In this document: positions 1-64,000 of the stretch, piece after piece
Layout: every line of letters begins with the position of its first letter
Numbering within the stretch: the first letter of the stretch is position 1
Assembly (NCBI GenBank): GCA_017312345.1
Contig: BLAA01000001.1
Span: 2,480,001 to 2,544,000, forward strand
Direction of reading: 5' to 3'
DNA length: 64,000 bases
From: Candidatus Denitrolinea symbiosum
GTDB taxonomy: Bacteria; Chloroflexota; Anaerolineae; Anaerolineales; Villigracilaceae
Notes under the pieces: model-generated
Database searches by the model: none
The model's input: the letters and a program-made list of their open reading frames with translations, nothing else
What the model was told of the DNA's origin: nothing
Position numbers and translations under genes: made by a program

Positions 1-249
1 CGCATCCAGTTCATGGAAGGACTCAAGTCGCGCGGCATCCAGACCAGCATCCATTACCCTCCGGCGCACCGCTTCCAGGTCTACGAGGAGGAATGGATGA
101 AGCGCGGCGCGGCGCTTCCCGTCACGGAAGAAGCGGCGGCGCGCGAAGTGACCCTGCCGCTGTATCCCGCCATGCGCGAGGAGCAGGTGGAATGGGTGGC
201 GCAGGCCATCCGGGAAACGCTGCAGGAGAACGCCCGTCCTGGCGAATGA
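1..249 (+). CDS. DegT/DnrJ/EryC1/StrS-family aminotransferase, C-terminal fragment
   Basis: The window opens inside this gene; only the last 82 codons are present. The residues around 'SIHYPPAHRFQVY', followed by 'LPLYPAMREEQVEWV', are typical of the end of PLP-dependent sugar aminotransferases, which transaminate nucleotide-linked keto-sugars for surface polysaccharides. The catalytic lysine lies upstream of the window. The position before a polysaccharide co-polymerase/kinase gene fits surface-glycan synthesis. The family call rests on the C-terminal pattern alone. Confidence 0.75.
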   Translation, partial: RIQFMEGLKSRGIQTSIHYPPAHRFQVYEEEWMKRGAALPVTEEAAAREVTLPLYPAMREEQVEWVAQAIRETLQENARPGE

Positions 250-578
250 CGCGAATGGTTTGAACGGAAATTTCAATAGTTCTCCTGGAAGAAGCCTGTT
301 ACAATCAGCAAATCACGAAAGTGCGTATTTGACGGTCTCTACCGCCAGATTTGCGCTAGAGAGCGCAAGTTACGCGTGGCTTTCGCGAAGTATTGACAAT
401 ACGAAAAAGTTGATGTTTTGCATAAGTCTGCCGACGTTATGGAACGTCTTCTGCGCGGAGCGTGTTGCGCGCTTTCCCCTGGCGGCGCCCGCCGCGCGGT
501 TACAGGCGGTCTATTCCTTCGGACGATGAAAACCCGCGCATACTGTTTCGGTAGCGCGAGATCTGCCGGGAGTATTTC
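250..578. other. Intergenic region upstream of the polysaccharide kinase gene
   Basis: No convincing gene; an 89-codon frame here has no ribosome-binding site and an unconvincing composition. A small perfect dyad, GTATTG-A-CAATAC at 390-402, contains a TTGACA (393-398) that could be a -35, but no good -10 lies 16-18 bp downstream. A second dyad, GCGCT-AGAG-AGCGC, is at 353-366. Both may be regulatory for the gene at 579; this is weak. Confidence 0.3.
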
Positions 579-2516
579 ATGGAATTAAAACGTTATTTTG
601 CCTTGGCGCGCCGCTGGCTTTGGCTGGGCATCTTGGGACTGGCGCTGGGAGCGGCGGCCGGCTATTTTTTCAGCGCCAGCCAGACGCCGATCTATCAGGC
701 CAGTACCCGCTTTGTGATCCTGCGCGCCGCGCAAGGCTCTACGGCTGATTACTATTCCTATCTGGACAGCCGGCAATTGGCGCAGACTTATATTCAACTG
801 CTGACCACCGACAAGGTGCTGAGGGCGGCCTCCGAAGAATTGGGCTATGCCGTAAACGCAAAACAGGCCTCCGCGCAGCAGGTCGGCGACACCCAATTTG
901 TCCAACTGACGGTGACCGACGCCGATCCGCAGCGGACGGTGGATATTGCCAATGTGCTGGTCTCGGTCCTCATTGCCCAAAACGAGGAACTTCAGTCGGT
1001 GCGCTATAACGCCTCCGAGAAGAATTTGCAGGATCAAATCACCCAGGTGCAATCGCAGATTTCCACGCTGCAAACGCGGATCAATGAAATTTCCGCGGCG
1101 ACCGTGCAGGATCAGCTGACCCAGGTGCAGGCGCAGATCGAAAAATTGCAGGAACAGGTGGCCGCGCTTCAAAACGATATCGCCGTCCTGCAAAAACTCC
1201 GATACCCGACGGCGGAACAGCAGGCGGAGCTCATTGACAAGCAGGCCCAGCTGGCGCAGCTCCAGCCGCTGCTGGCGCTTTACCAGCAGGTGTATACCAA
1301 CCTGGTGGTGCTGGGCCAGCCCGTGGATCAGGGCGTCAATACTTCCGCCGGCTTGAATCAATTGCAGACCACGCTGAATCTTTACCAAAATATCTACGTG
1401 AGCCTGCTCAATAACCTGGAGCAGGTCCGGCTGGCGAAGGCCCAGAACACGCCCAACGTAGTGCAGGTGGAACCGGCCGTCGCGCCCACGCTTCCCATCA
1501 GCCCTCGTCCCCTTCAGACATCCGCTTTGGCCGGCGCGGTGGGACTGATGCTGGCGGCAGGAATCGCCTTTCTAATCGAATACCTTGACGATACCCTTAA
1601 AACCATGGAAGACGTGGAACAGGCCCTGGGACTGCCGGTGGTTGGCTACATCGCCCAGATTCAATACGAACCTGGGAGCGAGGAAAGCCTCTACGTCATC
1701 CGCCAGCCGCGTTCGCCGGTTTCGGAGGCCTTCCGCCTCCTGCGCGCGAACCTTGAATTCGCCGGCGTGGACCGTCCCATCCGGCGTTTGCTGGTCACCA
1801 GCGCCGCGCCCGGCGACGGCAAGACCACCATTTCCGCGAACCTGGCGGCCATCGCGGCGCAGGGAGGAAAGCGCGTCACGCTCATAGACACGGATCTACG
1901 CCGTCCACGCATCCATCGCTTTTTGGGCTTGTCGAACAAACTAGGTCTCACGGACCTGTTTCGGAGCGACGTGGCGGTTAACCTGGTCGCCCAAAAAATA
2001 GATGTGCAAACCGGGACGACTGCGGTCTTGACGAGCGGGAGCCTGCCTCCCAACCCGGCCGAACTGCTCGGCTCCGCCCGCATGGAGCAAATCTTGCAGG
2101 AAGTCGGGCGGGACGCCGACCTGGTTATTTTGGACAGTCCCCCGGCCATTGTCGCGGACGTGCAAGTGCTGGCTGCCAAAGTGGACGCCGTTATTCTCGT
2201 CATCCATCCGGGCCATACCCACGTTGATTCCGCCCGCGCCACGCTGGAAATGTTGAATCGAGCCGGCGCGCGCGTCGTCGGAGTCGTCCTCAATCGCATC
2301 CCGCGCGACCGCGCCGATTATTACGGCGGCTATCGCCACTATTCCCCCTATCACTCCGGTTACCGTTATTACGCCTATTCCGGCGAGGAACGCGGCAACG
2401 GAAAGCATTCGCGCATTAACCGCTTGACGCGGAAATTAATGCCGTTCAACGGCAACGGCCGCCGGAAGACCGAAGCGGACGCCGCCGCCGAAGAAGATTC
2501 GGTCTTGAAATTATAG
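579..2516 (+). CDS. Polysaccharide co-polymerase fused to BY-family tyrosine autokinase (Wzz-Wzc/CpsD type)
   Basis: 645 residues. An N-terminal Wzz-type chain-length domain starts at the first membrane segment (about 16-34) and contains a long coiled coil (about 140-240). A second membrane segment near 310-335 leads to a cytoplasmic BY-kinase: Walker A APGDGKTT (about 409-416), Walker A' LIDTDLRRPR (about 435) and Walker B VILDSPPA (about 514). A Tyr-rich cluster near 580-602 is the expected autophosphorylation tail. Such proteins control length and export of exopolysaccharide, switching by trans-phosphorylation. The ATG is preceded by GGGAG. The tyrosine phosphatase at 3442 is the natural partner. 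The symbol is left blank because kinase/co-polymerase fusions carry several names. Confidence 0.92.
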   Translation: MELKRYFALARRWLWLGILGLALGAAAGYFFSASQTPIYQASTRFVILRAAQGSTADYYSYLDSRQLAQTYIQLLTTDKVLRAASEELGYAVNAKQASAQQVGDTQFVQLTVTDADPQRTVDIANVLVSVLIAQNEELQSVRYNASEKNLQDQITQVQSQISTLQTRINEISAATVQDQLTQVQAQIEKLQEQVAALQNDIAVLQKLRYPTAEQQAELIDKQAQLAQLQPLLALYQQVYTNLVVLGQPVDQGVNTSAGLNQLQTTLNLYQNIYVSLLNNLEQVRLAKAQNTPNVVQVEPAVAPTLPISPRPLQTSALAGAVGLMLAAGIAFLIEYLDDTLKTMEDVEQALGLPVVGYIAQIQYEPGSEESLYVIRQPRSPVSEAFRLLRANLEFAGVDRPIRRLLVTSAAPGDGKTTISANLAAIAAQGGKRVTLIDTDLRRPRIHRFLGLSNKLGLTDLFRSDVAVNLVAQKIDVQTGTTAVLTSGSLPPNPAELLGSARMEQILQEVGRDADLVILDSPPAIVADVQVLAAKVDAVILVIHPGHTHVDSARATLEMLNRAGARVVGVVLNRIPRDRADYYGGYRHYSPYHSGYRYYAYSGEERGNGKHSRINRLTRKLMPFNGNGRRKTEADAAAEEDSVLKL

Positions 2517-2536
2517 AGGTTTCGTCTTCTTTGACT

Positions 2537-3436
2537 ATGAAAAGCGACGCGCCCTCGGAAATCTGTCCGTACCTGGGACTGAATGACGATCCCGATACCG
2601 CCATCTCATATCCATCCCCGTGGAATTACTGCTTTCGCGCCAGGCCGCCCGCTCCCATAAAGCCGTCCTACCAGGCCGAGGTCTGTTTTACTCGCGGCCA
2701 TGTGAGCTGCCCGGTTTACCAGGCTGAGCGCGCCGGCCCCCTGCCTCCAGAGTTGCGCGGCGAACGCGCGAAGGGACGGTCCGGGCGGGCCCTGCTTCTG
2801 GTTCTGATCCTGGGACTCGTCCTTTCCGCGTTGTGGTGGGCGCGTCCTTACCTTTCCTTCCTGGCGCCTCCCGTTTCAAAGCCTGCGCCGGCCGCTTCCG
2901 CCGCCAGTCTGCCCCTTCCTACCGGCCCGTCCACCGCCGCGGCCACAGACTGGGTCAACCCGGCCATGGCGGTCACTTTCGAATCGTTCACGCCCGCCCC
3001 GCTCATCTTCCTCACGCTCTCCGCCGGGGGGCTGCCGGCCGGCGCCCCCACTCCCGCGCCCGGCGTCTGCGGTCACGCCCTGGACGTCCCGTTCGGAACG
3101 AATCCCAAATTGGTGATACATCGCGTGGCAAGCGGGGATACTTTGGACGCATATTCCAGCAAATATCAAACCAGCGCGGAGGCCATTGTCGCGGTCAACT
3201 TCGACATGCACGTGCCGCTTTGGAAAGACTGGGTGGTCGTCATCCCCGTTGGGACCACCGGCGTGAGCGGCGTGCCCCCGTTTGAAAAGTACCAGGCTGC
3301 CGGCGAAACCCTGTCGCTGGCCGGGATGGCCGCCGCCCTGAAGACCGATCCGCAGCTATTCCAGCATTTCAACGCCTTTGACGATACCTGCAAGGTCTTC
3401 GATGGATGGCTGCTGGCGCCGCGCGCGCGTCCGTGA
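2537..3436 (+). CDS. Membrane-anchored LysM protein with a Cys-rich N-terminal module
   Basis: About 299 residues. The N-terminus holds four cysteines in a CPYLGL...NYC...VCF...SCPVYQ pattern, a module I associate with Chloroflexota LysM proteins. A membrane segment follows near 83-100, then a Pro/Ala/Thr linker, then one LysM domain around 'VASGDTLDAYSSKYQTS' (about 198-240) and a second, weaker LysM-like stretch at the end. The LysM part should bind peptidoglycan or glycan outside the membrane, so the Cys-rich part is probably cytoplasmic. A TTG two codons upstream could also start it. It overlaps nothing and ends 5 nt before the phosphatase ATG, so the two are probably co-transcribed. Confidence 0.75.
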   Translation: MKSDAPSEICPYLGLNDDPDTAISYPSPWNYCFRARPPAPIKPSYQAEVCFTRGHVSCPVYQAERAGPLPPELRGERAKGRSGRALLLVLILGLVLSALWWARPYLSFLAPPVSKPAPAASAASLPLPTGPSTAAATDWVNPAMAVTFESFTPAPLIFLTLSAGGLPAGAPTPAPGVCGHALDVPFGTNPKLVIHRVASGDTLDAYSSKYQTSAEAIVAVNFDMHVPLWKDWVVVIPVGTTGVSGVPPFEKYQAAGETLSLAGMAAALKTDPQLFQHFNAFDDTCKVFDGWLLAPRARP

Positions 3437-3441
3437 GAAAA

Positions 3442-3906
3442 ATGCCCGCCATTCTCTTTGTCTGTACCGGGAACCTGTATCGTTCGCCGCTGGCCGCGGC
3501 TTTTTTTCGCCTCCTGCTCGATTCCCACGGGCTTCACGACTGGCCGACGGACAGCGTCGGGACGTGGGCGCGGACCGGGCAGGCCGCGCCCGCCGCGGTC
3601 GTCCGCGCCGCCGCGCAGTTCGGCGCGAGACTCGAGTCCCACCGCTCCCAACTCATCCGCGCCGAGACGCTCTCCAACTTCGACCTCGTCCTCGTGATGG
3701 AAAGGGGACACAAAGAAGCGCTGGATGTCGAATTCCCCGCTTTTGCCCCCCGCGTGCATCTGCTCTCCCGGGTGGTAGACGGACTCGACTACGACATCCC
3801 CGACCCGCTGGTCTCTGGCGAAGGCGTGGACGCGCTTGCCGCCAGCCTGCACGAAACGCTGGAGAGGGGCTTTAAATCCATCTGTGCGCTGGCATCCGAC
3901 CTGTGA
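3442..3906 (+). CDS. Low-molecular-weight protein-tyrosine phosphatase (Wzb/Etp type)
   Basis: 154 residues, the usual family length. The P-loop CTGNLYRS near the N-terminus matches CX5R(S/T), and the general-acid Asp is in 'YDIPDPL' near residue 120. It removes phosphate from the Tyr cluster of BY-kinases and so resets exopolysaccharide polymerisation. A longer frame starts 36 nt upstream inside the LysM gene, but family length and the position of the P-loop favour this ATG. Its place one gene after the kinase supports the pairing. Confidence 0.88.
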   Translation: MPAILFVCTGNLYRSPLAAAFFRLLLDSHGLHDWPTDSVGTWARTGQAAPAAVVRAAAQFGARLESHRSQLIRAETLSNFDLVLVMERGHKEALDVEFPAFAPRVHLLSRVVDGLDYDIPDPLVSGEGVDALAASLHETLERGFKSICALASDL

Positions 3907-3919
3907 CCGGTGATCCCCA

Positions 3920-6415
3920 TTGACCAACTCTGATTCGCTCCGCTCCATTCTCGAAAATATTCATCGCCCCGGGAAACTCGATTCGCATCCGTGGAGCGCG
4001 CGTCCCTTTGTGAAAGACGCGCTGGCGCGCCATCCCGAATGGGGCAGGCAAAGCCCGGGCGCGCAACTGACCCTGGCCCTCGCTGAATTCTTCGCGCAGA
4101 CCATTCCGCCCGGCCCGCCGCGCCGTGGAAAACGCCTCGATACGCGCTGGGCCGAATTTGCGCTGCTGGCCGCCCAATACTTCGCGCCCATCCAATTCGG
4201 AGCGCCCGTCCCCGCCTCTCTGCGCGAGGCCTGGGAGCGCATGGACGAATCCATCCTGCTCTACGTCTTCGAGCGCGGCGCCGAGGCTCCCGCGCCCGGC
4301 CAAACCGCCGCCTACAGTCTCGTGGCCGGCGAACATGAAGCCGCGCCCGCCAGCACCCTGAGCGACTGGCATACCAAGGGCATCAAAAAATTAGCCGACG
4401 CGCTCGATCTTCGCGACCAATTCCTCGCCAGCCGCTCGCCGCGCCCGCGCCGCAAACTCCCCCGCTTCGCGCCCCTGGTCGTCCTCCTCGCGTTCGCGGC
4501 TCTCCTCGTCTGGGGCGGAAACAAAGCCCTGCGCGTTTACCGTCTCGCTGGCCTCGTCTGGCAGGAAGCCTCGCAACTGCGCGCCCAGGCGGCGGCGCCC
4601 AGCCTTGCGACCGTCCGCGCGGCCGGCCCCTTGCTCGAAAACCTGCGCGCCGACTTCCTCCGCCTGCGCGCCGAAACCCAGCCGCTCCTCCGCGCCGCCC
4701 CCGCGCTCGGATGGGTCCCCGTTTACGGCGGCGATATCGCCGCCGCGCCCGAGCTTGCGATGCTGGCCGATTCCCTGCTCGCCTCCGCCGACCAATCCTA
4801 CCGCGCCCTCTCGCCCCTGCTAGACTCGTACGCGGACGGGCAATTCGACCCTGCCCGCTGGACGGAACTTCTTATCCAGGCCCAGCCGCAGTTGACCGAA
4901 GCCCGCGTCAGCCTCGACCTTGCGCGGGACGCGCGCGCCCGGCTTGATCTCACCCGACTCTCGCCGCGCCTGCGCCCATTCCTCGACGACGTGGACCGCC
5001 TCCTGCCCCTCCTCGACGACGGCCTGGCGCTCGCGCAGGAAGCCCCGCGCCTGCTCGGCGCCTCCAGCGACGGTCCCAAGACCTACCTCCTGCTCGCCCA
5101 AAACGAAGACGAACTCCGTCCCACCGGCGGATTTATCACCGCGGCCGCCACCCTGCTCGTCCGCGACGGACGCATCCTCAGCCTCACTTTCCAGAACTCC
5201 TCCGACTATGACAACTGGGACAGGCCATACCCTCCCGCGCCGTGGCAGCTTCAACAATACATGAACAGCCCGGTGCTGATCTTCCGCGACGCCAATTGGT
5301 TCGCGGATTTCCGCACCTCGGCGCTCTACGCGGAATATTTATACTCCTACGCCAACAATCATTCGGTGGACGGCGTGATCGCCTTCGACCAACATGCGCT
5401 GGTGGAGCTTTTGCGCGTTACAGGCCCGATCCAGTTGAAGGATCACGATGAACCTGTCGGCGCGGATAATGTGATCGCGTTCATGCGCGCCGAGAAATCC
5501 GTCCGCACCGAGGTCGGCGAATCCAATTGGACGAACAAGGCCTTTATCAACAGCATCACCGCCGCGCTGCTGGACAAACTTTTCAACGGCGATATTCCGC
5601 CCGACAGCCTGGGACGCTTGCTGGTCAAACTCCTGAACGAGAAGCACGCGCTGGCGCAATTGGACGATCCGCTTCTTGCCGATTTCCTCGCCCGCCGCAA
5701 CTGGGACGGCGCGCTGCGTCCCATCGAGAACGGCGACTTCCTGATGGTAGTCGACTCAAATGTCGGCTTCAATAAAACCAACGCGGTGGTCAACGCCAGC
5801 CTGTCCTACGATGTTGACCTGACACGGCTTGAATCTCCGCGCAGTCAGTTGGCGGTCTTGCATCAAAATAACGCGTCTGCCGAGGCGCCGTGCAGGCCCT
5901 ATCCGTATTTTGATTTGACCGGCTTGCCCGCCGCGCTGATACAGAAGGATTATCCCATTGACCGCTGCTATTGGGATTATCTGCGCATCTACACCCTCGC
6001 GGACGCGGAATTGCTGGACGCCTCGGCGCAAACCGTCCCTGCCGATTGGACGATCATGGGGCGTTCCGTCCCGCCGCAGGTGGATGTGTTGAAGGAGGAA
6101 AAACTGGACGGCTTGCGCGGCTTCGGCACATTCAAGGTCGTGCCAGGCGGACAGTCGCTGGCGAGCAGTTTTCGGTTCGCGCTGCCGGCAAGCGTGCTGA
6201 CTCGGGGAGCAGACGCCCGTCAGTGGGCGTACAGGCTGAAAGTCCAGAAGGAGCCGGGGACGATCGAGACGGCGATCGTCGTCCGCGTGCATTTCCCGAA
6301 CGGCGCGACCGTCCAGTCGGTCCCGCCTGGGGCGGTGGTCGAGGGGCAGAATGTCCTGCTCCAGTCCGCGCTGGCGACCGACCTGCATCTGGAGTTCGTT
6401 TTCCTGCTTCCGTAA
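3920..6415 (+). CDS. DUF4012-domain membrane protein
   Basis: 831 residues beginning at TTG. The N-terminal 180 residues are soluble, followed by one membrane segment (about 190-208) and a long extracytoplasmic DUF4012 region containing 'LLLAQNEDELRPTGGFI' and 'SSDYDNWDRPYPP', which are family hallmarks. DUF4012 proteins occur in polysaccharide-export loci of Chloroflexota and Actinobacteria; no biochemical function is established. It lies 13 nt after the phosphatase and is probably the last gene of the polysaccharide group. The start codon is uncertain; no in-frame ATG lies near the N-terminus. Confidence 0.8.
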   Translation: MTNSDSLRSILENIHRPGKLDSHPWSARPFVKDALARHPEWGRQSPGAQLTLALAEFFAQTIPPGPPRRGKRLDTRWAEFALLAAQYFAPIQFGAPVPASLREAWERMDESILLYVFERGAEAPAPGQTAAYSLVAGEHEAAPASTLSDWHTKGIKKLADALDLRDQFLASRSPRPRRKLPRFAPLVVLLAFAALLVWGGNKALRVYRLAGLVWQEASQLRAQAAAPSLATVRAAGPLLENLRADFLRLRAETQPLLRAAPALGWVPVYGGDIAAAPELAMLADSLLASADQSYRALSPLLDSYADGQFDPARWTELLIQAQPQLTEARVSLDLARDARARLDLTRLSPRLRPFLDDVDRLLPLLDDGLALAQEAPRLLGASSDGPKTYLLLAQNEDELRPTGGFITAAATLLVRDGRILSLTFQNSSDYDNWDRPYPPAPWQLQQYMNSPVLIFRDANWFADFRTSALYAEYLYSYANNHSVDGVIAFDQHALVELLRVTGPIQLKDHDEPVGADNVIAFMRAEKSVRTEVGESNWTNKAFINSITAALLDKLFNGDIPPDSLGRLLVKLLNEKHALAQLDDPLLADFLARRNWDGALRPIENGDFLMVVDSNVGFNKTNAVVNASLSYDVDLTRLESPRSQLAVLHQNNASAEAPCRPYPYFDLTGLPAALIQKDYPIDRCYWDYLRIYTLADAELLDASAQTVPADWTIMGRSVPPQVDVLKEEKLDGLRGFGTFKVVPGGQSLASSFRFALPASVLTRGADARQWAYRLKVQKEPGTIETAIVVRVHFPNGATVQSVPPGAVVEGQNVLLQSALATDLHLEFVFLLP

Positions 6416-6424
6416 ACTCACGGG

Positions 6425-6430
6425 TACAAT
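6425..6430 (+). promoter_or_regulatory. -10 box of a leaderless gene (cupin)
   Basis: TACAAT lies exactly 6 nt before the ATG at 6437, so the predicted transcript starts at the A of the start codon. No Shine-Dalgarno sequence is present. Confidence 0.55.
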
Positions 6431-6436
6431 TGACCT

Positions 6437-6865
6437 ATGGCGCCCATTCCTGAATCCCTGCTTGAAATCCGCGCGCACGACGCGCCCGACTATAAGCCGC
6501 TGGTTGATTATCAATCCTGGCGCGTGGCGTTGATGAATTACACCAGCGATCTCACCCCCGATAAAATTGACCGGATGCAAAAACACATCGAGACGGACGA
6601 GGTCTTTGTGCTGCTGCAAGGGAGGTGTATTTTGTTCCTGGGCGAAGGGGACGCCGCGGTGACGGATGTCCATGCGGTGGATATGGCGCCGGGGAAACTC
6701 TATAACGTCAAGCGCGGGACGTGGCACTCGCACACGTTCAGCGAGGACGCGAAGGTGTTGATCGTGGAGAACCGCGATACTACGGACGCGAACTCCCCGT
6801 TTGTGAGCCTGGACGCGGAACAGCAAATGCAGGCGGTGAATCTGGCGCGGAAGTTGTGGGGATGA
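6437..6865 (+). CDS. Small cupin-fold protein
   Basis: 142 residues. A single cupin barrel is visible: 'HIETDEVFVLLQGRCILFLG' as motif 1 and 'MAPGKLYNVKRGTWHSHTF' as motif 2. Several metal-ligand positions are preserved (H, E, H). The substrate cannot be inferred. The gene is probably transcribed as a leaderless mRNA from its own -10 box, so it need not belong to the preceding polysaccharide group. The following gene is convergent. Confidence 0.7.
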   Translation: MAPIPESLLEIRAHDAPDYKPLVDYQSWRVALMNYTSDLTPDKIDRMQKHIETDEVFVLLQGRCILFLGEGDAAVTDVHAVDMAPGKLYNVKRGTWHSHTFSEDAKVLIVENRDTTDANSPFVSLDAEQQMQAVNLARKLWG

Positions 6866-6959
6866 TCTTGAATTACAGGGGAAGGATGCTAACGCTAAAT
6901 GCAGAGCCGCCGAATTGCTCGGCGGCCCTGCGTTAGAGGCTGGATGGGTGGAAATCCGA

Positions 6960-7652
6960 CTAGCGGTTGTTTTGGGCGGGGACGGGTTTGCGGAAAGCAG
7001 CCGTCAGTTTGCCCCAGTTCACGAAGAGCGCCGCGCCCAGCAGCATCAGTCCCAGGCCGATCGTCAGCATGGACGTGTGGAACGCATCGGCGTAGTTGAC
7101 GCCGTCGATAAGATGGGTGGCTTCCATTGTGTACTGGATGGTGAGCGTGACGATTCCGAGCAGGATGGCGGACGCGCCCGCGGCGGGTTTGTTTTCCTTG
7201 CTCTTGCCTTTGGTGAAGTCCACGCCCTGCCAGACCCCGGGGATTTTGAAGAGCAGGAAGACGACCAGGGTGACGACGCCGAAGTAGACGATCGGGTCCA
7301 CCGGCATGGAGGAGCCGCCGCGCAGAGCGCGCGAAGCGAAGATATGGATGAACCCAACCACTGTTCCGGCGATGAGCGCGACCAGCGCGTCGCGGTAGGA
7401 TTTTTCCGCGCCTTTGACGAGCATGACGGTGGCGCGGATGCCCATTACGCCAATGGCGATGCCTGCCAGCACGAAGAGGATATACAGCCACTGGAAGTCG
7501 GCGATCTTTGCGAACACCGGCCCGTAGTTCGTTGGGAAGAGAGCGACACAGGTGGTGCCGACTCCGCCCAGCAGGGTGAGACCGCCCGTGAGAGCCATCA
7601 GCACAATGCCGATGAAGCGCAGGACTTTTGCGGGGATACTATTGTGGGACAT
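6960..7652 (-). CDS. Multi-pass membrane protein of unknown function
   Basis: 230 residues with about six hydrophobic segments. AGGAGA sits 8 nt before this ATG, which is why the 33-nt longer frame was not chosen. No enzymatic motif is visible. It contains the histidine-bearing stretches 'TVVGFIHIFASRAL' and 'TIQYTMEATHLIDGV', which could bind haem, but this is speculative. It is the last of a six-gene minus-strand operon starting with the haem-copper-oxidase-like gene at 12133. Confidence 0.7.
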   Translation of the reverse strand: MSHNSIPAKVLRFIGIVLMALTGGLTLLGGVGTTCVALFPTNYGPVFAKIADFQWLYILFVLAGIAIGVMGIRATVMLVKGAEKSYRDALVALIAGTVVGFIHIFASRALRGGSSMPVDPIVYFGVVTLVVFLLFKIPGVWQGVDFTKGKSKENKPAAGASAILLGIVTLTIQYTMEATHLIDGVNYADAFHTSMLTIGLGLMLLGAALFVNWGKLTAAFRKPVPAQNNR

Positions 7653-7700
7653 TGCATTCTCCTTTTGGAAAAATTGGGCGCTCATAAGACGCGCCTTTAA

Positions 7701-8165
7701 TTATTTCTGAGTGAAACCGTGTTGCAGTTTCAGGCGGCGGACCCGCAGTCCGATCCCGCCCAGCCGTCCGACCATGATGCCGAGGATGGCGGACATGATG
7801 AAGTCGGCTTCGGGGGTGAACGACGGGACGCGGGCGATGATCAGTTTGGAGACGACCAGGAACCAGATCAGGAACAGGTAGAAGCGGTCCAGCGCGAGGG
7901 TGATCACGCCGAGTTCGCTGTCGGCTTTCATGGGGACGACGAGGCTGAGCAAGAGTCCAACGGGAATGAAGGACGCGAATATCAGGGCCGCCCATTCCCA
8001 TTTGAAGTAACCGAGTCCAATATCGCGGATAAAATACAGGGAGAACAGGGCGGAGAATTGGAGTACCAGGAAGGCGCGTAGCCAGATCTTGTAGCGGCTT
8101 TTCTTCAACTCGCCGCGAAAGGAAGCGAAGTATGCGGCATACGAGAGGACTTGGTCTTTATCCAT
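7701..8165 (-). CDS. Four-helix membrane protein of unknown function
   Basis: 154 residues with four predicted membrane segments and basic ends. The start overlaps the 3' end of the upstream gene by 8 nt, which suggests translational coupling. I do not recognise a family. Confidence 0.65.
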   Translation of the reverse strand: MDKDQVLSYAAYFASFRGELKKSRYKIWLRAFLVLQFSALFSLYFIRDIGLGYFKWEWAALIFASFIPVGLLLSLVVPMKADSELGVITLALDRFYLFLIWFLVVSKLIIARVPSFTPEADFIMSAILGIMVGRLGGIGLRVRRLKLQHGFTQK

Positions 8166-8763
8166 ATTTGAAGCCGATTACAAAGCAGAGCGTCATCAGG
8201 AACAGGATCGCGGACAGGATCTTGAAGATCAGTTCCTTTGAGAGGATGGGTTTGCCGGCCTTGAGGAAGGAAAGCGCCAGGCCGCCAACGCCAATCAACG
8301 CGCCGCCGACGCCCACGAGCGAGAACAGCGGATGGACCTTTCCCTGAACCGCGAGGACGATTGGGAGCAGGAAGATGGTCAGGCCCGCGATGCCGTGGAC
8401 GAAAGCCAGGACGATGGTTGCAAGTTTGCCCTGGGCGGGGACCGCGCGGGTCAGCGTGATGGCAAGGAAGCCCAGGATGGCGAAGACCAGGTACAAACTC
8501 TGCAGGGAGACGAGATACTGCCAGACGAGTCCCAGGGAGAGCGCGAGCGGGATGACCGTCGAGACGATTACCACGACGGGCGATTCGAGAATATCGAACC
8601 CCCAGATGATGAGCAGGAGTCCCGCCACGAGGAGGACGCCGAAAGCGATGGTGTAGGCGATGACGGGAAGCGCGCCGAAGTCGTCGATGCCGACCGCAAT
8701 CTGATAGGCGGCGAGGAGGCCGGTGAAGAGAAGCAGGATGCGGTCGAGGGGTGTTGTTTTCAT
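8158..8763 (-). CDS. Six-helix membrane protein, paralogue of the gene at 13156-13764
   Basis: 201 residues with about six membrane segments. It aligns end to end with the 202-residue protein encoded at 13156: 'FGVLLVAGLLLIIWGFDILE' here against 'FAVLLVSGLLLIFLGLGILS' there, with the following 'VIPLALSLGL' against 'LIPLGISMGL'. A GVGGALIGVGGLAL stretch is also shared. The ATG was preferred over an in-frame TTG 18 nt upstream because GAAGG precedes it. Function unknown; operon with ctaB. Confidence 0.7.
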   Translation of the reverse strand: MKTTPLDRILLLFTGLLAAYQIAVGIDDFGALPVIAYTIAFGVLLVAGLLLIIWGFDILESPVVVIVSTVIPLALSLGLVWQYLVSLQSLYLVFAILGFLAITLTRAVPAQGKLATIVLAFVHGIAGLTIFLLPIVLAVQGKVHPLFSLVGVGGALIGVGGLALSFLKAGKPILSKELIFKILSAILFLMTLCFVIGFKYG

Positions 8764-8777
8764 GAAGAGCCTTCGGA

Positions 8778-9665
8778 TCAAATCACTTCCAGCACAACCA
8801 GGATCATCGCGGCAAGCATGTAGACCGAGGCGTACTTGAACAGCCCGAAATTGACGCGCTCGGAGGGTTTGAAGGTGATGGCCACGGCCAGAATGAGCAG
8901 GCCCGCGGACAACACGCCGAGCAGCCGCAGGAAGCCCCAGTCCATGCCGATGCCGTAGCCCGCGACGACCATGGCGAACGCGGCGAGGACGGACGAGATG
9001 GCGATGGTGGCGCGGGTAAAGCCGAGTCCGTATGTGGAGGGGAAGGTCGGCACGCAGGCCGCGGCGTAGTCCTTATCGAACTTCATGCTGAAGGTGAGGG
9101 TGTGGGTGGGGATCCAGAAGAGGATGCCGAGCGCGAGGGTCAACCCGATCCAGTCTACATAGCCGAGGCCGAGGGCGCGTCCTGCCAGGATGGGCATGGC
9201 TCCTGAAATGCCGCCCCAGACGATGCTCCAGGCGGTGCGGCGTTTGAGCCAGATAGAATAGACCACCACATCGAAGAAGAGGCCCGCGAAGACAATCAGC
9301 CCGTAGAGCGCGCCGATTGCCGTCGCCCAACCGATGCCGAGCGCCGACAGGACCAGGCCGAGGCGCAGGACTTCGTTAGGAGTCGCTTGTCCCGAAGAAG
9401 TGGCGCGTTTTTGCGTGCGTCCCATCTTGGCGTCAATGTCGCGGTCCCACCACATGTTGAGCACGGTGCTGCCCGCGATGGCAAGGAAGAGACTGCCCGC
9501 CACGCCGAGGATCGTTCCGAGGTTGTAAACAGGGCAGCGCGCGCTCATGTAACCCGCCAACCCGGTTGCAAGAAGCAAGCCGGTTTGAAGGGGTTTGGTG
9601 AGCGGCCAGTAGAGGCTGAAGCGTGATCGGCGGTCTGGGGTGGACGGTTGGGCAGCGGCAGTCAT
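8778..9665 (-). CDS. ctaB: UbiA-family prenyltransferase, probable protohaem IX farnesyltransferase (haem O synthase)
   Basis: 295 residues, close to family length, with eight or nine membrane segments. The first Asp-rich motif is 'NMWWDRDIDAKMGRT' (NxxxDxxxD). The second region, 'KFDKDYAAACVPTFP', resembles the DY..AGVPMLP motif of CtaB rather than menaquinone or chlorophyll prenyltransferases. The enzyme adds a farnesyl group to haem b to give haem O for haem-copper oxidases. AGGAG precedes the ATG. Sharing an operon with a haem-copper-like protein supports a role in its haem supply. Activity on another prenyl acceptor remains possible. Confidence 0.8.
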   Translation of the reverse strand: MTAAAQPSTPDRRSRFSLYWPLTKPLQTGLLLATGLAGYMSARCPVYNLGTILGVAGSLFLAIAGSTVLNMWWDRDIDAKMGRTQKRATSSGQATPNEVLRLGLVLSALGIGWATAIGALYGLIVFAGLFFDVVVYSIWLKRRTAWSIVWGGISGAMPILAGRALGLGYVDWIGLTLALGILFWIPTHTLTFSMKFDKDYAAACVPTFPSTYGLGFTRATIAISSVLAAFAMVVAGYGIGMDWGFLRLLGVLSAGLLILAVAITFKPSERVNFGLFKYASVYMLAAMILVVLEVI

Positions 9666-9691
9666 TCTTTACTCCTAAAGTGATATTCGAT

Positions 9692-9752
9692 ATCGAGATT
9701 CGGTACTCGATGTTCGATAAGAAGGAATTCTACCCGAATACCGAATCTCGAT
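9692..9752. repeat. Large inverted repeat between the FGE-like gene and ctaB
   Basis: ATCGAGATTCGGTA at 9692-9705 is perfectly repeated in inverse at 9739-9752, giving a 14-bp stem with a 33-nt loop that itself holds ATCGA/TCGAT motifs. It lies in the only sizeable gap of the operon and could attenuate or process the transcript. No T-run follows on the minus strand. Confidence 0.6.
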
Positions 9753-9764
9753 GAAGGGCTCCCG

Positions 9765-10661
9765 TTACTTTACGCACCTGAATCCAACGCCGGGGCTGAA
9801 GTACATGGGCGGGGCGCTGTTGCGTACCCAGATGCGCAGGTCCATATCGTAGGTGTCTTTCGACCCGCCGTGCATGAAGCGGTCGCTGAAGCCTTCCTGC
9901 CAGTGCGTATCGCCAACCCACTGCCAGACGTTGCCCGACATATCGTAGAGACCGTAGGGCGATTTCGAGTCGAGCGTGGCGTAGCCGTCGTAGGTCTTGC
10001 CGTTGTAGAAGCCGACCGGCGAGGTTCGCGAGCCGAAGGAACTCATCTTCTCGAACGGGTCGCGGCTGGCATAGAAATTGGCGTTGTTGCGGGCAATCTC
10101 GTCGCCCCAGGGGAAGGGACGCGTGTCTGTGCCGCGGGCGGCTTTTGTCCACTCGAATTCGGTGGGCAGGCGGTGATCGTAATAGTCGCAGTAGCCCCAG
10201 GCGCCGAACCAGGTGACCATTGTCATCGGATGGTTTTCGTATCCGGGCTGGACCGTGAAGCGGGTCCCGTCGAATTTGATTCTCTGCGCCGGGTCGTTGA
10301 TCGGGATGTACGGCCAATCGCCGGCTTTGATCTCGAGTTCGTGTTTCACGCCGTAGAACGGATCACCGGGGTAGTGACCGAGGACGGAATCACCGTCCAC
10401 TTTGAGCGTACCGTCCGCGATGGCGGCGTTGAGGTAATCCGCGTATTGCTGGGCGGTCACATTGGTGACCATGATCTCGTAGGCGCCGGTCGTTTCGACT
10501 TTTTCGTGCTGTCCGAAGTAGAACTCGCCCGCGGGGACTTGCGCCCAGGAGTTGGGATCCACGCCGGTGTCGAAAGTGGGGATCGGAGCGTTCAAATCCA
10601 CGGAGCCGCAGGCGGTCAGTAACGCCGCGAACAGGATGAAGGTCAGGACGATGCGCTTCAT
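9765..10661 (-). CDS. FGE/SUMF1-domain lipoprotein (NirV-like)
   Basis: 298 residues. A signal peptide ends in the lipobox LLTACG, so it should be anchored at the outer face of the membrane. The rest is a formylglycine-generating-enzyme (SUMF1) domain: 'VPAGEFYFG', 'HPMTMVTWFGAWGYCDYYDHRLPTEFEW', 'YGLYDMSGNVWQWV' and the terminal 'GVGFRCV'. The closely spaced cysteine pair of true FGE is not evident, so it is probably not a sulfatase activator. NirV, an FGE-like protein, is known next to nirK in denitrifiers. AGGAGG precedes the ATG, which overlaps the upstream stop as ATGA. Confidence 0.85.
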   Translation of the reverse strand: MKRIVLTFILFAALLTACGSVDLNAPIPTFDTGVDPNSWAQVPAGEFYFGQHEKVETTGAYEIMVTNVTAQQYADYLNAAIADGTLKVDGDSVLGHYPGDPFYGVKHELEIKAGDWPYIPINDPAQRIKFDGTRFTVQPGYENHPMTMVTWFGAWGYCDYYDHRLPTEFEWTKAARGTDTRPFPWGDEIARNNANFYASRDPFEKMSSFGSRTSPVGFYNGKTYDGYATLDSKSPYGLYDMSGNVWQWVGDTHWQEGFSDRFMHGGSKDTYDMDLRIWVRNSAPPMYFSPGVGFRCVK

Positions 10662-12133
10662 TTGTACACCTCCTGTGAGAGTTCTTGCGTCGCTTCTTCT
10701 GTCCATCTTCCTTTCGGTTTGAAGAGGTCGGTCAACCGCCAGACCATGACGATCGCCAGCAGGACGAGCAACATGCCGAGGCCGAAGTCAATGGCGTACA
10801 TCAGCCAGTTGACCAGCGGCTGCTGGACGGCTTCTTCGATGAAGAGACGCTTCATTTCAAAGATGGTCACCGAGCCGAGGGCGATGTCGGAGAGGAAGAT
10901 CAGCGCCCAGCCGTAGACCTGGCGGACTTTACCTTTCAGCCCGAGCATGTCGCCGTAGTACATCAGGATGATGGTGGCGACGATGGCGGAGAGGGCGTGC
11001 CAGTGGCCGGTCAGTTCGATGCGCTCCTCGCGGGCGGGCCAGAGACGGAAGACTTCGTCGAGGCGGATGGCCATGAAGATACCGATTCCGCTGGTGGTGA
11101 AGTTCATGAAGAGCATCTGCCAGGTGGGACCGAATTTGAGCGGGTCGCGCACCATCGCGCCGAGTTTTTGCAGGAAGGTCGGCTTGGCGATGCCCGCGGT
11201 GCCTTCCTTGATGAACTTGTTCCAACTCCAGATGAGCAGGAAGAGCGCCGCCAGCATGGAGGGCGTCGCGCCGACGTAGATGATCATGTGCGCGATGGGC
11301 TGGAACGGGGTAACCACGCCCCAGACGCCCAGGTTCAGCACGATACAGCCGAGGATCATGAGCGGCATGGCGACTTTGTGCCAGGCGCCTTTGAAGTTCA
11401 GCCAGCGCCCGATGATGAGCGTGATCATGATGGCGATCAGCGCCAGCATGATGTGCAGGTGGCCGATGATGGAATATTCCAGCACGGTTTTCTCGGGATA
11501 GCGGATGACGTTCTCTGCCAGGAAGTTCTCGAAACCGTTGCCGAAGTAGGCCCCGGGGATCGCGCCGAAGATGGCGGAGATGACCGTCGTCACGGCGGTG
11601 GTGAAGAACGCGGCGCGCTCGAGGTCCATGCCTTTTTTCGTGTGGGCGTAATCCTTGTCTGTGACGTAGTATTCCTTGTCCCAGGGCCAGAGCGCCACGC
11701 ACAGCAGGACGCCCGCAAAGAAGATCAGCGCGAGACCTGTAATATACACTCCGTGGAAGGCCCAGTTGTGGCCGAAATAGGCAAAGCCCATCCCGAAAAA
11801 CATCGCCAGAATGTAGCCGACGGTGACGAGGACGCGTACCGCCATCTTGTAGAATTCTTTCATCTTCAAGATGCCCGTCACCATGTAGGTCTCGATGGCG
11901 ATTACGGCCATGGCGATGGAGTGGTACAGAATGACGATCCGGCCCTCGCGTTCTGCCTGGACGATGTCCATGCCGAGGAGTTTGATCACCACCTCGCGCA
12001 CGCCCATCTCCGCCATGGGCCCAGAGAGCATGCCCCAGATGGCGGTCACGATACCGATCATCGCGATCGCCACCAGGATCAGTCCCTTGGTAGAGTTGAA
12101 GAGGTAGTTGAAGCGGGTTTTTATGAAGTTCAT
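10658..12133 (-). CDS. Divergent haem-copper-oxidase-like 12-helix membrane protein
   Basis: 491 residues with twelve hydrophobic segments, the topology of subunit I of haem-copper oxidases and NO reductases. His71 in helix 2 and the pair His377-x-His379 in helix 10 sit where the haem ligands of that superfamily lie. Helix 6 has His225-x-His227 instead of HPEVY, and helix 7 lacks the HH pair that binds CuB. It is therefore neither an ordinary oxidase nor a recognisable NorB; it may be haem-binding like NnrS. AAGGAG precedes the ATG. First gene of a six-gene operon with an FGE-like lipoprotein and ctaB, driven by an FNR-like promoter. Confidence 0.65.
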   Translation of the reverse strand: MNFIKTRFNYLFNSTKGLILVAIAMIGIVTAIWGMLSGPMAEMGVREVVIKLLGMDIVQAEREGRIVILYHSIAMAVIAIETYMVTGILKMKEFYKMAVRVLVTVGYILAMFFGMGFAYFGHNWAFHGVYITGLALIFFAGVLLCVALWPWDKEYYVTDKDYAHTKKGMDLERAAFFTTAVTTVISAIFGAIPGAYFGNGFENFLAENVIRYPEKTVLEYSIIGHLHIMLALIAIMITLIIGRWLNFKGAWHKVAMPLMILGCIVLNLGVWGVVTPFQPIAHMIIYVGATPSMLAALFLLIWSWNKFIKEGTAGIAKPTFLQKLGAMVRDPLKFGPTWQMLFMNFTTSGIGIFMAIRLDEVFRLWPAREERIELTGHWHALSAIVATIILMYYGDMLGLKGKVRQVYGWALIFLSDIALGSVTIFEMKRLFIEEAVQQPLVNWLMYAIDFGLGMLLVLLAIVMVWRLTDLFKPKGRWTEEATQELSQEVYK

Positions 12134-12173
12134 GCAATACGCTCCTTTCAAAAGAATGCTCGTCCTGTTGTGT

Positions 12174-12216
12174 AGAATATCACAATTCTTATGCGGAGTC
12201 TTTGATTATTGTTAAA
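12174..12216 (-). promoter_or_regulatory. Class-II Crp/Fnr-type promoter of the haem-copper-like operon
   Basis: Box TTTGATTATTGTTAAA (12201-12216, FNR-like), centre 12208.5; -10 TATTCT at 12179-12174. Centre-to-hexamer distance is 29.5 bp. A second site of the type TGTGT-N6-TCACA (about 12169-12184) covers the -10. Predicted transcript start is near 12167, leaving a 34-nt leader with AAGGAG. Confidence 0.6.
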
Positions 12217-12283
12217 TAGAATGAGTGAAACAGAAAATAAATGCAAAATGAGGATGTTCGTTCTAAAGTTTGGATGACTTTTA

Positions 12284-12982
12284 TCACTCCAGAAAAGGCG
12301 CGTCCATTTGGGCCGCTTCCCCCAATGCCTTTGCATTTAGCACGTGAATCTCGGAACGGGTGGATGAAATCAAGTTGTGCCGCGCCAGTTCGCCCAATGC
12401 GCGGCTTACCGCCTCAGGCACGCTGGAAATACGCGCCGCCATTTGAGCGATGGAATGGTCGTTGCGTGAAATTACTTTCTGTCCGTTATCGCTTAATTCC
12501 AACAGCAACTTCGCCGTCCGTGCCCGCACCGGACGGAAGGATAGATCGGCATAGTGCGAAATCAACTGCCGGTTGCGGGCGGCCAATACTTTAAGCAAGG
12601 CAACCGAAAGCTCGGGGTGGCGCAATAGCAGTTTTTGAAACGGTTCGTAGTCAATCTGCCAGACCGTGCTGGCTTGAACTGTTTGGGCAGTCACCGGATT
12701 TTCGCTCCCGTCCAGCGCGGTCACTTCATTGAACATGGTAACGGGTTTAACGACCTTGATGATGTTCAACTGTCCTTGCGGCCCAATTTTAAGCAGGTGC
12801 ACCAGTCCGCTGAGCAGGACGTACATTCCGGCGCAGGGCGCGCCCTCATCGAAAATAATATCGTCGGTCTGAAAACGGCGCACTTTCCCGGCAATAACAA
12901 CCTGAATAATTTCAGATATGGGCATGTGCCGAAAATGTTTTACCGAGCGCAGGCTTTCTGCCAGGCGGTGAGTCTCATCCAT
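12284..12982 (-). CDS. Crp/Fnr-family transcription regulator (first of six)
   Basis: 232 residues: an N-terminal cyclic-nucleotide-binding-like beta roll (about 20-120, 'IIFDEGAPCAGMYVLLSG'), a dimerisation helix, and a C-terminal winged HTH with recognition helix 'SVPEAVSRALGEL'. The Fnr-type cluster of cysteines is absent, so it is not a [4Fe-4S] oxygen sensor of the classic kind. The gene lies between the two operons it may control. The mRNA is predicted to be leaderless. Confidence 0.88.
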   Translation of the reverse strand: MDETHRLAESLRSVKHFRHMPISEIIQVVIAGKVRRFQTDDIIFDEGAPCAGMYVLLSGLVHLLKIGPQGQLNIIKVVKPVTMFNEVTALDGSENPVTAQTVQASTVWQIDYEPFQKLLLRHPELSVALLKVLAARNRQLISHYADLSFRPVRARTAKLLLELSDNGQKVISRNDHSIAQMAARISSVPEAVSRALGELARHNLISSTRSEIHVLNAKALGEAAQMDAPFLE

Positions 12983-12988
12983 GCGGAT

Positions 12989-12994
12989 ATTATA
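12989..12994 (-). promoter_or_regulatory. -10 box of a leaderless gene (Crp/Fnr regulator)
   Basis: TATAAT on the minus strand lies 6 nt before the ATG at 12982; no Shine-Dalgarno sequence is present. Confidence 0.55.
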
Positions 12995-13043
12995 CTCAGT
13001 ATGGTTGAAATATCGGGCTTTATCAGAGGCAAAAATAAATACC

Positions 13044-13080
13044 GTCCCGAAGGTTCTCAGTTTTCGACAACCTTCGGGAC
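13044..13080 (-). terminator. Hairpin downstream of the gene at 13156
   Basis: A 12-bp perfect stem, GTCCCGAAGGTT with its inverse, and a 13-nt loop. On the minus strand it is followed by a T-rich stretch (GGTATTTATTTTTG), so it is a plausible terminator. Confidence 0.55.
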
Positions 13081-13155
13081 GTTTCCTATCGCTTGATGTG
13101 CCGAACAAACCCGCAGGTGAATATCGAGTCGTCAACAACAGGAGCGGGAGTGATG

Positions 13156-13764
13156 TTAACCTTTTCTCGCAAATCCCAGCGCGAACGCGCCGGTCATCAG
13201 GAAGAGCAGGGGAGTGAGGATCAACATCACAAAGGACGGGCTGAAGAACAGCAGCTGCGCGCCCATCGAGATGAACGCCAGCGCGATCCCGCCCAGGCCG
13301 ATGAGCAGTCCGCCAATTCCGACCCAGAAGAAGCCCTTCGGGGCGCCTTTGGCAAAGAACGGACCCAGGAAGACCACCAGTCCCGCCGCGCCGTGGAAGA
13401 GCGGCACGGCGATCTTCTTCAGCGCTTCCATCCCGCCGATGCTGGTGATGGCAATCGCCAGGATGCCGATGGTCACGAACCACTTGAAGTACTTCTTCCA
13501 CGAAGGGAAGTACTCCTCAGCCAGGCCCATGGAAATGCCGAGCGGGATCAGGCTCGCCACAGTCAGCACATAGGGCGAAGACAGGATGCCGAGGCCGAGG
13601 AAGATCAGCAACAAGCCTGAAACTAAAAGCACCGCAAAACCCATCAAATAGTACAGGTTATGCAGCGCTTTGTGCAGATTATACCTTCGCCAGAAATACC
13701 AGCAAAGGTAGGCGGCCAGGCCGCCGGTCAGAAGCAGAAAGATGATGTCTTTTAGTGGCGCCAT
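13156..13764 (-). CDS. Six-helix membrane protein, paralogue of the gene at 8158-8763
   Basis: 202 residues with about six membrane segments and end-to-end similarity to the protein at 8158. Shared blocks include 'LLVSGLLLIFLGLGILSSP' and 'GIGGLLIGLGGIALAF'. No catalytic motif is visible. AAGGAG lies 10 nt before the ATG. A monocistronic unit with its own class-II promoter upstream and a hairpin downstream. Unknown function. Confidence 0.72.
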   Translation of the reverse strand: MAPLKDIIFLLLTGGLAAYLCWYFWRRYNLHKALHNLYYLMGFAVLLVSGLLLIFLGLGILSSPYVLTVASLIPLGISMGLAEEYFPSWKKYFKWFVTIGILAIAITSIGGMEALKKIAVPLFHGAAGLVVFLGPFFAKGAPKGFFWVGIGGLLIGLGGIALAFISMGAQLLFFSPSFVMLILTPLLFLMTGAFALGFARKG

Positions 13765-13829
13765 TTGTGCATTCTCCTTTTTGGATGGTTTGAGTCTTAT
13801 AACACGGATGGGAGATATTGGATATGTGA

Positions 13830-13872
13830 ATTATCATACAAATGGTCGTCAATTTCTGTGACATTGGTCACA
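13830..13872 (-). promoter_or_regulatory. Class-II Crp-type promoter with a consensus CRP site
   Basis: Perfect dyad TGTGACATTGGTCACA at 13857-13872 (centre 13864.5) matches TGTGA-N6-TCACA. The -10, GATAAT on the minus strand, is at 13835-13830; distance 29.5 bp. Predicted start near 13823, 59 nt before the ATG at 13764. Confidence 0.65.
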
Positions 13873-13946
13873 AATCCGCTTCACACCTGGACTTTGAGGC
13901 GGGCGCGGCCTCCTCGGCCCGGTCTGCGGCGCGCCTGTCCCTGGGC

Positions 13947-13988
13947 GGCCTCCGCCCGCGAGGATCAAAGTTCGATTGGGCGGAGGCC
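13947..13988 (-). terminator. GC-rich hairpin after the gene at 14022
   Basis: GGCCTCCGCCC (13947-13957) pairs with GGGCGGAGGCC (13978-13988), an 11-bp perfect stem with a 20-nt loop. It lies just downstream of the minus-strand gene ending at 14022. No T-run follows, so termination is uncertain. Confidence 0.4.
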
Positions 13989-14021
13989 GTCAACAAGACA
14001 GTCGACGCGGCGCGCGCCTGT

Positions 14022-14813
14022 TCAGTTCGACGCGTTCCAGGCTTCGATCATCTTGCGTGTAGATGGACGAAGCAGGTAGACCAGTAAAGCCGTGCTCATC
14101 ACAGGCGCGACCAGGAACATGGAGAATCTGCCCTTCACGATCACGTCCGTCACGCCGACGGGGAATCCGCCGAACATGGACATGGCCGCCGCAAAGACTC
14201 CGACGGGCAGCGTCCACGATTTGCCTTTCACCAGCCCAAAGATGAAGGACGCCCAAACCGCCGCGCCCCACCAGTTCACCATCTGCGACATGGCGTATAT
14301 CGAACTGACGAAGCCTTTCGCCTCGGTCTGGTGGCGGGAGATCGCGCCGACGCCGTCAATGAACGTCAGCACGTACGCCAGCCCGCTTACGAACGCGACC
14401 GCGATGATTTTCTTGTCCACGCCGCCGATGAGGAGCATCCCGAACCACAGCGCGAACGCGATCAGGAACACCCAGATGGTCGGCGCGGGCAGCCCAATGC
14501 TGGAGGGCGGGATCATCGGAAAGAATCCCGCCAGGATCTGCACGGTCGCGGCCACCGTCCCCCAGAACCAGGCCCATTTGGCTCCGTTCAAGAATCCGTA
14601 CAAGACCATCACCCACAGCGCCCCTGCCGCCACGCCCAGCCAGCTCAATAGGGCGAAGACGATCTGCACGGTGATGGCTTCGTCGGGGCGTTCTCCAGCC
14701 ATCTTGCCGTCAATGTTGACCTGATAGATGTCCGACATCAGGAACAGTACGAGCAGTCCGGTCAGAATGCCGACGATCGCCAACGCTACTCCAAGTTTGT
14801 TGTTGCCTTTCAT
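14022..14813 (-). CDS. Eight-helix membrane protein, member 1 of a five-member paralogous family
   Basis: 263 residues with about eight membrane segments. It is a close tandem paralogue of the next gene upstream (14936-15751): 'WAWFWGTVAAT', 'AGFFPMIP', 'GLPAPTIWVFL' and 'SGLAYVLTFIDGV' are nearly identical. More distant copies lie at 23812, 26506 and 28259. The family ends in L-L-x-P-x-(F/T)-(K/R). AGGAGG precedes this ATG; an 18-nt longer TTG start would overlap that site. No known domain recognised. Confidence 0.72.
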   Translation of the reverse strand: MKGNNKLGVALAIVGILTGLLVLFLMSDIYQVNIDGKMAGERPDEAITVQIVFALLSWLGVAAGALWVMVLYGFLNGAKWAWFWGTVAATVQILAGFFPMIPPSSIGLPAPTIWVFLIAFALWFGMLLIGGVDKKIIAVAFVSGLAYVLTFIDGVGAISRHQTEAKGFVSSIYAMSQMVNWWGAAVWASFIFGLVKGKSWTLPVGVFAAAMSMFGGFPVGVTDVIVKGRFSMFLVAPVMSTALLVYLLRPSTRKMIEAWNASN

Positions 14814-14878
14814 GGCGAACCTCCTGTTCAAGTAGTATTACAGCGCAAGGCCCGACGCTGGGAGTCTGTTTTGCGCTT

Positions 14879-14906
14879 CAGACAGGCGTTGGAAAACGCC
14901 TGTCTG
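14879..14906 (-). terminator. Strong hairpin between two tandem paralogues
   Basis: CAGACAGGCGTT and its exact inverse form a 12-bp stem with a GGAA tetraloop. It sits between the stop at 14936 and the start at 14813. Without a T-run it may protect or attenuate the operon transcript rather than end it. Confidence 0.45.
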
Positions 14907-14935
14907 ACCTCGCGCTATACCGGTAGTATAAGGCC

Positions 14936-15751
14936 TTAAGATTGTTCAACGCCCAGCATTTTCTGCGTGCCGGGCAGTAACAGCACGATCAGCAGTATGG
15001 TGCTTAAGATGGGCGCGGGCAGGAACATCGAGAAGCGCTGGACCTCCGCTACGTTGTGGATGCCCATGGGGTATCCGCCGATCATGGACATGACGGCCGC
15101 GAAAATGCCCACGGGAGCCGCCCACGACTTCCGCTTAAGCGCCGCGAAAATAAAGACTGCCCAGGCCGCCGCGCCCCACCAGTTCACCTGCTGCGAAAGA
15201 ACGTACAGCCCATTCCAGAATGTGTTGGCGTTCTCGACGAAGGCGGTCGGCGCCTGGAAGGTGGTTTGGAATTTGGAGACCGGCGCAACGCCGTCAATGA
15301 AGGTCAGCACGTACGCCAGGCCGGCGGTGAAGGTCAATCCAATAATTCCCTTTTGGACGCCGCCGATGAACAACATTCCGAACCACATCACGGCGGCCAG
15401 CAGGAAGACCCACATGGTCGGGACGGGCAATCCGCTGTCTGCGGCGGGGATCATCGGGAAGAAACCAGCCAGCAGGAGAATGGTCGCGGCCACCGCGCCC
15501 CAGAACCATGCCCAGTCCTGCTTCTTGAGAAAGCCCCACAACACGGAGGCGGAAAGCGCGCCGGCGGCTGTTCCCAGCCAACCCAAGACCGCGTAAACGA
15601 GACGAACGGTATTGCTTTCCTCCCATTCGCCCGCGGCAAAGTGCGTGTGAATGACGGTGTTGTAGGTGTCCGCGATAAAGTACAGACAAAGAAGTCCTGC
15701 CACAATGCCGAGTACGGCGAGAATGGCTCCGAGCTTGTGGTTATTTTTCAT
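14936..15751 (-). CDS. Eight-helix membrane protein, member 2 of the five-member family
   Basis: 271 residues, about eight membrane segments, tandem duplicate of the gene at 14022. Key blocks are 'WAWFWGAVAAT', 'GFFPMIPAADSGLPVPTMWVF', 'LAYVLTFIDGVAPVSKF' and 'QVNWWGAAAWAVFIF'. AGGAGA precedes the ATG. It follows the CopD-like gene by 20 nt and belongs to the operon that starts at 17565. Function unknown. Confidence 0.72.
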   Translation of the reverse strand: MKNNHKLGAILAVLGIVAGLLCLYFIADTYNTVIHTHFAAGEWEESNTVRLVYAVLGWLGTAAGALSASVLWGFLKKQDWAWFWGAVAATILLLAGFFPMIPAADSGLPVPTMWVFLLAAVMWFGMLFIGGVQKGIIGLTFTAGLAYVLTFIDGVAPVSKFQTTFQAPTAFVENANTFWNGLYVLSQQVNWWGAAAWAVFIFAALKRKSWAAPVGIFAAVMSMIGGYPMGIHNVAEVQRFSMFLPAPILSTILLIVLLLPGTQKMLGVEQS

Positions 15752-15771
15752 TTTTTCTCCTGTTTTGGTTA

Positions 15772-16266
15772 TTATCCGCCCGAGAGCGGTTTAGCTAGCG
15801 CGGCCACGAAACCGCTGACCAAAAGCACGATGACAGCCAGCGCGGCGTTGATAAATAAAAGCTGAACGTTCAGCCGCTCCCTGGCGGGCGCAGGCGCGGA
15901 CGCGTCACGTCCGAGAACGAGGGAGCGATAGAGAGAAATACCGATCAGGACAAGCACGAGAATATGTTTGATGGACAACGCCGTCGAATACGCGTTTCCA
16001 AATGAAAACAGCGCCCTGAATTCTGGACTGCGGTTATTCATCAACAGGCCTGTCAGGATCAAACCCGCCATGCTGACGTACACCCAAACGCTCTGCCGCT
16101 TCTGGAAGGCGCTCATCACTTTCTTGGTTTGCGGACCCGCGCCGAGGGACTCTTTCACTGCCGGCAGGAAGACCGCCGCAGCGACAACTATTCCGCCCAT
16201 CCAGATGATGGTGAACAGATCGTGCAGGAATGAGACCAGGGCGAAAACAAGCGTTTGGGGGGGCAT
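15772..16266 (-). CDS. Four-helix CopD-like membrane protein
   Basis: 164 residues with four membrane segments. Helix 1 has the pattern 'LHDLFTIIWMGGIV' and helix 3 'SIKHILVLVLIG'; His in these positions is typical of the CopD/HemJ-like group that binds haem or copper. A second member of the same kind is at 35838. The ATG lies 2 nt after the upstream cupin stop, so a shorter frame was preferred over an in-frame TTG 24 nt upstream. The assignment is to the fold group only. Confidence 0.6.
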   Translation of the reverse strand: MPPQTLVFALVSFLHDLFTIIWMGGIVVAAAVFLPAVKESLGAGPQTKKVMSAFQKRQSVWVYVSMAGLILTGLLMNNRSPEFRALFSFGNAYSTALSIKHILVLVLIGISLYRSLVLGRDASAPAPARERLNVQLLFINAALAVIVLLVSGFVAALAKPLSGG

Positions 16267-16267
16267 G

Positions 16268-16621
16268 TCAGCTCTTTTTCTCTGCCACAATGTGAGTGGG
16301 CTTGGCCGGGCGCGGCGCTTTGACGTTCAGCACGCGCAGGCGCGACGTCCCATTGTTGACTAGTCGGTGGCGGGTTTCGGGCGGCATTTCAACAAGCATA
16401 TCGGCTGAAAGCGTGATGGTCTCGCCGCCGGCTTCCAAAACGCCCGTCCCTTCCAGGATGTACAAGTGGACGGCGGTGTAGGCCACGTGTTTCTTCTGTT
16501 CCTGGCCCGGCTCCAGGATCAAGTGTTCAAACTGCGCGGCCTCGCTCGAATGCAGAACGCGCGCGCTGATGAAGTGAGGGTTGGGAATTTCCTCGGTCTC
16601 GAATGTTTTTATGGTCTTCAT
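16268..16621 (-). CDS. Small cupin-domain protein
   Basis: 117 residues with one cupin domain: 'FEHLILEPGQEQKKHVAYTA' and 'LVEMPPETRHRLVNNGTS'. Metal ligands H/E/H are plausible. GGAG precedes the ATG, which overlaps the upstream stop as ATGA. Its membrane-protein neighbours suggest a sensory or accessory role, but the ligand is unknown. Confidence 0.75.
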   Translation of the reverse strand: MKTIKTFETEEIPNPHFISARVLHSSEAAQFEHLILEPGQEQKKHVAYTAVHLYILEGTGVLEAGGETITLSADMLVEMPPETRHRLVNNGTSRLRVLNVKAPRPAKPTHIVAEKKS

Positions 16622-17019
16622 CGAATGCTCCATTCGCGGTTTCTGATTCGTTGCTGGGCGGCTAATAATCCTGCAATGATTGCCCAGATGATCAGGCGCA
16701 CTGTCATGGCTACGATGCTGTCGGGGGCGACCACATTGTGATAGGCAGTTTGCAGGATGGCCATCACCGTAAGATGAGCTCCAAATGTCGCGCCCGCCAC
16801 TGGCAGGGCAAGCCTGCCGTTTTTCCAAATGACGATGGACGAAAAGAAAGCCGAGACCGCGCCCATTATGAAGTTGTAAACGGGCAGCCAGTCGATCACG
16901 TAATAATCGGGCAGGATGCCGAGCAATACCCTGCCGCCTGCGAAGATCGCCATCAGCCCGATCACCAAAGCCAGAAGCGCGGCAATTCGATTGTACGCGG
17001 AATGATTTGTACTTTTCAT
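16618..17019 (-). CDS. Four-helix membrane protein, paralogue of the gene at 17675
   Basis: 133 residues with four membrane segments. It shares 'LMAIFAGGRVLLG', 'YYVIDWLPVYNFIMG' and 'AMTVRLIIWAII' with the 129-residue protein at 17675. The ATG overlaps the preceding stop as ATGA and the stop overlaps the next ATG, so this gene is tightly coupled on both sides. Function unknown. Confidence 0.7.
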   Translation of the reverse strand: MKSTNHSAYNRIAALLALVIGLMAIFAGGRVLLGILPDYYVIDWLPVYNFIMGAVSAFFSSIVIWKNGRLALPVAGATFGAHLTVMAILQTAYHNVVAPDSIVAMTVRLIIWAIIAGLLAAQQRIRNREWSIR

Positions 17020-17276
17020 CGGACTGCCATTTCGCCCTGGCGGTTTTTTCTCTTGCGTTGGCCTTTGACAATATAGGGAAGCAGGTACAGGTAACCGCCC
17101 GTGATAGCCAGGGTCAGGATCAAAGGCGATTGCACGACATCCCACTTTTTCCATAATGCCATGAGTTCCGGGTCCCCAAGCAGTTTGAAGGTTATGCCGA
17201 AGGGGATGGTAATGGCGGTCGGCACGGCGATCCAGCGATGGATCTTCCGCAGCCATTTATTCAGGGATTTCGTCAT
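17016..17276 (-). CDS. Small membrane protein with a PepSY-like first helix
   Basis: 86 residues. 'LRKIHRWIAVPTAI' at the N-terminus resembles the R..HRW entry of PepSY-associated membrane helices, a haem- or redox-linked group. A second helix, 'LILTLAITGGYLYLL', is near 55-70. The start overlaps the BON gene by 20 nt and the stop overlaps the next ATG. The PepSY link is tentative. Confidence 0.6.
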   Translation of the reverse strand: MTKSLNKWLRKIHRWIAVPTAITIPFGITFKLLGDPELMALWKKWDVVQSPLILTLAITGGYLYLLPYIVKGQRKRKNRQGEMAVR

Positions 17277-17565
17277 AGCGGGTCGTTTTCTCCTTGAGAA
17301 TGGGAGAGAGTTGGATGCTGCGCGAGGGAGACGGCGCGCCGGGCGCCTCGATCCGGTTGACCACGCCGCGTACGCCCTCGGTCTCTTCGGCCAGTTCCGC
17401 AGCCAGGATGCGCGTCTCGATGGAATTGACCACGCCCGCCAGGTGGACGATCCCATTCAGCACGCCCACGCGCAGGCTGGCGTAGGCGGTGCGGTCGTCC
17501 GCCGCGAAACGGGACAGGATCGCGGCGCGCAATTTCTCATCGGGGTTTACGGGTTGGATGCTCAT
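17257..17565 (-). CDS. BON-domain protein
   Basis: 102 residues. The core 'VGVLNGIVHLAGVVNSIETR' followed by 'AEETEGVRGVVNRI' is a BON domain, a small alpha/beta fold that often binds membranes or partner proteins. There is no signal peptide from this ATG. First gene of a seven-gene minus-strand operon (to 14022); its promoter carries a GAC-N4-GTC dyad. Confidence 0.8.
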   Translation of the reverse strand: MSIQPVNPDEKLRAAILSRFAADDRTAYASLRVGVLNGIVHLAGVVNSIETRILAAELAEETEGVRGVVNRIEAPGAPSPSRSIQLSPILKEKTTRYDEIPE

Positions 17566-17578
17566 CTTTTCGCTCACA

Positions 17579-17626
17579 CAAAAAAGCAGGTCAGTCTGTT
17601 CCCAGTGTACAAACTGACCTGCTTCT
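17579..17626 (-). terminator. Rho-independent terminator overlapping a promoter
   Basis: AAGCAGGTCAGT (17584-17595) pairs with ACTGACCTGCTT (17613-17624). On the minus strand the stem is followed by TTTTTTG. It terminates the gene at 17675, but the -10 of the next promoter lies in its loop. Confidence 0.7.
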
Positions 17627-17645
17627 TGCATACGACTTTTGTCGT
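17604..17645 (-). promoter_or_regulatory. Class-II promoter with GAC-N4-GTC dyad, BON operon
   Basis: ACGACTTTTGTCGT at 17632-17645 (centre 17638.5) is a perfect dyad; the -10, TACACT, is at 17609-17604; distance 29.5 bp. Predicted start near 17597, 32 nt before the ATG at 17565. Confidence 0.65.
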
Positions 17646-17674
17646 GCGAAAAATCACAAATTGTCATCAGCCGA

Positions 17675-18064
17675 TCATGTCTTTCTTCCTGTTTTTTGCG
17701 ATTGACCGCGCGCTTGGGCAACCATCAGACCCAGAATGATTACCCAGACAACCAGCCTCAGCGTCATGGCTTGGATGCTGTCAGACGCCACCACGCCGCT
17801 ATAGGCGGTTTGCAGGATAAGCATGACGATGGCGTGCAGGCCGAATGTCCCGATGGCAGCCGGCATGGCGAACCTGCCGTTCATCCAAATGAGAGTAGCA
17901 GTGATGAACAGGGTCAGAATGCCCATGGTGTAATTGTAGAGCGGCAGCCAGTTGATCACGTAGTAGCCGGGGTCGTTGCCGAGCAGGACCCTGCCGCCCG
18001 CGAAGATTGCCATTGCGCCGATGACGAAGGCGAGAACCGACGCGATTTTATTGAGAATACTCAT
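17675..18064 (-). CDS. Four-helix membrane protein, paralogue of the gene at 16618
   Basis: 129 residues. Near-identical blocks with the 16618 protein: 'AMAIFAGGRVLLG', 'YYVINWLPLYNYTMG', 'AMTLRLVVWVII'. AGGAGA precedes the ATG. Expressed alone between its own promoter and the terminator at 17579-17626. Function unknown. Confidence 0.7.
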   Translation of the reverse strand: MSILNKIASVLAFVIGAMAIFAGGRVLLGNDPGYYVINWLPLYNYTMGILTLFITATLIWMNGRFAMPAAIGTFGLHAIVMLILQTAYSGVVASDSIQAMTLRLVVWVIILGLMVAQARGQSQKTGRKT

Positions 18065-18095
18065 AGTCTCTTCTCCTTGTTGAAAGTTGCGGGCA

Positions 18096-18137
18096 AGTAT
18101 ATGCTGTGTCTGCCGGCATGTTAATGACTTAAGTCGG
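18096..18137 (-). promoter_or_regulatory. Class-II promoter with GAC-N4-GTC dyad between divergent genes
   Basis: Palindrome GACTTAAGTC at 18126-18135 (centre 18130.5); -10 TATACT at 18101-18096 on the minus strand; distance 29.5 bp. The same dyad overlaps the -35 region of a plus-strand TATAAT (18149-18154) for the divergent Crp/Fnr gene, so one site may control both. Confidence 0.65.
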
Positions 18138-18194
18138 AATTCGAGATGTATAATGAGCGCGGAGTTGACGTTACGAGGCGTGAAGAGAGGAACC

Positions 18195-18881
18195 ATGAAT
18201 CAAGGCGAGTCCCTTCCCCACAACTTATTTAAAGCAGTCTCCTATTTTTCAGGATTGGACGACGCCGCGCTGAACCTGGTGGCGCAGTCGGCGATCCGAC
18301 GCGCCTACGACGCAGGGCAGGTCGTGTTGATTGAAGGCGAACCCTGCGCAGGATTGTACATCATCGAGAGTGGGTGGTTGAAAGTAATCAAGATCGGGTT
18401 GGATGGACGCGAGCAGATGTTACAAATGCTCGCGTCTGGAGATATCTTCAACGGTATCAGCGTGTTCACTGATTCGCCCAATCAGGCGACTGTCTCGGCT
18501 TTAGAGCCGTCTGTGCTTTGGCTGGTTCCACGCGCAGTTCTGTTAAAATTAATGGATGAAAACCCCTTGTTGGCGCGCAAGGTCGTGAAAGACCTGGCGG
18601 AGCGCGTCATGCATCTTATTCGTATGGTGGAAGATCTATCCCTGCGTTCGGTGGAGGCGCGCCTCGCGCGAATTTTACTGGAGCAGGCGGAGGGCGAGTC
18701 GGTCGAACGCCGACGCTGGGCGACGCAGGCCGAAATGGCCTTCCGTCTTGGCACTGTCCCCGATGTGGTCAATCGCGCCCTTCGGAAACTATCGTCGGAT
18801 GGGATGATTCGCGTTGCGCGTCATCAAATCCAGATTTTGGATAGGGATGGATTGAGGGCTGTGGCGCAAGTGGTCGAGTAG
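18195..18881 (+). CDS. Crp/Fnr-family transcription regulator (second of six)
   Basis: 228 residues: sensor beta roll (about 25-125, 'VVLIEGEPCAGLYIIESG'), dimer helix and winged HTH with recognition helix 'TVPDVVNRALRKL'. No Fnr-type cysteine cluster. GAGAGG precedes this ATG, so the 108-nt longer frame is not needed. It is divergent from 17675 and upstream of the ferredoxin/M50 unit, all of which carry GAC-N4-GTC dyads, making it the best candidate for their regulator. Confidence 0.88.
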   Translation: MNQGESLPHNLFKAVSYFSGLDDAALNLVAQSAIRRAYDAGQVVLIEGEPCAGLYIIESGWLKVIKIGLDGREQMLQMLASGDIFNGISVFTDSPNQATVSALEPSVLWLVPRAVLLKLMDENPLLARKVVKDLAERVMHLIRMVEDLSLRSVEARLARILLEQAEGESVERRRWATQAEMAFRLGTVPDVVNRALRKLSSDGMIRVARHQIQILDRDGLRAVAQVVE

Positions 18882-18885
18882 AAAA

Positions 18886-18927
18886 CCGATAAAAGTCGTT
18901 GAACGAGGCTCGCTCAAGGTGTAAGTT
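18886..18927 (+). promoter_or_regulatory. Class-II promoter of the ferredoxin gene
   Basis: Imperfect dyad CCGATAAAAGTCGT at 18886-18899 (centre 18892.5) and a weak -10, TAAGTT, at 18922-18927; distance 29.5 bp. The leader would be about 114 nt. Confidence 0.45.
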
Positions 18928-19047
18928 GCTCATGCCTTGAGCGAAATTGTTTTTTATCGCCGCGCGGCGGCAGCCTCTCGCTGGACGGTTCCTTCAGCAG
19001 ACAGGGAGCCCGCCTGCGGTTTGCCGCGGCGCCAACAGGAGCGTTTC

Positions 19048-19341
19048 ATGACTTGCCTTGCCGATAGACCCATTCCCATCATTGATCTCCGCCTCTGCGA
19101 TGGGTGCGGATTATGCGCGCGCGCCTGTCCGAATCAGGCATTGACCGTGCGCGATGGAAAAGCCATTATCGCGGATCCGCTGGCCTGCGAATACGACGGC
19201 CTGTGCGAGCTGGTTTGTCCCGCGCGGGCGATCACGCGTCCGTTCGAGATCGTGATCGCGGAGGGAGAAACCCAGCCTTCAAATTCGACAAAAGTCGTTG
19301 AGAAATACAGGCCTGCATCTTACAATGCGGACGATGTATGA
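19048..19341 (+). CDS. 2[4Fe-4S]-type ferredoxin with one Cys-to-Asp substitution
   Basis: 97 residues. The first cluster motif is complete: Cys17, Cys20, Cys23, Cys27-Pro. In the second, Cys47-x2-Asp50-x2-Cys53-x3-Cys57-Pro, the second ligand is Asp. Asp-ligated clusters are known in ferredoxins such as that of Pyrococcus furiosus and can convert between [3Fe-4S] and [4Fe-4S]. AGGAG precedes this ATG. The 19285-19298 operator of the next gene lies within its last codons. Confidence 0.85.
   Translation: MTCLADRPIPIIDLRLCDGCGLCARACPNQALTVRDGKAIIADPLACEYDGLCELVCPARAITRPFEIVIAEGETQPSNSTKVVEKYRPASYNADDV
19285..19326 (+). promoter_or_regulatory. Class-II promoter of the M50 protease operon
   Basis: TCGACAAAAGTCGT at 19285-19298 (centre 19291.5) inside the end of the ferredoxin gene; -10 TACAAT at 19321-19326; distance 29.5 bp. 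Predicted start near 19333, about 97 nt before the ATG at 19430. Confidence 0.65.
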
Positions 19342-19429
19342 ACGTTCTTAAGACTGGATCATAGAAATCTTCATGCCGGGCGACAGCCTTCAAGACGTTC
19401 CCGCCAGGCAAATGAAAGGAGAAACAACC

Positions 19430-20560
19430 ATGAGCTGGTCGCTCAAACTATTCAAAGTCAAAGATATTGACATCAAAGTCCACATGACGTTTGTGTTAAT
19501 CTTGATTTGGGCGGCATACCGCTGGAGTCTCAGCACGGGCGAAGGGATACAGGGCGCGGTCTTCGGCGTCGCGGCGACGCTGCTGCTCTTCCTCAGCGTA
19601 ACCCTGCACGAACTGGGTCACAGCCTGCAAGCCATTAAGTTCGGCGTGCGCGTCAAGGATATTACCCTTATGCCGATGGGCGGGCTGGCGCGCCTGGATG
19701 AAATCCCGGAAGAGCCGAACAAAGAACTACGCATTGCCCTCGCGGGGCCGCTGGTCAACTTTGCGATTGCCGCGCTGCTGGTCGGGGTCGGCGCCCTTTT
19801 GGACGCCCGCGCCTTGATCTCGCTGGACGAATTGCAAGCCTCGCTCGGAAGTGTGAGCTGGAGCGGACTGCTGGCGTATCTAACCTCCGCGAACCTGCTT
19901 CTCGGTCTCTTCAACCTCATCCCCGCCTTCCCAATGGACGGCGGACGCGTCCTGCGCGCTTTGCTGGCAAAAAAAATGAATCATGTCAAAGCCACGCAAG
20001 TCGCCGCGCAGGTCGGTCAGGGACTTGCGTTCCTGATGGGGTTGTGGGGCTTTATCAGCGGAAGCTGGACTCTCGTCATCATCGCCGTCTTTGTCTGGAT
20101 GGGCGCGGGGCAGGAAAACCAGGGGGCGCAGGTCAAGCATACACTGGGCGACGCGACTGTCGGTCAGGCAATGACGCGCTCGCCTCACACGCTGAGGGTG
20201 AACGACTCGCTGTCCAAAGCCGTCGAGTTGACGTTGACCACCTCGCAGGCAGATTTCCCCGTGCTGGAATGGGGGAGTAATCGGGTTGTCGGCTTGATCG
20301 GCGAGGTGGACCTGCTGCGCGGCCTTCAGTCGTTGGGCGCGAACGGCGCGGCGCGGGAGATCATGCGCACGAAGATCGCCGTCGCCAGCCCGGGCGAATC
20401 GCTCCATGCCGCGCAGCAAAAAATGCTGACGAATCGCACGCGCGCCCTGCTTGTATTGAATCCCGACGGCGAACTGATGGGTTTGCTGACGGCGGACGAT
20501 GTCAATGAAGCCTATCGCCTGCTGACGGTCAATCCGCAGCTGGCGGCCAGCGCGCAGTGA
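19430..20560 (+). CDS. M50-family site-2-type metalloprotease with two C-terminal CBS domains
   Basis: 376 residues. Zinc motif HELGH near residue 60 and the second motif 'NLIPAFPMDGGRVLRA' near 160 are both intact in a bundle of about six membrane segments. Two CBS domains follow (about 245-370). Such proteases cleave membrane-bound regulators or process small membrane proteins, and CBS domains usually sense adenine nucleotides. AAAGGAG precedes this ATG. Substrates among the neighbouring small membrane proteins are possible but unproven. Confidence 0.9.
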   Translation: MSWSLKLFKVKDIDIKVHMTFVLILIWAAYRWSLSTGEGIQGAVFGVAATLLLFLSVTLHELGHSLQAIKFGVRVKDITLMPMGGLARLDEIPEEPNKELRIALAGPLVNFAIAALLVGVGALLDARALISLDELQASLGSVSWSGLLAYLTSANLLLGLFNLIPAFPMDGGRVLRALLAKKMNHVKATQVAAQVGQGLAFLMGLWGFISGSWTLVIIAVFVWMGAGQENQGAQVKHTLGDATVGQAMTRSPHTLRVNDSLSKAVELTLTTSQADFPVLEWGSNRVVGLIGEVDLLRGLQSLGANGAAREIMRTKIAVASPGESLHAAQQKMLTNRTRALLVLNPDGELMGLLTADDVNEAYRLLTVNPQLAASAQ

Positions 20561-20568
20561 AGTTATTT

Positions 20569-20600
20569 CGTTCATCCAGCGGCTGCCCGTTGGATGAACG
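20569..20600. repeat. Hairpin between the M50 and DUF1858 genes
   Basis: CGTTCATCCA and TGGATGAACG form a 10-bp stem with a 12-nt loop in the 59-nt gap. No T-run follows; it may adjust transcript stability. Confidence 0.4.
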
Positions 20601-20619
20601 GAGACCTGGGAGAACTCAC

Positions 20620-20844
20620 ATGCAAATCACCAAAGATACGCGTATCTCGGAGATCCTGTTGAAATACGGCGACATTGCCGACGTGATGGAGATCTTCGGC
20701 GTCCAGCGCGTAAAAAAATATTCCCTGCGTATGTTTCTAGCCAAAGCCCTGACCGTGGAATGGGCGGCGCGCGTTCACAAGGAGCCGCTGGACAAATTCC
20801 TCGAGATCTTGAATCAGGCCATCGCGAAAAAACAGGAAGGTTGA
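20620..20844 (+). CDS. DUF1858-domain protein
   Basis: 74 residues making up a single DUF1858 domain: 'ITKDTRISEILLKYGDIADVMEIFGV' and the terminal 'LDKFLEILNQAI'. The domain is related to the N-terminal part of ScdA/RIC-type proteins and often sits beside redox proteins. The CxxC found in many members is absent here. It ends 1 nt before the haem-copper-like gene, so they are surely co-expressed. GGGAGA precedes the ATG. Confidence 0.8.
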   Translation: MQITKDTRISEILLKYGDIADVMEIFGVQRVKKYSLRMFLAKALTVEWAARVHKEPLDKFLEILNQAIAKKQEG

Positions 20845-20845
20845 T

Positions 20846-22027
20846 ATGCCGCAGCCATACTTTCTCATGTCGTTGCTTTACTTGTTCCTGGTTGGGCTTG
20901 CCGCGCTGGCTTCGGTCCTGTCGGGACTGGACATTGTTCCTTTATTTGGGAGCCTGAAATGGTTGAGAGTACACCTGGTCACCCTCGGCGCTTTGGCTGA
21001 GATCACCTTCGGGATTACCCCGGTCCTGGCGGCAGCCGCGCGGGGTTTGCCGCGCCCCAAAACGCGCTGGGATATCTGGCTAAGCCTGAACGCGGGACTC
21101 GTGCTGTTGTTGATCGGCATTCCCACCATCACGCGCGCGCTCATCATCACAGGCGGAACGCTCGCAGGCATTGCCGCGACGCTGCTCATTAAACAACTGG
21201 TTGATATGCGCCCGGCGCAAAGTCAACGAAAGGCCTCGAACGCGGAAGGACGCAAATTTTACATCACTGGTTTGAGCTACCTGCTGGTCGGCGGGTTGGT
21301 CGGCACAGGTTTATGGCTTGGATGGAGCGAAGCGCTGCATATTGCCGTTCCCATTGAAGTTCACGTCCACGCCAACTTGTGGGGCTTCGCGGCCATCGTT
21401 CTGGCCGGTCTGTTGGTGGATTTGTATCCCTCGTTTACGAATCGTCCGTTGGCCTGGCCGCGGAGCATTCCGTGGATTTATTGGTTGATGACGTTCGGCG
21501 CGCTGGGGTTAATTGCCGGGCCGTGGCTGAACGTCAGCCTGTTCACTGTCCTGGGGCTGGTCCTGCACACGCTTGGAAGCGCCCTGTTGCTGGTCGTCGC
21601 GATCAAGCCGCTTCTCGGCGACCGCAGCGCGTGGACGCCCGGCGTATGGCATTTGTTCACCTCGTACGTCTGGTTCTTCCTGCCGGTTGTGGTCGCGCCG
21701 ATGATCGTCGCCCGCGCCGAAAATTTTCCCGTACGCGAAATTTCGGGGAGCGGCGGCCCGATTCTGATTTTTGGCTGGATCATGCAATTCGGCTACGCCC
21801 TGGTTCCTTATCTCTTTACCCGCTTCTTCGAGCCTCAAAAATTCGCGCGTCTGGGCGGGACCTGGCTTAGTCTTGTCGCCGTCCATGCGGGCAGCGTCTT
21901 ATTTTGGATCAGCCTCTTCTTCCCGAACATCGAAACAGCCGCGCGGGCCTCCGCTTACGGATTGTGGATCCTTTCTGGAATCCCGCTTTTGACCGCCTTG
22001 TGGAAGAGTTTGCATGACGGTTTTTAA
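20846..22027 (+). CDS. Haem-copper-oxidase-like/NnrS-like membrane protein
   Basis: 393 residues with about twelve membrane segments. Histidines occur at positions expected for haem or metal ligands: 'RVHLVTLGALAEITFG' in helix 2, 'IEVHVHANLWGFAAIV' in helix 6 and 'PGVWHLFTSYVWFFLP' later. Catalytic CuB ligands are not recognisable. The pattern resembles NnrS-like and other non-catalytic relatives of the superfamily. AGGAAGG precedes the ATG. Its partner is the DUF1858 gene just upstream. Not a close copy of the 10658 protein. Confidence 0.6.
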   Translation: MPQPYFLMSLLYLFLVGLAALASVLSGLDIVPLFGSLKWLRVHLVTLGALAEITFGITPVLAAAARGLPRPKTRWDIWLSLNAGLVLLLIGIPTITRALIITGGTLAGIAATLLIKQLVDMRPAQSQRKASNAEGRKFYITGLSYLLVGGLVGTGLWLGWSEALHIAVPIEVHVHANLWGFAAIVLAGLLVDLYPSFTNRPLAWPRSIPWIYWLMTFGALGLIAGPWLNVSLFTVLGLVLHTLGSALLLVVAIKPLLGDRSAWTPGVWHLFTSYVWFFLPVVVAPMIVARAENFPVREISGSGGPILIFGWIMQFGYALVPYLFTRFFEPQKFARLGGTWLSLVAVHAGSVLFWISLFFPNIETAARASAYGLWILSGIPLLTALWKSLHDGF

Positions 22028-22038
22028 ACAGCCGCCGC

Positions 22039-22752
22039 TTAACGATGTCCGCGTTCTGCCAGCCCTTTCGGATCGAGCAGGACGATGGCTTGCTTCTCCA
22101 CCCTGAGCAGTCCCTCGGACTCGAGCGTCTTCAGCCCGCGGCTCAACACGTCGCGCACCGTCCCAAGCCGCACCGCCATTTCGTCGAACGTGGTCCAGTC
22201 GCGGCGCGGGACGATCAACTGTCCGCCGTGCGCCTCGGCGTGCTGCAAGAGCGTGTTTGCCAGGCGCGCTTCCACGTTTCGCAACGACAGGTCTTCGACC
22301 AGGCTGATATAGTGCAGCACGCGGTCGCTCAGGTGGCGGATGACGGCCATCGCCAGGGCGGGAAATTGTTGAGTCAGTTCCAACAGCTCGCCGGCTGGGA
22401 GCGCCCACGCGTCCACGTCTTCGAGCGCCACCACCGTGCCGGGATAGGTCGTGCCGCTGAACACGGCAATATCCCCGAAAATTTCCCCCGCTTCGAGGAA
22501 CAACATCGCCTGCTCGCGTCCGTCGCGCGACATGCGCGTGGCTTTGACCCAGCCGCGTTCGAGCAGGTAGAAAAATTCGGCCGGCTCGCCCTCGATATAG
22601 ATGACCTGTCCCGCCGCGAAGCGACGCGGGGAGGCCGACGCGGCGATCCGTTCCTGAACTTCGGGAGGCAGTCCGTCGAACCGGCGGATCCGTGAGAGAA
22701 GCGTTTTCAGCCGCGCGGAGGGCGCGAGGGCAGAGGATGGGTTTGTGGACAT
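22039..22752 (-). CDS. Crp/Fnr-family transcription regulator (third of six)
   Basis: 237 residues with the usual beta roll ('VIYIEGEPAEFFYLLERG'), dimer helix and winged HTH; recognition helix 'TVRDVLSRGLKTL'. No Fnr cysteines. A TAAAAT -10 at 22784-22779 (minus) lies in the 24-nt gap after the polyferredoxin gene. It converges on the haem-copper-like gene, with only 11 nt between the stops. Confidence 0.88.
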   Translation of the reverse strand: MSTNPSSALAPSARLKTLLSRIRRFDGLPPEVQERIAASASPRRFAAGQVIYIEGEPAEFFYLLERGWVKATRMSRDGREQAMLFLEAGEIFGDIAVFSGTTYPGTVVALEDVDAWALPAGELLELTQQFPALAMAVIRHLSDRVLHYISLVEDLSLRNVEARLANTLLQHAEAHGGQLIVPRRDWTTFDEMAVRLGTVRDVLSRGLKTLESEGLLRVEKQAIVLLDPKGLAERGHR

Positions 22753-22776
22753 AAAAAGAGGCGGACGCGCCTTCCG

Positions 22777-23613
22777 CTATTTTACCTTAGTAGTCACTTT
22801 CAACTCGAGCGCGCCGTCCCGCGCGCAGGTATCCAGGCATTCGAGACAGCGGATACATTCAGCGTCGGTCAGGTTGTTTGGCACGTCTTGGATCCCCATT
22901 GAACATTCGATGTTGCAGCGTCCGCAGTTGTTGCAGGCGTGACTGCTCACCAAACGGACGGGCGAGATTTTGTTGAAGAGCGCCAGCGCCGCGCCGAGCG
23001 GACAGAGATACTTGCACCAGGCGCGTTCCACAAAGACGGACGTGACCAGGAAAGCGACCAGCACGCTCCACAACAGCGGCGTCATTTTGAAACTGAAGAG
23101 CGCCCGCACGGGACAGAACTCGTGCAGGGGCGGAAAAATTGTGTAAAGGCTGGCGAGCAGGATCAACGCCAGGATCAGGTATTTCGCATAGCGCAGGTAT
23201 TTATCTGCTGTTGCGGGCATGCGGAGGGGGAGCCGCGCTTTGCTGGCTTTGCCGCGGATGTGACGGCGTTCGCCGCTGAGCCTGCGTCCCCACGCGGCCA
23301 GGAAGTCCTGGATGGTACCCAGCGGGCACATCCAGCCGCAGAAGGCGCGTCCCGCCACGAGCGCCACGCCCAGCACGCCGAGCAGGATCGAGAAGTTGAG
23401 CAGGTTGGTGGTTTTGAGCGTTTGCCCGGTGGCGATGTAGGGCAGGAGCGTTTCGATCCCGCCGAAGGGACAGAATGAGTCAAATGACCCGCCGCGCGAG
23501 GTCTCGCCCGGCATGACGTGACGGAGTCCGAGCAGGAACGCGCCGGCGACGCCGATCCACTGGATGGCGCGGCGGCTTTTGCTCAGGGAGGATGTTTTCG
23601 TGAACGCGCTCAT
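22777..23613 (-). CDS. NapH/NosR/CcoG-type membrane polyferredoxin
   Basis: 278 residues with four or five membrane segments. Two CxxxCP motifs, 'FCGWMCPLG' and 'WCKYLCPLG', flank the membrane region as in NapH and NosR. Two classical [4Fe-4S] motifs follow at the C-terminus: 'CNNCGRCNIEC' and 'CIRCLECLDTC'. It should carry electrons from the quinone pool to a partner. No nap or nos gene is in the window, so the acceptor is unknown. The ATG overlaps the stop of the 47-residue protein as ATGA. Confidence 0.85.
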   Translation of the reverse strand: MSAFTKTSSLSKSRRAIQWIGVAGAFLLGLRHVMPGETSRGGSFDSFCPFGGIETLLPYIATGQTLKTTNLLNFSILLGVLGVALVAGRAFCGWMCPLGTIQDFLAAWGRRLSGERRHIRGKASKARLPLRMPATADKYLRYAKYLILALILLASLYTIFPPLHEFCPVRALFSFKMTPLLWSVLVAFLVTSVFVERAWCKYLCPLGAALALFNKISPVRLVSSHACNNCGRCNIECSMGIQDVPNNLTDAECIRCLECLDTCARDGALELKVTTKVK

Positions 23614-23753
23614 GTCAGGCAACTCAATAGAAGCAGCAGGCTGTGTCCCCCCTCGTTGTGGCGAGGACGGAATCCGAGCAGGAATCCGATCAGCAGGAAA
23701 ACTACGAAGGCGGCGATGATGATGACGGGGTAGTAACGCGGGTTGATTTTCAT
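23610..23753 (-). CDS. 47-residue single-helix membrane protein
   Basis: A short frame: M-K-I-N-P-R-Y-Y-P-V then a hydrophobic segment (about 9-27), a polar 'GFRPRHNEGGHS' and a Leu-rich tail. The stop TGA overlaps the ATG of the polyferredoxin gene, which supports translation. It is a candidate small subunit of that protein. A ribosome-binding site is weak (GAGG about 13 nt upstream). Confidence 0.5.
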   Translation of the reverse strand: MKINPRYYPVIIIAAFVVFLLIGFLLGFRPRHNEGGHSLLLLLSCLT

Positions 23754-23762
23754 GGCAGGAGC

Positions 23763-23790
23763 GACCTCCCCCTCGCGAGAGGGGGAGGTC
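23763..23790. terminator. Perfect hairpin upstream of the 47-residue gene
   Basis: GACCTCCCCCTC, loop GCGA, then the exact inverse: a 12-bp GC-rich stem. It follows the stop at 23812 but no T-run follows; it may be an attenuator or processing site. Confidence 0.45.
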
Positions 23791-23811
23791 TCAAAGGAGA
23801 ATGGGCCGAAC

Positions 23812-24657
23812 TCACCCTTCGGCCACTAATGCTTTTTTGAATTTGGGATTGAGCAGGACGATGAACAGGCCGATGATTACCGGCAAGCCGTACGAGTAGT
23901 CCCAGGAGACGGAGTCGGTCATGGTCAGGCGGATGATCTGCATGGGGACGTCTATGGCTACCAGCGACGTGACCGACACCAGCGCCAGCCACCAGCCCGC
24001 GAACTTGCGAGTCGCCAGCATGTAGATGGCGACCAGCAGCAGGATGACGCAGATCCACTGGATGGGCTGCGACCAGGCCAGCACCCACGCGCCCAGTCCG
24101 GCGTACATCGGCTTGCCGGGACGGGTGAGCAGCATCCGCATATTGCCGATGCCGACGATGAAGGCGTGCGTGCTGAGCATTCCGCAGAAGGTCATGGCGA
24201 GGAATTGTCCCCACTTCACCCACTTGTCCACGTTGCGGATCAGGATCAACGTCCAGAAGAAGATCAGCCCGATGAAGGAAACCACCATCGGCAGGGGGAA
24301 GCCTTTCACGAACGAGACGTAGGGCATGAACATGAAAAATCCGCCAGCCGAGGGGAAGGCCGAAGCCAGCGCCGCGGCAGGGAAGGTCCATTCTTCGCCG
24401 CGATGGATAGCCCGCGCCATCAAGATCAGCGCGATGCCGCCGACGAAGATCAGCCCTCGATAGAAGGGGAAGGCATACGAGAAGAGCAGGATTCCGCTGG
24501 CGTAGGCGGGTTTTTCGGCCGCCACCTTCACCAGTTCGGTCAGGATGCGTTCCAGCGTCTCCTGAATCAGGAAAGGCGCGACGATGACCATGAACAGGCC
24601 GACCACGACCGCCAAAATGGATAGGATCAAACGATTGTTTTGGGAAGTTTCTTTCAT
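23812..24657 (-). CDS. Multi-helix membrane protein, member 3 of the five-member family
   Basis: 281 residues with seven or eight membrane segments. Family marks: 'NNRLILSILAVVVGLFMVIVAP' at the start, 'GGFFMFMPYVSFVKGFPLP' in the middle, a DK after the next helix and 'LLNPKFKKAL' at the end. It resembles the 26506 and 28259 proteins more than the 14022/14936 pair. AGGAGA precedes this ATG. First gene of an operon with the 47-residue protein and the polyferredoxin. Confidence 0.72.
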   Translation of the reverse strand: MKETSQNNRLILSILAVVVGLFMVIVAPFLIQETLERILTELVKVAAEKPAYASGILLFSYAFPFYRGLIFVGGIALILMARAIHRGEEWTFPAAALASAFPSAGGFFMFMPYVSFVKGFPLPMVVSFIGLIFFWTLILIRNVDKWVKWGQFLAMTFCGMLSTHAFIVGIGNMRMLLTRPGKPMYAGLGAWVLAWSQPIQWICVILLLVAIYMLATRKFAGWWLALVSVTSLVAIDVPMQIIRLTMTDSVSWDYSYGLPVIIGLFIVLLNPKFKKALVAEG

Positions 24658-24691
24658 TGGTTTCTCCTCATCGGATGTTTGATTTGTGTGT

Positions 24692-24734
24692 AAAATATCA
24701 CAATCCATCGCGGAATTCTTTGCCTTAAGGCAAA
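24692..24734 (-). promoter_or_regulatory. Class-II promoter with TTTGC dyad, polyferredoxin operon
   Basis: Perfect 16-bp palindrome TTTGCCTTAAGGCAAA at 24719-24734 (centre 24726.5); -10 TATTTT at 24697-24692; distance 29.5 bp. TGTGTAAAATATCACA at 24687-24702 covers the -10. Predicted start near 24685. Confidence 0.65.
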
Positions 24735-24770
24735 TTAATGTTTGGCGGCAGCGTTCTCGGAGGCGCGAAC

Positions 24771-24800
24771 AAAACAGGCGAACCGTAGTTCGCCTGTTTT
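24771..24800 (-). terminator. Rho-independent terminator of the FmdE-like gene
   Basis: AAAACAGGCGAAC, loop CGTA, then the exact inverse ending in TTTT; on the minus strand it continues TTTTGTTCG. It lies 25 nt after the stop at 24825. Confidence 0.8.
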
Positions 24801-24824
24801 GTATTGGCAGCGATTTGCAGCCTG

Positions 24825-26360
24825 TTATTTCTCGTAAACGGTCACGGTGAAGAAGCCGCTCATGTCGGCGTTTTCCAGGACGAAGATCGCGCGGTCGTTC
24901 CAGTACTTTTGATAGTCAACCGCCTCTTCAGCAGTGGCCTGTCCCAGCGCCATTTTCTTGCCCATTTCCGTGCGCGCAGGCGTCGGGATCGGCAGGATGA
25001 CGACCAGGTTGAACTTGACGCCGACTTTCGCGCCCGTGTCGAGGCGGGTGAAGACCCATTCCCGCATCGGGGGGAGTTGCTCGGTGGGCTTATCTTTGTA
25101 GACCATTTTGTTTTGGCGCACAAAGAGGTCGTTCACGGTCCCAAACTCTGAGCCGTTGAACCCGGTTTTGGGCGACGCGCCGGTGACAAAGGTGATCACC
25201 TCGCCGAACACGCCGACGAACCATTCATCTTCCGCGCCGGGGGCGTCCACCGCGATCTGTCCGCGCACAGGGACTTCGCCGTTGGGGTACAGCGCTTCCA
25301 GGGCTTTCTTGGTGATGATCCACGCGCCGGTGACCGCGCCGCAGGAATGCCCGGACAATTTGACGGCTTCCTCGTAATAGTAGGGGACGGGGCCGGTCGT
25401 CTGGCCAAAAATGTCGAAGTATGGCTCCGTCATCATAATGGGCGGGACCGCGGTGATGTAGTCCTGTTCCCAGGCGAAATTCTCAGCCGAGACGGGAGCG
25501 GGTTGGTCCGCGCCGGCCGCCGGGGCGGCGCCTTCCTGGTAGACCTTGACGTTGAAGAATCCGTCCAGGCTGTCGGCATTTTCAAAGACGAACTTTGCGC
25601 GGTCGTTCCAGTATTTGTAGTAATCTGCCGCTTCTTCGGGCGAGGCCTCGCCGGCCGCCATCTTCTTGCCCATGGCCTGGCGTTCGGGCGTCGCGATCGG
25701 GGTGATGACCGCCAGGTTGAAGTTCACGCCCACTTTCGCGCCGTTATCCAGGCGGGTGAAGATCCATTCCAACTGCGGAGGCTGTTTTCCGCTGGGCGCA
25801 TCCAGGTAGACCATTTTGTTCTGGCGGACGAAGATCTTGTTGGCCTGTCCGAACTCTGCGCCGATGAAACCTGTCTTCGGCGCCGCGCCGGTGATGAAGG
25901 TGATGATCTCTCCAAACACGCCGACAAACCATTCATCTTCGGCGCCCGGGGCTTCCACCGCGATATTTCCGCGTACGGGAATCTCGCCGTTGGGATAGAG
26001 AACCTCCAGCGCCTTGCGGGTGATCGTCCACGCCCCGGCGGTCGCGCCGCAGGAATGTCCCGCCAGTTTGACGGCTTCCTCATAATAATAGGGAACCGCG
26101 ACCTCCGACTGCCCGAAAATCTGGAAATACGGGTCGATCATCCAGATGGGCTGGATCTGTGTGATGTAATCCTGCGTCCAAAGGGATTCCTCCGGGGCCT
26201 CGGTGGGCGCGGGTTCTTCGGTGACCGCCTCGGTCGGGACCTCGGATGGGACCTCGGTGGCGGGCGCGGGCTTGGGCGCGCTGGTCGGCGCCGGCGCGCA
26301 GGCTCCCAGAATCAGCGCGATGATGATCAGCGCTGACGGGACGAAGAAAAGGCGTTTCAT
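24825..26360 (-). CDS. Lipoprotein with two tandem FmdE-like domains
   Basis: 511 residues. Signal peptide with lipobox ending LGAC (Cys21), then a Pro/Thr/Glu-rich tether (22-58). Two copies of a ~215-residue domain follow (about 61-276 and 297-511). Each has GHSCGA (101-106; 337-342), then 'GAWTITRKALEVLYPNGE' type helices and 'EDEWFVGVFGEIITFITGA'. The GH-x-C pattern resembles the FmdE domain of formylmethanofuran dehydrogenase, thought to bind metal. Here it is outside the membrane. AGGAGA precedes this ATG. Single-gene unit with its own promoter and terminator. The FmdE assignment is by motif only. Confidence 0.7.
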   Translation of the reverse strand: MKRLFFVPSALIIIALILGACAPAPTSAPKPAPATEVPSEVPTEAVTEEPAPTEAPEESLWTQDYITQIQPIWMIDPYFQIFGQSEVAVPYYYEEAVKLAGHSCGATAGAWTITRKALEVLYPNGEIPVRGNIAVEAPGAEDEWFVGVFGEIITFITGAAPKTGFIGAEFGQANKIFVRQNKMVYLDAPSGKQPPQLEWIFTRLDNGAKVGVNFNLAVITPIATPERQAMGKKMAAGEASPEEAADYYKYWNDRAKFVFENADSLDGFFNVKVYQEGAAPAAGADQPAPVSAENFAWEQDYITAVPPIMMTEPYFDIFGQTTGPVPYYYEEAVKLSGHSCGAVTGAWIITKKALEALYPNGEVPVRGQIAVDAPGAEDEWFVGVFGEVITFVTGASPKTGFNGSEFGTVNDLFVRQNKMVYKDKPTEQLPPMREWVFTRLDTGAKVGVKFNLVVILPIPTPARTEMGKKMALGQATAEEAVDYQKYWNDRAIFVLENADMSGFFTVTVYEK

Positions 26361-26415
26361 TTTTTTCTCCTTGTGAAAGTTTAGATGAGTGCCCAATGGG
26401 ACACCATTAATGTGA

Positions 26416-26459
26416 AAAATATCACAACTCGAGGCGGTAAATCTTTGCTTTAAAGCAAA
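26416..26459 (-). promoter_or_regulatory. Class-II promoter with TTTGC dyad, FmdE-like gene
   Basis: Perfect palindrome TTTGCTTTAAAGCAAA at 26444-26459 (centre 26451.5); -10 TATTTT at 26421-26416; distance 30.5 bp. TGTGAAAAATATCACA at 26411-26426 is an exact TGTGA-N6-TCACA site over the -10. Confidence 0.65.
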
Positions 26460-26489
26460 CTCGGGACCTCCCTTGATAGATCCCGAGTT
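26458..26489 (-). terminator. Hairpin after the gene at 26506
   Basis: AACTCGGGA and TCCCGAGTT form a 9-bp stem with a 14-nt loop. It abuts the operator of the next gene; on the minus strand TTTGCTTT follows. Confidence 0.5.
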
Positions 26490-26505
26490 GCTAAAGAGAA
26501 AGCGG

Positions 26506-27378
26506 TTAGTTGGAATACTCTGTCAACAGGCGCTGTTTGAAGACCGGGATGAGAAGCATGACAACGATGCCAACTCCCATCAGCGCGCCGTAGAGATAGT
26601 CGTTCGTGGCGTGACGGACATAGTGTGTGGCCGCGCTCGCGACCAGGGTCACCAGGCCGCCGATCAGCCCGGCGTACCAGCCGGAGACCTTCTTTTCGCC
26701 CAGCAGGTAGATGGCCGCGATGCAGAAGCCCATGGCGACCCATAACGCCAGCCAGCCGAAGTACGTGATGGCGATTCCCTCGGCGAAGAGCGGGCGGGCG
26801 GGATGCCCGAACAGGATGCGGAAGGCCGCGTGTCCGTTGGCGAAGTTTTCAGCCGCGGTCACGCCCAACAGCAGAAAGACGAGGAAGTCCACGACTTTTT
26901 GCGTAGCGTCCACTTTTTCGGCGAGAATGAGGACGAAGTAGGGGATCAGGCCGATAGTCATGATCGTGACCGCTGGCGGGAATCCGCCTTTGGCGCTGCC
27001 GATGAAGTTCATCCACGGGACGATCATGTACGCGCCGCCGATGGCCGGTATCGCAAGACAGAGCAGGGCCAGTCCGCGCGTCCACCTTTCGCCGCGAAAG
27101 AGCGGAAGCGCGATCACCAGCAGGACAATGCCGGCGATAAGCGACATCGTGCTCCAGAATGGGAAAAAGAAACTGACGAGCCAGACGGTGTAAGCCAGCA
27201 GCGGAGCCTGCGGGTTGTTCTCGGCTGTGAATTTTTCGATGCGCGCTTGCTGGGCCTTGACGATCGGGTTGACCATGTCGTATCCGATGAACGGGATGAC
27301 CGCAATCATGAGGATTGCGGCGATCACCACAAGGGTGACCACTACAAGACGAACCTGGCGGGGTGTGGAAAGTAGCAT
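26506..27378 (-). CDS. Multi-helix membrane protein, member 4 of the five-member family
   Basis: 290 residues with seven or eight membrane segments. Family blocks: 'GGAYMIVPWMNFIG', 'GGFPPAVTIMTIGLIPYFVLIL', 'KKVSGWYAGLIGG' and terminal 'LLIPVFKQRL'. The first periplasmic or cytoplasmic loop is longer than in member 3. GGAGG precedes the ATG. Divergent from the Crp/Fnr gene at 27520, with an FNR-like box between them. Confidence 0.72.
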   Translation of the reverse strand: MLLSTPRQVRLVVVTLVVIAAILMIAVIPFIGYDMVNPIVKAQQARIEKFTAENNPQAPLLAYTVWLVSFFFPFWSTMSLIAGIVLLVIALPLFRGERWTRGLALLCLAIPAIGGAYMIVPWMNFIGSAKGGFPPAVTIMTIGLIPYFVLILAEKVDATQKVVDFLVFLLLGVTAAENFANGHAAFRILFGHPARPLFAEGIAITYFGWLALWVAMGFCIAAIYLLGEKKVSGWYAGLIGGLVTLVASAATHYVRHATNDYLYGALMGVGIVVMLLIPVFKQRLLTEYSN

Positions 27379-27438
27379 TCTTCCTCCGGTTGATGTGAAT
27401 TGTCCTGAAATTGGTTCAGGTTGTGATAATATGCACTT

Positions 27439-27481
27439 ATAATAGCGGTACTGTCCCTTTTTCGCCTTGACTTATATCAAG
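27439..27481 (-). promoter_or_regulatory. Class-II promoter with FNR-type box
   Basis: CTTGACTTATATCAAG at 27466-27481 (centre 27473.5) matches the FNR/DNR pattern TTGAY-N4-ATCAA; -10 TATTAT at 27444-27439; distance 29.5 bp. The box also lies just before the divergent Crp/Fnr gene and downstream of a plus-strand TATAAT (27438-27443), where binding could block transcription of that gene. Confidence 0.65.
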
Positions 27482-27519
27482 AATTTGTGACGCCTGCACA
27501 ATTGGAAAGGATGAGACGT

Positions 27520-28191
27520 ATGCAACAACTGCTTGCCCTGTTGAACGATACAGAGGTGTTTGGCAAGTTCTCAGACGCTCAAAAGCAGCGGCTGGCATCG
27601 CTGGCTGCGCGGCGTACGGTGGAGCGGGGCAGCGCCATCTTGTGGCAGGGGGACCATTGGCCGAACGTGCTGCTGATCGCGTCCGGGCAACTCCGCTCTG
27701 TGATTCATTCACCGGATGGAAAAAGCTACGTAATGTCAACCTGGAACGCGGGACAGGAATTTTGGGGACACACGCTTTTTGATGACGAGCCAATGCCGTC
27801 CACCCTGGAGGCCGTTCAGGATAGCATCGTATATCAATGGGATGGGGAGAAAGCCCTGAAGATCCTGTTCGAGAATTCGGAAGCCATCCGCGCTTTGCTG
27901 CGCCGCCAGGTGCAGGTCATCCGTAAGCGCCGCGCGACGATCTCCGACCTGGCCTTTCAACCCGTGACGGGACGCCTGGCGAAACTCTTGCTGGAGCGCG
28001 TCCCCGCTTCGGAGAATATGGCGCAACGCGACCTGACTCTCGACCAGATCGCGTCTATGGTGGCTTCGTCTCCCGAGGTGATCTGCCGCACGCTCTATCA
28101 GTTCCAGCGGGACGGTATGCTCCAGATCACGCGCGCCAGCATCACTCTCCGTGACCGTACGGCGCTGGAGCGATTGGTCGGCGTGGAATGA
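27520..28191 (+). CDS. Crp/Fnr-family transcription regulator (fourth of six)
   Basis: 223 residues. The beta roll has 'AILWQGDHWPNVLLIASGQL', a Trp-containing variant shared with the two regulators at 29619 and 30296, so the three form a subgroup with an altered ligand pocket. Recognition helix 'SSPEVICRTLYQF'. No Fnr cluster. The start is uncertain: this ATG has AAGG 9 nt upstream; an ATG at 27511 and a GTG at 27487 are in frame. Confidence 0.85.
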   Translation: MQQLLALLNDTEVFGKFSDAQKQRLASLAARRTVERGSAILWQGDHWPNVLLIASGQLRSVIHSPDGKSYVMSTWNAGQEFWGHTLFDDEPMPSTLEAVQDSIVYQWDGEKALKILFENSEAIRALLRRQVQVIRKRRATISDLAFQPVTGRLAKLLLERVPASENMAQRDLTLDQIASMVASSPEVICRTLYQFQRDGMLQITRASITLRDRTALERLVGVE

Positions 28192-28194
28192 CGA

Positions 28195-28234
28195 ATGGCG
28201 GAATGGGGCTGGGCGCCCGGCCTCATTCCGCCAT
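28195..28234. terminator. Bidirectional hairpin between convergent genes
   Basis: ATGGCGGAATG (28195-28205) pairs with CATTCCGCCAT (28224-28234), an 11-bp stem between the stops at 28191 and 28259. Confidence 0.5.
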
Positions 28235-28258
28235 GGAAAATTGGACGAGCGTCCCGCG

Positions 28259-29263
28259 CTAATCGCCTTTTTCGATCAGGAATTGCTTGAAGGCGGGGAT
28301 GAGCAGGACTGCCAACAGGACGGCAGAAAGCATTCCGCCCTGCAGCCACTCGGTGGAGTGACGCACGATGAAGCCCTGGAAGCTGACCACCGCGGTAGCC
28401 AGCGCCGCGGTCGTGGCGATGTACCAGCCAGCCTTGTTCTTCATCGCCATCAGCGGGATGGAGACGATCAGCAGGGCCGAAGCGATGTAGAGCAGGAATC
28501 CGCCGAGCAGGAGCGCCAACGTCTGCGGGCTATATACGGCTTGTTCCGAGACCATCTCGAAGGTTTGCCAATCCAGATGGTCGAGGTTGGTGATGAAATG
28601 CGCCAGCGGGGAGGTGAACGGAGGCGGGGTGGGATTGGCGACAATCAGACCGTTGGCGTTGGTGGCGAAATTACCCGGGATGTGGATGAAGTAGCGCACG
28701 CCGTGCTGCCCGTTCATAAAGACCATGCCCGAGACGATGCCCAGGAAGGTGAAGGGGATCAGTTTCAATGCCTTGTTCTTGAGCGTGTCGGTGTCCGCCA
28801 GCAGAATGGCGAAGTAGAACAGCAGGTTTACGAACAGGATCGGCATGGCGGGCGGCATCCCGCTGACGGTGTGCGGGGGGACGCCTTTTTCGGGATACTC
28901 AGCCAGCACCAGCACGAACCAGGGGATCATCATCGTCATCCCCGCCACGGACGGGACGGCGAACAATCCAAGCGCGGCGGCGCGCGCCCACTTTACGCCT
29001 TCGTAGATCTTCTTCGCCAGGATCAACAGCATGGCCCCGGCCAGCACGAAGGCGATGATCCACACAGAGAAGGTGGTCGAAAGGATCGGCACAGCAGGAT
29101 AGAAATCCGCGTCGTACGGAATGAGGCGCAGGATCACCTGGTCGAGCGCGATCTTCAGGGTCTGCATGGCCTGGGTGGGAGCCAGCAGCATCAAGTACAG
29201 GCCGCCGACAACCGCCACGATGGTCATGACGAGACGGTGAGTTTTTGTAGTTTCGTTCTTCAT
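28259..29263 (-). CDS. Multi-helix membrane protein, member 5 of the five-member family
   Basis: 334 residues, the longest member, with an insertion before the last helices. Family blocks: 'HRLVMTIVAVVGGLYLMLLAP', 'AGMTMMIPWFVLVL', 'GMPPAMPILFVNLLFYFAILLAD', 'KAGWYIATTAALA' and 'LLIPAFKQFL'. A His pair in 'NGQHGVRYFIHIPG' matches 'NGHAAFRILFGHPA' of member 4. AGGAG precedes the ATG. Single-gene unit. Confidence 0.72.
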   Translation of the reverse strand: MKNETTKTHRLVMTIVAVVGGLYLMLLAPTQAMQTLKIALDQVILRLIPYDADFYPAVPILSTTFSVWIIAFVLAGAMLLILAKKIYEGVKWARAAALGLFAVPSVAGMTMMIPWFVLVLAEYPEKGVPPHTVSGMPPAMPILFVNLLFYFAILLADTDTLKNKALKLIPFTFLGIVSGMVFMNGQHGVRYFIHIPGNFATNANGLIVANPTPPPFTSPLAHFITNLDHLDWQTFEMVSEQAVYSPQTLALLLGGFLLYIASALLIVSIPLMAMKNKAGWYIATTAALATAVVSFQGFIVRHSTEWLQGGMLSAVLLAVLLIPAFKQFLIEKGD

Positions 29264-29324
29264 TATGATTCTCCTCGAAATTGATATAATGAGCCTGCCA
29301 GAGCAGGAAGCAATTTACATGAGA

Positions 29325-29367
29325 AAAATATCACAAACGTGTCGTTCCGTCTTTGCATTTTTATAAA
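29325..29367 (-). promoter_or_regulatory. Class-II promoter with degenerate TTTGC box
   Basis: TTTGCATTTTTATAAA at 29352-29367 (centre 29359.5) keeps one TTTGC half; -10 TATTTT at 29330-29325; distance 29.5 bp. TGAGAAAAATATCACA at 29320-29335 covers the -10. Confidence 0.55.
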
Positions 29368-29396
29368 TTGATCTCTTGCAAAAGTCCCAGAGCGAG

Positions 29397-29579
29397 GGAT
29401 TCCGAAAGTCCTGTTTTTGGAGCGCCCGCCCGATCAGGGGATTCCGAATGTTCTACTTTCGGAGCGCTTGCCCAATCATAGGATTCCGAATGTTCTACTT
29501 TCGGAGCGCTTGCCCAATCATAGGATTCCGAAAGTTCTACTTTCGGAATCCCTTGCCCAAAGTTCTACTTCGGGATTCC
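29397..29579. repeat. 42-bp tandem repeats containing a dispersed palindrome
   Basis: Four units start at 29397, 29439, 29481 and 29523, each beginning GGATTCCGAA. Units 2 and 3 are identical; unit 4 ends as a 29-nt perfect palindrome (13-bp arms, TCT loop, 29523-29551), and a partial copy follows (29556-29574). The core is CCGAAAGTTCTACTTTCGG, also found near 35.65 and 41.6 kb. The array lies just upstream of the regulator at 29619. Confidence 0.85.
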
Positions 29580-29618
29580 TGGACGTACGCGAGAAGCCAA
29601 ATCAATCGGAGACCGGTC

Positions 29619-30299
29619 ATGCCCAAAAACCTGGACTGCCTTTCCCGAGCGCCCGTCTTTTCAAAATTGACCGAACGCGAACGCGTCGATTTGACGGCGG
29701 CGGCGATTGAAAGAAAATATGGAAGGGACGAATATGTCTGCTGGCAGGGAGAAGTCTGGCCGTACGTGGCCTTTATCGTCTCTGGGCGGCTGGAGTGGGC
29801 TATGCTTTCTCCCGAAGGCCGCCGTCAGGTGGTGTTTTCGCTTGGAGCCTGTGAAGTGGTGTGGGGACATTCGGCGGTGGACGGCCTCTCGATGCCCGCC
29901 TCGCTCGAAGTCCGCGAAGAAGCGGTTCTTTATCTCTGGGAGCGCGGCGCGATCCTGCCCGTCATCCAGAAGAATGCCCGGGCCATGGGCGACGTCCCCA
30001 TCGTCCTGGTTCAATATATGCGGCACGTTCGCGAAGTGGTATACGGATTCGCCTTTCACCCAGTGGCGGGACGACTGGCGCGCCTGCTGTTGACTCACTA
30101 CGACCCGGTGGACGGACGACCCGCGCCGCGCAACCTGACCCTCGACCAGATGGCCGACACGGTCGGGACGACCCGCGAGCTGGTCAGCCGCACGTTGCAT
30201 CGCTTTGCCGACGAGGGGATGATCCGCGTCAACCGCGTGGAATTTGCTTTCCTGGACCGGGACAGATTGGAAAATCTCGCAGGAGGTTCGGAGCGATGA
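29619..30299 (+). CDS. Crp/Fnr-family transcription regulator (fifth of six)
   Basis: 226 residues: beta roll with 'YVCWQGEVWPYVAFIVSGRL', dimer helix, winged HTH with recognition helix 'TTRELVSRTLHRF'. The frame continues far upstream through the 42-bp repeats, but GGAG before this ATG and the family length fix the start here. The stop overlaps the ATG of the next regulator as ATGA; the pair is a tandem duplication. Confidence 0.88.
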   Translation: MPKNLDCLSRAPVFSKLTERERVDLTAAAIERKYGRDEYVCWQGEVWPYVAFIVSGRLEWAMLSPEGRRQVVFSLGACEVVWGHSAVDGLSMPASLEVREEAVLYLWERGAILPVIQKNARAMGDVPIVLVQYMRHVREVVYGFAFHPVAGRLARLLLTHYDPVDGRPAPRNLTLDQMADTVGTTRELVSRTLHRFADEGMIRVNRVEFAFLDRDRLENLAGGSER

Positions 30300-30973
30300 G
30301 TAGACTATCTGCTTTGCTGGTTGAAAACGCCATCTTCAAAGCCCTCGCGCCGGCGGACCAGACCCAGGCGGAACAGGTTGCCTTCCTGCGCCGCTATCAA
30401 AGAGGAGAGAATGTGGTCCTGTTTGGCGACGTGTGGCCCTATCTGCTGTTGGTGGCAGACGGGCTTCTCGAGGCCCTCAAAGAATCTTCCGAGGGACGCA
30501 ACCTGCATGTGGCTCGTTTCAGTCAGGGCGAGGTCTTTTGGGGGCTGGCTTTTTTCCGCGAGGACGCGCCCATGCCCGTTTCGCTGGAAGCGCGGGAGGA
30601 CTGCCAAATTTACCTCTGGTCGCGCGCCGCCCTTCTGCCGATCCTCCTCCGCAATGGATCGGCCTCCTGGGAGCTCAGCCGCCTGATGGCCGAGCGGATG
30701 CAGCGCGTCAGCGATCTGGTAGAGGGACTGGCCTTCCAGCCGGTGGCAGGACGCCTCGCCCGCCTCCTGCTCGATCACTTCATGCAGGCGGACGATTCCT
30801 CCATCTCGCGCAACCTGACTTTGGACGAGATGGCCGCCCGCGTCGGTTCGACGCGCGAGATGGTCTGCCGCGCCTTGTACAATTTCTCGGATAAGAAATT
30901 GATCGAAGTGACGCGCACCGAATTCGTGCTGACCGACCGCGAGGGGTTGGCGCGGCTGGTTGGGCCGGGATGA
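30296..30973 (+). CDS. Crp/Fnr-family transcription regulator (sixth of six)
   Basis: 225 residues, tandem paralogue of the preceding gene: 'VVLFGDVWPYLLLVADGLL' in the beta roll, 'LVEGLAFQPVAGRLARLLL' in the linker, recognition helix 'STREMVCRALYNF'. AGGAGG lies upstream. Two adjacent, translationally coupled regulators may form heterodimers; this is inference. Confidence 0.88.
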   Translation: MSRLSALLVENAIFKALAPADQTQAEQVAFLRRYQRGENVVLFGDVWPYLLLVADGLLEALKESSEGRNLHVARFSQGEVFWGLAFFREDAPMPVSLEAREDCQIYLWSRAALLPILLRNGSASWELSRLMAERMQRVSDLVEGLAFQPVAGRLARLLLDHFMQADDSSISRNLTLDEMAARVGSTREMVCRALYNFSDKKLIEVTRTEFVLTDREGLARLVGPG

Positions 30974-31185
30974 GCGACTCGCGCCAGTCCGCGCCCGCGC
31001 GGAGCGGGAAGCGGCCCTCCCGTCCCGCGGCGAAGCGAAAGGCGAAGAAGCCCCCGGTTTGCCGCGCGCCGCGCTTCGGCGGGCGTTGTCCGCAGTGCAA
31101 AAAAGGCCGTCTCGATTACGACGGCCTGTTGATCTTGCATTGTCCGCTTTGCGGATATTCGGCGGGCGGCGGCGGATTTACCTGA
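30970..31185 (+). CDS. Small basic zinc-ribbon protein
   Basis: 71 residues. A very basic N-terminus (R/K/P/A-rich, about 1-35) is followed by a zinc ribbon CPQC-x13-CPLC (about 40-62). The ATG overlaps the preceding stop as ATGA, so it belongs to the regulator operon. It may bind nucleic acid; family not recognised. Confidence 0.65.
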   Translation: MSDSRQSAPARSGKRPSRPAAKRKAKKPPVCRAPRFGGRCPQCKKGRLDYDGLLILHCPLCGYSAGGGGFT

Positions 31186-31209
31186 TGACCCCGCGGCAGG
31201 CGTGACCTG

Positions 31210-31587
31210 TTATCGTTCCTCGAAAAATAAATTCCACCAGACCTGCCAGTTTGGCAGAGGCGTCGGCGTGGGGAGGGGCGTGGGCGTCGCGAACGTCTCT
31301 TCGTTTCCCATCCCAATCGGCACGCCGGGGATGTCGCCCTCCTTGATCATGTGGTTTTCGCGCGCCGATTCGTCTACGGCGGCGTCCGAAGTGGCGTAGG
31401 CTATCTGCGCCTGCAACGCGGCCTGCGTCTGCATAGCCTGGGTGACTGCGGCGCGCCGGGTCCGGGCTTCGGCGGAGAGTCGGTTCAATTCGTCGAGGCG
31501 GGCGTTGAACCCGATCATGATCAATGCCAGCAGCCCGATTCCGATCAAAATTCCAATTCGCCGCAAATTGAGGGAAAAAGGCTTCAT
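31210..31587 (-). CDS. FtsB/DivIC-like septum protein
   Basis: 125 residues: short basic N-terminus, one membrane segment (about 11-27), a short coiled coil ('LDELNRLSAEARTRRAAVTQAMQTQAALQAQ' region) and a Thr/Pro-rich tail. The layout and 'ENHMIKEGDIPGVPI' fit the FtsB/DivIC family, which bridges division proteins in the membrane. The mRNA is predicted to be leaderless. Divergent from rplI. Confidence 0.7.
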   Translation of the reverse strand: MKPFSLNLRRIGILIGIGLLALIMIGFNARLDELNRLSAEARTRRAAVTQAMQTQAALQAQIAYATSDAAVDESARENHMIKEGDIPGVPIGMGNEETFATPTPLPTPTPLPNWQVWWNLFFEER

Positions 31588-31593
31588 GGCGTT

Positions 31594-31599
31594 ATCTTA
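31594..31599 (-). promoter_or_regulatory. -10 box of a leaderless gene (FtsB-like)
   Basis: TAAGAT on the minus strand lies 6 nt before the ATG at 31587; no ribosome-binding site. Confidence 0.45.
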
Positions 31600-31615
31600 C
31601 TCCGAGAATATACGG

Positions 31616-31644
31616 TTGGCAAGACTGACTTCCTCTGGTAAAAT
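31616..31644 (+). promoter_or_regulatory. Sigma-70-type promoter of rplI
   Basis: TTGGCA (31616-31621), a 17-bp spacer and TAAAAT (31639-31644). Predicted start near 31651, giving a leader of about 57 nt before the ATG at 31708. Confidence 0.65.
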
Positions 31645-31707
31645 CTCGCCCCGCAGGACGTGGTACCCTTCGACCTGCAAATTCTTCAAGAAAGGGCTTG
31701 ATTAAAA

Positions 31708-32274
31708 ATGAGAGTCATGCTCATCAAGGACGTTTACAAACTGGGCCGCGCCGGCGACGTGAAAAAGGTCGCCGATGGCTACGGCCGCAACTTCCTCATC
31801 CCGCAGGGATTGGCCGTTCTCGCCACCGCGGGCGCGCTCAAACAGGTGGAGCGCATCAAGGGCCAGGCTGAGATCCGCCGCGCCGCGCTGAACACGGAAC
31901 TCCAGGGCGTCGCCGATCAGATCAACGGCCTCGCGCTGGATTTCGTCGTGAAAGCCGGCGAGACCGGCAAACTCTACGGCTCCGTCACCACGCAGGATGT
32001 CGCCCTGGCCGTCACCGAGAAGATCCGCTTCGAAGTGAAGCGCCAGCAGGTGGACATGCAGCCCGTCCGCGAGATCGGCGAATACGTTGCCCACGTCCGC
32101 CTGACGATGGACCTCGTCCCCGAAATCAAGATCACCGTCCGCCGCGAGGGCGAGGCGGTTGAGGAAAAAGCCGAAGAAGAGAAGCCGAAGGCCAGGGGCA
32201 AAAAGGCCAAAGCCGAAGCCGAGGCGCCTGTGGCCGAGACGCCCGCCGCGGAACCCGAAGCGCCCGCCGGATAA
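31708..32274 (+). CDS. rplI: Ribosomal protein bL9 with an acidic/basic C-terminal extension
   Basis: 188 residues against about 150 in the family. The N-terminal rRNA-binding domain ('MRVMLIKDVYKLGRAGDVKKVADGYGRN'-type start) and central helix are standard, ending near residue 148. The extra tail is a low-complexity E/K/A/P stretch. bL9 binds 23S rRNA at the L1 stalk base. A typical terminator follows directly. Confidence 0.95.
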   Translation: MRVMLIKDVYKLGRAGDVKKVADGYGRNFLIPQGLAVLATAGALKQVERIKGQAEIRRAALNTELQGVADQINGLALDFVVKAGETGKLYGSVTTQDVALAVTEKIRFEVKRQQVDMQPVREIGEYVAHVRLTMDLVPEIKITVRREGEAVEEKAEEEKPKARGKKAKAEAEAPVAETPAAEPEAPAG

Positions 32275-32280
32275 TCCCAA

Positions 32281-32315
32281 AGCCAGGTTTCCCAAAGAAA
32301 CCTGGTTTCTCTTTG
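32281..32315 (+). terminator. Rho-independent terminator of rplI
   Basis: CCAGGTTTC (32283-32291) pairs with GAAACCTGG (32297-32305), followed by TTTCTCTTT. Confidence 0.8.
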
Positions 32316-32318
32316 TGG

Positions 32319-32324
32319 TACACT
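32319..32324 (+). promoter_or_regulatory. -10 box of a leaderless gene (RodZ-like)
   Basis: TACACT lies 6 nt before the ATG at 32331, right after the rplI terminator. Confidence 0.5.
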
Positions 32325-32330
32325 TTTGCC

Positions 32331-32975
32331 ATGCCCGAACCCAAAGCGACCATCGGTCAGCGGCTGAAAAATATCCGCGTCGAACGCCGCCTCAGCATCG
32401 AAAAAGCGGCCGAAGCCACGCGCATCCGCGTCCCCTATTTGCAGGCGCTGGAGGAGGACAACTACTCGGTCATGGCCTCCGCCGCGCAGGGACGCGGCTT
32501 CCTTAAGATTTACGCCGGATACCTGGATCTCGACCTCGATGCGGCCATGCAGGACCTTCAACGCGCGGACGATTCGGCAGAGGTCCCGCCCGCGGCCGCT
32601 TCCCCTGAATCGGTTGCCGTCGCTCCCGCGCCTGACGCGCCCCCGCCCGCTCCCTCCGAACCGACAGCGGACCGCCGTCCATTTTGGGCGCGTCTCCTGC
32701 GGAGGTCCGCTCCCGAAGCGGACGCGGCGCCCCTGCCCAAACCCGCGGCGACGGAAGAGCCCGTCCCCGCGCCCCCGGAGCCGGAGCCTGAACCCATCTC
32801 CCAGTCCAGACCTGAACCCGAACAGACGCTTGTGTCCGTCAAAAAAACCGCCGCGAAGAAACCCAGGTCGGCGGCGAAGGTTTCCAAATCCAAAGGCGGG
32901 ACGGCGGAGGCCGATACGAAGAAGCCTGCGGGTAAAAAAAAAGGACCGTTGAAGAAGCCGTCCGCGAAGAAGTAA
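32331..32975 (+). CDS. RodZ-like helix-turn-helix protein, first part of a split gene
   Basis: 214 residues as read: an N-terminal HTH of the RodZ/HTH_25 type ('IGQRLKNIRVERRLSIEKAAEATRIRVPYLQALEEDNY', about 8-50), then a long Pro/Ala/Glu/Lys-rich disordered region. No membrane segment or periplasmic domain, unlike RodZ. A run of nine A (32934-32942) near its end marks the point where one extra A would join it in frame to the next gene at 32945, which supplies those parts. See the finding on this site. Confidence 0.75.
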   Translation: MPEPKATIGQRLKNIRVERRLSIEKAAEATRIRVPYLQALEEDNYSVMASAAQGRGFLKIYAGYLDLDLDAAMQDLQRADDSAEVPPAAASPESVAVAPAPDAPPPAPSEPTADRRPFWARLLRRSAPEADAAPLPKPAATEEPVPAPPEPEPEPISQSRPEPEQTLVSVKKTAAKKPRSAAKVSKSKGGTAEADTKKPAGKKKGPLKKPSAKK

Positions 32976-33091
32976 CGGCGGAAGTCCCTGCCGTTTCTGA
33001 ACCCGAAGAAATTTCCCGCGCAGAAGCGACGGCGGAAGCCCCTGTCGTTTCCGAACCCGCGCAGACTTTTCCCAAACTCGAAGTTACGCAA

Positions 33092-34231
33092 TTGCATGAA
33101 GCGCCTGCGGCGGAAGCGGAGCCGCATCTCAACGTGTGGACGCGGCTGGGGTTGCGCGTCTCGCGGCCGCGCCCGCCCGAAGTCCGCGCGGAGGCGGAGG
33201 GGGAAGTCGCCGCGCAGGTTGAGGAGCCGGTCGAAGTCATCGTCCCGCGCGTCGAGTCGGGCGCGTTCCGTTCGTCCGATGAAATGTTCGCCGAGGTCGG
33301 CGCGCGGCTGCGCGAGCGCCGCGAGACGTTGAACCTGCGTCACGAGGAGATCGAGCGGCACATCCACTTGCGCGCCCACTATCTGCGAGCGCTGGAGGAG
33401 GGCGACTTTGGCGGGCTGCCCTCCGCCGTGCAGACGCGCGGGATGCTGGCGAATTACGCCGCCTTCCTCGGCCTGGACGTGGACGAGTTGCTCCTGCGTT
33501 TTGCGGACGTGTTGCAGGCGCGCCATCGGGAACGCCATCCGCTGCCGTACGGCGCGCGCGGAAAACCCGCGCCCGCCGCGCCGGCCAGCCCTCCGCTTTT
33601 CCGAAGTTTCCTCACGGTGGATTTGCTGGGGATCGGCCTGGCGCTTTTTCTGGCGGCGTTTTTGATCTGGGGCGTGAGCTTTGTGGCGCAGAAGAAAGAG
33701 CAGGCGCGCGCCGCCACGCCCGTCATGCTGGACGCGTTGATCGAACCGACGTCGAGCGCCGCGCCCGGTACGCCCGCGCCGACGTCCATCCTGCTCGACC
33801 TGGGAAACCTGACGGCCACGCTCGAGCCGCTGGAACCGCCCGGCGCGCTGCCGACCGCGCCTGAAGGCGTGAACGTGCAGGTGAACATCATCGCCCTCGA
33901 GCGGACGTTTTTGCGCGTAACCGTGGATGGAAAAGTGGCCTTCGAAGGGCGCGTCAACCCCGGCACGGCTTATCCCTTTGACGCCGCCGACCAGATCGAA
34001 GTGCTGGTTGGAAGCGGCGCGGCATTGCGGGTTACGTATAACCAGCGCGATATGGGACTGCTGGGCGGGTTCGGCGAAGTGGTTAATCTGATCTATCGCG
34101 CCGACGGCATGGTCACGCCCACGCCGACCATCGGCCCCTCGCCGACGGTCACGCCCACGCCCACCGCCACTTTCACGCCGACGATGACGCCGTCGTCCAC
34201 GCGTACGCCTACGTCCACGCCGACGCCGTAG
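33092..34231 (+). CDS. RodZ-like HTH-transmembrane-DUF4115 protein, second part of a split gene
   Basis: 379 residues from a TTG, with no ribosome-binding site. The frame is open back to 32945. It has a second RodZ-type HTH ('VGARLRERRETLNLRHEEIERHIH', about 68-135), a membrane segment (about 178-198), a DUF4115-like extracytoplasmic domain ('VNVQVNIIALERTFLRVTVDGK'), and a Thr/Pro tail. RodZ links MreB to the cell-wall machinery. The lack of a normal start and the A9 run upstream suggest it is translated as a fusion with the 32331 frame. Confidence 0.75.
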   Translation: MHEAPAAEAEPHLNVWTRLGLRVSRPRPPEVRAEAEGEVAAQVEEPVEVIVPRVESGAFRSSDEMFAEVGARLRERRETLNLRHEEIERHIHLRAHYLRALEEGDFGGLPSAVQTRGMLANYAAFLGLDVDELLLRFADVLQARHRERHPLPYGARGKPAPAAPASPPLFRSFLTVDLLGIGLALFLAAFLIWGVSFVAQKKEQARAATPVMLDALIEPTSSAAPGTPAPTSILLDLGNLTATLEPLEPPGALPTAPEGVNVQVNIIALERTFLRVTVDGKVAFEGRVNPGTAYPFDAADQIEVLVGSGAALRVTYNQRDMGLLGGFGEVVNLIYRADGMVTPTPTIGPSPTVTPTPTATFTPTMTPSSTRTPTSTPTP

Positions 34232-34277
34232 CAGAGTGAATCTTCGGGAATTCTGAAAACAAGATTGGTTTAACGTT

Positions 34278-35624
34278 ATGACAAAAAACACATTCCATTT
34301 GGTCTCCCTCGGCTGTTCCAAGAACACGGTCGACTCCGATTCGATGGCGCAACTGCTCGTCCGCGACGGGTTCCGCGCCGTGGACAAACCCTCTCGCGCG
34401 GGCGTGCTGATCGTCAACACCTGCGGCTTCATCGGACCGGCGCGGCAGGAGTCGCTCGACGTTTTGCGCGAACTGGCGGCTGGCAAGCGCGACGGTCAAT
34501 TGCTTATTGCGGCGGGATGCCTGACCCAGCGTTACGGCGCGGAGGTGGCGCGCGAAGTCCCCGGCGTGGACGGCATCCTCGGCACGCGCCGCTGGATGGA
34601 CATTGTGCGCGTCGTGCGCGACCTGCGGAAGACGAAACATCCCCAGCCGCTCTACCACCTGCCCGAAGCCGCCACCGTCGGGGCCGACGAGGCGGACACC
34701 CTCCGGGCGAACGTGTTCGGCGCCTCGGCCCATCTCAAGATCGCGGACGGCTGCCGCCGTCCCTGCGCGTATTGCGCCATCCCGCTCATCAAAGGGACGG
34801 CCGTCTCGCGTCCGATGGCGACCATCCTCGACGAGGCGCGCCGTCTGCGCGACGCGGGCGTGCGCGAACTCATCCTCATCGCGCAGGACACGACGGATTA
34901 CGGTCACGATCTGGGGATAAAGGACGGGCTGGCGGTCCTGCTGGAAAATTTGACCGCGTCGGTTCCCGACCTCGACTGGATCCGCATCATGTACGCCTTC
35001 CCCGGCTACGTCACCGACCGCCTCGTTGACGTGATGGCCTCCTCGCCGCAAATTCTTCCGTACCTCGACATGCCGCTCCAGCACGCGCATCCCGAAACGT
35101 TGAAGCGCATGAGGCGCCCGGCCAACATGGATTGGGTCCATAAGACCATCGGCAAAATGCGCGCGGCCATCCCCGATCTCGCCATCCGCAGCACGTTCAT
35201 CGTCGGCTATCCTGGCGAGACGGAGGAGGAGTTCAGCGCGCTGGAGGAGTTCGTCCGCGTGACGCGCTTTGACCGCGCCGGGGCCTTCCAGTTCTCGTTC
35301 GAGCCGGGGACGAGTTCTGAGCCGCTCGGCGACCCGGTCCCGCCCGAGGTCAAGCAGGAACGCTACGACCGGTTGATGGAGATCCAGCAGAACGTGTCGC
35401 TGCAGGTCAACCAATCCTACGTCGGCAAGACGCTGAAAGTGTTGGTGGACGGGTATAACGACGGCTTGTCGGTGTGCCGTTCCTATCGGGACGCGCCGGA
35501 GATTGACGGGTATGTGTTCGTGCAGGATGAATTGAAGGTGGGGGAGTTCGCGCAGGTGAAGATCACCGGGGCGATGGCCTACGATTTGGAGGGGATGGCG
35601 GCGCGGCCGGTAATGAATATCTGA
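34278..35624 (+). CDS. rimO: Ribosomal protein uS12 methylthiotransferase
   Basis: 448 residues, normal length. N-terminal MTTase domain with 'SLGCSKNTVDSDSM' and 'IVNTCGFIGPARQESLD'; radical-SAM motif Cys159-x3-Cys163-x2-Cys166 ('CRRPCAYC'); TRAM domain at the end. The Asp-containing 'TVDSD' and overall pattern fit RimO rather than MiaB. It adds a methylthio group to an Asp of uS12. No clear ribosome-binding site. Confidence 0.95.
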   Translation: MTKNTFHLVSLGCSKNTVDSDSMAQLLVRDGFRAVDKPSRAGVLIVNTCGFIGPARQESLDVLRELAAGKRDGQLLIAAGCLTQRYGAEVAREVPGVDGILGTRRWMDIVRVVRDLRKTKHPQPLYHLPEAATVGADEADTLRANVFGASAHLKIADGCRRPCAYCAIPLIKGTAVSRPMATILDEARRLRDAGVRELILIAQDTTDYGHDLGIKDGLAVLLENLTASVPDLDWIRIMYAFPGYVTDRLVDVMASSPQILPYLDMPLQHAHPETLKRMRRPANMDWVHKTIGKMRAAIPDLAIRSTFIVGYPGETEEEFSALEEFVRVTRFDRAGAFQFSFEPGTSSEPLGDPVPPEVKQERYDRLMEIQQNVSLQVNQSYVGKTLKVLVDGYNDGLSVCRSYRDAPEIDGYVFVQDELKVGEFAQVKITGAMAYDLEGMAARPVMNI

Positions 35625-35648
35625 TGTTGCTTAAGTATGAAAAGGATT

Positions 35649-35690
35649 CCGCAAGTAGAACTTGCGGCTCTCCCGAAGTTCTACTTCGGG
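35649..35690. repeat. Two dispersed TCT/AGA-loop palindromes
   Basis: CCGCAAGTAGAACTTGCGG (35649-35667) and CCCGAAGTTCTACTTCGGG (35672-35690), each an 8-bp perfect stem with a 3-nt loop, flanked by GGATTCC-like ends. Same family as the repeats near 29.5 and 41.6 kb. The rest of the 213-nt gap holds only the terminator at 35787. Confidence 0.85.
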
Positions 35691-35786
35691 ATTCCAAATT
35701 TTCATCATTCGGGGTGAACCCCCGTTCATAGATACTTTGTGATCCTTCGTGTTAAAAAGAGATTTCTCGGTAGTGCGGGAGAACCA

Positions 35787-35817
35787 AAAAACGAGACTCG
35801 TCGTGAGTCTCGTTTTT
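35787..35817. terminator. Bidirectional rho-independent terminator
   Basis: AAAAACGAGACTC, loop GTCGT, exact inverse ending TTTTT. Lies between rimO and the convergent gene at 35838. Confidence 0.85.
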
Positions 35818-35837
35818 GATTTGCCAAAGTTGCTTTG

Positions 35838-36347
35838 TCAGGCGCTTCTCGCGACCGCCGTCGCTCCCAGGATCAGGATCGAAAGGACGAAGTTCATCCG
35901 CAGCAGGCGTTCCTCGCGCTTTTGCAATTGGACGATCTCCTCCTCGCTCGCGCCTTTGCCGCGGCGCATCATCGTGCGGCGGATGGCGGGGAGCACTTCC
36001 CACGTCTGCACCGCGCTGACAACCACCATGACCGCCACCAGTCCGTGCTTGACGAGGATCGCCAGCGACCACTGCGTGCTGACGTCGAAGAAGCCGTTGT
36101 AGTGCGAGTTGGCGCTCAGTTGGAAGAGTCCTGTGACGATGAGCAGGCCGAGACTGAACCAGGCCAGAGGCTCCAGCCGTTTTTGCATGGACTCGATGAA
36201 CGCCAATTGCTCGGCTGGACTCAGGCTCTTGCGCGCCGCCGGCAGGACGAGGATCGAGATGGACACGATCCCGCCGATCCACGTCACGGTGGCGAGCATG
36301 TGCAGCCAGTAGACCAGCGTCAGCGCCCAGACGGGAGGAGAATCCAT
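35838..36347 (-). CDS. Four-helix CopD-like membrane protein
   Basis: 169 residues with four membrane segments. 'LHMLATVTWIGGIVSI' in helix 1 and 'VKHGLVAVMVV' in helix 3 match the protein at 15772 and the CopD/HemJ-like group, whose His residues bind haem or copper. The start is 2 nt from the stop of the TPR gene. Function unproven. Confidence 0.7.
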   Translation of the reverse strand: MDSPPVWALTLVYWLHMLATVTWIGGIVSISILVLPAARKSLSPAEQLAFIESMQKRLEPLAWFSLGLLIVTGLFQLSANSHYNGFFDVSTQWSLAILVKHGLVAVMVVVSAVQTWEVLPAIRRTMMRRGKGASEEEIVQLQKREERLLRMNFVLSILILGATAVARSA

Positions 36348-36348
36348 G

Positions 36349-37320
36349 TTACGGGGTGGGCGGTATTTCGGTGGGGATGAGGAGGGGAGGATTGCACTGC
36401 ATCATGGCCTGATAGGAGCTTTTTGCGCTGGCGGCATCGAGCGGGGCGATCATTTCCGCGTTCTTGTATTGCTCGTAGGCCGCGCACCATTGCTCCTGGG
36501 CGAGGAGTTCGTCGCCGTAGCGGATCGAGGCGACGCGGTAACGCTCGCTGGCGGTCATCGTCCCGTCCCACATGTTGGGCCAGGCAGTGTACAACTGCGA
36601 AAAATAGAAGATCGCGTTCTTCCAATCCAGGTCCCAAAAGGAAGCGCCGAGCAGGTAAAGCCGGGCGCTATCGCGCAGGCCGTTGGACATATTGTCCAGC
36701 GGGCCGAAGCGTTCGGCCAACGTCAACTGGTAAATGCCGCCTTCCAGGTTGCCCTGCTTGGTGATGAGGTCGTAGCCATAATTGCGGAGCGCGAAATAAT
36801 ACATCCCGTCCACTTCAGCGGTGTGGAAACTGGCGTCCTTGCGCCGCAGGTTATCGAGGCTTTCGATGGCGTGCGGCCAGTCCATCGCGGCGATAAACTG
36901 CTGGGCCTTCTGGAAATTTTCCACCACGCCGCTCATATCGGGGGTGGGAGTGACGGTCGGCGGAGGCGTCGCGGTGGGGATCTGCGACAGCACCATCACC
37001 TCGGCCAGTTTCTGCGCGGCTTCGGGGAAATCCGGGCTGGTCTGGATGATATATTCCAGCCTTTGCCGGGCGATGCCGTATTGCCCGGATGAAATGTCCA
37101 TCAGCGCCAGGGCGTACTGCTCGGTCACGAGTTTGGATTCGCGGGCAGACTGCGCGGCGACGCGCTCGCCTACGGCAGACCGATACCCGCCGTAGGCGCC
37201 CAGGCCTGCCAGCGCGATCAACGCCAAAAGGCCCAGGAAAAACTTCTTGAAATTCAGGCGAAATTTCTTTTTGGGAGCCGGCCGGCTCTCCTGCGTTACT
37301 TCGAGGGTTGGGTCAGACAT
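36349..37320 (-). CDS. Membrane-anchored TPR-like protein
   Basis: 323 residues: basic cytoplasmic N-terminus, one membrane segment (about 28-46), then helical TPR-like repeats interrupted by a Thr/Pro linker ('PTATPPPTVTPTPD'). Likely an extracytoplasmic scaffold. The mRNA is predicted to be leaderless (TATAAT 7 nt before the ATG). Co-transcribed with the CopD-like gene. Confidence 0.7.
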   Translation of the reverse strand: MSDPTLEVTQESRPAPKKKFRLNFKKFFLGLLALIALAGLGAYGGYRSAVGERVAAQSARESKLVTEQYALALMDISSGQYGIARQRLEYIIQTSPDFPEAAQKLAEVMVLSQIPTATPPPTVTPTPDMSGVVENFQKAQQFIAAMDWPHAIESLDNLRRKDASFHTAEVDGMYYFALRNYGYDLITKQGNLEGGIYQLTLAERFGPLDNMSNGLRDSARLYLLGASFWDLDWKNAIFYFSQLYTAWPNMWDGTMTASERYRVASIRYGDELLAQEQWCAAYEQYKNAEMIAPLDAASAKSSYQAMMQCNPPLLIPTEIPPTP

Positions 37321-37327
37321 GGGCGCT

Positions 37328-37333
37328 ATTATA
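37328..37333 (-). promoter_or_regulatory. -10 box of a leaderless gene (TPR-like protein)
   Basis: TATAAT on the minus strand, 7 nt before the ATG at 37320. Confidence 0.55.
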
Positions 37334-37365
37334 CTCCGGCGGAATTCGGGCTTCTCATTTAAATT

Positions 37366-38865
37366 TCACAATTTCGCCAGAAGGCGGACGTCTTTCCAGA
37401 CGATGACCAGCGCGGCGATCCCGCCGACGGACATTCCCAGCAGCGCGGCGCTGACTGCCCCGCCCGGGACGCCCCACGCGAGACTGTAAGCGGCCGCGCC
37501 GCCGACCAGCGCGGCGGCCAGCCCGCGCGCCGCCGCCCCGTCCACGCGGACGGGTTCGCGCATCCGCTTCGAAAGGACGATGAAGAGGACGACCGCCTCG
37601 ACGAGCAGCGCGATCTCCGCGAAGGCGATGACCGGCGCGCCGACCCCGCGCAGGAAGAATATCCCCGCCTGCCCGATCGCCCAGAAGAGGAGAATCCGCA
37701 GCAGGGCCGTCAGGAACGGGATCCACGGCTCCTTGCGCGCGTAGAAAGCGCGCGCCGCGACTTCCTGGAGGGCGTAGCCCGTCAACGTGAGCAGGTAGGC
37801 GCGCGTCGTCCACGTCAGCAACTGGGACATGGACGCGTCGAAGCCAAAGAGGGCGCGCACGAGCGGCGCGATGCCCGCGGCCATCACTGCCGCGACCGGC
37901 AGGGTGAGCGCGACCAGAACCCGGAGGGCGCGCTCGACCGTGTCGCGGAACCCGCTCCAGTCGGCGCGCGCCGCGAGTTCAGCAAGAGTCGGGAGCATGG
38001 CGGTGGCGATGGCCGTCCCGAGGATTGTTTCGGGGACCTGCATGATCATCCAGCCGTAAGTCAGCGAAGTCACCGCGCCGGTCTGGTGAAGATAGGACGC
38101 CATGAAGTCGCGCGCCCAGACGATGGACTGGATGGCGGCCACGGTCAGCAGGCGCGGGGCGAGCAGTTTCAGCGCCTCGATCAACCCGGTGTGACGCAGG
38201 TCGAGCGAGGGCGTCCAGCGGAAGCCGAACTTGATCAAGCCTGGGACTTGAATGAGCAGGTGCAGCGCCGCGCCGATGACCACGCCGTAGACCAGCCCGT
38301 AAATACCATAGCGCGGCACGAGGTACACCGCGCCGAAGATCTGACCGACGTTGTACATGGTGGGCGCCAGCGCCGGCAGGACGAAATGCTGGTTGGCTTG
38401 CAGGCTTGCCATCGTCAACCCGCTGATGGAGAAGATGATCGTGCCGACCAGGTTGAGCCGCATCAGTTGCGCCAGCAGCGCCTTCTGCTCCGCGGGGAAG
38501 CCCGGCGCGACGACGCGTTGGGCGAGCGGATCCGCCAGCAGCGCGATGACGACCGCCGCCCCGGCCGTGATGACGAACGTGAAGTTGGCGACGCGCGAGA
38601 AGAGGTCCCAGGCGGCGGCGCGGTCGCGGGTGGTCAGATATTCCGTCAACAGCGGGATGAGCGCCATCGCCATCGCGCCGCCCGAGATGACCGCGAACAA
38701 AATATCGGGCAGGTTGTTGGCGGCGTTGAACGTGTCGAGCAGGTGGACGGAATCCGAATATTGCCGCGAGATGATCCCCGTTCGCACGAAGGCAAGGACT
38801 TTATCCAGCAGGAAGAAGGCCGCGACGATCAGCAAATTTTTACTGACGCGGGAAAGCTTGGGCAT
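37366..38865 (-). CDS. murJ: Lipid II flippase MurJ/MviN
   Basis: 499 residues with about fourteen membrane segments of the MOP-superfamily type. 'FNAANNLPDILFAVISGGAMAMALIP' near the N-terminus and 'GWMIMQVPETILGTAIATAMLPTLAE' in the middle are MurJ hallmarks. It flips lipid-linked peptidoglycan precursor to the outer leaflet. No clear ribosome-binding site; it follows the zinc-ribbon gene by 12 nt. Confidence 0.93.
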   Translation of the reverse strand: MPKLSRVSKNLLIVAAFFLLDKVLAFVRTGIISRQYSDSVHLLDTFNAANNLPDILFAVISGGAMAMALIPLLTEYLTTRDRAAAWDLFSRVANFTFVITAGAAVVIALLADPLAQRVVAPGFPAEQKALLAQLMRLNLVGTIIFSISGLTMASLQANQHFVLPALAPTMYNVGQIFGAVYLVPRYGIYGLVYGVVIGAALHLLIQVPGLIKFGFRWTPSLDLRHTGLIEALKLLAPRLLTVAAIQSIVWARDFMASYLHQTGAVTSLTYGWMIMQVPETILGTAIATAMLPTLAELAARADWSGFRDTVERALRVLVALTLPVAAVMAAGIAPLVRALFGFDASMSQLLTWTTRAYLLTLTGYALQEVAARAFYARKEPWIPFLTALLRILLFWAIGQAGIFFLRGVGAPVIAFAEIALLVEAVVLFIVLSKRMREPVRVDGAAARGLAAALVGGAAAYSLAWGVPGGAVSAALLGMSVGGIAALVIVWKDVRLLAKL

Positions 38866-38877
38866 TTGAGTTGAAGA

Positions 38878-39063
38878 TTAATGTTCGTGCGGCGGGGGCG
38901 GAGCCGGGTCGAAACCCGGCAGTTTGCCCGCCAATTGCTGCGGCTTGTGGATGAGGATCGGAAAACAGCGCGGGCAGATGTACTTCGCTTCATCCTTGAA
39001 AACCAGATTCAGCAGGGGCGTTTCCTGCTCGGACTTGCCGCAATTCAGGCAGACGTTTTGCAT
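38878..39063 (-). CDS. Small zinc-ribbon protein
   Basis: 61 residues. CLNC near the N-terminus and CPRC (about 33-36) make one zinc-binding site; the tail is Pro/His-rich. GGAGG precedes the ATG. Similar short proteins often accompany housekeeping operons; function unknown. Confidence 0.7.
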   Translation of the reverse strand: MQNVCLNCGKSEQETPLLNLVFKDEAKYICPRCFPILIHKPQQLAGKLPGFDPAPPPPHEH

Positions 39064-39096
39064 GGTTCCTCCAAATTTAAAATTGAAAATCTAAAA

Positions 39097-39888
39097 TCAA
39101 AGCGTTCCCTTATACATTCCGCCGTCCACCGTGAGCATGACGCCGGTGATGTACGACGCGGCGGGCGAGACGAGGAACGCGGCCGCGGCCGCGAACTCTT
39201 CGGGACGTCCCATCCGCCCGAGCGGACTCTCCGCCGATTGTTTGCGCGTCTCCTCCTCGACCGAGGCGCCGCTGGCGGCTGCCCGGGCCGTCATCAACTC
39301 GACGACGCGTTCGGTCTCCGTCCAGCCCGGCAGGATGGAGTTGAAACGAATCCCGTCCCTGCCGAGTTCCAGCGCCAGCGACTTGGTCAATCCTACCGTG
39401 GCGGCGCGGACGCTGTTCGACAACGCCAGGTTGGGGATGGGCTGTTTGACCGAGTAGGAAGTGACCGTCAACACGCTGGGCGCGGACGATCTCCGCAGCC
39501 ACGGCAGCGCGGCGCGGATCAGGCGGACGTGGCTCATCAGCGACAGGCTCACGGCGTTTTCCCAGTCCGCTTCGCCGAGCGACTCGAACGCGCCGGGTTT
39601 GGGTCCGCCCGAGTTGGTGATGAGGATGTCGAGTCCGCCAAACGCCTGGACGGTTTGCTCCACGAGCTTCTCCGCCGTATCTGGCTTGCCCACATCTCCT
39701 GCAAGCCCGACGACTTGCGCGCCCGTCTCCCGTTCGATTTTCTCCGCCGCGGCTTTGATCTTCGCTTCGTCGCGGCTGTTGACGGCGACGCGGCAACCTT
39801 CCTTCGCGAGGGTCAGCGCGGCCGCGTAGCCCAGTCCGCGCGACGCGCCGGCGACGAGGGCGATTTTATCCTTCAGGTTCAGGTCCAT
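39097..39888 (-). CDS. Short-chain dehydrogenase/reductase (FabG-like)
   Basis: 263 residues. NAD(P)-binding 'VAGASRGLGYAAAL' (TGxxxGxG type), 'NSGG' and the C-terminal 'SPAASYITGVMLTVDGGMYKG' identify a classical SDR. The usual catalytic YxxxK appears to be replaced: the expected region reads 'VTSYSVKQPIPNLALSNSVRAATVGL', with no Tyr-x3-Lys, as in some divergent 3-oxoacyl-reductase-like proteins. AGGAG precedes the ATG. Substrate unknown. Confidence 0.85.
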   Translation of the reverse strand: MDLNLKDKIALVAGASRGLGYAAALTLAKEGCRVAVNSRDEAKIKAAAEKIERETGAQVVGLAGDVGKPDTAEKLVEQTVQAFGGLDILITNSGGPKPGAFESLGEADWENAVSLSLMSHVRLIRAALPWLRRSSAPSVLTVTSYSVKQPIPNLALSNSVRAATVGLTKSLALELGRDGIRFNSILPGWTETERVVELMTARAAASGASVEEETRKQSAESPLGRMGRPEEFAAAAAFLVSPAASYITGVMLTVDGGMYKGTL

Positions 39889-39902
39889 AGTTCTCCTGTT
39901 GC

Positions 39903-39922
39903 GGCGGACTTGCGCGTCCGCC
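39903..39922. terminator. Hairpin between DUF503 and SDR genes
   Basis: GGCGGAC, loop TTGCGC, GTCCGCC: a 7-bp stem in the 63-nt gap; no T-run. Confidence 0.35.
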
Positions 39923-39951
39923 CAAATCCTGGCAGTCAGGCGAGACTGTCG

Positions 39952-40233
39952 CTACAGAATTTCGATTTTCTGTTCGATCACATCCCCGTCCGTCCAGTGG
40001 GATTCCACCCATTTTGCCACACTTTGCAGGGATTGGCGAACCAGAACCGCGTCGGAATTGACCAGCGCGCAGGCGATGACGGCTTCCGTCCATTTGTCCT
40101 GCAAATCCATCTCCGCGACGGAGACGTTGAACTCCTTGTGCAGGCGCGCCATCAAAGGCTTGAGCCGTCCGCGCTTTTCTTTGAGCGAGGAACACGCAGG
40201 CAGGTGAAGGTGGATGGTGAGTTGTCCGAGCAT
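39952..40233 (-). CDS. DUF503-family protein (YlxP-like)
   Basis: 93 residues, full length for the family. 'HLPACSSLKEKRGRLKPLMARLHKEFNVSVAE' is the family signature. In Bacillus the member YlxP lies with rbfA; it is linked to ribosome maturation. Divergent from folC. Confidence 0.85.
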   Translation of the reverse strand: MLGQLTIHLHLPACSSLKEKRGRLKPLMARLHKEFNVSVAEMDLQDKWTEAVIACALVNSDAVLVRQSLQSVAKWVESHWTDGDVIEQKIEIL

Positions 40234-40278
40234 GGTTCCGCTTCCGATTTTCCAGTGTACGATTTACGAATTACGCTT

Positions 40279-40284
40279 TACAAT
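40279..40284 (+). promoter_or_regulatory. -10 box of a leaderless gene (folC)
   Basis: TACAAT lies 7 nt before the ATG at 40292. Confidence 0.5.
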
Positions 40285-40291
40285 CCCTCGC

Positions 40292-41599
40292 ATGGACGCC
40301 GAAACCGCCTACAATCTCGCTCTCGACTACCTCTATAGTTTCGTGGATTATAGCCTGAAACACGCCTCCGAACTCGCCAAGGCGGATTTCAGCCTCGACC
40401 GCATGTTCGCGCTGATGGACGCCCTCGGAAACCCGCAGGCGAAATACCCCGTCATCCACATCGCGGGGACGAAAGGGAAGGGCAGCGTCGCCGCGCTGTG
40501 CGCCTCCGCCTTGACCGCCGCGGGCTACAGGACGGGACTCTACACCTCGCCGCATCTGGAGGACTATGTGGAGCGGATCCAGGTGGACGGCTCGCCCCTG
40601 ACTCACGAGGGGCTGGCCGCGCTCGTGGACGAGGTCAAGCCCGCCGTCGCGCGCATCCCCAAACTGACGACCTTCGAGATCACCACCGCCATCGGCTTTC
40701 TCGCGTTCGCGCGGCAAAACGTGGACGCGGCCGTGATCGAAGTCGGTCTGGGCGGACGTCTCGACGCCACCAACGTCGTGACGCCGCGCGTCTCGGTCAT
40801 CACCTCGCTTTCGATGGATCATACCGCCGTCCTCGGCGACACGCTCGCCAGGATCGCGGGCGAGAAGGCGGGGATCATCAAGGAGGCTGTGCCGGTCGTC
40901 TCCGCGCCGCAAAAGGAGGAAGCCCTCGAAGTCCTTCTGCGCGTAGCCAGGGAAAGGAGCGCGCCGGTGACGCTGGTGGGCCGGGATGTAACATTCGAGG
41001 CGCAGGGCGCGTCGTTGGATGGGCAGGAATTCAGAATTCAAGATATGGAGTTCAAAATTCCCTTGCTTGGCTCATATCAGGTTTTGAACGCGGCTGTGGC
41101 TTACGCGGCTCTGAAGCAGAGCGGTTTGAACGTTTCCGACGCGGCTCTCCAGGAGGGATTTTCTCGGGTAAAATGGCCTGCCCGCTTCGAGGTGGCGCGG
41201 CGCGAGCCGCCTGTCGTCTTCGACTCGGCGCACAACGAGGACTCATTCGCCCGTCTCCGCGAAACGCTGGAGAGACATTTCCCGTCGAGACAGGTCTATC
41301 TCATCTTCGGCGCGTCGGAGGACAAGAATCTCGCGGGGATGCTACGCGTGATGAAACCGCTGATTCGCGAACTCATCGTCACGCGCGCCGACCATCCGCG
41401 CGCGCTGGACGTGGAGAAAATCCAATCGGCGGCGGACGCGCTCGAAGTCCCGAACGAAGCGGTGACGCCCGTCGCGGCCGCGTTGACGCGGGCGTTGGAA
41501 CTGTCCGCGAAAGATGGTAGCATTGTCCTGTCCGCGGGGAGCATGTTCGTCACCGCGGAAGCGATGACGGCGTGGAAGAAGATGTCCGTGGAATCCTGA
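40292..41599 (+). CDS. folC: Folylpolyglutamate synthase/dihydrofolate synthase
   Basis: 435 residues. P-loop 'HIAGTKGKGSVAALCASAL' (about 50), 'TSPHLEDYVERIQVDG', and 'DATNVVTPRVSVITSLSMDHTAVLG' are FolC signatures. The enzyme adds glutamate to dihydropteroate or folates. The frame extends 78 nt further upstream, but this ATG follows a -10 box as in other leaderless genes here. The last codons are duplicated downstream (see the 111-bp repeat), and one palindrome covers the stop codon. Confidence 0.94.
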   Translation: MDAETAYNLALDYLYSFVDYSLKHASELAKADFSLDRMFALMDALGNPQAKYPVIHIAGTKGKGSVAALCASALTAAGYRTGLYTSPHLEDYVERIQVDGSPLTHEGLAALVDEVKPAVARIPKLTTFEITTAIGFLAFARQNVDAAVIEVGLGGRLDATNVVTPRVSVITSLSMDHTAVLGDTLARIAGEKAGIIKEAVPVVSAPQKEEALEVLLRVARERSAPVTLVGRDVTFEAQGASLDGQEFRIQDMEFKIPLLGSYQVLNAAVAYAALKQSGLNVSDAALQEGFSRVKWPARFEVARREPPVVFDSAHNEDSFARLRETLERHFPSRQVYLIFGASEDKNLAGMLRVMKPLIRELIVTRADHPRALDVEKIQSAADALEVPNEAVTPVAAALTRALELSAKDGSIVLSAGSMFVTAEAMTAWKKMSVES

Positions 41600-41784
41600 A
41601 GTTCTACTTCAGGCTGGCTTGTGCCGATATCCGAAAGTAGAACTTTCGGAGTCCTTTTCGAACTTTCGGAAGTGATGACGGCGTGGAAGAAGATGTCCGT
41701 GGAATCCTGAAGTTCAATTTCAGGCTGGCCTGTGCCGATATCCGAAAGTAGAACTTTCGGAATCCTTTTCAATAACGAGAACAA
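41563..41784. repeat. 111-bp tandem duplication of the folC 3' end with palindromes
   Basis: Copy 1 (41563-41673) holds the last 37 nt of folC; copy 2 (41674-41784) repeats them outside any gene. Each copy carries CCGAAAGTAGAACTTTCGG (41631-41649; 41742-41760) and a palindrome at the folC stop, perfect in copy 1 (41595-41613) and degenerate in copy 2 (41706-41724). Confidence 0.9.
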
Positions 41785-44262
41785 ATGAATCACCCCGACA
41801 ACTGGAACGAAGAAGAAGAAAATTTCAACCTGGCGCTTTCGCAACGCACCGAGGAACTGTACCGCGTGCCCAATATGGACGCGGACGAGCATGGCATTAT
41901 CGAGGCGCTGGTACTGCCGCTGCGCGACCTGGTGGTTTTCCCGCGCATGGTCTCGCCGATCTTTGTGGGACGCGAAGGTTCGCTGCTGGCGGTGCAGGAG
42001 GCCCAGCATCGCAACCAGACCGTGATCGGCTTGACGCAGCGCGACCCCGAAATGGAAGAGCCTGGCCTGAAAGACTTTTTGCCCATCGGCGTGGAAATGG
42101 CGGTGGGACGCCTGCTCTCGATGCCCGACGGCTCCTCGTCCGCGCTGGTGCAGGGACGCCGGCGCGTCGAGATTGTGGAGTTCGTCCGCGTGCGACCGTA
42201 CATCAAAGTGCGCGCCCGCGTCATCTTCGAGCCGACGACTGCCGACCGTCAGACGCAGGCTACGATGCGCTCCGTGTTGGATCTCTTCGACCGCTGTGTG
42301 CAACTCGACCGCTCCATCCCTGAGGAAGCGCATCTTTTCGCGATGAACATTTCCGAGCCGGGCTGGCTGGCGGATATGGTCGCCATGTCGCTTTCGCTCA
42401 ACTTCGAGGAGCGGAAGGCGCTTTTGCTGACGACCGATCCGCGCGCCCGCCTGCAGCGGATGAACAAGATCCTGGCCGAGGAAGTGGACGTGCTGGAGCT
42501 CGAAGACGAGATCCATTCGCGCGTCCAGAATGAAGTGGACAAGAGCCAGCGCGAGTTTTATCTTCGGGAGCAGATGAAGCAGATCCAGACCGAATTGGGC
42601 GAGGGGGACGTTTTCTCGAAAGACGCCAACGAGTTGAAACAGCGTCTCGAAAAAACCGCCATGCCCGACGAAGTCCGCAAGACGGCGATGAAGGAACTGG
42701 AGCGCCTCAACCAGATGCCGCCGATGGCGCCCGAAGTGGGCATCATCCGCGCCTACCTCGATTGGATCCTCGACCTGCCATGGATGAACGTCACGCAGGA
42801 TAACCTCGACGTGAAGAACGCCGCGCGGATTTTGGAGCGCGACCATTACGGACTCAAAAAACCGAAGGAACGCATCCTCGAATACATCGCCGTCCGTTCG
42901 TTGAAACCGAGGAAGGAACGCCAGCCGATCCTGTGCTTTGTCGGGCCTCCCGGCACGGGCAAGACCTCGCTCGGACGTTCGATTGCCGAGGCGTTGGGGA
43001 GGAAGTTCGTGCGCGTGTCCCTTGGCGGCGTCCGCGACGAGGCGGAGATTCGCGGCCATCGCCGAACGTACATCGGCGCGCTGCCCGGGCGCATCATCCA
43101 GACGATGAAGCGGGCAGGCAGCGCCAATCCGCTGTTCATGCTCGATGAGATTGACAAACTCTACTCCGACTTCCGCGGCGACCCCGCGTCCGCGCTGCTG
43201 GAGGTGCTCGATCCCGAACAGAACAACGCCTTCAGCGACCACTATCTCGAACTGCCCTTTGACCTTTCGAAGGTGATGTTCGTGACGACCGCGAATTACC
43301 TCGGCCCGATCCCGCCCGCGCTGCTCGACCGCATGGAGGTGATCGAGTTCCCCGGCTACATCGAGGAGGAGAAACTCACCATCGCGGAGAAATATCTCAT
43401 CCCGCGGCAATTTGACGAGAACGGCATCCACGACCTCGGCGTGAAGTTCGAGGCGGAGGCGTTGAAGAAGATCATCCGCGAGTACACCTACGAGGCGGGC
43501 GTCCGCAATTTGGAGCGCGAGATCGGACGCGTCTGCCGCAAGGAGGCGCGGATGAAAGCCGAAGGCAAGAAGACGCCCGAAACTGTCACGCCCGAACTGG
43601 TCGAGAAGTTCCTCGGGCCGCCGCAATATTTCCTGACGCTGGCGGAGCGCAAGGACGAGGTGGGCGTGGCGACGGGTCTCGCGTGGACCGAGAACGGCGG
43701 CGAGATCATGTTCGTGGAAGTCGCCATCCTCGACGGCAAGGGCGGGATGCAGATCACGGGACAGGTCGGCGATGTGATGCAGGAATCCGCGCAGGCGGGG
43801 CTGTCGTATCTCAAGTCGCGCGCGACCGTGTTGGGGATTGACCCCGACGCGTTGGACCGTCTCGATATCCATTTGCATCTGCCCGAGGGCGCGATCCCGA
43901 AGGACGGTCCCAGCGCGGGTATCACGATGACGTGCGCGATCATCTCCGCGTTTACGGGACGTCCGCTCTTCAAGGACGTGGCGATGACGGGCGAGATCAC
44001 CCTGCGCGGGCGCGTCCTGCCGATCGGCGGCGTGCGCGAGAAGGTGATGGCGGCTCACCGCGCGGGCATCAAGACGGTCATTTTGCCCGAACGCAATATG
44101 AAAGATTTGGTGGATGTGCCGAAGCAGGCGTTGAAAGATTTGAAGATCGTCCCCGTCAATCACATGGACCAGGTGCTGGAGGTCGCGCTTGCAAAGGAGG
44201 CGGCGATCAAACCGCCGAAGCCGAGGACGAGGAAGGAAGAGGAGAAGGGGGAGGGGGAGTAG
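41785..44262 (+). CDS. lon: ATP-dependent protease La (LonA)
   Basis: 825 residues. Lon N-terminal substrate domain (about 30-230), coiled-coil linker, AAA+ module with Walker A '[11 protein letters not shown]' (about 388) and Walker B 'FMLDEID', and a C-terminal Ser-Lys protease domain with '[11 protein letters not shown]' (Ser about 709) and the catalytic Lys about 752. It degrades misfolded and regulatory proteins. A weak GAG is the only ribosome-binding signal. It starts straight after the 111-bp repeat, whose palindromes must lie in or near its promoter. Confidence 0.97.
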
Positions 44263-44291
44263 GGGTGGGGAAAACGTAAATCGTAAAACGT

Positions 44292-44325
44292 AAAGGCGTA
44301 GCGATGTGGGCGCTACGCCTTTTTG
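44292..44325 (+). terminator. Rho-independent terminator of lon
   Basis: AAAGGCGTAGCG, 7-nt loop, CGCTACGCCTTT, then TT. Confidence 0.85.
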
Positions 44326-44373
44326 GTTGTTGGGATAAAGATGAAAAATTTTCGATGCTATAATGTACTTACC

Positions 44374-44769
44374 ATGCGTTCTGACACGAAAAACTGGATT
44401 GCTCTCGCCGAATATGACTTGGAAACCGCCAGTCACATGTTGAAGACGGGGCGTAATCTTTACGTTGTCTTTCTGTGTCATCTTGCTTTGGAAAAAATGC
44501 TCAAAGCGCTGGTAACAGAGATTACGCAGACTGTCCCGTTCAAAACTCACGATTTGATTTTGCTGGTAAAGAAAAGCGAACTGAAAATCCCGCAGGAGTA
44601 TCTGGACTTCATCGGCAAGATCAATTCTGCCAGTATCCCGACACGCTACCCCGAAGATTTGGAACGCGCGTTGAAGGTATATCCAAAGTCTGTTGCGAGC
44701 GAGTACTTGAAGCAGACCACAGGAATTGTGAAATGGCTGAAAAAACAACCAATCTTGACCGAATCATAA
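44374..44769 (+). CDS. HEPN-domain protein (HepT-like toxin candidate)
   Basis: 131 residues, all helical. 'WIALAEYDLETASHMLKTGRNLYVVFLCHLALEKMLKAL' is the HEPN core. The pairing with a minimal nucleotidyltransferase directly downstream is the HEPN/MNT toxin-antitoxin layout, where HEPN acts as an RNase and MNT inactivates it. An extended -10, TGCTATAAT (44356-44364), lies 9 nt before the ATG, so the leader is nearly absent. The exact RNase motif R-x4-6-H is not clear, so activity is uncertain. Confidence 0.8.
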   Translation: MRSDTKNWIALAEYDLETASHMLKTGRNLYVVFLCHLALEKMLKALVTEITQTVPFKTHDLILLVKKSELKIPQEYLDFIGKINSASIPTRYPEDLERALKVYPKSVASEYLKQTTGIVKWLKKQPILTES

Positions 44770-45056
44770 AGTCGTTTCAGCGCGAGTTGAAAAAGATGGG
44801 CATCCGTTCTGAGCGGGTGGTGGTGTTTGGATCTTACGCCAATGGAACGGCGCGCGAGGACAGCGATATTGACCTGTTTGTCGTCTCGCGCGATTGGGAA
44901 AAGTACAACCTGCGCGAGCGACTGGAAATACTTGGCGTCGCGGCTGTTCGTATTCTCGAACCTGTCCAGGCGCAGGGAGTGACCCCGCACGAGATTGAGA
45001 CGAAACAGGTCCCCATGTATTGGTGGGAGGCTGTGAAAGAAGCAAGCGTGGGATAG
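44733..45056 (+). CDS. MNT-type nucleotidyltransferase (antitoxin candidate)
   Basis: 107 residues. 'VVVFGSYANGTAREDSDIDLFVV' contains the GSx10-DxD nucleotidyltransferase motif of MNT proteins. In known pairs this enzyme adds AMP to the HEPN partner. The start lies 36 nt inside the HEPN gene, as expected for a coupled pair. Confidence 0.85.
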   Translation: MAEKTTNLDRIIKSFQRELKKMGIRSERVVVFGSYANGTAREDSDIDLFVVSRDWEKYNLRERLEILGVAAVRILEPVQAQGVTPHEIETKQVPMYWWEAVKEASVG

Positions 45057-45074
45057 TGCAAAGATTTATCTTGC

Positions 45075-45108
45075 TTTAGTAGAGCAACATGAATGTTGCC
45101 CTACTAAA
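45075..45108. terminator. Bidirectional hairpin after the HEPN/MNT pair
   Basis: A 16-bp stem with one mismatch (TTTAGTAGAGCAACAT and its inverse) between the plus-strand stop at 45056 and the minus-strand stop at 45152. Confidence 0.6.
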
Positions 45109-45151
45109 AGCTGCACAGCGTCAAGGATTAAGTCCTCAACGCGGCTGGTGT

Positions 45152-45382
45152 CTACTTGCGCCAGTAGTTGTTGGCGGCGGCGATGGTCTGGAAGTTGATG
45201 GCGATGACCTGCGAAGCCGCGGTCAGCGAATCCGCGTTCTCCGCGTAGACCGGGCGCAGTTTCTCGCGCACGGCCGCGTCGGGTTGGGTGTATTTGACGC
45301 CGCGGCGGCTGAGCGTGATGGCGAGTTCGAACCCCTCCTGCGGGGTGGCGGTGATCAGGGTGGTAAGCCATGTGTCTGCCAT
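45152..45382 (-). CDS. Hypothetical 76-residue protein
   Basis: Predicted soluble and mixed alpha/beta; 'MADTWLTTLITATPQEGFELAITLSRRG' at the start. AGGA precedes the ATG at 7-8 nt. No family recognised. Confidence 0.5.
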   Translation of the reverse strand: MADTWLTTLITATPQEGFELAITLSRRGVKYTQPDAAVREKLRPVYAENADSLTAASQVIAINFQTIAAANNYWRK

Positions 45383-45619
45383 TGGACGATTCCTTTCGAT
45401 GGGCGGTTTTAGTTTGGTTGTACGCGAAACTCATTGCGTCGCTTATCAGAGACCTTGTGAGGATGGATTCTTACCGCCGCGTCCCGTCCCGGCCGGGAAT
45501 TAACTAGAAAACTCGCGGCGCAATTCGAGTACAATGGCTTCCCGTAGGCCCAAACCCTTTACAAAACTGTGCATGTGACAAATTTCAATTGGTGATACCA
45601 TTTTCCAAAGGAGCGTTCA
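45383..45619. other. Intergenic region upstream of lgt
   Basis: No gene seen. A TACAAT at about 45529-45534 could be a -10 for lgt with a leader of about 85 nt, but no convincing -35 is present. Confidence 0.3.
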
Positions 45620-46447
45620 ATGATTCGGTTTTTGTTTGACGGTATCTACATTTACCCCGCCAACGGCGACCCCTGGCGGCTGCTGGCCTGGTACGGCGTC
45701 ATCCTGATGAGCGGCGCGATGGCCGGCGCCTGGCTGGCGGCGCGCGAAGTCAAGCGGCGCGGCGGCGACCCCGAAGTCGTCTGGGACCTGCTGGTCTACC
45801 TCATCATCGGCGGCGTGATCGGCGCGCGGCTGTGGCACGTTTTCACCCCGCCGCCCTCGTCCATCGAGCAGGGTATCACCACTTCCTATTACCTGACCCA
45901 CCCGATTGATCTGGTCAACCTCCGCAAAGGCGGCCTGGGAATCCCCGGCGCGGTCATCGGCGGGATGATCGCGCTCTATTACTACACGCGCAAATACAAG
46001 ATGAACTTCGCCGAATGGACCGATATCGCCGCGCCCTCCGTCGCGCTCGGGCAGGCTATCGGACGCTTTGGCAACTACTTCAACCAGGAAGTCTACGGCG
46101 CGCCTACCGACCTGCCGTGGAAGATCTACATTGAACCGGCCTATCGCGTCAGCGGTTTTAAGCAATACGACTACTTCCACCCGCTCTTCCTCTACGAGGC
46201 GCTTTGGAACCTCGCCAACATGTTCTTGCTGATCTGGCTTTCGCGTCGCTTTGCCGATCAGCTCAAACCGGGCGATGTGTTTCTAGCCTACCTGATCGTC
46301 TATCCCGTCGGACGCTTCCTGCTCGACTTCCTCCGCCTCGACGCCGCGCAGCTCGGCGGCATCAACGCCAACCAGACCTTCATGGCGATCGTCGCGCTCA
46401 TCGCCGCGACCGCGCTGTTCATCCGCCATCGCCCGCGCAAAGAATAA
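45620..46447 (+). CDS. lgt: Prolipoprotein diacylglyceryl transferase
   Basis: 275 residues with seven membrane segments. The signature 'GQAIGRFGNYFNQEVYG' and 'GGLGIPGAVIGG' are conserved. It transfers diacylglycerol to the lipobox Cys; the lipoproteins at 9765 and 24825 would be substrates. AGGAG precedes the ATG. A small hairpin (46448-46467) follows the stop. Confidence 0.95.
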   Translation: MIRFLFDGIYIYPANGDPWRLLAWYGVILMSGAMAGAWLAAREVKRRGGDPEVVWDLLVYLIIGGVIGARLWHVFTPPPSSIEQGITTSYYLTHPIDLVNLRKGGLGIPGAVIGGMIALYYYTRKYKMNFAEWTDIAAPSVALGQAIGRFGNYFNQEVYGAPTDLPWKIYIEPAYRVSGFKQYDYFHPLFLYEALWNLANMFLLIWLSRRFADQLKPGDVFLAYLIVYPVGRFLLDFLRLDAAQLGGINANQTFMAIVALIAATALFIRHRPRKE

Positions 46448-46498
46448 TTGGCGTTCTCTAACGCCAACTGCGCCGGGGAACGCAGATCGAGCAAAAAT

Positions 46499-47446
46499 AT
46501 GATCGAAACCCACGACCTCAGCAAACAATTCGACAAGGGCTTCTGGGCGGTGGACGGCGTCTCGCTGACCGTCAGGCCCGGACAGATCCTTGCCCTGCTC
46601 GGACAGAACGGCGCGGGCAAGACCACCACCGTCCGCATGTTGACTGCGCTTCTTCATCCGACCCGCGGCTGGGCGCGCGTCGACGGGTACGACACCGTCG
46701 CCGACGGCGCGAAAGTCCGCGCGGCCATCGGCGTGTTGACCGAACAGCACGGCCTCTACATGCGCATGAGCGCGGTCGAATACCTGGATTTTTTCGGCGA
46801 ACTCTACGGCGTAGTCGGCCCGGCCTACCGCGCGGAGCGGACCCGCCTGCTCGAATACTTTGGCCTGGCCGAGGCGGCCCATCGCCGCATCGGCGAATAT
46901 TCCAAAGGCATGAAGCAGAAACTCGCGCTGGCGCGGGCCCTGATCCATAACCCGTCTGTGCTGCTGCTCGATGAACCGACCTCCGCTATGGACCCTGAAT
47001 CAGCGCGCCTCGTCCGCGACCAGATCGCCAGCCTGAAATCCTCCCGGCGCACGATCGTCATCTGCACGCACAACCTTTCCGAAGCGGAACTGCTGGCAGA
47101 CGCGGTCGCGGTGATCTACCGCGGGCGGATCCTCGTCAGCGGGACGCTGGATGAATTGAAGGACGCGGTCCTCGGTCCAAGAGAATACGAAGTGAGTCTC
47201 GCGCGCGATTGGGACCTGGACGGCTTCGTCCCGCCCGCGGGCGTGACGCTCAGCGGGCGCGACGCCGACCGGCTCCGCTTCCGCGTGAGCGATCCGCGCG
47301 CCGTGAATCCGCAGTTGGTGCATGAATTATCGGCGCGCCAGGCCCCCGTCGTGTCGGTGCAAGAGTCGCCGCGCGCGCTGGAGCAGGTCTACCTCAAGGT
47401 GATGGCCGACGCGCAGGCCGCGCCTCTCCAGCCCGAGATCAGGTAG
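46499..47446 (+). CDS. ABC transporter ATP-binding protein
   Basis: 315 residues. Walker A 'GQNGAGKTT', signature 'YSKGMKQKLALARAL', Walker B 'VLLLDEPTSAMD' and H-loop 'ICTHN' are intact. The C-terminal 90 residues are the usual extension of ABC-2 exporter ATPases. Partner is the permease 6 nt downstream. Confidence 0.93.
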   Translation: MIETHDLSKQFDKGFWAVDGVSLTVRPGQILALLGQNGAGKTTTVRMLTALLHPTRGWARVDGYDTVADGAKVRAAIGVLTEQHGLYMRMSAVEYLDFFGELYGVVGPAYRAERTRLLEYFGLAEAAHRRIGEYSKGMKQKLALARALIHNPSVLLLDEPTSAMDPESARLVRDQIASLKSSRRTIVICTHNLSEAELLADAVAVIYRGRILVSGTLDELKDAVLGPREYEVSLARDWDLDGFVPPAGVTLSGRDADRLRFRVSDPRAVNPQLVHELSARQAPVVSVQESPRALEQVYLKVMADAQAAPLQPEIR

Positions 47447-47452
47447 GAAACA

Positions 47453-48892
47453 ATGAGAGAGTGGCTTCATCCCGTTTGGGTGATCGGCAAGCGCGAGTTG
47501 CGCGACCAGTTGCGCGATTGGCGCATCCTGGTCCCGTTGATCGCGTTGACGGTCGGCTTTCCTTTTCTGATGAACGCCGTCGCTTACGAGGCGACGCGGT
47601 TCGCAAACCAATACGGCGGCGATCTTGTCGTGGACCGGCTCGTCCCGTTTTCGATTCTGATCATCGGCTTCTTCCCGTTGACGATCTCCCTGCTCGGCGC
47701 GCTGGAGTCGTTTGTGGGCGAGAAGGAGCGCGGCACCATCGAGCCGTTGCTTAGTTCGCCGCTGGCAGACTGGCAACTGTATCTCGGCAAACTTTTGGTG
47801 GGAATTATTTCGCCGCTGGTTTCGAGCATGGTCTCCATCGGCATTTACCTGCTCATTGTTTCGCGGCTAGATATCGCCATGCCCTCTCCTTTGGTGTTCG
47901 CGCAGTTGATCATGCTCACCGTTTCGCATGCGGTACTGATGGTCAGCGCGTCGATCGTGATCTCGATCCAGTCCACTTCGGTGAAGGCGGCCAACCTGAT
48001 GGCCTCCTTCGTCATCATCCCGGTCGCGATCCTGATGCAGGGCGAGACGACGTTGCTGTTTTGGGGCAACAACCAGACGCTGTGGCTGGCGGTGGTTGCG
48101 GCGCTGATCGTCTCTGGACTCATCGTCCGCCTCGGGCTGGCCCACTTCCAGCGGGAATACCTGCTTGGACGCGAAATTGACGTGCTGAACCTCCGCTGGA
48201 TGGCGCGCACGTTCTGGGGATATTTCAAGGGCGGCGCGCAGTCGGCCTCAGACTGGTATCGTTCGCTGTTCAAAGTGTCGTTGCGGAAATTGCGGAAACC
48301 CATCCTCGCCATGGTCCTGCTGGCTGTGGCGGGAGTGGCCGTCTCCTATTTTTGGGCGGACCGTAACTTGCAGGATTATGTCCAGTCGGCGGACGCGGAA
48401 CGGTTAACCGCCATCCAGGAGCGGATCCTGAAGCTCGGCAACCTCGATGATGTCGGCTCGCAATTCTCGGCTCCGGCCCTGTTCCTGCATAATCTTCAAG
48501 CCATGCTTTTCATCAGCCTGCTTGGATTGACTTCGTTTGGCGTGCTGGGCGTGATCCTTTACCTGATCAATATCGGCGTGGTCGGGGTCCTGGTTGGGCT
48601 ATTCAAAGTGATGGGCTACAACCCTCTCCCGCTGGTGGCTCTGGGCATCCTCCCTCACGGCGTGTTCGAGATCCCCGCCCTGATCCTTGCCTGCGCGGCG
48701 ACCCTGCACATCGGACTCGTACTGGTGACGCCCCAGGCCGGGCGGACGATCGGCGAAATCCTGCTCGAGGGGCTGGCCGATTGGGCGCGCGTCGTCGTCG
48801 GTTTGGTCGTCCCCCTGCTGGCGGTGGCGGCGCTGATCGAGGCCCATATCACGCCGCAACTGCTGCTGGGCGCGGTCGGCTTCATGAAATAG
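47453..48892 (+). CDS. ABC-2 permease fused to a SpoIIM-like domain
   Basis: 479 residues. The first half (about 1-240) is an ABC-2 permease with six helices and 'GEKERGTIEPLLSSPLADWQLYLGKL'. The second half (about 265-479) is a SpoIIM/DUF95 domain, recognisable by 'LPHGVFEIPALILACAATLHIG'. In spore-formers SpoIIM acts in septal wall remodelling; elsewhere SpoIIM proteins often adjoin ABC genes, and here the two are one protein. AGGAA precedes the ATG. Cargo unknown. Confidence 0.85.
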   Translation: MREWLHPVWVIGKRELRDQLRDWRILVPLIALTVGFPFLMNAVAYEATRFANQYGGDLVVDRLVPFSILIIGFFPLTISLLGALESFVGEKERGTIEPLLSSPLADWQLYLGKLLVGIISPLVSSMVSIGIYLLIVSRLDIAMPSPLVFAQLIMLTVSHAVLMVSASIVISIQSTSVKAANLMASFVIIPVAILMQGETTLLFWGNNQTLWLAVVAALIVSGLIVRLGLAHFQREYLLGREIDVLNLRWMARTFWGYFKGGAQSASDWYRSLFKVSLRKLRKPILAMVLLAVAGVAVSYFWADRNLQDYVQSADAERLTAIQERILKLGNLDDVGSQFSAPALFLHNLQAMLFISLLGLTSFGVLGVILYLINIGVVGVLVGLFKVMGYNPLPLVALGILPHGVFEIPALILACAATLHIGLVLVTPQAGRTIGEILLEGLADWARVVVGLVVPLLAVAALIEAHITPQLLLGAVGFMK

Positions 48893-48896
48893 ATCA

Positions 48897-48926
48897 AAAC
48901 CCCGTTTTCGAGAGAAAGCGGGGTTT
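48897..48926. terminator. Bidirectional terminator between convergent genes
   Basis: AAACCCCG pairs with CGGGGTTT, continued by a TTTTC/GAAAG inner stem and a GAGA loop. Confidence 0.75.
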
Positions 48927-48928
48927 GT

Positions 48929-49432
48929 TTACCAGCCGGCGACGAACGGTTCCCATTCGGAATATTCCGTCAGGTGGCGGCCAAAAATATAGACCGCGCT
49001 GGCGGGCGGCTCCTTTGGGATGTGGAGCAGGCGCATGTGTGCCTCCTCAGGATTTTTGCCTCCCTTGCGGTGATTGCACGAGGGACAGGCCGCCACCACG
49101 TTCGTCCAGATGTGTTCGCCGCCCATGTGCTTCGGCAGCACATGGTCCACAGTGAGATTTCCATCCCTGCGCCCGCAATATTGACAAGTATAATTGTCCC
49201 GACGGAAGACCTCGCGGCGAGTCAGTTTGACGCGCGGCCGCGGACGGCGGATCATATCTTCAAGACGGATGACCGATGGCCGCGGAAAGACCTGCGAGAC
49301 CGCGCGGATATTTCCGCGCCCGTTCACCACCATCGCCGCCTTCCCCGAAAAGATCAGACCGATGGCGCGGCGCGTATCGCAGATGTTGATGGGTTCGAAA
49401 TTGGCGTTTAGCACCAATACAGGCTCGAACAT
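48929..49432 (-). CDS. HNH endonuclease
   Basis: 167 residues. 'VFRRDNYTCQYCGRRDGNLTVDHVLPKHMGG' followed by 'VVAACPSCNHRKG' is the HNH nuclease core with four zinc-binding Cys. The N-terminus 'VLVLNANFEPINICDTRRAI' is typical of widespread bacterial HNH proteins of unclear role. GGAGG precedes this ATG. Confidence 0.9.
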   Translation of the reverse strand: MFEPVLVLNANFEPINICDTRRAIGLIFSGKAAMVVNGRGNIRAVSQVFPRPSVIRLEDMIRRPRPRVKLTRREVFRRDNYTCQYCGRRDGNLTVDHVLPKHMGGEHIWTNVVAACPSCNHRKGGKNPEEAHMRLLHIPKEPPASAVYIFGRHLTEYSEWEPFVAGW

Positions 49433-49542
49433 GGAGCCCTCCGCAATCTGCCCGATTATACCGCTTGTTTTAAAATCCCCGGAAACCCGGCCCATCGCGC
49501 CGGGCGCGTCATCGCCCTCGACCGAAGATTGGAGAGACGACC

Positions 49543-50445
49543 ATGAATGTCCTCATTACCGGCGGCGCAGGCTTGATCGGCCGCGCCCTTTCCTGTTCCA
49601 TGCTGGCAGACAGGCACAAGGTTTGGATTCTCACCCGCTCGCCGGAGCGCGTCACGCTTCCCGTCGGCTGTATCGCCGTCGGCTGGGACGGCCGCTCCGC
49701 GCAGGGTTGGGGCGCTCTCGTCAACGAGATGGACGCGGTCGTCAACCTGGCGGGAGCCAACCTCGCCGCCTGGCCGTGGATGGAGGCGCGGCGGCAATCC
49801 TTCTGGAACAGCCGCGTCTGGGCAGGACAGGCGACCGCCGAAGCGATTCGCGCCGCAAAAAAGAAACCGGCTGTCTTCATCCAGGCCTCGGGCGTCAACC
49901 ATTACGGTCTGCGCGGCGCGCCCGCTGACGAATCCATGCCGCCCGCCGGCGACTTCCTGGCGCGGCTCACCGTCGCCTGGGAAAATTCCAGCCAGCCCGT
50001 CGAAGGATTCGGCGTGCGCCGCGCCGTTATCCGCAGCGCGGTTGTCCTGTCGCGGGATAACGTCATTATGAAATTGATGGAACTCCCGGCGCGGCTCTTC
50101 GCGGGCGGGCGCCTCGGCGACGGACGGCAGGCCTTCCCGTGGATCCACATCGCCGACCACATCCGCGCCGTCCGCTTCCTCCTCGACGACGAGCGGGCGC
50201 GCGGAGCCTACAATCTGGTCGCCCCCGAATCCGCTTCCAATGCCGAATTTACCCGCGCCCTCGCGAGTCGCCTTAAACGTCCCTGGTGGTTCCACGTCCC
50301 CGCGTGGCCGATGCGCCTGGCTCTCGGCGGGATGAGCGGTATGGTCCTCGAGGGACGTCCCGTCCAGCCGGGGCGCCTCCTTGAGGCCGGCTTTGAATTC
50401 AAATATCCGACCATGACCGAGGCGCTGGGCGAATTGTATGGTTAG
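49543..50445 (+). CDS. TIGR01777-family NAD-dependent epimerase-like protein (YfcH type)
   Basis: 300 residues. Rossmann start 'VLITGGAGLIGRALS', 'VVNLAGANLAAWPWMEARRQ' and the C-terminal 'GRPVQPGRLLEAGFEFKYP' are family signatures. Substrate unknown. GGAGA precedes the ATG. Confidence 0.88.
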   Translation: MNVLITGGAGLIGRALSCSMLADRHKVWILTRSPERVTLPVGCIAVGWDGRSAQGWGALVNEMDAVVNLAGANLAAWPWMEARRQSFWNSRVWAGQATAEAIRAAKKKPAVFIQASGVNHYGLRGAPADESMPPAGDFLARLTVAWENSSQPVEGFGVRRAVIRSAVVLSRDNVIMKLMELPARLFAGGRLGDGRQAFPWIHIADHIRAVRFLLDDERARGAYNLVAPESASNAEFTRALASRLKRPWWFHVPAWPMRLALGGMSGMVLEGRPVQPGRLLEAGFEFKYPTMTEALGELYG

Positions 50446-50490
50446 CGGAAATGGCGCGCGTCGGATTGCCAATCTGGCCCGCATAGGCGG

Positions 50491-50496
50491 TATAAT
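50491..50496 (+). promoter_or_regulatory. -10 box of a leaderless gene (PH-like protein)
   Basis: TATAAT lies 6 nt before the ATG at 50503. Confidence 0.6.
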
Positions 50497-50502
50497 CGGC
50501 GC

Positions 50503-51006
50503 ATGTCCGCTGACCGAGAATTTCGTCCCGAACTGATGCCGCGCAAAGGCGAGGCGTTCGCCTGGCTGACGGCGGCCGGTCTGGTAGCCGGGCTTTTGGC
50601 GGGGACCGCCCGCTGGGGCGCGCTGCCGTTCATTTACTGGTCTCTCGCGATATTCGTCATTTTTTCCGCGGCCAGCATTTCGCTCGGAAATTGGATGGAT
50701 CGCCGCTCGGTCCTGCGCCTGGATGCAGGCGGGATCGCCTTCGAGAACGGACTCCGCTCGACGCGGATGACGTGGCCCGAAGTTCAGAATGTGGCGGTCG
50801 TCCCGACGCGATTGGGCCGACGCGTGCAGGTCCAAAGCGCGCGGTCGCATTTCACGTTCAAGACGCTGGGCGAGTCGGCGCTGGGCGGGCAATTGTTCCG
50901 CACCGGGTTTGCCGAGGGCGAAAGCATCCTCCAAACCATCCTCGGCGAATGCGGCTTGACCGAGATAACTGAAAAGGACGGGGTGACGTATTACGCCCGT
51001 CCCTGA
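50503..51006 (+). CDS. Two-helix membrane protein with a PH-like domain
   Basis: 167 residues: two membrane segments (about 20-60), then a beta-rich domain ('LRLDAGGIAFENGLRSTRMTWPEVQNVAVV') resembling bacterial PH-like domains. Function unknown. Predicted leaderless mRNA, ended by a strong terminator. Confidence 0.65.
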   Translation: MSADREFRPELMPRKGEAFAWLTAAGLVAGLLAGTARWGALPFIYWSLAIFVIFSAASISLGNWMDRRSVLRLDAGGIAFENGLRSTRMTWPEVQNVAVVPTRLGRRVQVQSARSHFTFKTLGESALGGQLFRTGFAEGESILQTILGECGLTEITEKDGVTYYARP

Positions 51007-51025
51007 CGGATTTGTTTTACGGCTG

Positions 51026-51062
51026 ACGCATCACGTCGTAAAACGTGGTGCGTTATTTTTTG
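51026..51062 (+). terminator. Rho-independent terminator upstream of tyrS
   Basis: ACGCATCACGT pairs with ACGTGGTGCGT (one wobble), loop CGTAAA, then TATTTTTT. Confidence 0.85.
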
Positions 51063-51077
51063 CCTGCGAGGTGTGTG

Positions 51078-52289
51078 ATGAACATCGAAGAACAAGTCGA
51101 ACTTTTAATGCAAGGCACGGAGTATGGCGACGAAGACCTGAAGAAGGCCATGACCGCCGATCTGCGCGAGCGGCTGCTGTCCGCGCAAAAAGAGGGCCGG
51201 CCCTTGCGCGTCTATTGCGGATACGATCCCACCTCCACCGACCTGCATCTCGGGCATACGATCACGATGCGGAAACTGCGCCAGTTCCAGGACCTCGGCC
51301 ACGAGGCGACTTTCCTCATTGGGAGTTACACCGCGCTGGTGGGCGATCCCTCCGACAAGAATAAGGCGCGTCCCATCCTGACCGAGGAGCAGGTGATGGA
51401 CAACGCCAGAACCTACGCCGAGCAGGCTTTCCGCGTGCTCGACCGCCAGAAGACAATTATCCGTTATAACGGCGAATGGCTCTCGAAACTTACGCTGGTG
51501 GACTTGATCCGTCTTGGGCAGAATTTCACCGTCCAACAGTTTTTGGCGCGCGATAATTTTTCCAACCGGCTGGAGAAGGGCGAGCCGATCTTCCTGCATG
51601 AGACGTTCTATGCGCTGATGCAGGGCTACGACGCGGTCGCCATGCAGACCGACGTTCAGGTGGGCGGCACCGATCAGTTATTCAATATCATCGTGGCGGG
51701 ACGCAAACTTCAGGAAGCGCTGGGACAGAAACCGCTGGTGGGAATCATCTGCGGCATTTTGCCCGGCACCGACGGCGTGCAGCGTATGTCCAAGTCCACC
51801 GGCAACGTCGTCCCGATCAACACCGACGCGGCCGACATGTACGGCAAAGTGATGTCTATCCCCGATTCGGCCATGGGATTGTATTACCGCCTGGCGACGC
51901 GCTTCGGCCCGCACGAGATCGACGCGGTCGAGAAATCGCTGGCGGACGGGACTCTGCATCCGCGCGACGCGAAGATGAGGCTGGCGCGCGAGATCGCGGC
52001 CATCTTCCACGGGGAGGCGGAGGCGGACGCGGCGCAGGCGAACTTTGTCCGCACCTTCCAGCAGCGGGAGACTCCCGTTGAGATGGAGGAGTACGCCTTC
52101 AAGCCGGGGCAGTCCGTGCTGGACGTCCTGATGGACGCGGGGCTGGCGGAGAGCAAGAGCAAGGCGCGGGCGCTGATAGACCAGAAGGGCGTGCGCCTCG
52201 ACGGGAAGACGCTGGAGCGCGGCGACGTTCCGTTCCCCCACGCGGGCGTCTTGCAGGTGGGCAAGCGGCGGTTCGTGCGAGTCAGATAA
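51078..52289 (+). CDS. tyrS: Tyrosyl-tRNA synthetase
   Basis: 403 residues. Class I motifs 'HLGHT' (HIGH) and 'RMSKS' (KMSKS) are intact; the C-terminal S4 RNA-binding domain includes 'SKARALIDQKGVRLDG'. Sequence style resembles the TyrZ-like branch of the enzyme. GAGGTG precedes this ATG. It charges tRNA-Tyr. Confidence 0.95.
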   Translation: MNIEEQVELLMQGTEYGDEDLKKAMTADLRERLLSAQKEGRPLRVYCGYDPTSTDLHLGHTITMRKLRQFQDLGHEATFLIGSYTALVGDPSDKNKARPILTEEQVMDNARTYAEQAFRVLDRQKTIIRYNGEWLSKLTLVDLIRLGQNFTVQQFLARDNFSNRLEKGEPIFLHETFYALMQGYDAVAMQTDVQVGGTDQLFNIIVAGRKLQEALGQKPLVGIICGILPGTDGVQRMSKSTGNVVPINTDAADMYGKVMSIPDSAMGLYYRLATRFGPHEIDAVEKSLADGTLHPRDAKMRLAREIAAIFHGEAEADAAQANFVRTFQQRETPVEMEEYAFKPGQSVLDVLMDAGLAESKSKARALIDQKGVRLDGKTLERGDVPFPHAGVLQVGKRRFVRVR

Positions 52290-52309
52290 GGCTAACGACG
52301 CGCGGCGAA

Positions 52310-55300
52310 TTATTCGCCGTTCGTCATCATTTCAATGAAGATGTTGGCGATAACCGGGTCGAAACGCGTCCCCGCTTCGTCGCGGATGTATCGGAGCGCT
52401 TCTTCTCTCGTCCAGGTTTGCCGATAAGGGCGGGTGGAGAGCAGGGCGTCCCAAACGTCCACGATGGTAAAGATGCGCGCCGCCAGGGGAATGTCTTCTC
52501 CCTTGAGGCCGCGCGGGTAGCCGGAGCCGTCCCATTTTTCGTGGTGGCACAGGGGGATGTCGAGCGCGGGGCGGAGGTAGGCGATGGGGCGCAGGAGATC
52601 AAAAGCGTATTGGGGATGTTTGCGCATCTCGGCCCACTCCTCTTCGTTGAGCGGCCCGGTCTTCCGCAGGATCTGGTCGGGGACGCCCATCTTGCCGATA
52701 TCGTGAAGCAGGACGCCGCGGTAGATGTGAGTCAACTCGGCGTCGGAGATGTTCATCCGACGCGCCAGGCGGATGGTCAATTCGGCGACGCGGCGGGTGT
52801 GGCCCTCGGTCTCTTTGTCGCGCAGCTCGAGCGCCCGTCCCCAGCCCTCCAGGGTGGTGTCGTAGGCGAGGGAGAGGTCCTGGTTGGTGCGTTGGAGATT
52901 CTCGAAGAGCTGGGCGTTGTCTATGGCGATGGCGGCCTGCCGCGCCATGGTCTGCATGAACTCCAGCCAGTCGTTGTCGGGGGTGAACGGGGATCGGAAG
53001 AAGGCTTCCAGCACGCCTTTCATCTGTCCTTTTCCGATCAGCGGAAAGCCGACATAGGCGATAAAGCCTTCCTCGGAAGTCCAGTGAGGGCGGGCGAACT
53101 CCGCCGTTTCGCGAAAATCCTGAATTTTCAGGGTTTGACGCGTCAGGCCGACCCGGCCCGCCAATTCCTCGCCAATGCGGACCTGCCGCCGCGCGAGGCT
53201 CTCTTCAAACCCGAGCGAGGCGGCGGTTTCGAGGGCCTGAATGTCCGGGTTGAACACCAGGATGGACATTGCGTCCGCGCGGAGTTGGGAGGCGGCGTTG
53301 TCCATCAGGATGTTGAGCGTCACGCGCAGGTCAAGGCTCGAGGCGATGGCGGCGTCCACATCCCGCAGGGCGGTGAGGCGGCGCACCTGCTTTTCGGATT
53401 TTTCGTGCAGTTGGGCGTTGTCTATGGCGATGGCGGCCTGGTTTGCGTACGCGGCGACAAGCCGGATGTGTTCGTCGTTGAAGCGACCTTCCTCTTTGCT
53501 GTCCACCGATAACATGCCGATGATTTCGCCGTGCGCGATGAGCGGGGCTCCCAGCCAGGAACGGATATGTTGGTGCGGCTTCTGCTCGAAGGGGGCGTAG
53601 AGTCCCCTGACGGAATTCAGCACAAGCGGTTTTCGTTCCTGGATCACGCGGGTATTTGGATTGTCTCCGGGGACGGGGAATTTTAATCCGATGACGGCCT
53701 CGGCCGAACTCCAGCCGCGTCCGCCGACGATTTCAAGATAGCCGTTCTGCAGCAGATGGACGGCGGCGCTGTCGTATTGCAGGACGCGGGCGAGCTGGTC
53801 GAGGATCAATTCGATGGCGCGCTCGTGTTCCAGCGTGGTGGCGACGACGGCGGTGGCTTCGCGCAGCGTTTCCGCTTCCTGCCTGCGTAATTGCTCGGCA
53901 TGAAAGAGGCGGGCGTTTTCGATGGCAATGGCCGCTTGCTGCGCCAGGTTGTCGAGAAAATTTAATTCCGCCTGTATGAAATCCTGTCCTTCCCCGATGC
54001 GCCAAACAGCGAGCAGACCGGTGAGTTGGTCTTTCGACAGAATGGGAACTCCCATGATATGCTCGTGGGGAATTGCCTCTGTGCCTTTGACAATAATGGC
54101 GCGCGGGTCGGCTGCCGTGTCGTTGACGATCTCCCCGATTTTTTGCAGCGCGATGTTGCCCAGAATGCCCTGTCCGATCTGGAGCGGATCGTTCTTGATC
54201 GCCGCCGCGTCGCTTCCCATCGCGGCGATGGCGCGCATCTCGGCCCGATTCGGGACCGTCAGGTAGACGGCGCTCGCCTCGGCTCGCAGGAGGTCTTTCG
54301 CGTAGACGACGATGCGCTCCAGTACCACGTCCAATTTCAACGTGGACGAAATATCGCGTCCCACCATTGCGATGGCGGCCGACTCCTGGGCGCGGCGCGT
54401 GAGCTCTTCGAACAATCGTCCCGATTCGATGGCGATGGAGGCCTGGTGAGCGATGCCCGTCAGGAAATTCAATTCCGTGTCGCTGAACAGGCCGTTTTCC
54501 AGCAGGCGCCAGGCGTTGATCGCGCCGATCGGTTTTTCGCGCAGGATCAGCGGAGCGGACATTATGGTTTCGAGCAGGGCGTCCTCCTCCGGGGTGTCGG
54601 GGACCGTGACGCGGCGCGAGTCGCTGACCAGGTCGTTGATGATCTCCGCTTTTCCAGAGGCGACGACTCTGCCTGTGATGCCGCTGCCCAGCTTTAACGA
54701 GTGATGAATCAGCTGTTCGCGATACTTTCCCTGCGCGGTGACGATCTTCAAGGTCTTATTGTCTTCTTGAAGCAGGTAGATCGCGATGTGCCTGGCGTTA
54801 AGAAGTTTCAGGGAGCGTTCCGCGATCTTATCGAGCGTGGGACCGACCTCGGGCGTGGTCGCGATGATGTTGGCGATCTCAGCTAGCGCTTCGATGATCT
54901 GGGCGCGGCGGCTTTCCTCCTGAAAGCGGCGGGCGTTCTGGATGGCGGATGCGGCCTGGTTCGCAAACGCCAACAGACGCTCCGCGTCCTGCGCGGTGAA
55001 GAAGCTGGGCCGACTGTCCTCGAGCGCGATCAAACCGATGGCGTTGTTTTCGATCTGGATGGGCGCCAGCAGGTGGGAGCGAATCCATCCCGTTTCGGGA
55101 AAGCGGATCCAATCCGGGTCCGTGCTGGCGTCCTGGATCAGTTGCGGCTCATGCGCGGTGATGGCGCGCTTGAAGTCGGGGACTTCGTCGCAGACGAGGC
55201 GCAGCCCGTTGATCCATTCGGCCCTCCCTCGAGACTCGACGCCGCGATGACGGATGGGCGTGGCGATGCCGTTTTGGATCAGATAGATGATGGCGGCCTC

Positions 55301-57481
55301 GGAGGGGACGACGCGTTCAATGTTGGTCAGAATGCGATCCATGACCGTGTTGAAATCCAGGGCGCTGTTGAGAGCCAGGGCGATATCTCCCAGGGCCTCC
55401 GCGATGAGGCGTTGGTCGCGTTCGGCGCGTTCTTTCCGCAGGCGTTCGATGGCGGTGGCGAGTTGGCCGGCGATGGTCGTCAGCAGCCGTTCGTCCTCCC
55501 TGGAAAAAAAGTCGCTTTCGGGGCTTTCCGCGTTGATGGCCCCGATGACGCGCTTGCCGATCTTCATCGGAACGCACAATTCGGAGCGAATGGACGGATC
55601 GGATTGGAGATAGCTTTTTTCTTTTCGCACGTCGCCAATATTCAGCGCCTTGCCGTTTTTGATGACGCGGCCCACAACGCCTTCGTCAACGCGATAAGAT
55701 CGCATATCTTCGAGATTTGTCAGGCCTCGATAGGATGGGTGGGGACGATAGAGACCCTCCTTTTCATTCACCATGAGAAAACCCAGGATGTCTGTGTAAA
55801 AGGCGCGCCCGATGATCCCGGTCGCTTTTGCGATCAACTCGTCTTCGTCGCCGGCCCGGGCGCCTTCGAGCGCCAGAGCGTGCAAAACCGTCAGTTCCTT
55901 TAGCTGGCGTTCCCGGGCGTCCTGGGCAGTTTTTCTTTCTGTGATATCCCGCGCGTAAGTAATGATTACCTCTTTCCCAAAGTAGGTTCCCTTGGAAACA
56001 TGCACTTCTTTGGGGAAGATTTCCCCATTGCTGCGCCGCCCCCAGAATTCGAACTGTTGCGGATGGCCCTGGCGGGCCATTTCCATGATTTTTTCGATCG
56101 CTTTCAAATCGTTTTTGCCCGGCGCGCTTAATGCATCGGGAGTTTTACTCAGAAAAAACTTCTTCGGATAGCCGTACATTTTCTCCGCGCCGAGGTTGAC
56201 GTCCAGGAAATGCCCCTTCAAATCCTCGATGTAGATCGCGTCAGAGACGCTGTCGAACAAGCCCCGATAGGCTTTGGCGATCTCGGTTAATTCGCTTTGC
56301 GCTTTTTTCCTGCTGGTGATGTCGAGCAGAAAGCCCTGCCGATAGAGGGGATTTCCATCCCGGTCCAGAATCAACGACGATTCTTCCTGGATCCACACCG
56401 TCTTCCGGTCTCGCGTGACGAGGCGGTATTCGCCGCTAAAGGGAGTTTGATCTTCGATGGACTCGGCGCGGCGTTCAAGGATGCGCTTGCGGTCCGCGGG
56501 ATGGATGTTCTTTTTCCACCCGAGCGGGTCAGCCAGGCATTCTTCGGCGGTACATCCCAGGACGTCCGCGATCTGCGGGCTGATGTAGATCGTCTTTTGA
56601 TCGTCGGTCGCGGCTTCCATGAAAATAACGGCGGGGATATGTTCCACCAGGGCGCGGTATCGCGTCTCGCTCTGTTGCAGCGCTTTTTCAGCGGCGGCCT
56701 GAGTGGTTGTATCATGGAACATCGAAATGATGGCCTGCTGCCCCCCCAATTCGATCCGTTCAAAGAACGCGATCACGTCCAGGACCCGTCCGCTGGCGGT
56801 AATAAAGTCGGAGTTCTGCCTGCTGAGCGTGAATCCCGCGTCTCGAAACATCCTCAGCCATTTCTTGCGTTCGACCTCGCCGATAAACCCCATTTCAATG
56901 GCGGTCCGCCCGACGATCTGCTCGCGTTGAAAACCTGACAACGTCAGGTATGCGTTGTTGGCGTCCAGGAACCGTCCCTCGGCGAATGTTGTGATGCAGG
57001 TCGCGATGGGACTGGCCTGGAAGACTTTGCGGAAGCGTTCCTCGCTCTGCCGAATCGTCTCTTGTATGACGCGGTATCGGGATTCGCTGTCGGGCGGCGT
57101 GATGTTCTCTGCTTTTTCTTCTGTAATGTCCCGCAGAAAGCCAGCGTAATATTTGACCCTTCCCGACGGGCCGCGGACCGCGCTGGCGTCGCAGGATGTC
57201 CAAATGATCGAACCGTCTTTCCGCTTGTTTTGAGATTCGAAGTTTTCGACCGCGCCTTCTGATTCCAGGAGCGTTTTGAATTTGTCGTATTGCCGAGGGT
57301 CTGCGTAAATTTGGCGTCCAGCATCTTTGATTAATTTGACCATTTCGGCGGGCGAGGCGTACCCGAAAATTTTCGCCATCGCCGCGTTGACGCGTAAATA
57401 TTTTCCTCCCGGTGTGAATTGGAACCCTCCTTGTACCGCGGCGTCGAATGCGTATTTATAAAACTCATCAGAGGCGTCCAT
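52310..57481 (-). CDS. Giant multi-PAS/multi-GAF HD-GYP phosphodiesterase
   Basis: 1723 residues, no membrane segment. From the start: four PAS domains (about 1-125, 140-265, 270-395, 400-520), six GAF domains of about 165-175 residues each (about 525-1540), and a C-terminal HD-GYP domain (about 1565-1723) with 'LLHDIGKMGVP' and 'HHEKWDGSGYPRGLKGEDIP'. HD-GYP domains hydrolyse cyclic di-GMP. No kinase domain is present, so this is a one-protein sensor-output enzyme. GAF units look like successive duplications: the ends 'QAAIAIDNAQL' or 'QAAIAIENARL' recur. mRNA predicted leaderless. Confidence 0.92.
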   Translation of the reverse strand: MDASDEFYKYAFDAAVQGGFQFTPGGKYLRVNAAMAKIFGYASPAEMVKLIKDAGRQIYADPRQYDKFKTLLESEGAVENFESQNKRKDGSIIWTSCDASAVRGPSGRVKYYAGFLRDITEEKAENITPPDSESRYRVIQETIRQSEERFRKVFQASPIATCITTFAEGRFLDANNAYLTLSGFQREQIVGRTAIEMGFIGEVERKKWLRMFRDAGFTLSRQNSDFITASGRVLDVIAFFERIELGGQQAIISMFHDTTTQAAAEKALQQSETRYRALVEHIPAVIFMEAATDDQKTIYISPQIADVLGCTAEECLADPLGWKKNIHPADRKRILERRAESIEDQTPFSGEYRLVTRDRKTVWIQEESSLILDRDGNPLYRQGFLLDITSRKKAQSELTEIAKAYRGLFDSVSDAIYIEDLKGHFLDVNLGAEKMYGYPKKFFLSKTPDALSAPGKNDLKAIEKIMEMARQGHPQQFEFWGRRSNGEIFPKEVHVSKGTYFGKEVIITYARDITERKTAQDARERQLKELTVLHALALEGARAGDEDELIAKATGIIGRAFYTDILGFLMVNEKEGLYRPHPSYRGLTNLEDMRSYRVDEGVVGRVIKNGKALNIGDVRKEKSYLQSDPSIRSELCVPMKIGKRVIGAINAESPESDFFSREDERLLTTIAGQLATAIERLRKERAERDQRLIAEALGDIALALNSALDFNTVMDRILTNIERVVPSEAAIIYLIQNGIATPIRHRGVESRGRAEWINGLRLVCDEVPDFKRAITAHEPQLIQDASTDPDWIRFPETGWIRSHLLAPIQIENNAIGLIALEDSRPSFFTAQDAERLLAFANQAASAIQNARRFQEESRRAQIIEALAEIANIIATTPEVGPTLDKIAERSLKLLNARHIAIYLLQEDNKTLKIVTAQGKYREQLIHHSLKLGSGITGRVVASGKAEIINDLVSDSRRVTVPDTPEEDALLETIMSAPLILREKPIGAINAWRLLENGLFSDTELNFLTGIAHQASIAIESGRLFEELTRRAQESAAIAMVGRDISSTLKLDVVLERIVVYAKDLLRAEASAVYLTVPNRAEMRAIAAMGSDAAAIKNDPLQIGQGILGNIALQKIGEIVNDTAADPRAIIVKGTEAIPHEHIMGVPILSKDQLTGLLAVWRIGEGQDFIQAELNFLDNLAQQAAIAIENARLFHAEQLRRQEAETLREATAVVATTLEHERAIELILDQLARVLQYDSAAVHLLQNGYLEIVGGRGWSSAEAVIGLKFPVPGDNPNTRVIQERKPLVLNSVRGLYAPFEQKPHQHIRSWLGAPLIAHGEIIGMLSVDSKEEGRFNDEHIRLVAAYANQAAIAIDNAQLHEKSEKQVRRLTALRDVDAAIASSLDLRVTLNILMDNAASQLRADAMSILVFNPDIQALETAASLGFEESLARRQVRIGEELAGRVGLTRQTLKIQDFRETAEFARPHWTSEEGFIAYVGFPLIGKGQMKGVLEAFFRSPFTPDNDWLEFMQTMARQAAIAIDNAQLFENLQRTNQDLSLAYDTTLEGWGRALELRDKETEGHTRRVAELTIRLARRMNISDAELTHIYRGVLLHDIGKMGVPDQILRKTGPLNEEEWAEMRKHPQYAFDLLRPIAYLRPALDIPLCHHEKWDGSGYPRGLKGEDIPLAARIFTIVDVWDALLSTRPYRQTWTREEALRYIRDEAGTRFDPVIANIFIEMMTNGE

Positions 57482-57488
57482 GTAATTT

Positions 57489-57494
57489 ATTATA
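57489..57494 (-). promoter_or_regulatory. -10 box of a leaderless gene (PAS/GAF/HD-GYP)
   Basis: TATAAT on the minus strand, 7 nt before the ATG at 57481. Confidence 0.55.
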
Positions 57495-57578
57495 GCCGAG
57501 AAAAACTTCCCCTTCCAATGATGCGCTCTTCATGTGAATGAGATTGTGAATAAATTCTCCAATAAGATGAAAAAAAAA

Positions 57579-57904
57579 GACGCCTCGCGGCGTCGGTGTA
57601 GATCTGAAACGACTTGAGGCGTCGACGAGATTCGCAGCGTCCCTTCAACGGGGAAACCTGTGGAGAAAACAAAAGACGCCTCGCGGCGTCGGTGTAGATC
57701 TGAAACGACTTGAGGCGTCGACGAGATTCGCAGCGTCCCTTCAACGGGGAAACCTGTGGAGAAAACAAAAGACGCCTCGCGGCGTCGGTGTAGATCTGAA
57801 ACGACTTGAGGCGTCGACGAGATTCGCAGCGTCCCTTCAACGGGGAAACCTGTGGAGAAAACAAAAGACGCCTCGCGGCGTCGGTGTAGATCTGAAACGA
57901 CTTG
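57579..57904. repeat. 96-bp tandem repeats derived from tRNA-Cys 3' end plus terminator
   Basis: Units start at 57579, 57675 and 57771, each exactly 96 bp; a fourth start at 57867 runs into the true tRNA-Cys. Read on the minus strand, each unit has the last nucleotides of the tRNA T-arm and acceptor stem, 'CAAGTCGTTTCAG', a GACGCC-GCGA-GGCGTC hairpin followed by TTTTGTTTTC, and a 38-nt spacer. No protein is coded here. Confidence 0.9.
57867..57882 (-). terminator. Terminator of the tRNA operon
   Basis: GACGCC, loop GCGA, GGCGTC followed by TTTTGTTTTC on the minus strand, 22 nt after tRNA-Cys. Three more copies follow in the 96-bp repeats. Confidence 0.75.
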
Positions 57905-57975
57905 AGGCGTCGACGGGATTCGAACCCGTGATGAGGGTTTTGCAGACCCTTGCCTTACCACTTGGCCACGACGCC
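57905..57975 (-). tRNA. tRNA-Cys (anticodon GCA)
   Basis: 71 nt including the discriminator. Acceptor GGCGTCG/CGACGCC, anticodon loop CTGCAAA, T-loop TTCGAAT. CCA is not encoded. Last gene of the three-tRNA operon. Confidence 0.95.
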
Positions 57976-57988
57976 AATTAAAAGCAAG

Positions 57989-58060
<72 letters not shown>

Positions 58061-58088
58061 GGTTTCGGCCTTGCTTTCTGGCCGAGAG

Positions 58089-58161
58089 TGCCGAGACCCA
58101 GGATCGAACTGGGGACACCGCGATTTTCAGTCGCGTGCTCTACCAACTGAGCTATCTCGGC
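58089..58161 (-). tRNA. tRNA-Phe (anticodon GAA)
   Basis: 73 nt. Acceptor GCCGAGA/TCTCGGC, anticodon loop CTGAAAA, T-loop TTCGATC. First of the three tRNA genes, transcribed toward lower coordinates. Confidence 0.95.
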
Positions 58162-58296
58162 CAGACTTATTCATTTGTTATGCGTGCGACATTTTACTAG
58201 CGGATGGATGGATTGTCAAGCAAACGCGTTTTGCGTTTTGCGGGAGCGGATAATTTTTACGCCGCGGCGCAAGACCGCCAAAACTTCCAGCGGGGA

Positions 58297-59504
58297 TCAT
58301 GGCGGGGGCAGGAAGTTCCAGGGGTTGACTTTGGAGACTCCGTGCATGATCTCGAAGTGCAGGTGCGAGCCGGACGATTTCCCCGTCGAGCCGATCGCGC
58401 CGATGGTCTGTCCCTGCACCACGCTGTCGCCGCAGGCGACCCAGATGGAACTTAAGTGGGCATAGAGCGACTGCCAGTTGTTGCCGTGGTCCACCATAAT
58501 CATGTTGCCGTAGCCGTAATCGTTCCAGCCCGCATAGACGACGACGCCCGAATCGGCGGCGTAGGCGGGATCGCCGGTCTCGCCGTCAATGTCGATGCCC
58601 CAGTGGTTTGTGTCGGGAAGGTAATCATAGCCTGAGAGAAAATGTTGCGGGGCTGGCCAGATGTAAGCCCCGGTTCCGACGTTCCCGCCTGTGACGGCGC
58701 CGCAGGATCCGGGTCCCCAGGCGCGCGCGGTGGCGGGGTCCTCGCGGGAAACGCCGACGGGGTTGTACCATGTGGTGTAGTCCCGCTTCCCGCCGGGGAT
58801 GATGAGCCAGGTCCCCTTGGGGAGATTCGGGTTGTTGTAATCGCTGATTTCGTCGGGGTTCAAATGGTTGCCCGGATAATCGAGAATATCCTGCGGGGTG
58901 ACGCCGAAGAAATCCGCCCAGGACGAAAAACTGATGTCGCCCAGCCATTCGTAGTATACGCCGTTCACGGGCAGGATGTTCAACTCCTGCCCCGGGCGCA
59001 GGGAGTGGGGATCGTCCACCAGCGTGTTGTAATTGCCCCAAAGAATGGTTTGCGGTTTCAACCCAAATTTTTCGGCGATGCCGAAGACAGTGTCGCCTTC
59101 CACGACGGTATATTTGACCATCTCCTGCCGCGGCCGCGTGGGGATGTTCGTGTGAGGCAGGGCGGAGCGGAATACGCCGGGGATGGCCGAATCGGTGGGA
59201 GGGGGAAGCAGGGCCGGGTCCACGCCGGGAGTCGCCGTCGGGCCGGCGGCCAGCGCGGGTCGCGGCTGAAGCGCCTGCGGGACCTTGTCCGCGAACAGGC
59301 CGAGCAGCCAGATCGCCGCGAGGATCAGGATCAGGGTGAGGGCCGCCGTCCCGACGCGCAGAAGCGATTCGCCCAGTCCCAGCGAAAGCAGGGAGGCGAA
59401 CCAGTCCGACAGTGGGCGGGAGCGGGGTTTCGGAGATTTTCGTTCCGCAGATTTTTTTCCTCCGGCGCAGCCTGCGGCCTTTGTTCGTTAAATTCTGGAT
59501 TCAT
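58297..59504 (-). CDS. LysM-M23 (LytM) peptidase with an apparent frameshift at an A7 run
   Basis: The catalytic frame is open from about 59480 to 58297 but has only a late GTG (59223). The ATG at 59504 (GAGG upstream) is in another frame and reads to an A7 run (59452-59458); one extra A there gives a continuous ~400-residue protein. The joined product has a basic cytoplasmic start, a membrane segment 'ALTLILILAAIWLLGLF', two LysM motifs ('TVVEGDTVFGIAEKFGL' and a second), and an M23 domain with 'NHWGIDIDGETGDP' and 'GSHLHFEI'. It should cut peptidoglycan cross-links outside the cell. Possible explanations are slippage, mutation or a sequence error. Confidence 0.75.
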
Positions 59505-59568
59505 CACTTGCCTCGGCGTCATCATAACAAAGGCGAAAACCTGCGTCAAGCCGCCTTCTCATGGAGAC

Positions 59569-60249
59569 TTAAGCCGCGCTTTGGAGTGGGGCGATCAGTT
59601 CGGCCCGGTCGTTGGCAGGCGAATTGACGAGCGTGGAGACGGGGCGCGCATCCATCTCGCGGGCGGGATAGGGCTGGAGGAGGGGAAGCAGTCGGTCGGG
59701 AGTCTGCGGCGCAGGGTCCAGCCACTGCGCGTAGGCAGAGGGAGACAGGATGGCGGGCATTCGGTTGTGGATCGCGGCCATCAGTTCGTTCGGCTCGACG
59801 GTGACGATGGCTACCGAGCGGATCGAGCCGCCGTCGGGGGAATGCCATTCGCTCCAGAGGCCCGCGAAGGCGAAGGGCTGGCGCGACTTGAGGAAGATGA
59901 AGTGCGGGATTTTGATCTTCGTCCCCGGCTGGGACTTCCACTCGTAGAAACCGTCCGCGGGGATGAGACAGCGCTTGTATTTGAACGGGCCGCGGAAGGA
60001 GGGCTTTTCGGCGAGCGTCTCGCCGCGCGCGTTGATGAGGCGGTTGCCCAGGGACGGGTCCTTCGCCCAGGATGGGATCAGTCCCCAGATGAAAAAATCG
60101 GCCGCGTTCCTGCCGTCGTTGGGGATGGCGAGGATGGGCTGCGACGGCGCGATGTTATAGCGCGGCGCGAATTGCGCGGGGAAGGTATAGCCTTCGAACG
60201 CCGCGCGCAAGTCGGCGGGATCAACGGCGAGGGTGAAGCGTCCGCACAT
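59569..60249 (-). CDS. SRAP-domain protein (YedK/HMCES family)
   Basis: 226 residues. Catalytic Cys2 ('MCGRFTL'), 'YNIAPSQ', 'LINARGET', 'GFYEW' and 'IHNRMP' are all conserved. The protein forms a stable thiazolidine cross-link with abasic sites in single-stranded DNA. GGAGA lies upstream of the ATG. Confidence 0.95.
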   Translation of the reverse strand: MCGRFTLAVDPADLRAAFEGYTFPAQFAPRYNIAPSQPILAIPNDGRNAADFFIWGLIPSWAKDPSLGNRLINARGETLAEKPSFRGPFKYKRCLIPADGFYEWKSQPGTKIKIPHFIFLKSRQPFAFAGLWSEWHSPDGGSIRSVAIVTVEPNELMAAIHNRMPAILSPSAYAQWLDPAPQTPDRLLPLLQPYPAREMDARPVSTLVNSPANDRAELIAPLQSAA

Positions 60250-60303
60250 GGTGTCTCTCCTAAAAAGCCATTGCTTAATCGGCTTTCGCGATCAAGTTGA
60301 TTG

Positions 60304-60735
60304 TCACTTCTGCCAGAAAATCTCCGCCCAATGGACGGGATGATCCGTGGCGGATTCGGGCGGCAGGATGTAGAACGGATTCCGCGCGCCCAGCGAAGGC
60401 GAGACGAAGATGTGGTCAATGCGGTTCCTGCCCGACATGTCCACGCCCGCCGCGAACACTTGCTGCGCGGTCTTCAGCGAGGGGAGCAGGCCGCGCGTTA
60501 TGAAGGCGAGCGCGAAGGCAAACCAGAGCGAGCCGCGCGGGAATTTTTTGTAGAACGGGACGAGCAGGACGGGAGAGAAGAAGAACAGCAGTCCGAGCGC
60601 TTTTTCGTCCATCGAGGTATTCATCAAATCCATGATGTAGATGGACTCCACCAGCGTCCCTGCAGATTGGATGAAGAACAGGAAGACGACGGCGAAAACG
60701 GCGACGAGAGCGAGAGAGGCGGACGGTCGTTTCAT
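60304..60735 (-). pseudogene. Remnant of a membrane-bound endonuclease/exonuclease/phosphatase-family gene
   Basis: 143 codons. The first ~95 residues are three or four membrane segments. The last ~45 residues ('GVDMSGRNRIDHIFVSPSLG' and 'ATDHPVHWAEI') are the C-terminal end of an EEP-fold domain, which normally needs about 230 residues. The catalytic core is missing, so an in-frame internal deletion is the simplest reading. It could still be translated. Confidence 0.55.
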
Positions 60736-60775
60736 GGCGCGGCTCTTTTTGGCGAATGGTTTGCGGTTTGGGACC

Positions 60776-61975
60776 TCACTTCGGCAGGCTGTTCACTGCT
60801 TCCTTGATTCTCGTCAGCGCTTCCTCCACGTTCTTGCGCGGCGTGGCGATGTTCATGCGGAGGAAGCCCGCGCCGCCCGTCCCGAAGAAGGCGCCGCTTT
60901 CGAGGTAAACCCGCGCGCGGTCGGCGAAGAAGCGGTGCAGGGACGCGGCGTCCATGCCGAGGGCGCGGCAGTCCAGCCAGACGAGGTAGGTCCCCTCGGG
61001 GCGGATCATCCGAATTTGGGGAATCTGCGCGGCGAAGTATTTTTCCATGAAGTCGAGCGTGCCGCGCAGGTAGTCGAGGAGTTGGTCGAGCCAGTCCGCG
61101 CCGTGAGCGTAGGCGGCCTCGGTCGCGATGCGTCCGAACGCGTTGGTGTTGGTCAGGGCATGTTTGCGCAGGTAGGTTTGGAAGCGCTCGCGCTGGCTCG
61201 CGTTGGGGATGATGAGATTGGAGTTGCTGAGTCCCGCCAAATTGAAGGTCTTGCTGGCCGCGGTGCAGACGATGACGTTTTCGTCCAGCGCGCCGAAGGC
61301 GGTGAAAGGCTCGAAGGTCAGGTCGCCGTGGATCTCGTCGGAGACGATCAACACGTCGTTGGCGCGGCAGATCTCGGCGAGACGCGTCAACTCATCGCGC
61401 GTCCAGACGCGGCCGACGGGGTTGTGCGGGCTGCACAGGATCAGCGCCTTCGCCTGCGGGTCGCGGGCTTTCGCGGCGAGGTCGTCGAAGTCCATGCGAT
61501 ATTTGCCGTTCTCCTCGATGAGCGGATTTTCCAGGACCGCGACGTCGTTGAGTTCCAGCGCCATTCGGAAGGGGAAATAAACGGGCGGCTGGATGATGGC
61601 TTTGTCGCCGGGACGCAAAAACGCGCGGACCAGCATCGCCAGCGCGGGGACGATGCCCGGCGTGGGGACGATCCATTCGGGCTGGATCTCCCAACCGTGA
61701 CGCGTCTTCATCCAATTGGCGACCGCGCTGTTGTAGGTCAGCGAGCGTTCGGTATATCCATAGATCGGATGGCGGGCGCGGGCGAGGAGCGCCTCCGTCA
61801 CGGCGGGCGGCGCGGCGAAGTCCATGTCCGCGATCCACATCGGGATGGACGCGTCCTCGCCGAGGAAGCGGTCGGTGCGGACGTGCATGAACACGTTCGT
61901 TTCGGATTGAATGGTCTCCCATTTGGCGGAGTCGACGCCTGCGCGGTCAATGAGGGTGTCGAAGTTGATTTTCAT
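60776..61975 (-). CDS. MalY/PatB-type PLP-dependent C-S lyase (aminotransferase class I/II fold)
   Basis: 399 residues. '[15 protein letters not shown]', '[19 protein letters not shown]', '[10 protein letters not shown]' and the PLP lysine in '[17 protein letters not shown]' are the MalY/PatB pattern. It probably splits cystathionine or cysteine to pyruvate, ammonia and thiol. mRNA predicted leaderless from TTGAGA-16-TATAAT. Confidence 0.9.
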
Positions 61976-61981
61976 GCGCCT

Positions 61982-62009
61982 ATTATAACTTTCTTGTCAG
62001 ACATCTCAA
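61982..62009 (-). promoter_or_regulatory. Promoter of a leaderless gene (MalY-type lyase)
   Basis: TTGAGA (62009-62004), 16-bp spacer, TATAAT (61987-61982), then 6 nt to the ATG at 61975. The clearest full leaderless promoter of the window. Confidence 0.65.
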
Positions 62010-62022
62010 TTTGGTCTATACT
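61994..62022 (+). promoter_or_regulatory. Sigma-70-type promoter of the NuoEF-like operon
   Basis: TTGTCA (61994-61999), 17-bp spacer, TATACT (62017-62022). It interleaves with the divergent promoter, so the two may compete. Confidence 0.65.
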
Positions 62023-62040
62023 CAGGCTACAGGAGCGCTT

Positions 62041-63729
62041 ATGACTGAAATTGATCTTTCCCCGCTGCAACCCGCCCTTGAAAAATTCATTCCGCTCCGC
62101 CGTTCAGGACTGCTCCCCGCGCTCCATGCCGCGCAAGAGATCTATGGCTGGCTGCCGCGGGAGGTCGCGGCCGAAGTGGCGAAGACGCTCCACGTTCCGC
62201 TTGCGGACGTCCACGGCGTCATCGAATTCTACTCCCTTTTTTATAACGAACCTGTTGGACGAAAGATCGTCCGCGTCTGCGCGGACCCTGCCTGCGCGCT
62301 CAAAGACGCCGACGGACTCCTCGCCCGACTCCGCTCCCAGCACGGGGTCGAGGACGGTCAGACTACCCCGGACGGGACTCTGACCATCGAGCGGAGTCCG
62401 TGCCTCGGCCTCTGCGAACACGCCCCCGCGACCTGGACGGTGGACGGCGGAATCTCGACGGTCGGCGACGGGACGGCGGAGCGCGACCGCCCGCAGTCTG
62501 TGATCTACGGCTCCCTGCGCATGTTGACCGTCAACTGCGGGAACGGCACAACGTCCCTGGCGAAATACGGCGAATACGCCGCGTTGAAGAAAGCCCGCGC
62601 GATGAAACCCGAGGAAGTCGTCAACGAGATCAAGTCCAGCGGACTGGTCGGGCGCGGCGGCGCGGGGTTCAACACTGCCCTGAAATGGGAGGGCGCGGCG
62701 AAAGCGGACGGCTCGCCGAAATACGTGATCTGCAACGCGGACGAATCCGAGCCTGGGACGTTCAAGGACCGCGTCCTGCTGCTCGACGATCCGCACCGCG
62801 CCATCGAGGGGATGTGCATCGCCGCGCACGCCGTCGGCGCGTCGAAGGGATACGTCTACCTGCGCGGCGAGTATCCATATATTTTGCCGCCCCTCGAAAA
62901 CGCGCTGAACGAGGCGCGCGCCGCGGGCTATCTCAACGAAGACTTCGACATTGAAATCCGCGTCGGCGCGGGGGCGTACATCTGCGGCGAGGAGACCGCG
63001 CTGTTCGAGTCCATCGAGGGCAAACGCGGCTTCCCGCGCGTCAAACCGCCGTTCCCGACCACGAATGGTCTCTTCGATAAACCGACCGTCATCAACAACG
63101 TGGAGACGCTCTTCAACGTGCCGCTCATCATCGAGAAGGGCGCGGCGGAATATCGGAAGATCGGCACGGAGAAATCGTCCGGGCCGAAGTTATTCTGTCT
63201 CTCCGGCGACGTCGCCCGACCGGGCGTGTACGAGGTCCCGTTTGGGATTACGCTGCGCGAACTGCTCGAAATGGCTGGCGGCGTGACCGGCGGCCTGCAG
63301 TCCATTCTCTTCGGCGGCGCGGCGGGAGCCTTTGCCACGTCCGCGCAGTTGGACGTGAAGTTGACCTTCGAGGACCTGCGCGCCGCGGGACTTCCGCTCG
63401 GCTCGGGCGTGGTGATGGTCTTCAACGAGACGCGCGACATGCGCGACGTGTTGAAGCGCCTCGGCAGGTTCTTCGCGCACGAAAGCTGCGGCAAGTGCTA
63501 TCCCTGCCAGATGGGCACCCAGCGCCAGATGGAAATCCTGGAGCGTGTAGCCAGCAAGAGGATGCTGCCCGGAGACTCGCTTCGCCTGCAGGATGTCGGC
63601 TGGACGATGACGGACGCGTCCCTGTGCGGGCTGGGACAGACCGCGGCCAGCGCGGTGTTGTCCGCGATGAAGTTATGGCCTGAGATATTCAAGGACGAAG
63701 ACGGAAACGCTTACAAGGTGACTTTATGA
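62041..63729 (+). CDS. NuoE-NuoF fusion, NADH-binding diaphorase subunit (HoxF-like)
   Basis: 562 residues. The N-terminal NuoE-like domain carries a [2Fe-2S] site (Cys80, Cys85, Cys121, Cys125). The NuoF-like part has the FMN/NADH motifs '[14 protein letters not shown]' and '[13 protein letters not shown]' and the [4Fe-4S] ligands '[12 protein letters not shown]' plus a later Cys. It oxidises NADH (or reduces NAD) via FMN. The E-F fusion followed by a 2Fe-2S subunit is the HoxF-HoxU order of NAD-linked hydrogenases and formate dehydrogenases. AGGAG precedes this ATG. Confidence 0.9.
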
Positions 63730-64000
63730 CCGTGACATTTCTGATGGACGGAAAAGAGATAACCGCCGCCGACGGGCAGACTTTGCTTGAAGCCGCGCGC
63801 GAAAACGGCGTGGACATCCCGACGATCTGCTGGCACGAGGCGACCACGTCCAACGCGGTGTGCCGAATCTGCGTCGTGGAGGTGGAGGGGATGCGGCTGC
63901 TCCAGCCGGCGTGCATCGTCAAAGCGGCGGAGCGGATGAAGGTTCAGACGCGCAGCGAACGCGTGACGCGGGCGCGGAGGACCGTCCTCGAGATGCTGGC
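63726..64000 (+). CDS. [2Fe-2S]-ferredoxin-domain subunit, N-terminal fragment (HoxU/NuoG-like)
   Basis: The gene runs off the window; 91 codons are visible. '[31 protein letters not shown]' and '[12 protein letters not shown]' form the N-terminal [2Fe-2S] domain of HoxU, NuoG or hydrogenase/formate dehydrogenase subunits. The ATG overlaps the preceding stop as ATGA. The full identity depends on sequence beyond the window. Confidence 0.85.

Follow-up and report, generated by a model that had tools for sequence, protein, structure and literature searches.

The window analysed here, a 64,000-nucleotide stretch from the genome of Candidatus Denitrolinea symbiosum, an uncultured bacterium of the Chloroflexota, contains an 18-kb cluster with six Crp/Fnr genes, all of which match Crp/Fnr family models. 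The regulator genes, the predicted promoter elements with the genes they would serve, and two terminator-like hairpins are as follows (window coordinates, strand).

12284..12982, minus: Crp/Fnr regulator, recognition residues PEAVSR
18195..18881, plus: Crp/Fnr regulator PDVVNR, adjoining CGAC-type boxes
22039..22752, minus: Crp/Fnr regulator RDVLSR; in relatives directly 5' of the BON gene and a CGAC-type box
27520..28191, plus: Crp/Fnr regulator PEVICR, divergent from G22
29619..30299, plus: Crp/Fnr regulator RELVSR, divergent from G24
30296..30973, plus: Crp/Fnr regulator REMVCR, its start overlapping the stop of the preceding regulator gene
12201..12216, minus: G1 dyad TTTAACAATAATCAAA, centre 12208.5
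12174..12179, minus: G1 -10 TATTCT with TG (TTGTGATATTCT)
10658..12133, minus: G1, polytopic membrane protein (491 aa), fold like heme-copper-oxidase subunit I, no Pfam match
13857..13872, minus: G3 dyad TGTGACCAATGTCACA, centre 13864.5
13830..13835, minus: G3 -10 GATAAT, within a second dyad TGTaT-N6-TCACA
13156..13764, minus: G3, membrane protein (202 aa)
17631..17646, minus: G10 (BON gene) dyad CACGACAAAAGTCGTA, the 17632 box, centre 17638.5
17604..17609, minus: G10 -10 TACACT, within the loop of the terminator-like hairpin listed next
17584..17624, minus: intrinsic-terminator-like hairpin AAGCAGGTCAGT..ACTGACCTGCTT, followed by a T-run, overlapping the BON promoter
17257..17565, minus: G10, BON-domain protein (PF04972)
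18123..18138, minus: G11 dyad TCCGACTTAAGTCATT, the 18126 box, centre 18130.5
18096..18101, minus: G11 -10 TATACT; -35 TTAACA, spacer 17 bp
17675..18064, minus: G11, membrane protein (129 aa)
18885..18900, plus: G13 (ferredoxin) dyad ACCGATAAAAGTCGTT, the 18886 box, centre 18892.5
18922..18927, plus: G13 -10 TAAGTT (relatives have TATGTT/TATGCT), within the loop of the terminator-like hairpin listed next
18910..18944, plus: terminator-like hairpin TCGCTCAAGG..CCTTGAGCGA, 3' of the Crp gene and overlapped by the ferredoxin promoter
19048..19341, plus: G13, 4Fe-4S ferredoxin
19284..19299, plus: G14 (M50 protease) dyad TTCGACAAAAGTCGTT, the 19285 box, centre 19291.5
19321..19326, plus: G14 -10 TACAAT; -35 TTGAGA, spacer 17 bp
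19430..20560, plus: G14, M50 peptidase, site-2-protease-like, with CBS domains
24719..24734, minus: G20 dyad TTTGCCTTAAGGCAAA, centre 24726.5
24692..24697, minus: G20 -10 TATTTT (TTGTGATATTTT)
23812..24657, minus: G20, membrane protein (281 aa)
26444..26459, minus: G21 dyad TTTGCTTTAAAGCAAA, centre 26451.5, 30.5 bp from the hexamer
26416..26421, minus: G21 -10 TATTTT, core of TGTGATATTTTTCACA
24825..26360, minus: G21, lipoprotein-like protein, internally duplicated
27466..27481, minus: G22 dyad CTTGACTTATATCAAG, centre 27473.5, between G22 and the Crp gene
27439..27444, minus: G22 -10 TATTAT (TACCAT/TACGAT/TACACT in relatives)
26506..27378, minus: G22, membrane protein (290 aa)
29352..29367, minus: G24 dyad TTTATAAAAATGCAAA, centre 29359.5
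29325..29330, minus: G24 -10 TATTTT (TTTGTGATATTTTTCTCA)
28259..29263, minus: G24, membrane protein (334 aa)

All ten dyads and ten hexamers lie where the initial annotation had placed them, in the orientations it gave. Counted from the dyad centre to the base at which the hexamer begins, the distance is 29.5 bp at 12201, 13857, 17632, 18126, 18886, 19285, 24719, 27466, and 29352, and 30.5 bp only at 26444. The same annotation had taken this constancy as an argument against chance, which holds once relatives are compared, but not for a generic model applied to the window alone. A scan of the kind that it had proposed (any dyad, a step of 29.5 or 30.5 bp, and TANNNT) gave five matches in a 22.5-kb region against a shuffle mean of 2.3, and 5 of 60 dinucleotide shuffles reached that count, which is too weak alone. 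The scan is in keeping with the idea that AT-rich intergenic DNA always offers some hexamer about 30 bp from some dyad, but the relatives leave that idea with practically no probability. Of 90 orthologous, non-redundant box regions, 69 have a hexamer that begins at 29.5 bp and 12 have one that begins at 30.5 bp, whereas the remaining offsets average approximately 1.5% each with a maximum of 5%. In offset histograms compiled for specific box types over syntenic DNA that totals ~0.65 Mb and comes from some 40 relatives, TANNNT peaks at exactly 29.5 bp for five box types (17, 23, 13, 4, and 4 sites) over a background mean of 0.1–1.1 sites per offset, and the TGTGA-N6-TCACA type peaks at 29.5/30.5 bp with NATAAT (11 + 7). 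In 152 family genomes, there are 61 matches to CAAAGA-N13/14-TTGTGATA, 49 of them at N13, compared to one for the reversed control, while the same words at gaps of N16–26 have 61 matches spread over eleven gap lengths (control, 12). The upstream dyad half, absent from the query, is present in 22 of the 29 distinct half-box pattern matches. In the genome of the window itself, the N13/14 pattern occurs only at 12201, 24719, 26444, and 29352.

In the better-sampled families, spacer identity is 0.26–0.43 compared to 0.71–0.92 for the boxes; the B-type families G11, G13, and G14 are less diverged (spacer identity 0.62–0.77, 2–4 close sequences each), and G11, G13, G14, G21, G22, and G24 each comprise 2–5 non-redundant sequences. 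The distance from the hexamer to the ATG also varies, from 7 to 191 bp. With a near-random spacer and a variable distance to the start codon, the conserved property is the spacing itself. As judged from these alignments, the shared promoter layout is real, since the distance is kept in relatives while the intervening letters change. The class II geometry, with the dyad centre at about -41.5, and the identity of the sites as promoters are strongly supported by the offset peaks in relatives and by the genome-wide spacing test.

The ten sites are very likely sigma-70-type promoters built on the class II Crp/Fnr plan, in which a Crp/Fnr dimer would bind the 16-bp dyad at approximately -41.5, over the -35 region, and RNA polymerase would use the hexamer at -12 to -7. 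An extended -10 (TGn) occurs in 50 of 81 boxes, mostly at promoters with a poor -35 (2.0–3.5 of 6), and GA at -33/-32 occurs in 51 of 81. In the window, G1, G3, G20, G21, and G24 combine a weak -35 with an extended -10, and the TG at -15/-14, found in about half of the ten promoters, would compensate for the poor -35; G10 and G22 have a poor -35 and lack the TG. Activation is the most likely outcome, although it is less certain at 18126, 18886, and 19285 because of the near-consensus -35 there. At these three promoters (G13 at 18886 among them), the -35 matches 4.2–5.0 of 6 positions and directly abuts the box, and 10 of 12 promoter positions are matched at 18126 and 19285, as might be expected if the dyads were repressor operators lying over the -35 rather than activator sites. 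This is improbable for the array, as the other seven families average only 1.4–3.5 of 6 at the -35, most with an extended -10, a combination typical of activator-dependent promoters (PMC7349173), and a repressor would not need exact spacing.

In four promoters (G3, G20, G21, and G24), the -10 is covered by a second, TGTGA-N6-TCACA-like dyad centred at about -9.5, which could permit repression by the same or another regulator. Its right half, TCACA/TCTCA, is conserved, with CAC present in 19/22 sequences for G3, 11/12 for G20, 2/3 for G21, and 3/4 for G24. This conservation, together with the position of 26416–26421 inside TGTGATATTTTTCACA, would also suit tandem operators in which the hexamers are no more than the middle six bases of another Crp-type dyad and the true promoter lies elsewhere. 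That arrangement is quite unlikely, however: G1 retains TGTGATATTTT while the right half is present in only 3/19; G10, G11, G13, G14, and G22 have no second dyad, yet TANNNT is still conserved at the same distance; and the ribosome-binding site of G20 is too close for any promoter further downstream.

At 17632 and 18886, the putative class II promoter overlaps the predicted terminator of the preceding gene. Both hairpins are stable, followed by a T-run, and located downstream of a co-directional gene, as predicted intrinsic terminators should be, and their arms covary in relatives. RNA started at the promoter would lack the ascending arm and would not terminate, whereas read-through RNA would be terminated, as the anatomy and covariation suggest. 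Strong covarying hairpins with T-runs between co-directional genes could also mean that the hairpin alone is functional and the loop hexamer incidental. This is doubtful, because the dyad is conserved at a constant distance from the loop hexamer, and two relatives (L079 and L082) in which the hairpin is absent and the upstream gene divergent still have TATACT at 29.5 bp. The balance tilts slightly towards a modular promoter scaffold, in which a conserved bifunctional terminator-promoter (class II -10 in the loop of the upstream terminator) is combined with an exchange of operators between paralogous regulators at a fixed -41.5. An inverted repeat around the G1 -10 was also considered as a terminator and rejected; its arms pair in some relatives, but the T-run is absent.

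The initial annotation had also proposed a regulon of membrane proteins. The ten dyads share no common motif, and at least four operator types can be told apart among them: TTTGCnTTAAnGCAAA with its variant TTTATAAAAAnKCAAA, TGTGA-N6-TCACA, a TTGAC-N4-GTCAA-like type, and CGACWWAAGTCG. In length and layout, the TTTGC and CGAC dyads are like the TGTGA and TTGAC types. Most of the targets are indeed membrane proteins, but the BON protein, the ferredoxin, and the lipoprotein are not. Since at least four operator types lie near regulators with differing recognition helices, the array points to several regulons with one geometry, and several regulators probably use the common layout. Each of the related regulators of the cluster would recognize its own dyad type from the same acting position, and with all regulators acting from one position, the spacing would be retained while operators change. 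Consistent with this, the G1 box type shifts among orthologues (TTTGTC..GTCAAA, TGTGAC..GTCACA, and TTTGACATTTAGCAAA; mostly TTTGTCTTTTGTCAAA), with the spacing constant and the same as at 12201.

The recognition residues are largely invariant inside each regulator subfamily, and we infer the pairing of regulators with boxes from gene neighbourhood. The predicted partners are the PDVVNR and RDVLSR regulators for the CGAC boxes, PEVICR for the TTGAC box, and RELVSR and REMVCR for the TTTGC boxes. Inspection of the six regulator sequences found no 4Fe-4S motif of FNR proper (CX2CX5C and a fourth Cys). A REVVAR protein encoded at ~1.14 Mb, near more TGTGA-N6-TCACA boxes, is a candidate regulator for this type. 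CGAC-type dyads number 18 genome-wide compared to 4 in the control; outside the cluster, most of them belong to an unrelated GTAACGACTTAAGTCGTTAC repeat or lack a -10 at the 29.5-bp distance.

For the G1 protein and its orthologues, Pfam searches (E up to 1) gave no credible match, and profile comparison of G1 with the COX1 proteins of relatives gave no significant match; only fold similarity is therefore claimed. This heme-copper-oxidase-like membrane protein is widespread but unannotated, and the layout links it, along with its neighbours, to predicted Crp/Fnr control. The layout also provides a sequence rule precise enough for genome-wide promoter and regulon prediction in uncultured Anaerolineales, and the array forms a natural series in which the polymerase contact would stay fixed as operators and the specificity of the regulators change.

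Literature searches found no described Crp/Fnr promoters in Anaerolineales and nothing close to promoters inside terminator loops. The switch type is textbook; what is new is the array, together with the turnover of operators at constant spacing and the predicted overlap of terminator and promoter. The published class II layout has the site at -41.5, the hexamer at -12 to -7, a weak -35, and often TG at -15/-14 (PMC7349173). Class II FNR/CRP promoters of E. coli and of the Ideonella dechloratans chlorite dismutase gene agree with the present ones in centre and hexamer position, and with those of G1, G3, G20, G21, and G24 also in the weak -35 and the TG (PMC7349173). Unlike those, the array described here is from Anaerolineales, has at least four operator types, and carries four second dyads on the -10. 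Operators of the DNR/NnrR/FixK/FNR type have the form TTGAC/T-N4-A/GTCAA, and this core is present in the 27466 box and in the usual box of G1 orthologues. The 13857 box matches the CRP operator TGTGA-N6-TCACA exactly, whereas TTTGCnTTAAnGCAAA and CGACWWAAGTCG are unlike the textbook FNR and CRP consensus. In the E. coli frd/ampC region, one transcript runs into the control region of the gene that follows, as the predicted transcripts would here; unlike in frd/ampC, the -10 at 17632 and 18886 is located in the loop of the putative terminator, and many species conserve it.

The initial annotation listed ten dyad boxes between 12174 and 29367, with the dyad centre 29.5 bp (30.5 bp at G21) ahead of the first base of a -10-like hexamer, and interpreted them as class II Crp/Fnr promoters of a single regulon of membrane proteins. 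All ten were found as described. They face the following genes:

Boxes (16 bp) and first bases of the hexamers, the latter in the direction of transcription
G1 (- strand), 491-aa membrane protein: box from 12201, hexamer 12179
G3 (-), 202-aa membrane protein: box from 13857, hexamer 13835
G10 (-), BON protein: box from 17631, hexamer 17609
G11 (-), small membrane protein: box from 18123, hexamer 18101
G13 (+), ferredoxin: box from 18885, hexamer 18922
G14 (+), M50 protease: box from 19284, hexamer 19321
G20 (-), 281-aa membrane protein: box from 24719, hexamer 24697
G21 (-), duplicated lipoprotein-like protein: box from 26444, hexamer 26421
G22 (-), 290-aa membrane protein: box from 27466, hexamer 27444
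G24 (-), 334-aa membrane protein: box from 29352, hexamer 29330

The constancy of this spacing had been taken to argue against chance, yet a scan with a generic palindrome model gave five matches at 29.5/30.5 bp compared with 2.3 in shuffled sequence, which is weak within the window alone. The decisive evidence against chance is the comparison of the window's 3.7-Mb genome with relatives carrying the cluster (Anaerolineales/Chloroflexota genome bins), covering the regions upstream of orthologues of all ten genes at ~40 syntenic loci. In ungapped stacks aligned at the dyad, one for each gene, the hexamer kept its offset. Among 90 non-redundant regions it lies at 29.5 bp in 69 and at 30.5 bp in 12, with any other offset at a mean of 1.5% (maximum 5%). 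In the better-sampled families, the 13-nt spacer core was ~26-43% identical (near background) compared with 71-92% for the boxes; spacers of G11, G13, and G14 were 62-77% identical, with 2-4 close sequences per family. Since the spacer is near random and the hexamer stands anywhere from 7 to 191 bp before the ATG, what is conserved is the distance and not the sequence. The G1 box itself differs between relatives (TTTGTCTTTTGTCAAA, TGTGAC..GTCACA, TTTGACATTTAGCAAA, and TTTGCTTTTATGCAAA) while the spacing is unchanged.

A family-wide pattern test independent of the cluster (CAAAGA-N13/14-TTGTGATA, 152 family genomes) yielded 61 matches, 49 of them at N13, versus one for the reversed control; with gaps of N16-26, the same words gave 61 matches spread over eleven gap lengths (control, 12). 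The pattern covers one half of the dyad, and the un-queried half (mostly TTTG) was found in 22 of 29 distinct matches. Within the window's own genome, the N13/14 pattern matched only four of the ten initially annotated sites (12201, 24719, 26444, and 29352). The same geometry probably also occurs outside the cluster, as CRP-type boxes at L123, L124, and L131 of this genome (C1:1146614, C1:1376805, and C4:22960) have hexamers (TATATT, TATTCT, and TATACT) at exactly 29.5 bp. Clustered short palindromic repeats (GTAACGACTTAAGTCGTTACTACG) at C1:2747555-2753193 (L115-L120) contain a CGAC-type box core without a -10 at 29.5 bp.

The proposal of one regulon of membrane proteins should give way to several Crp/Fnr regulons with one promoter geometry in common, because the targets include the BON protein, ferredoxin, and lipoprotein-like protein and the operators are of several types:

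Operator types of the ten promoters
Type A, TTTGCnTTAAnGCAAA: G20 and G21, with the variant TTTATAAAAAnKCAAA at G24
Type B, CGACWWAAGTCG: G10, G11, G13, and G14
Type C, TGTGA-N6-TCACA: G3
FNR/DNR-like, TTGAC-N4-GTCAA or its relatives: G22 and G1

Six Crp/Fnr genes are interspersed among the promoters. Their recognition residues (REMVCR, RELVSR, PEVICR, RDVLSR, and PDVVNR) are largely constant across species within each subfamily, and more distant members of the PDVVNR subfamily carry PDVLSR. Of 12 loci at which a type-B box precedes the BON gene, 11 encode a D-type regulator (RDVLSR or PDVVNR) inside the fetched region, and at nine of those 11 the regulator is the nearest mapped gene upstream of the BON gene; these positions suggest, without proving, a pairing of D-type regulators with type-B boxes. 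Unlike the same-species genome G007, which lacks the regulator gene at this place and in which G3 is directly followed by G1 with a different box (L034/L035), the window has a Crp/Fnr gene (12284-12982) and a new G1 promoter box interposed between them. Several palindromic repeat copies (GGATTCCGAAAGTTCTACTTTCGGAATCC type) occupy 29395-29580, between G24 and the regulator gene at 29619.

G1 (10658-12133), which had no Pfam match, occurs in 82 of the 152 family genomes and is 57-89% identical in most. The top solved structures for its predicted structure (mean pLDDT 75) are mostly heme-copper oxidase subunit I (TM 0.56-0.60 and ~11% identity to ba3 oxidase, best E 0.025), and its invariant histidines include H225-x-H227 and H377-x-H379. 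G1 is possibly an undescribed branch of the heme-copper oxidase superfamily. Neighbouring genes encode a UbiA prenyltransferase and a NapH-like ferredoxin protein, and a respiratory role is likely but unproven. G21 (24825-26360) is built of two similar halves of ~220 aa each.

G3, G20, G21, and G24 carry a second, TGTGA-N6-TCACA-like dyad over the -10, formed together with the bases 3' of the hexamer; its centre is on the -10 and 32 bp away from the first dyad, a position that suggests repression. G1, G10, G11, G13, G14, and G22 lack this second dyad, so it is no general explanation of the hexamers. Many relatives (L069, L079, L082, L090, L098, L101, and L104) have an inverted repeat around the G1 -10 with differing arms (e.g., CAGCCTG..CAGGCTG or CTGACCCG..CGGGTCAG) and no T-run.

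A hairpin with a T-run after it has the TACACT hexamer of the BON gene in its loop. Nine loci have this hairpin, with 98.9% of cells paired and ten cells changed on both sides, a covariation reached by none of 500 shuffles. It was present at 9 of the 10 loci whose upstream gene is co-directional and at neither of the 2 whose upstream gene is divergent, as would be expected of a terminator. The ferredoxin promoter has the same kind of hairpin/-10 overlap in 4 of 4, and in one relative the arms differ in sequence. An inverted repeat (CCTGAAC..TTCAGG) also lies between the G22 -10 and start codon (27387-27420), with other arms in relatives (CCCTGAA..CAGGG and TCTGAAC..GTTCAGA).

Relative to the inferred start, the dyad centre lies at -41.5 and the hexamer at -12 to -7. 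A TG at -15/-14, present in 50 of 81, is seen chiefly at G1, G3, G20, G21, and G24, all with poor -35 elements, and GA at -33/-32 is kept in 51 of 81; G11, G13, and G14 have good -35 elements (4.2-5.0 of 6) without TG. An FNR class II promoter with this layout has been described, with its centre at -41.5, its hexamer at -12 to -7, and TG at -15/-14 (PMC7349173). The class II Crp/Fnr reading is right in the main. Promoters of this kind are known, and what is new is the array, the turnover of operators, and the overlap of promoter and putative terminator.
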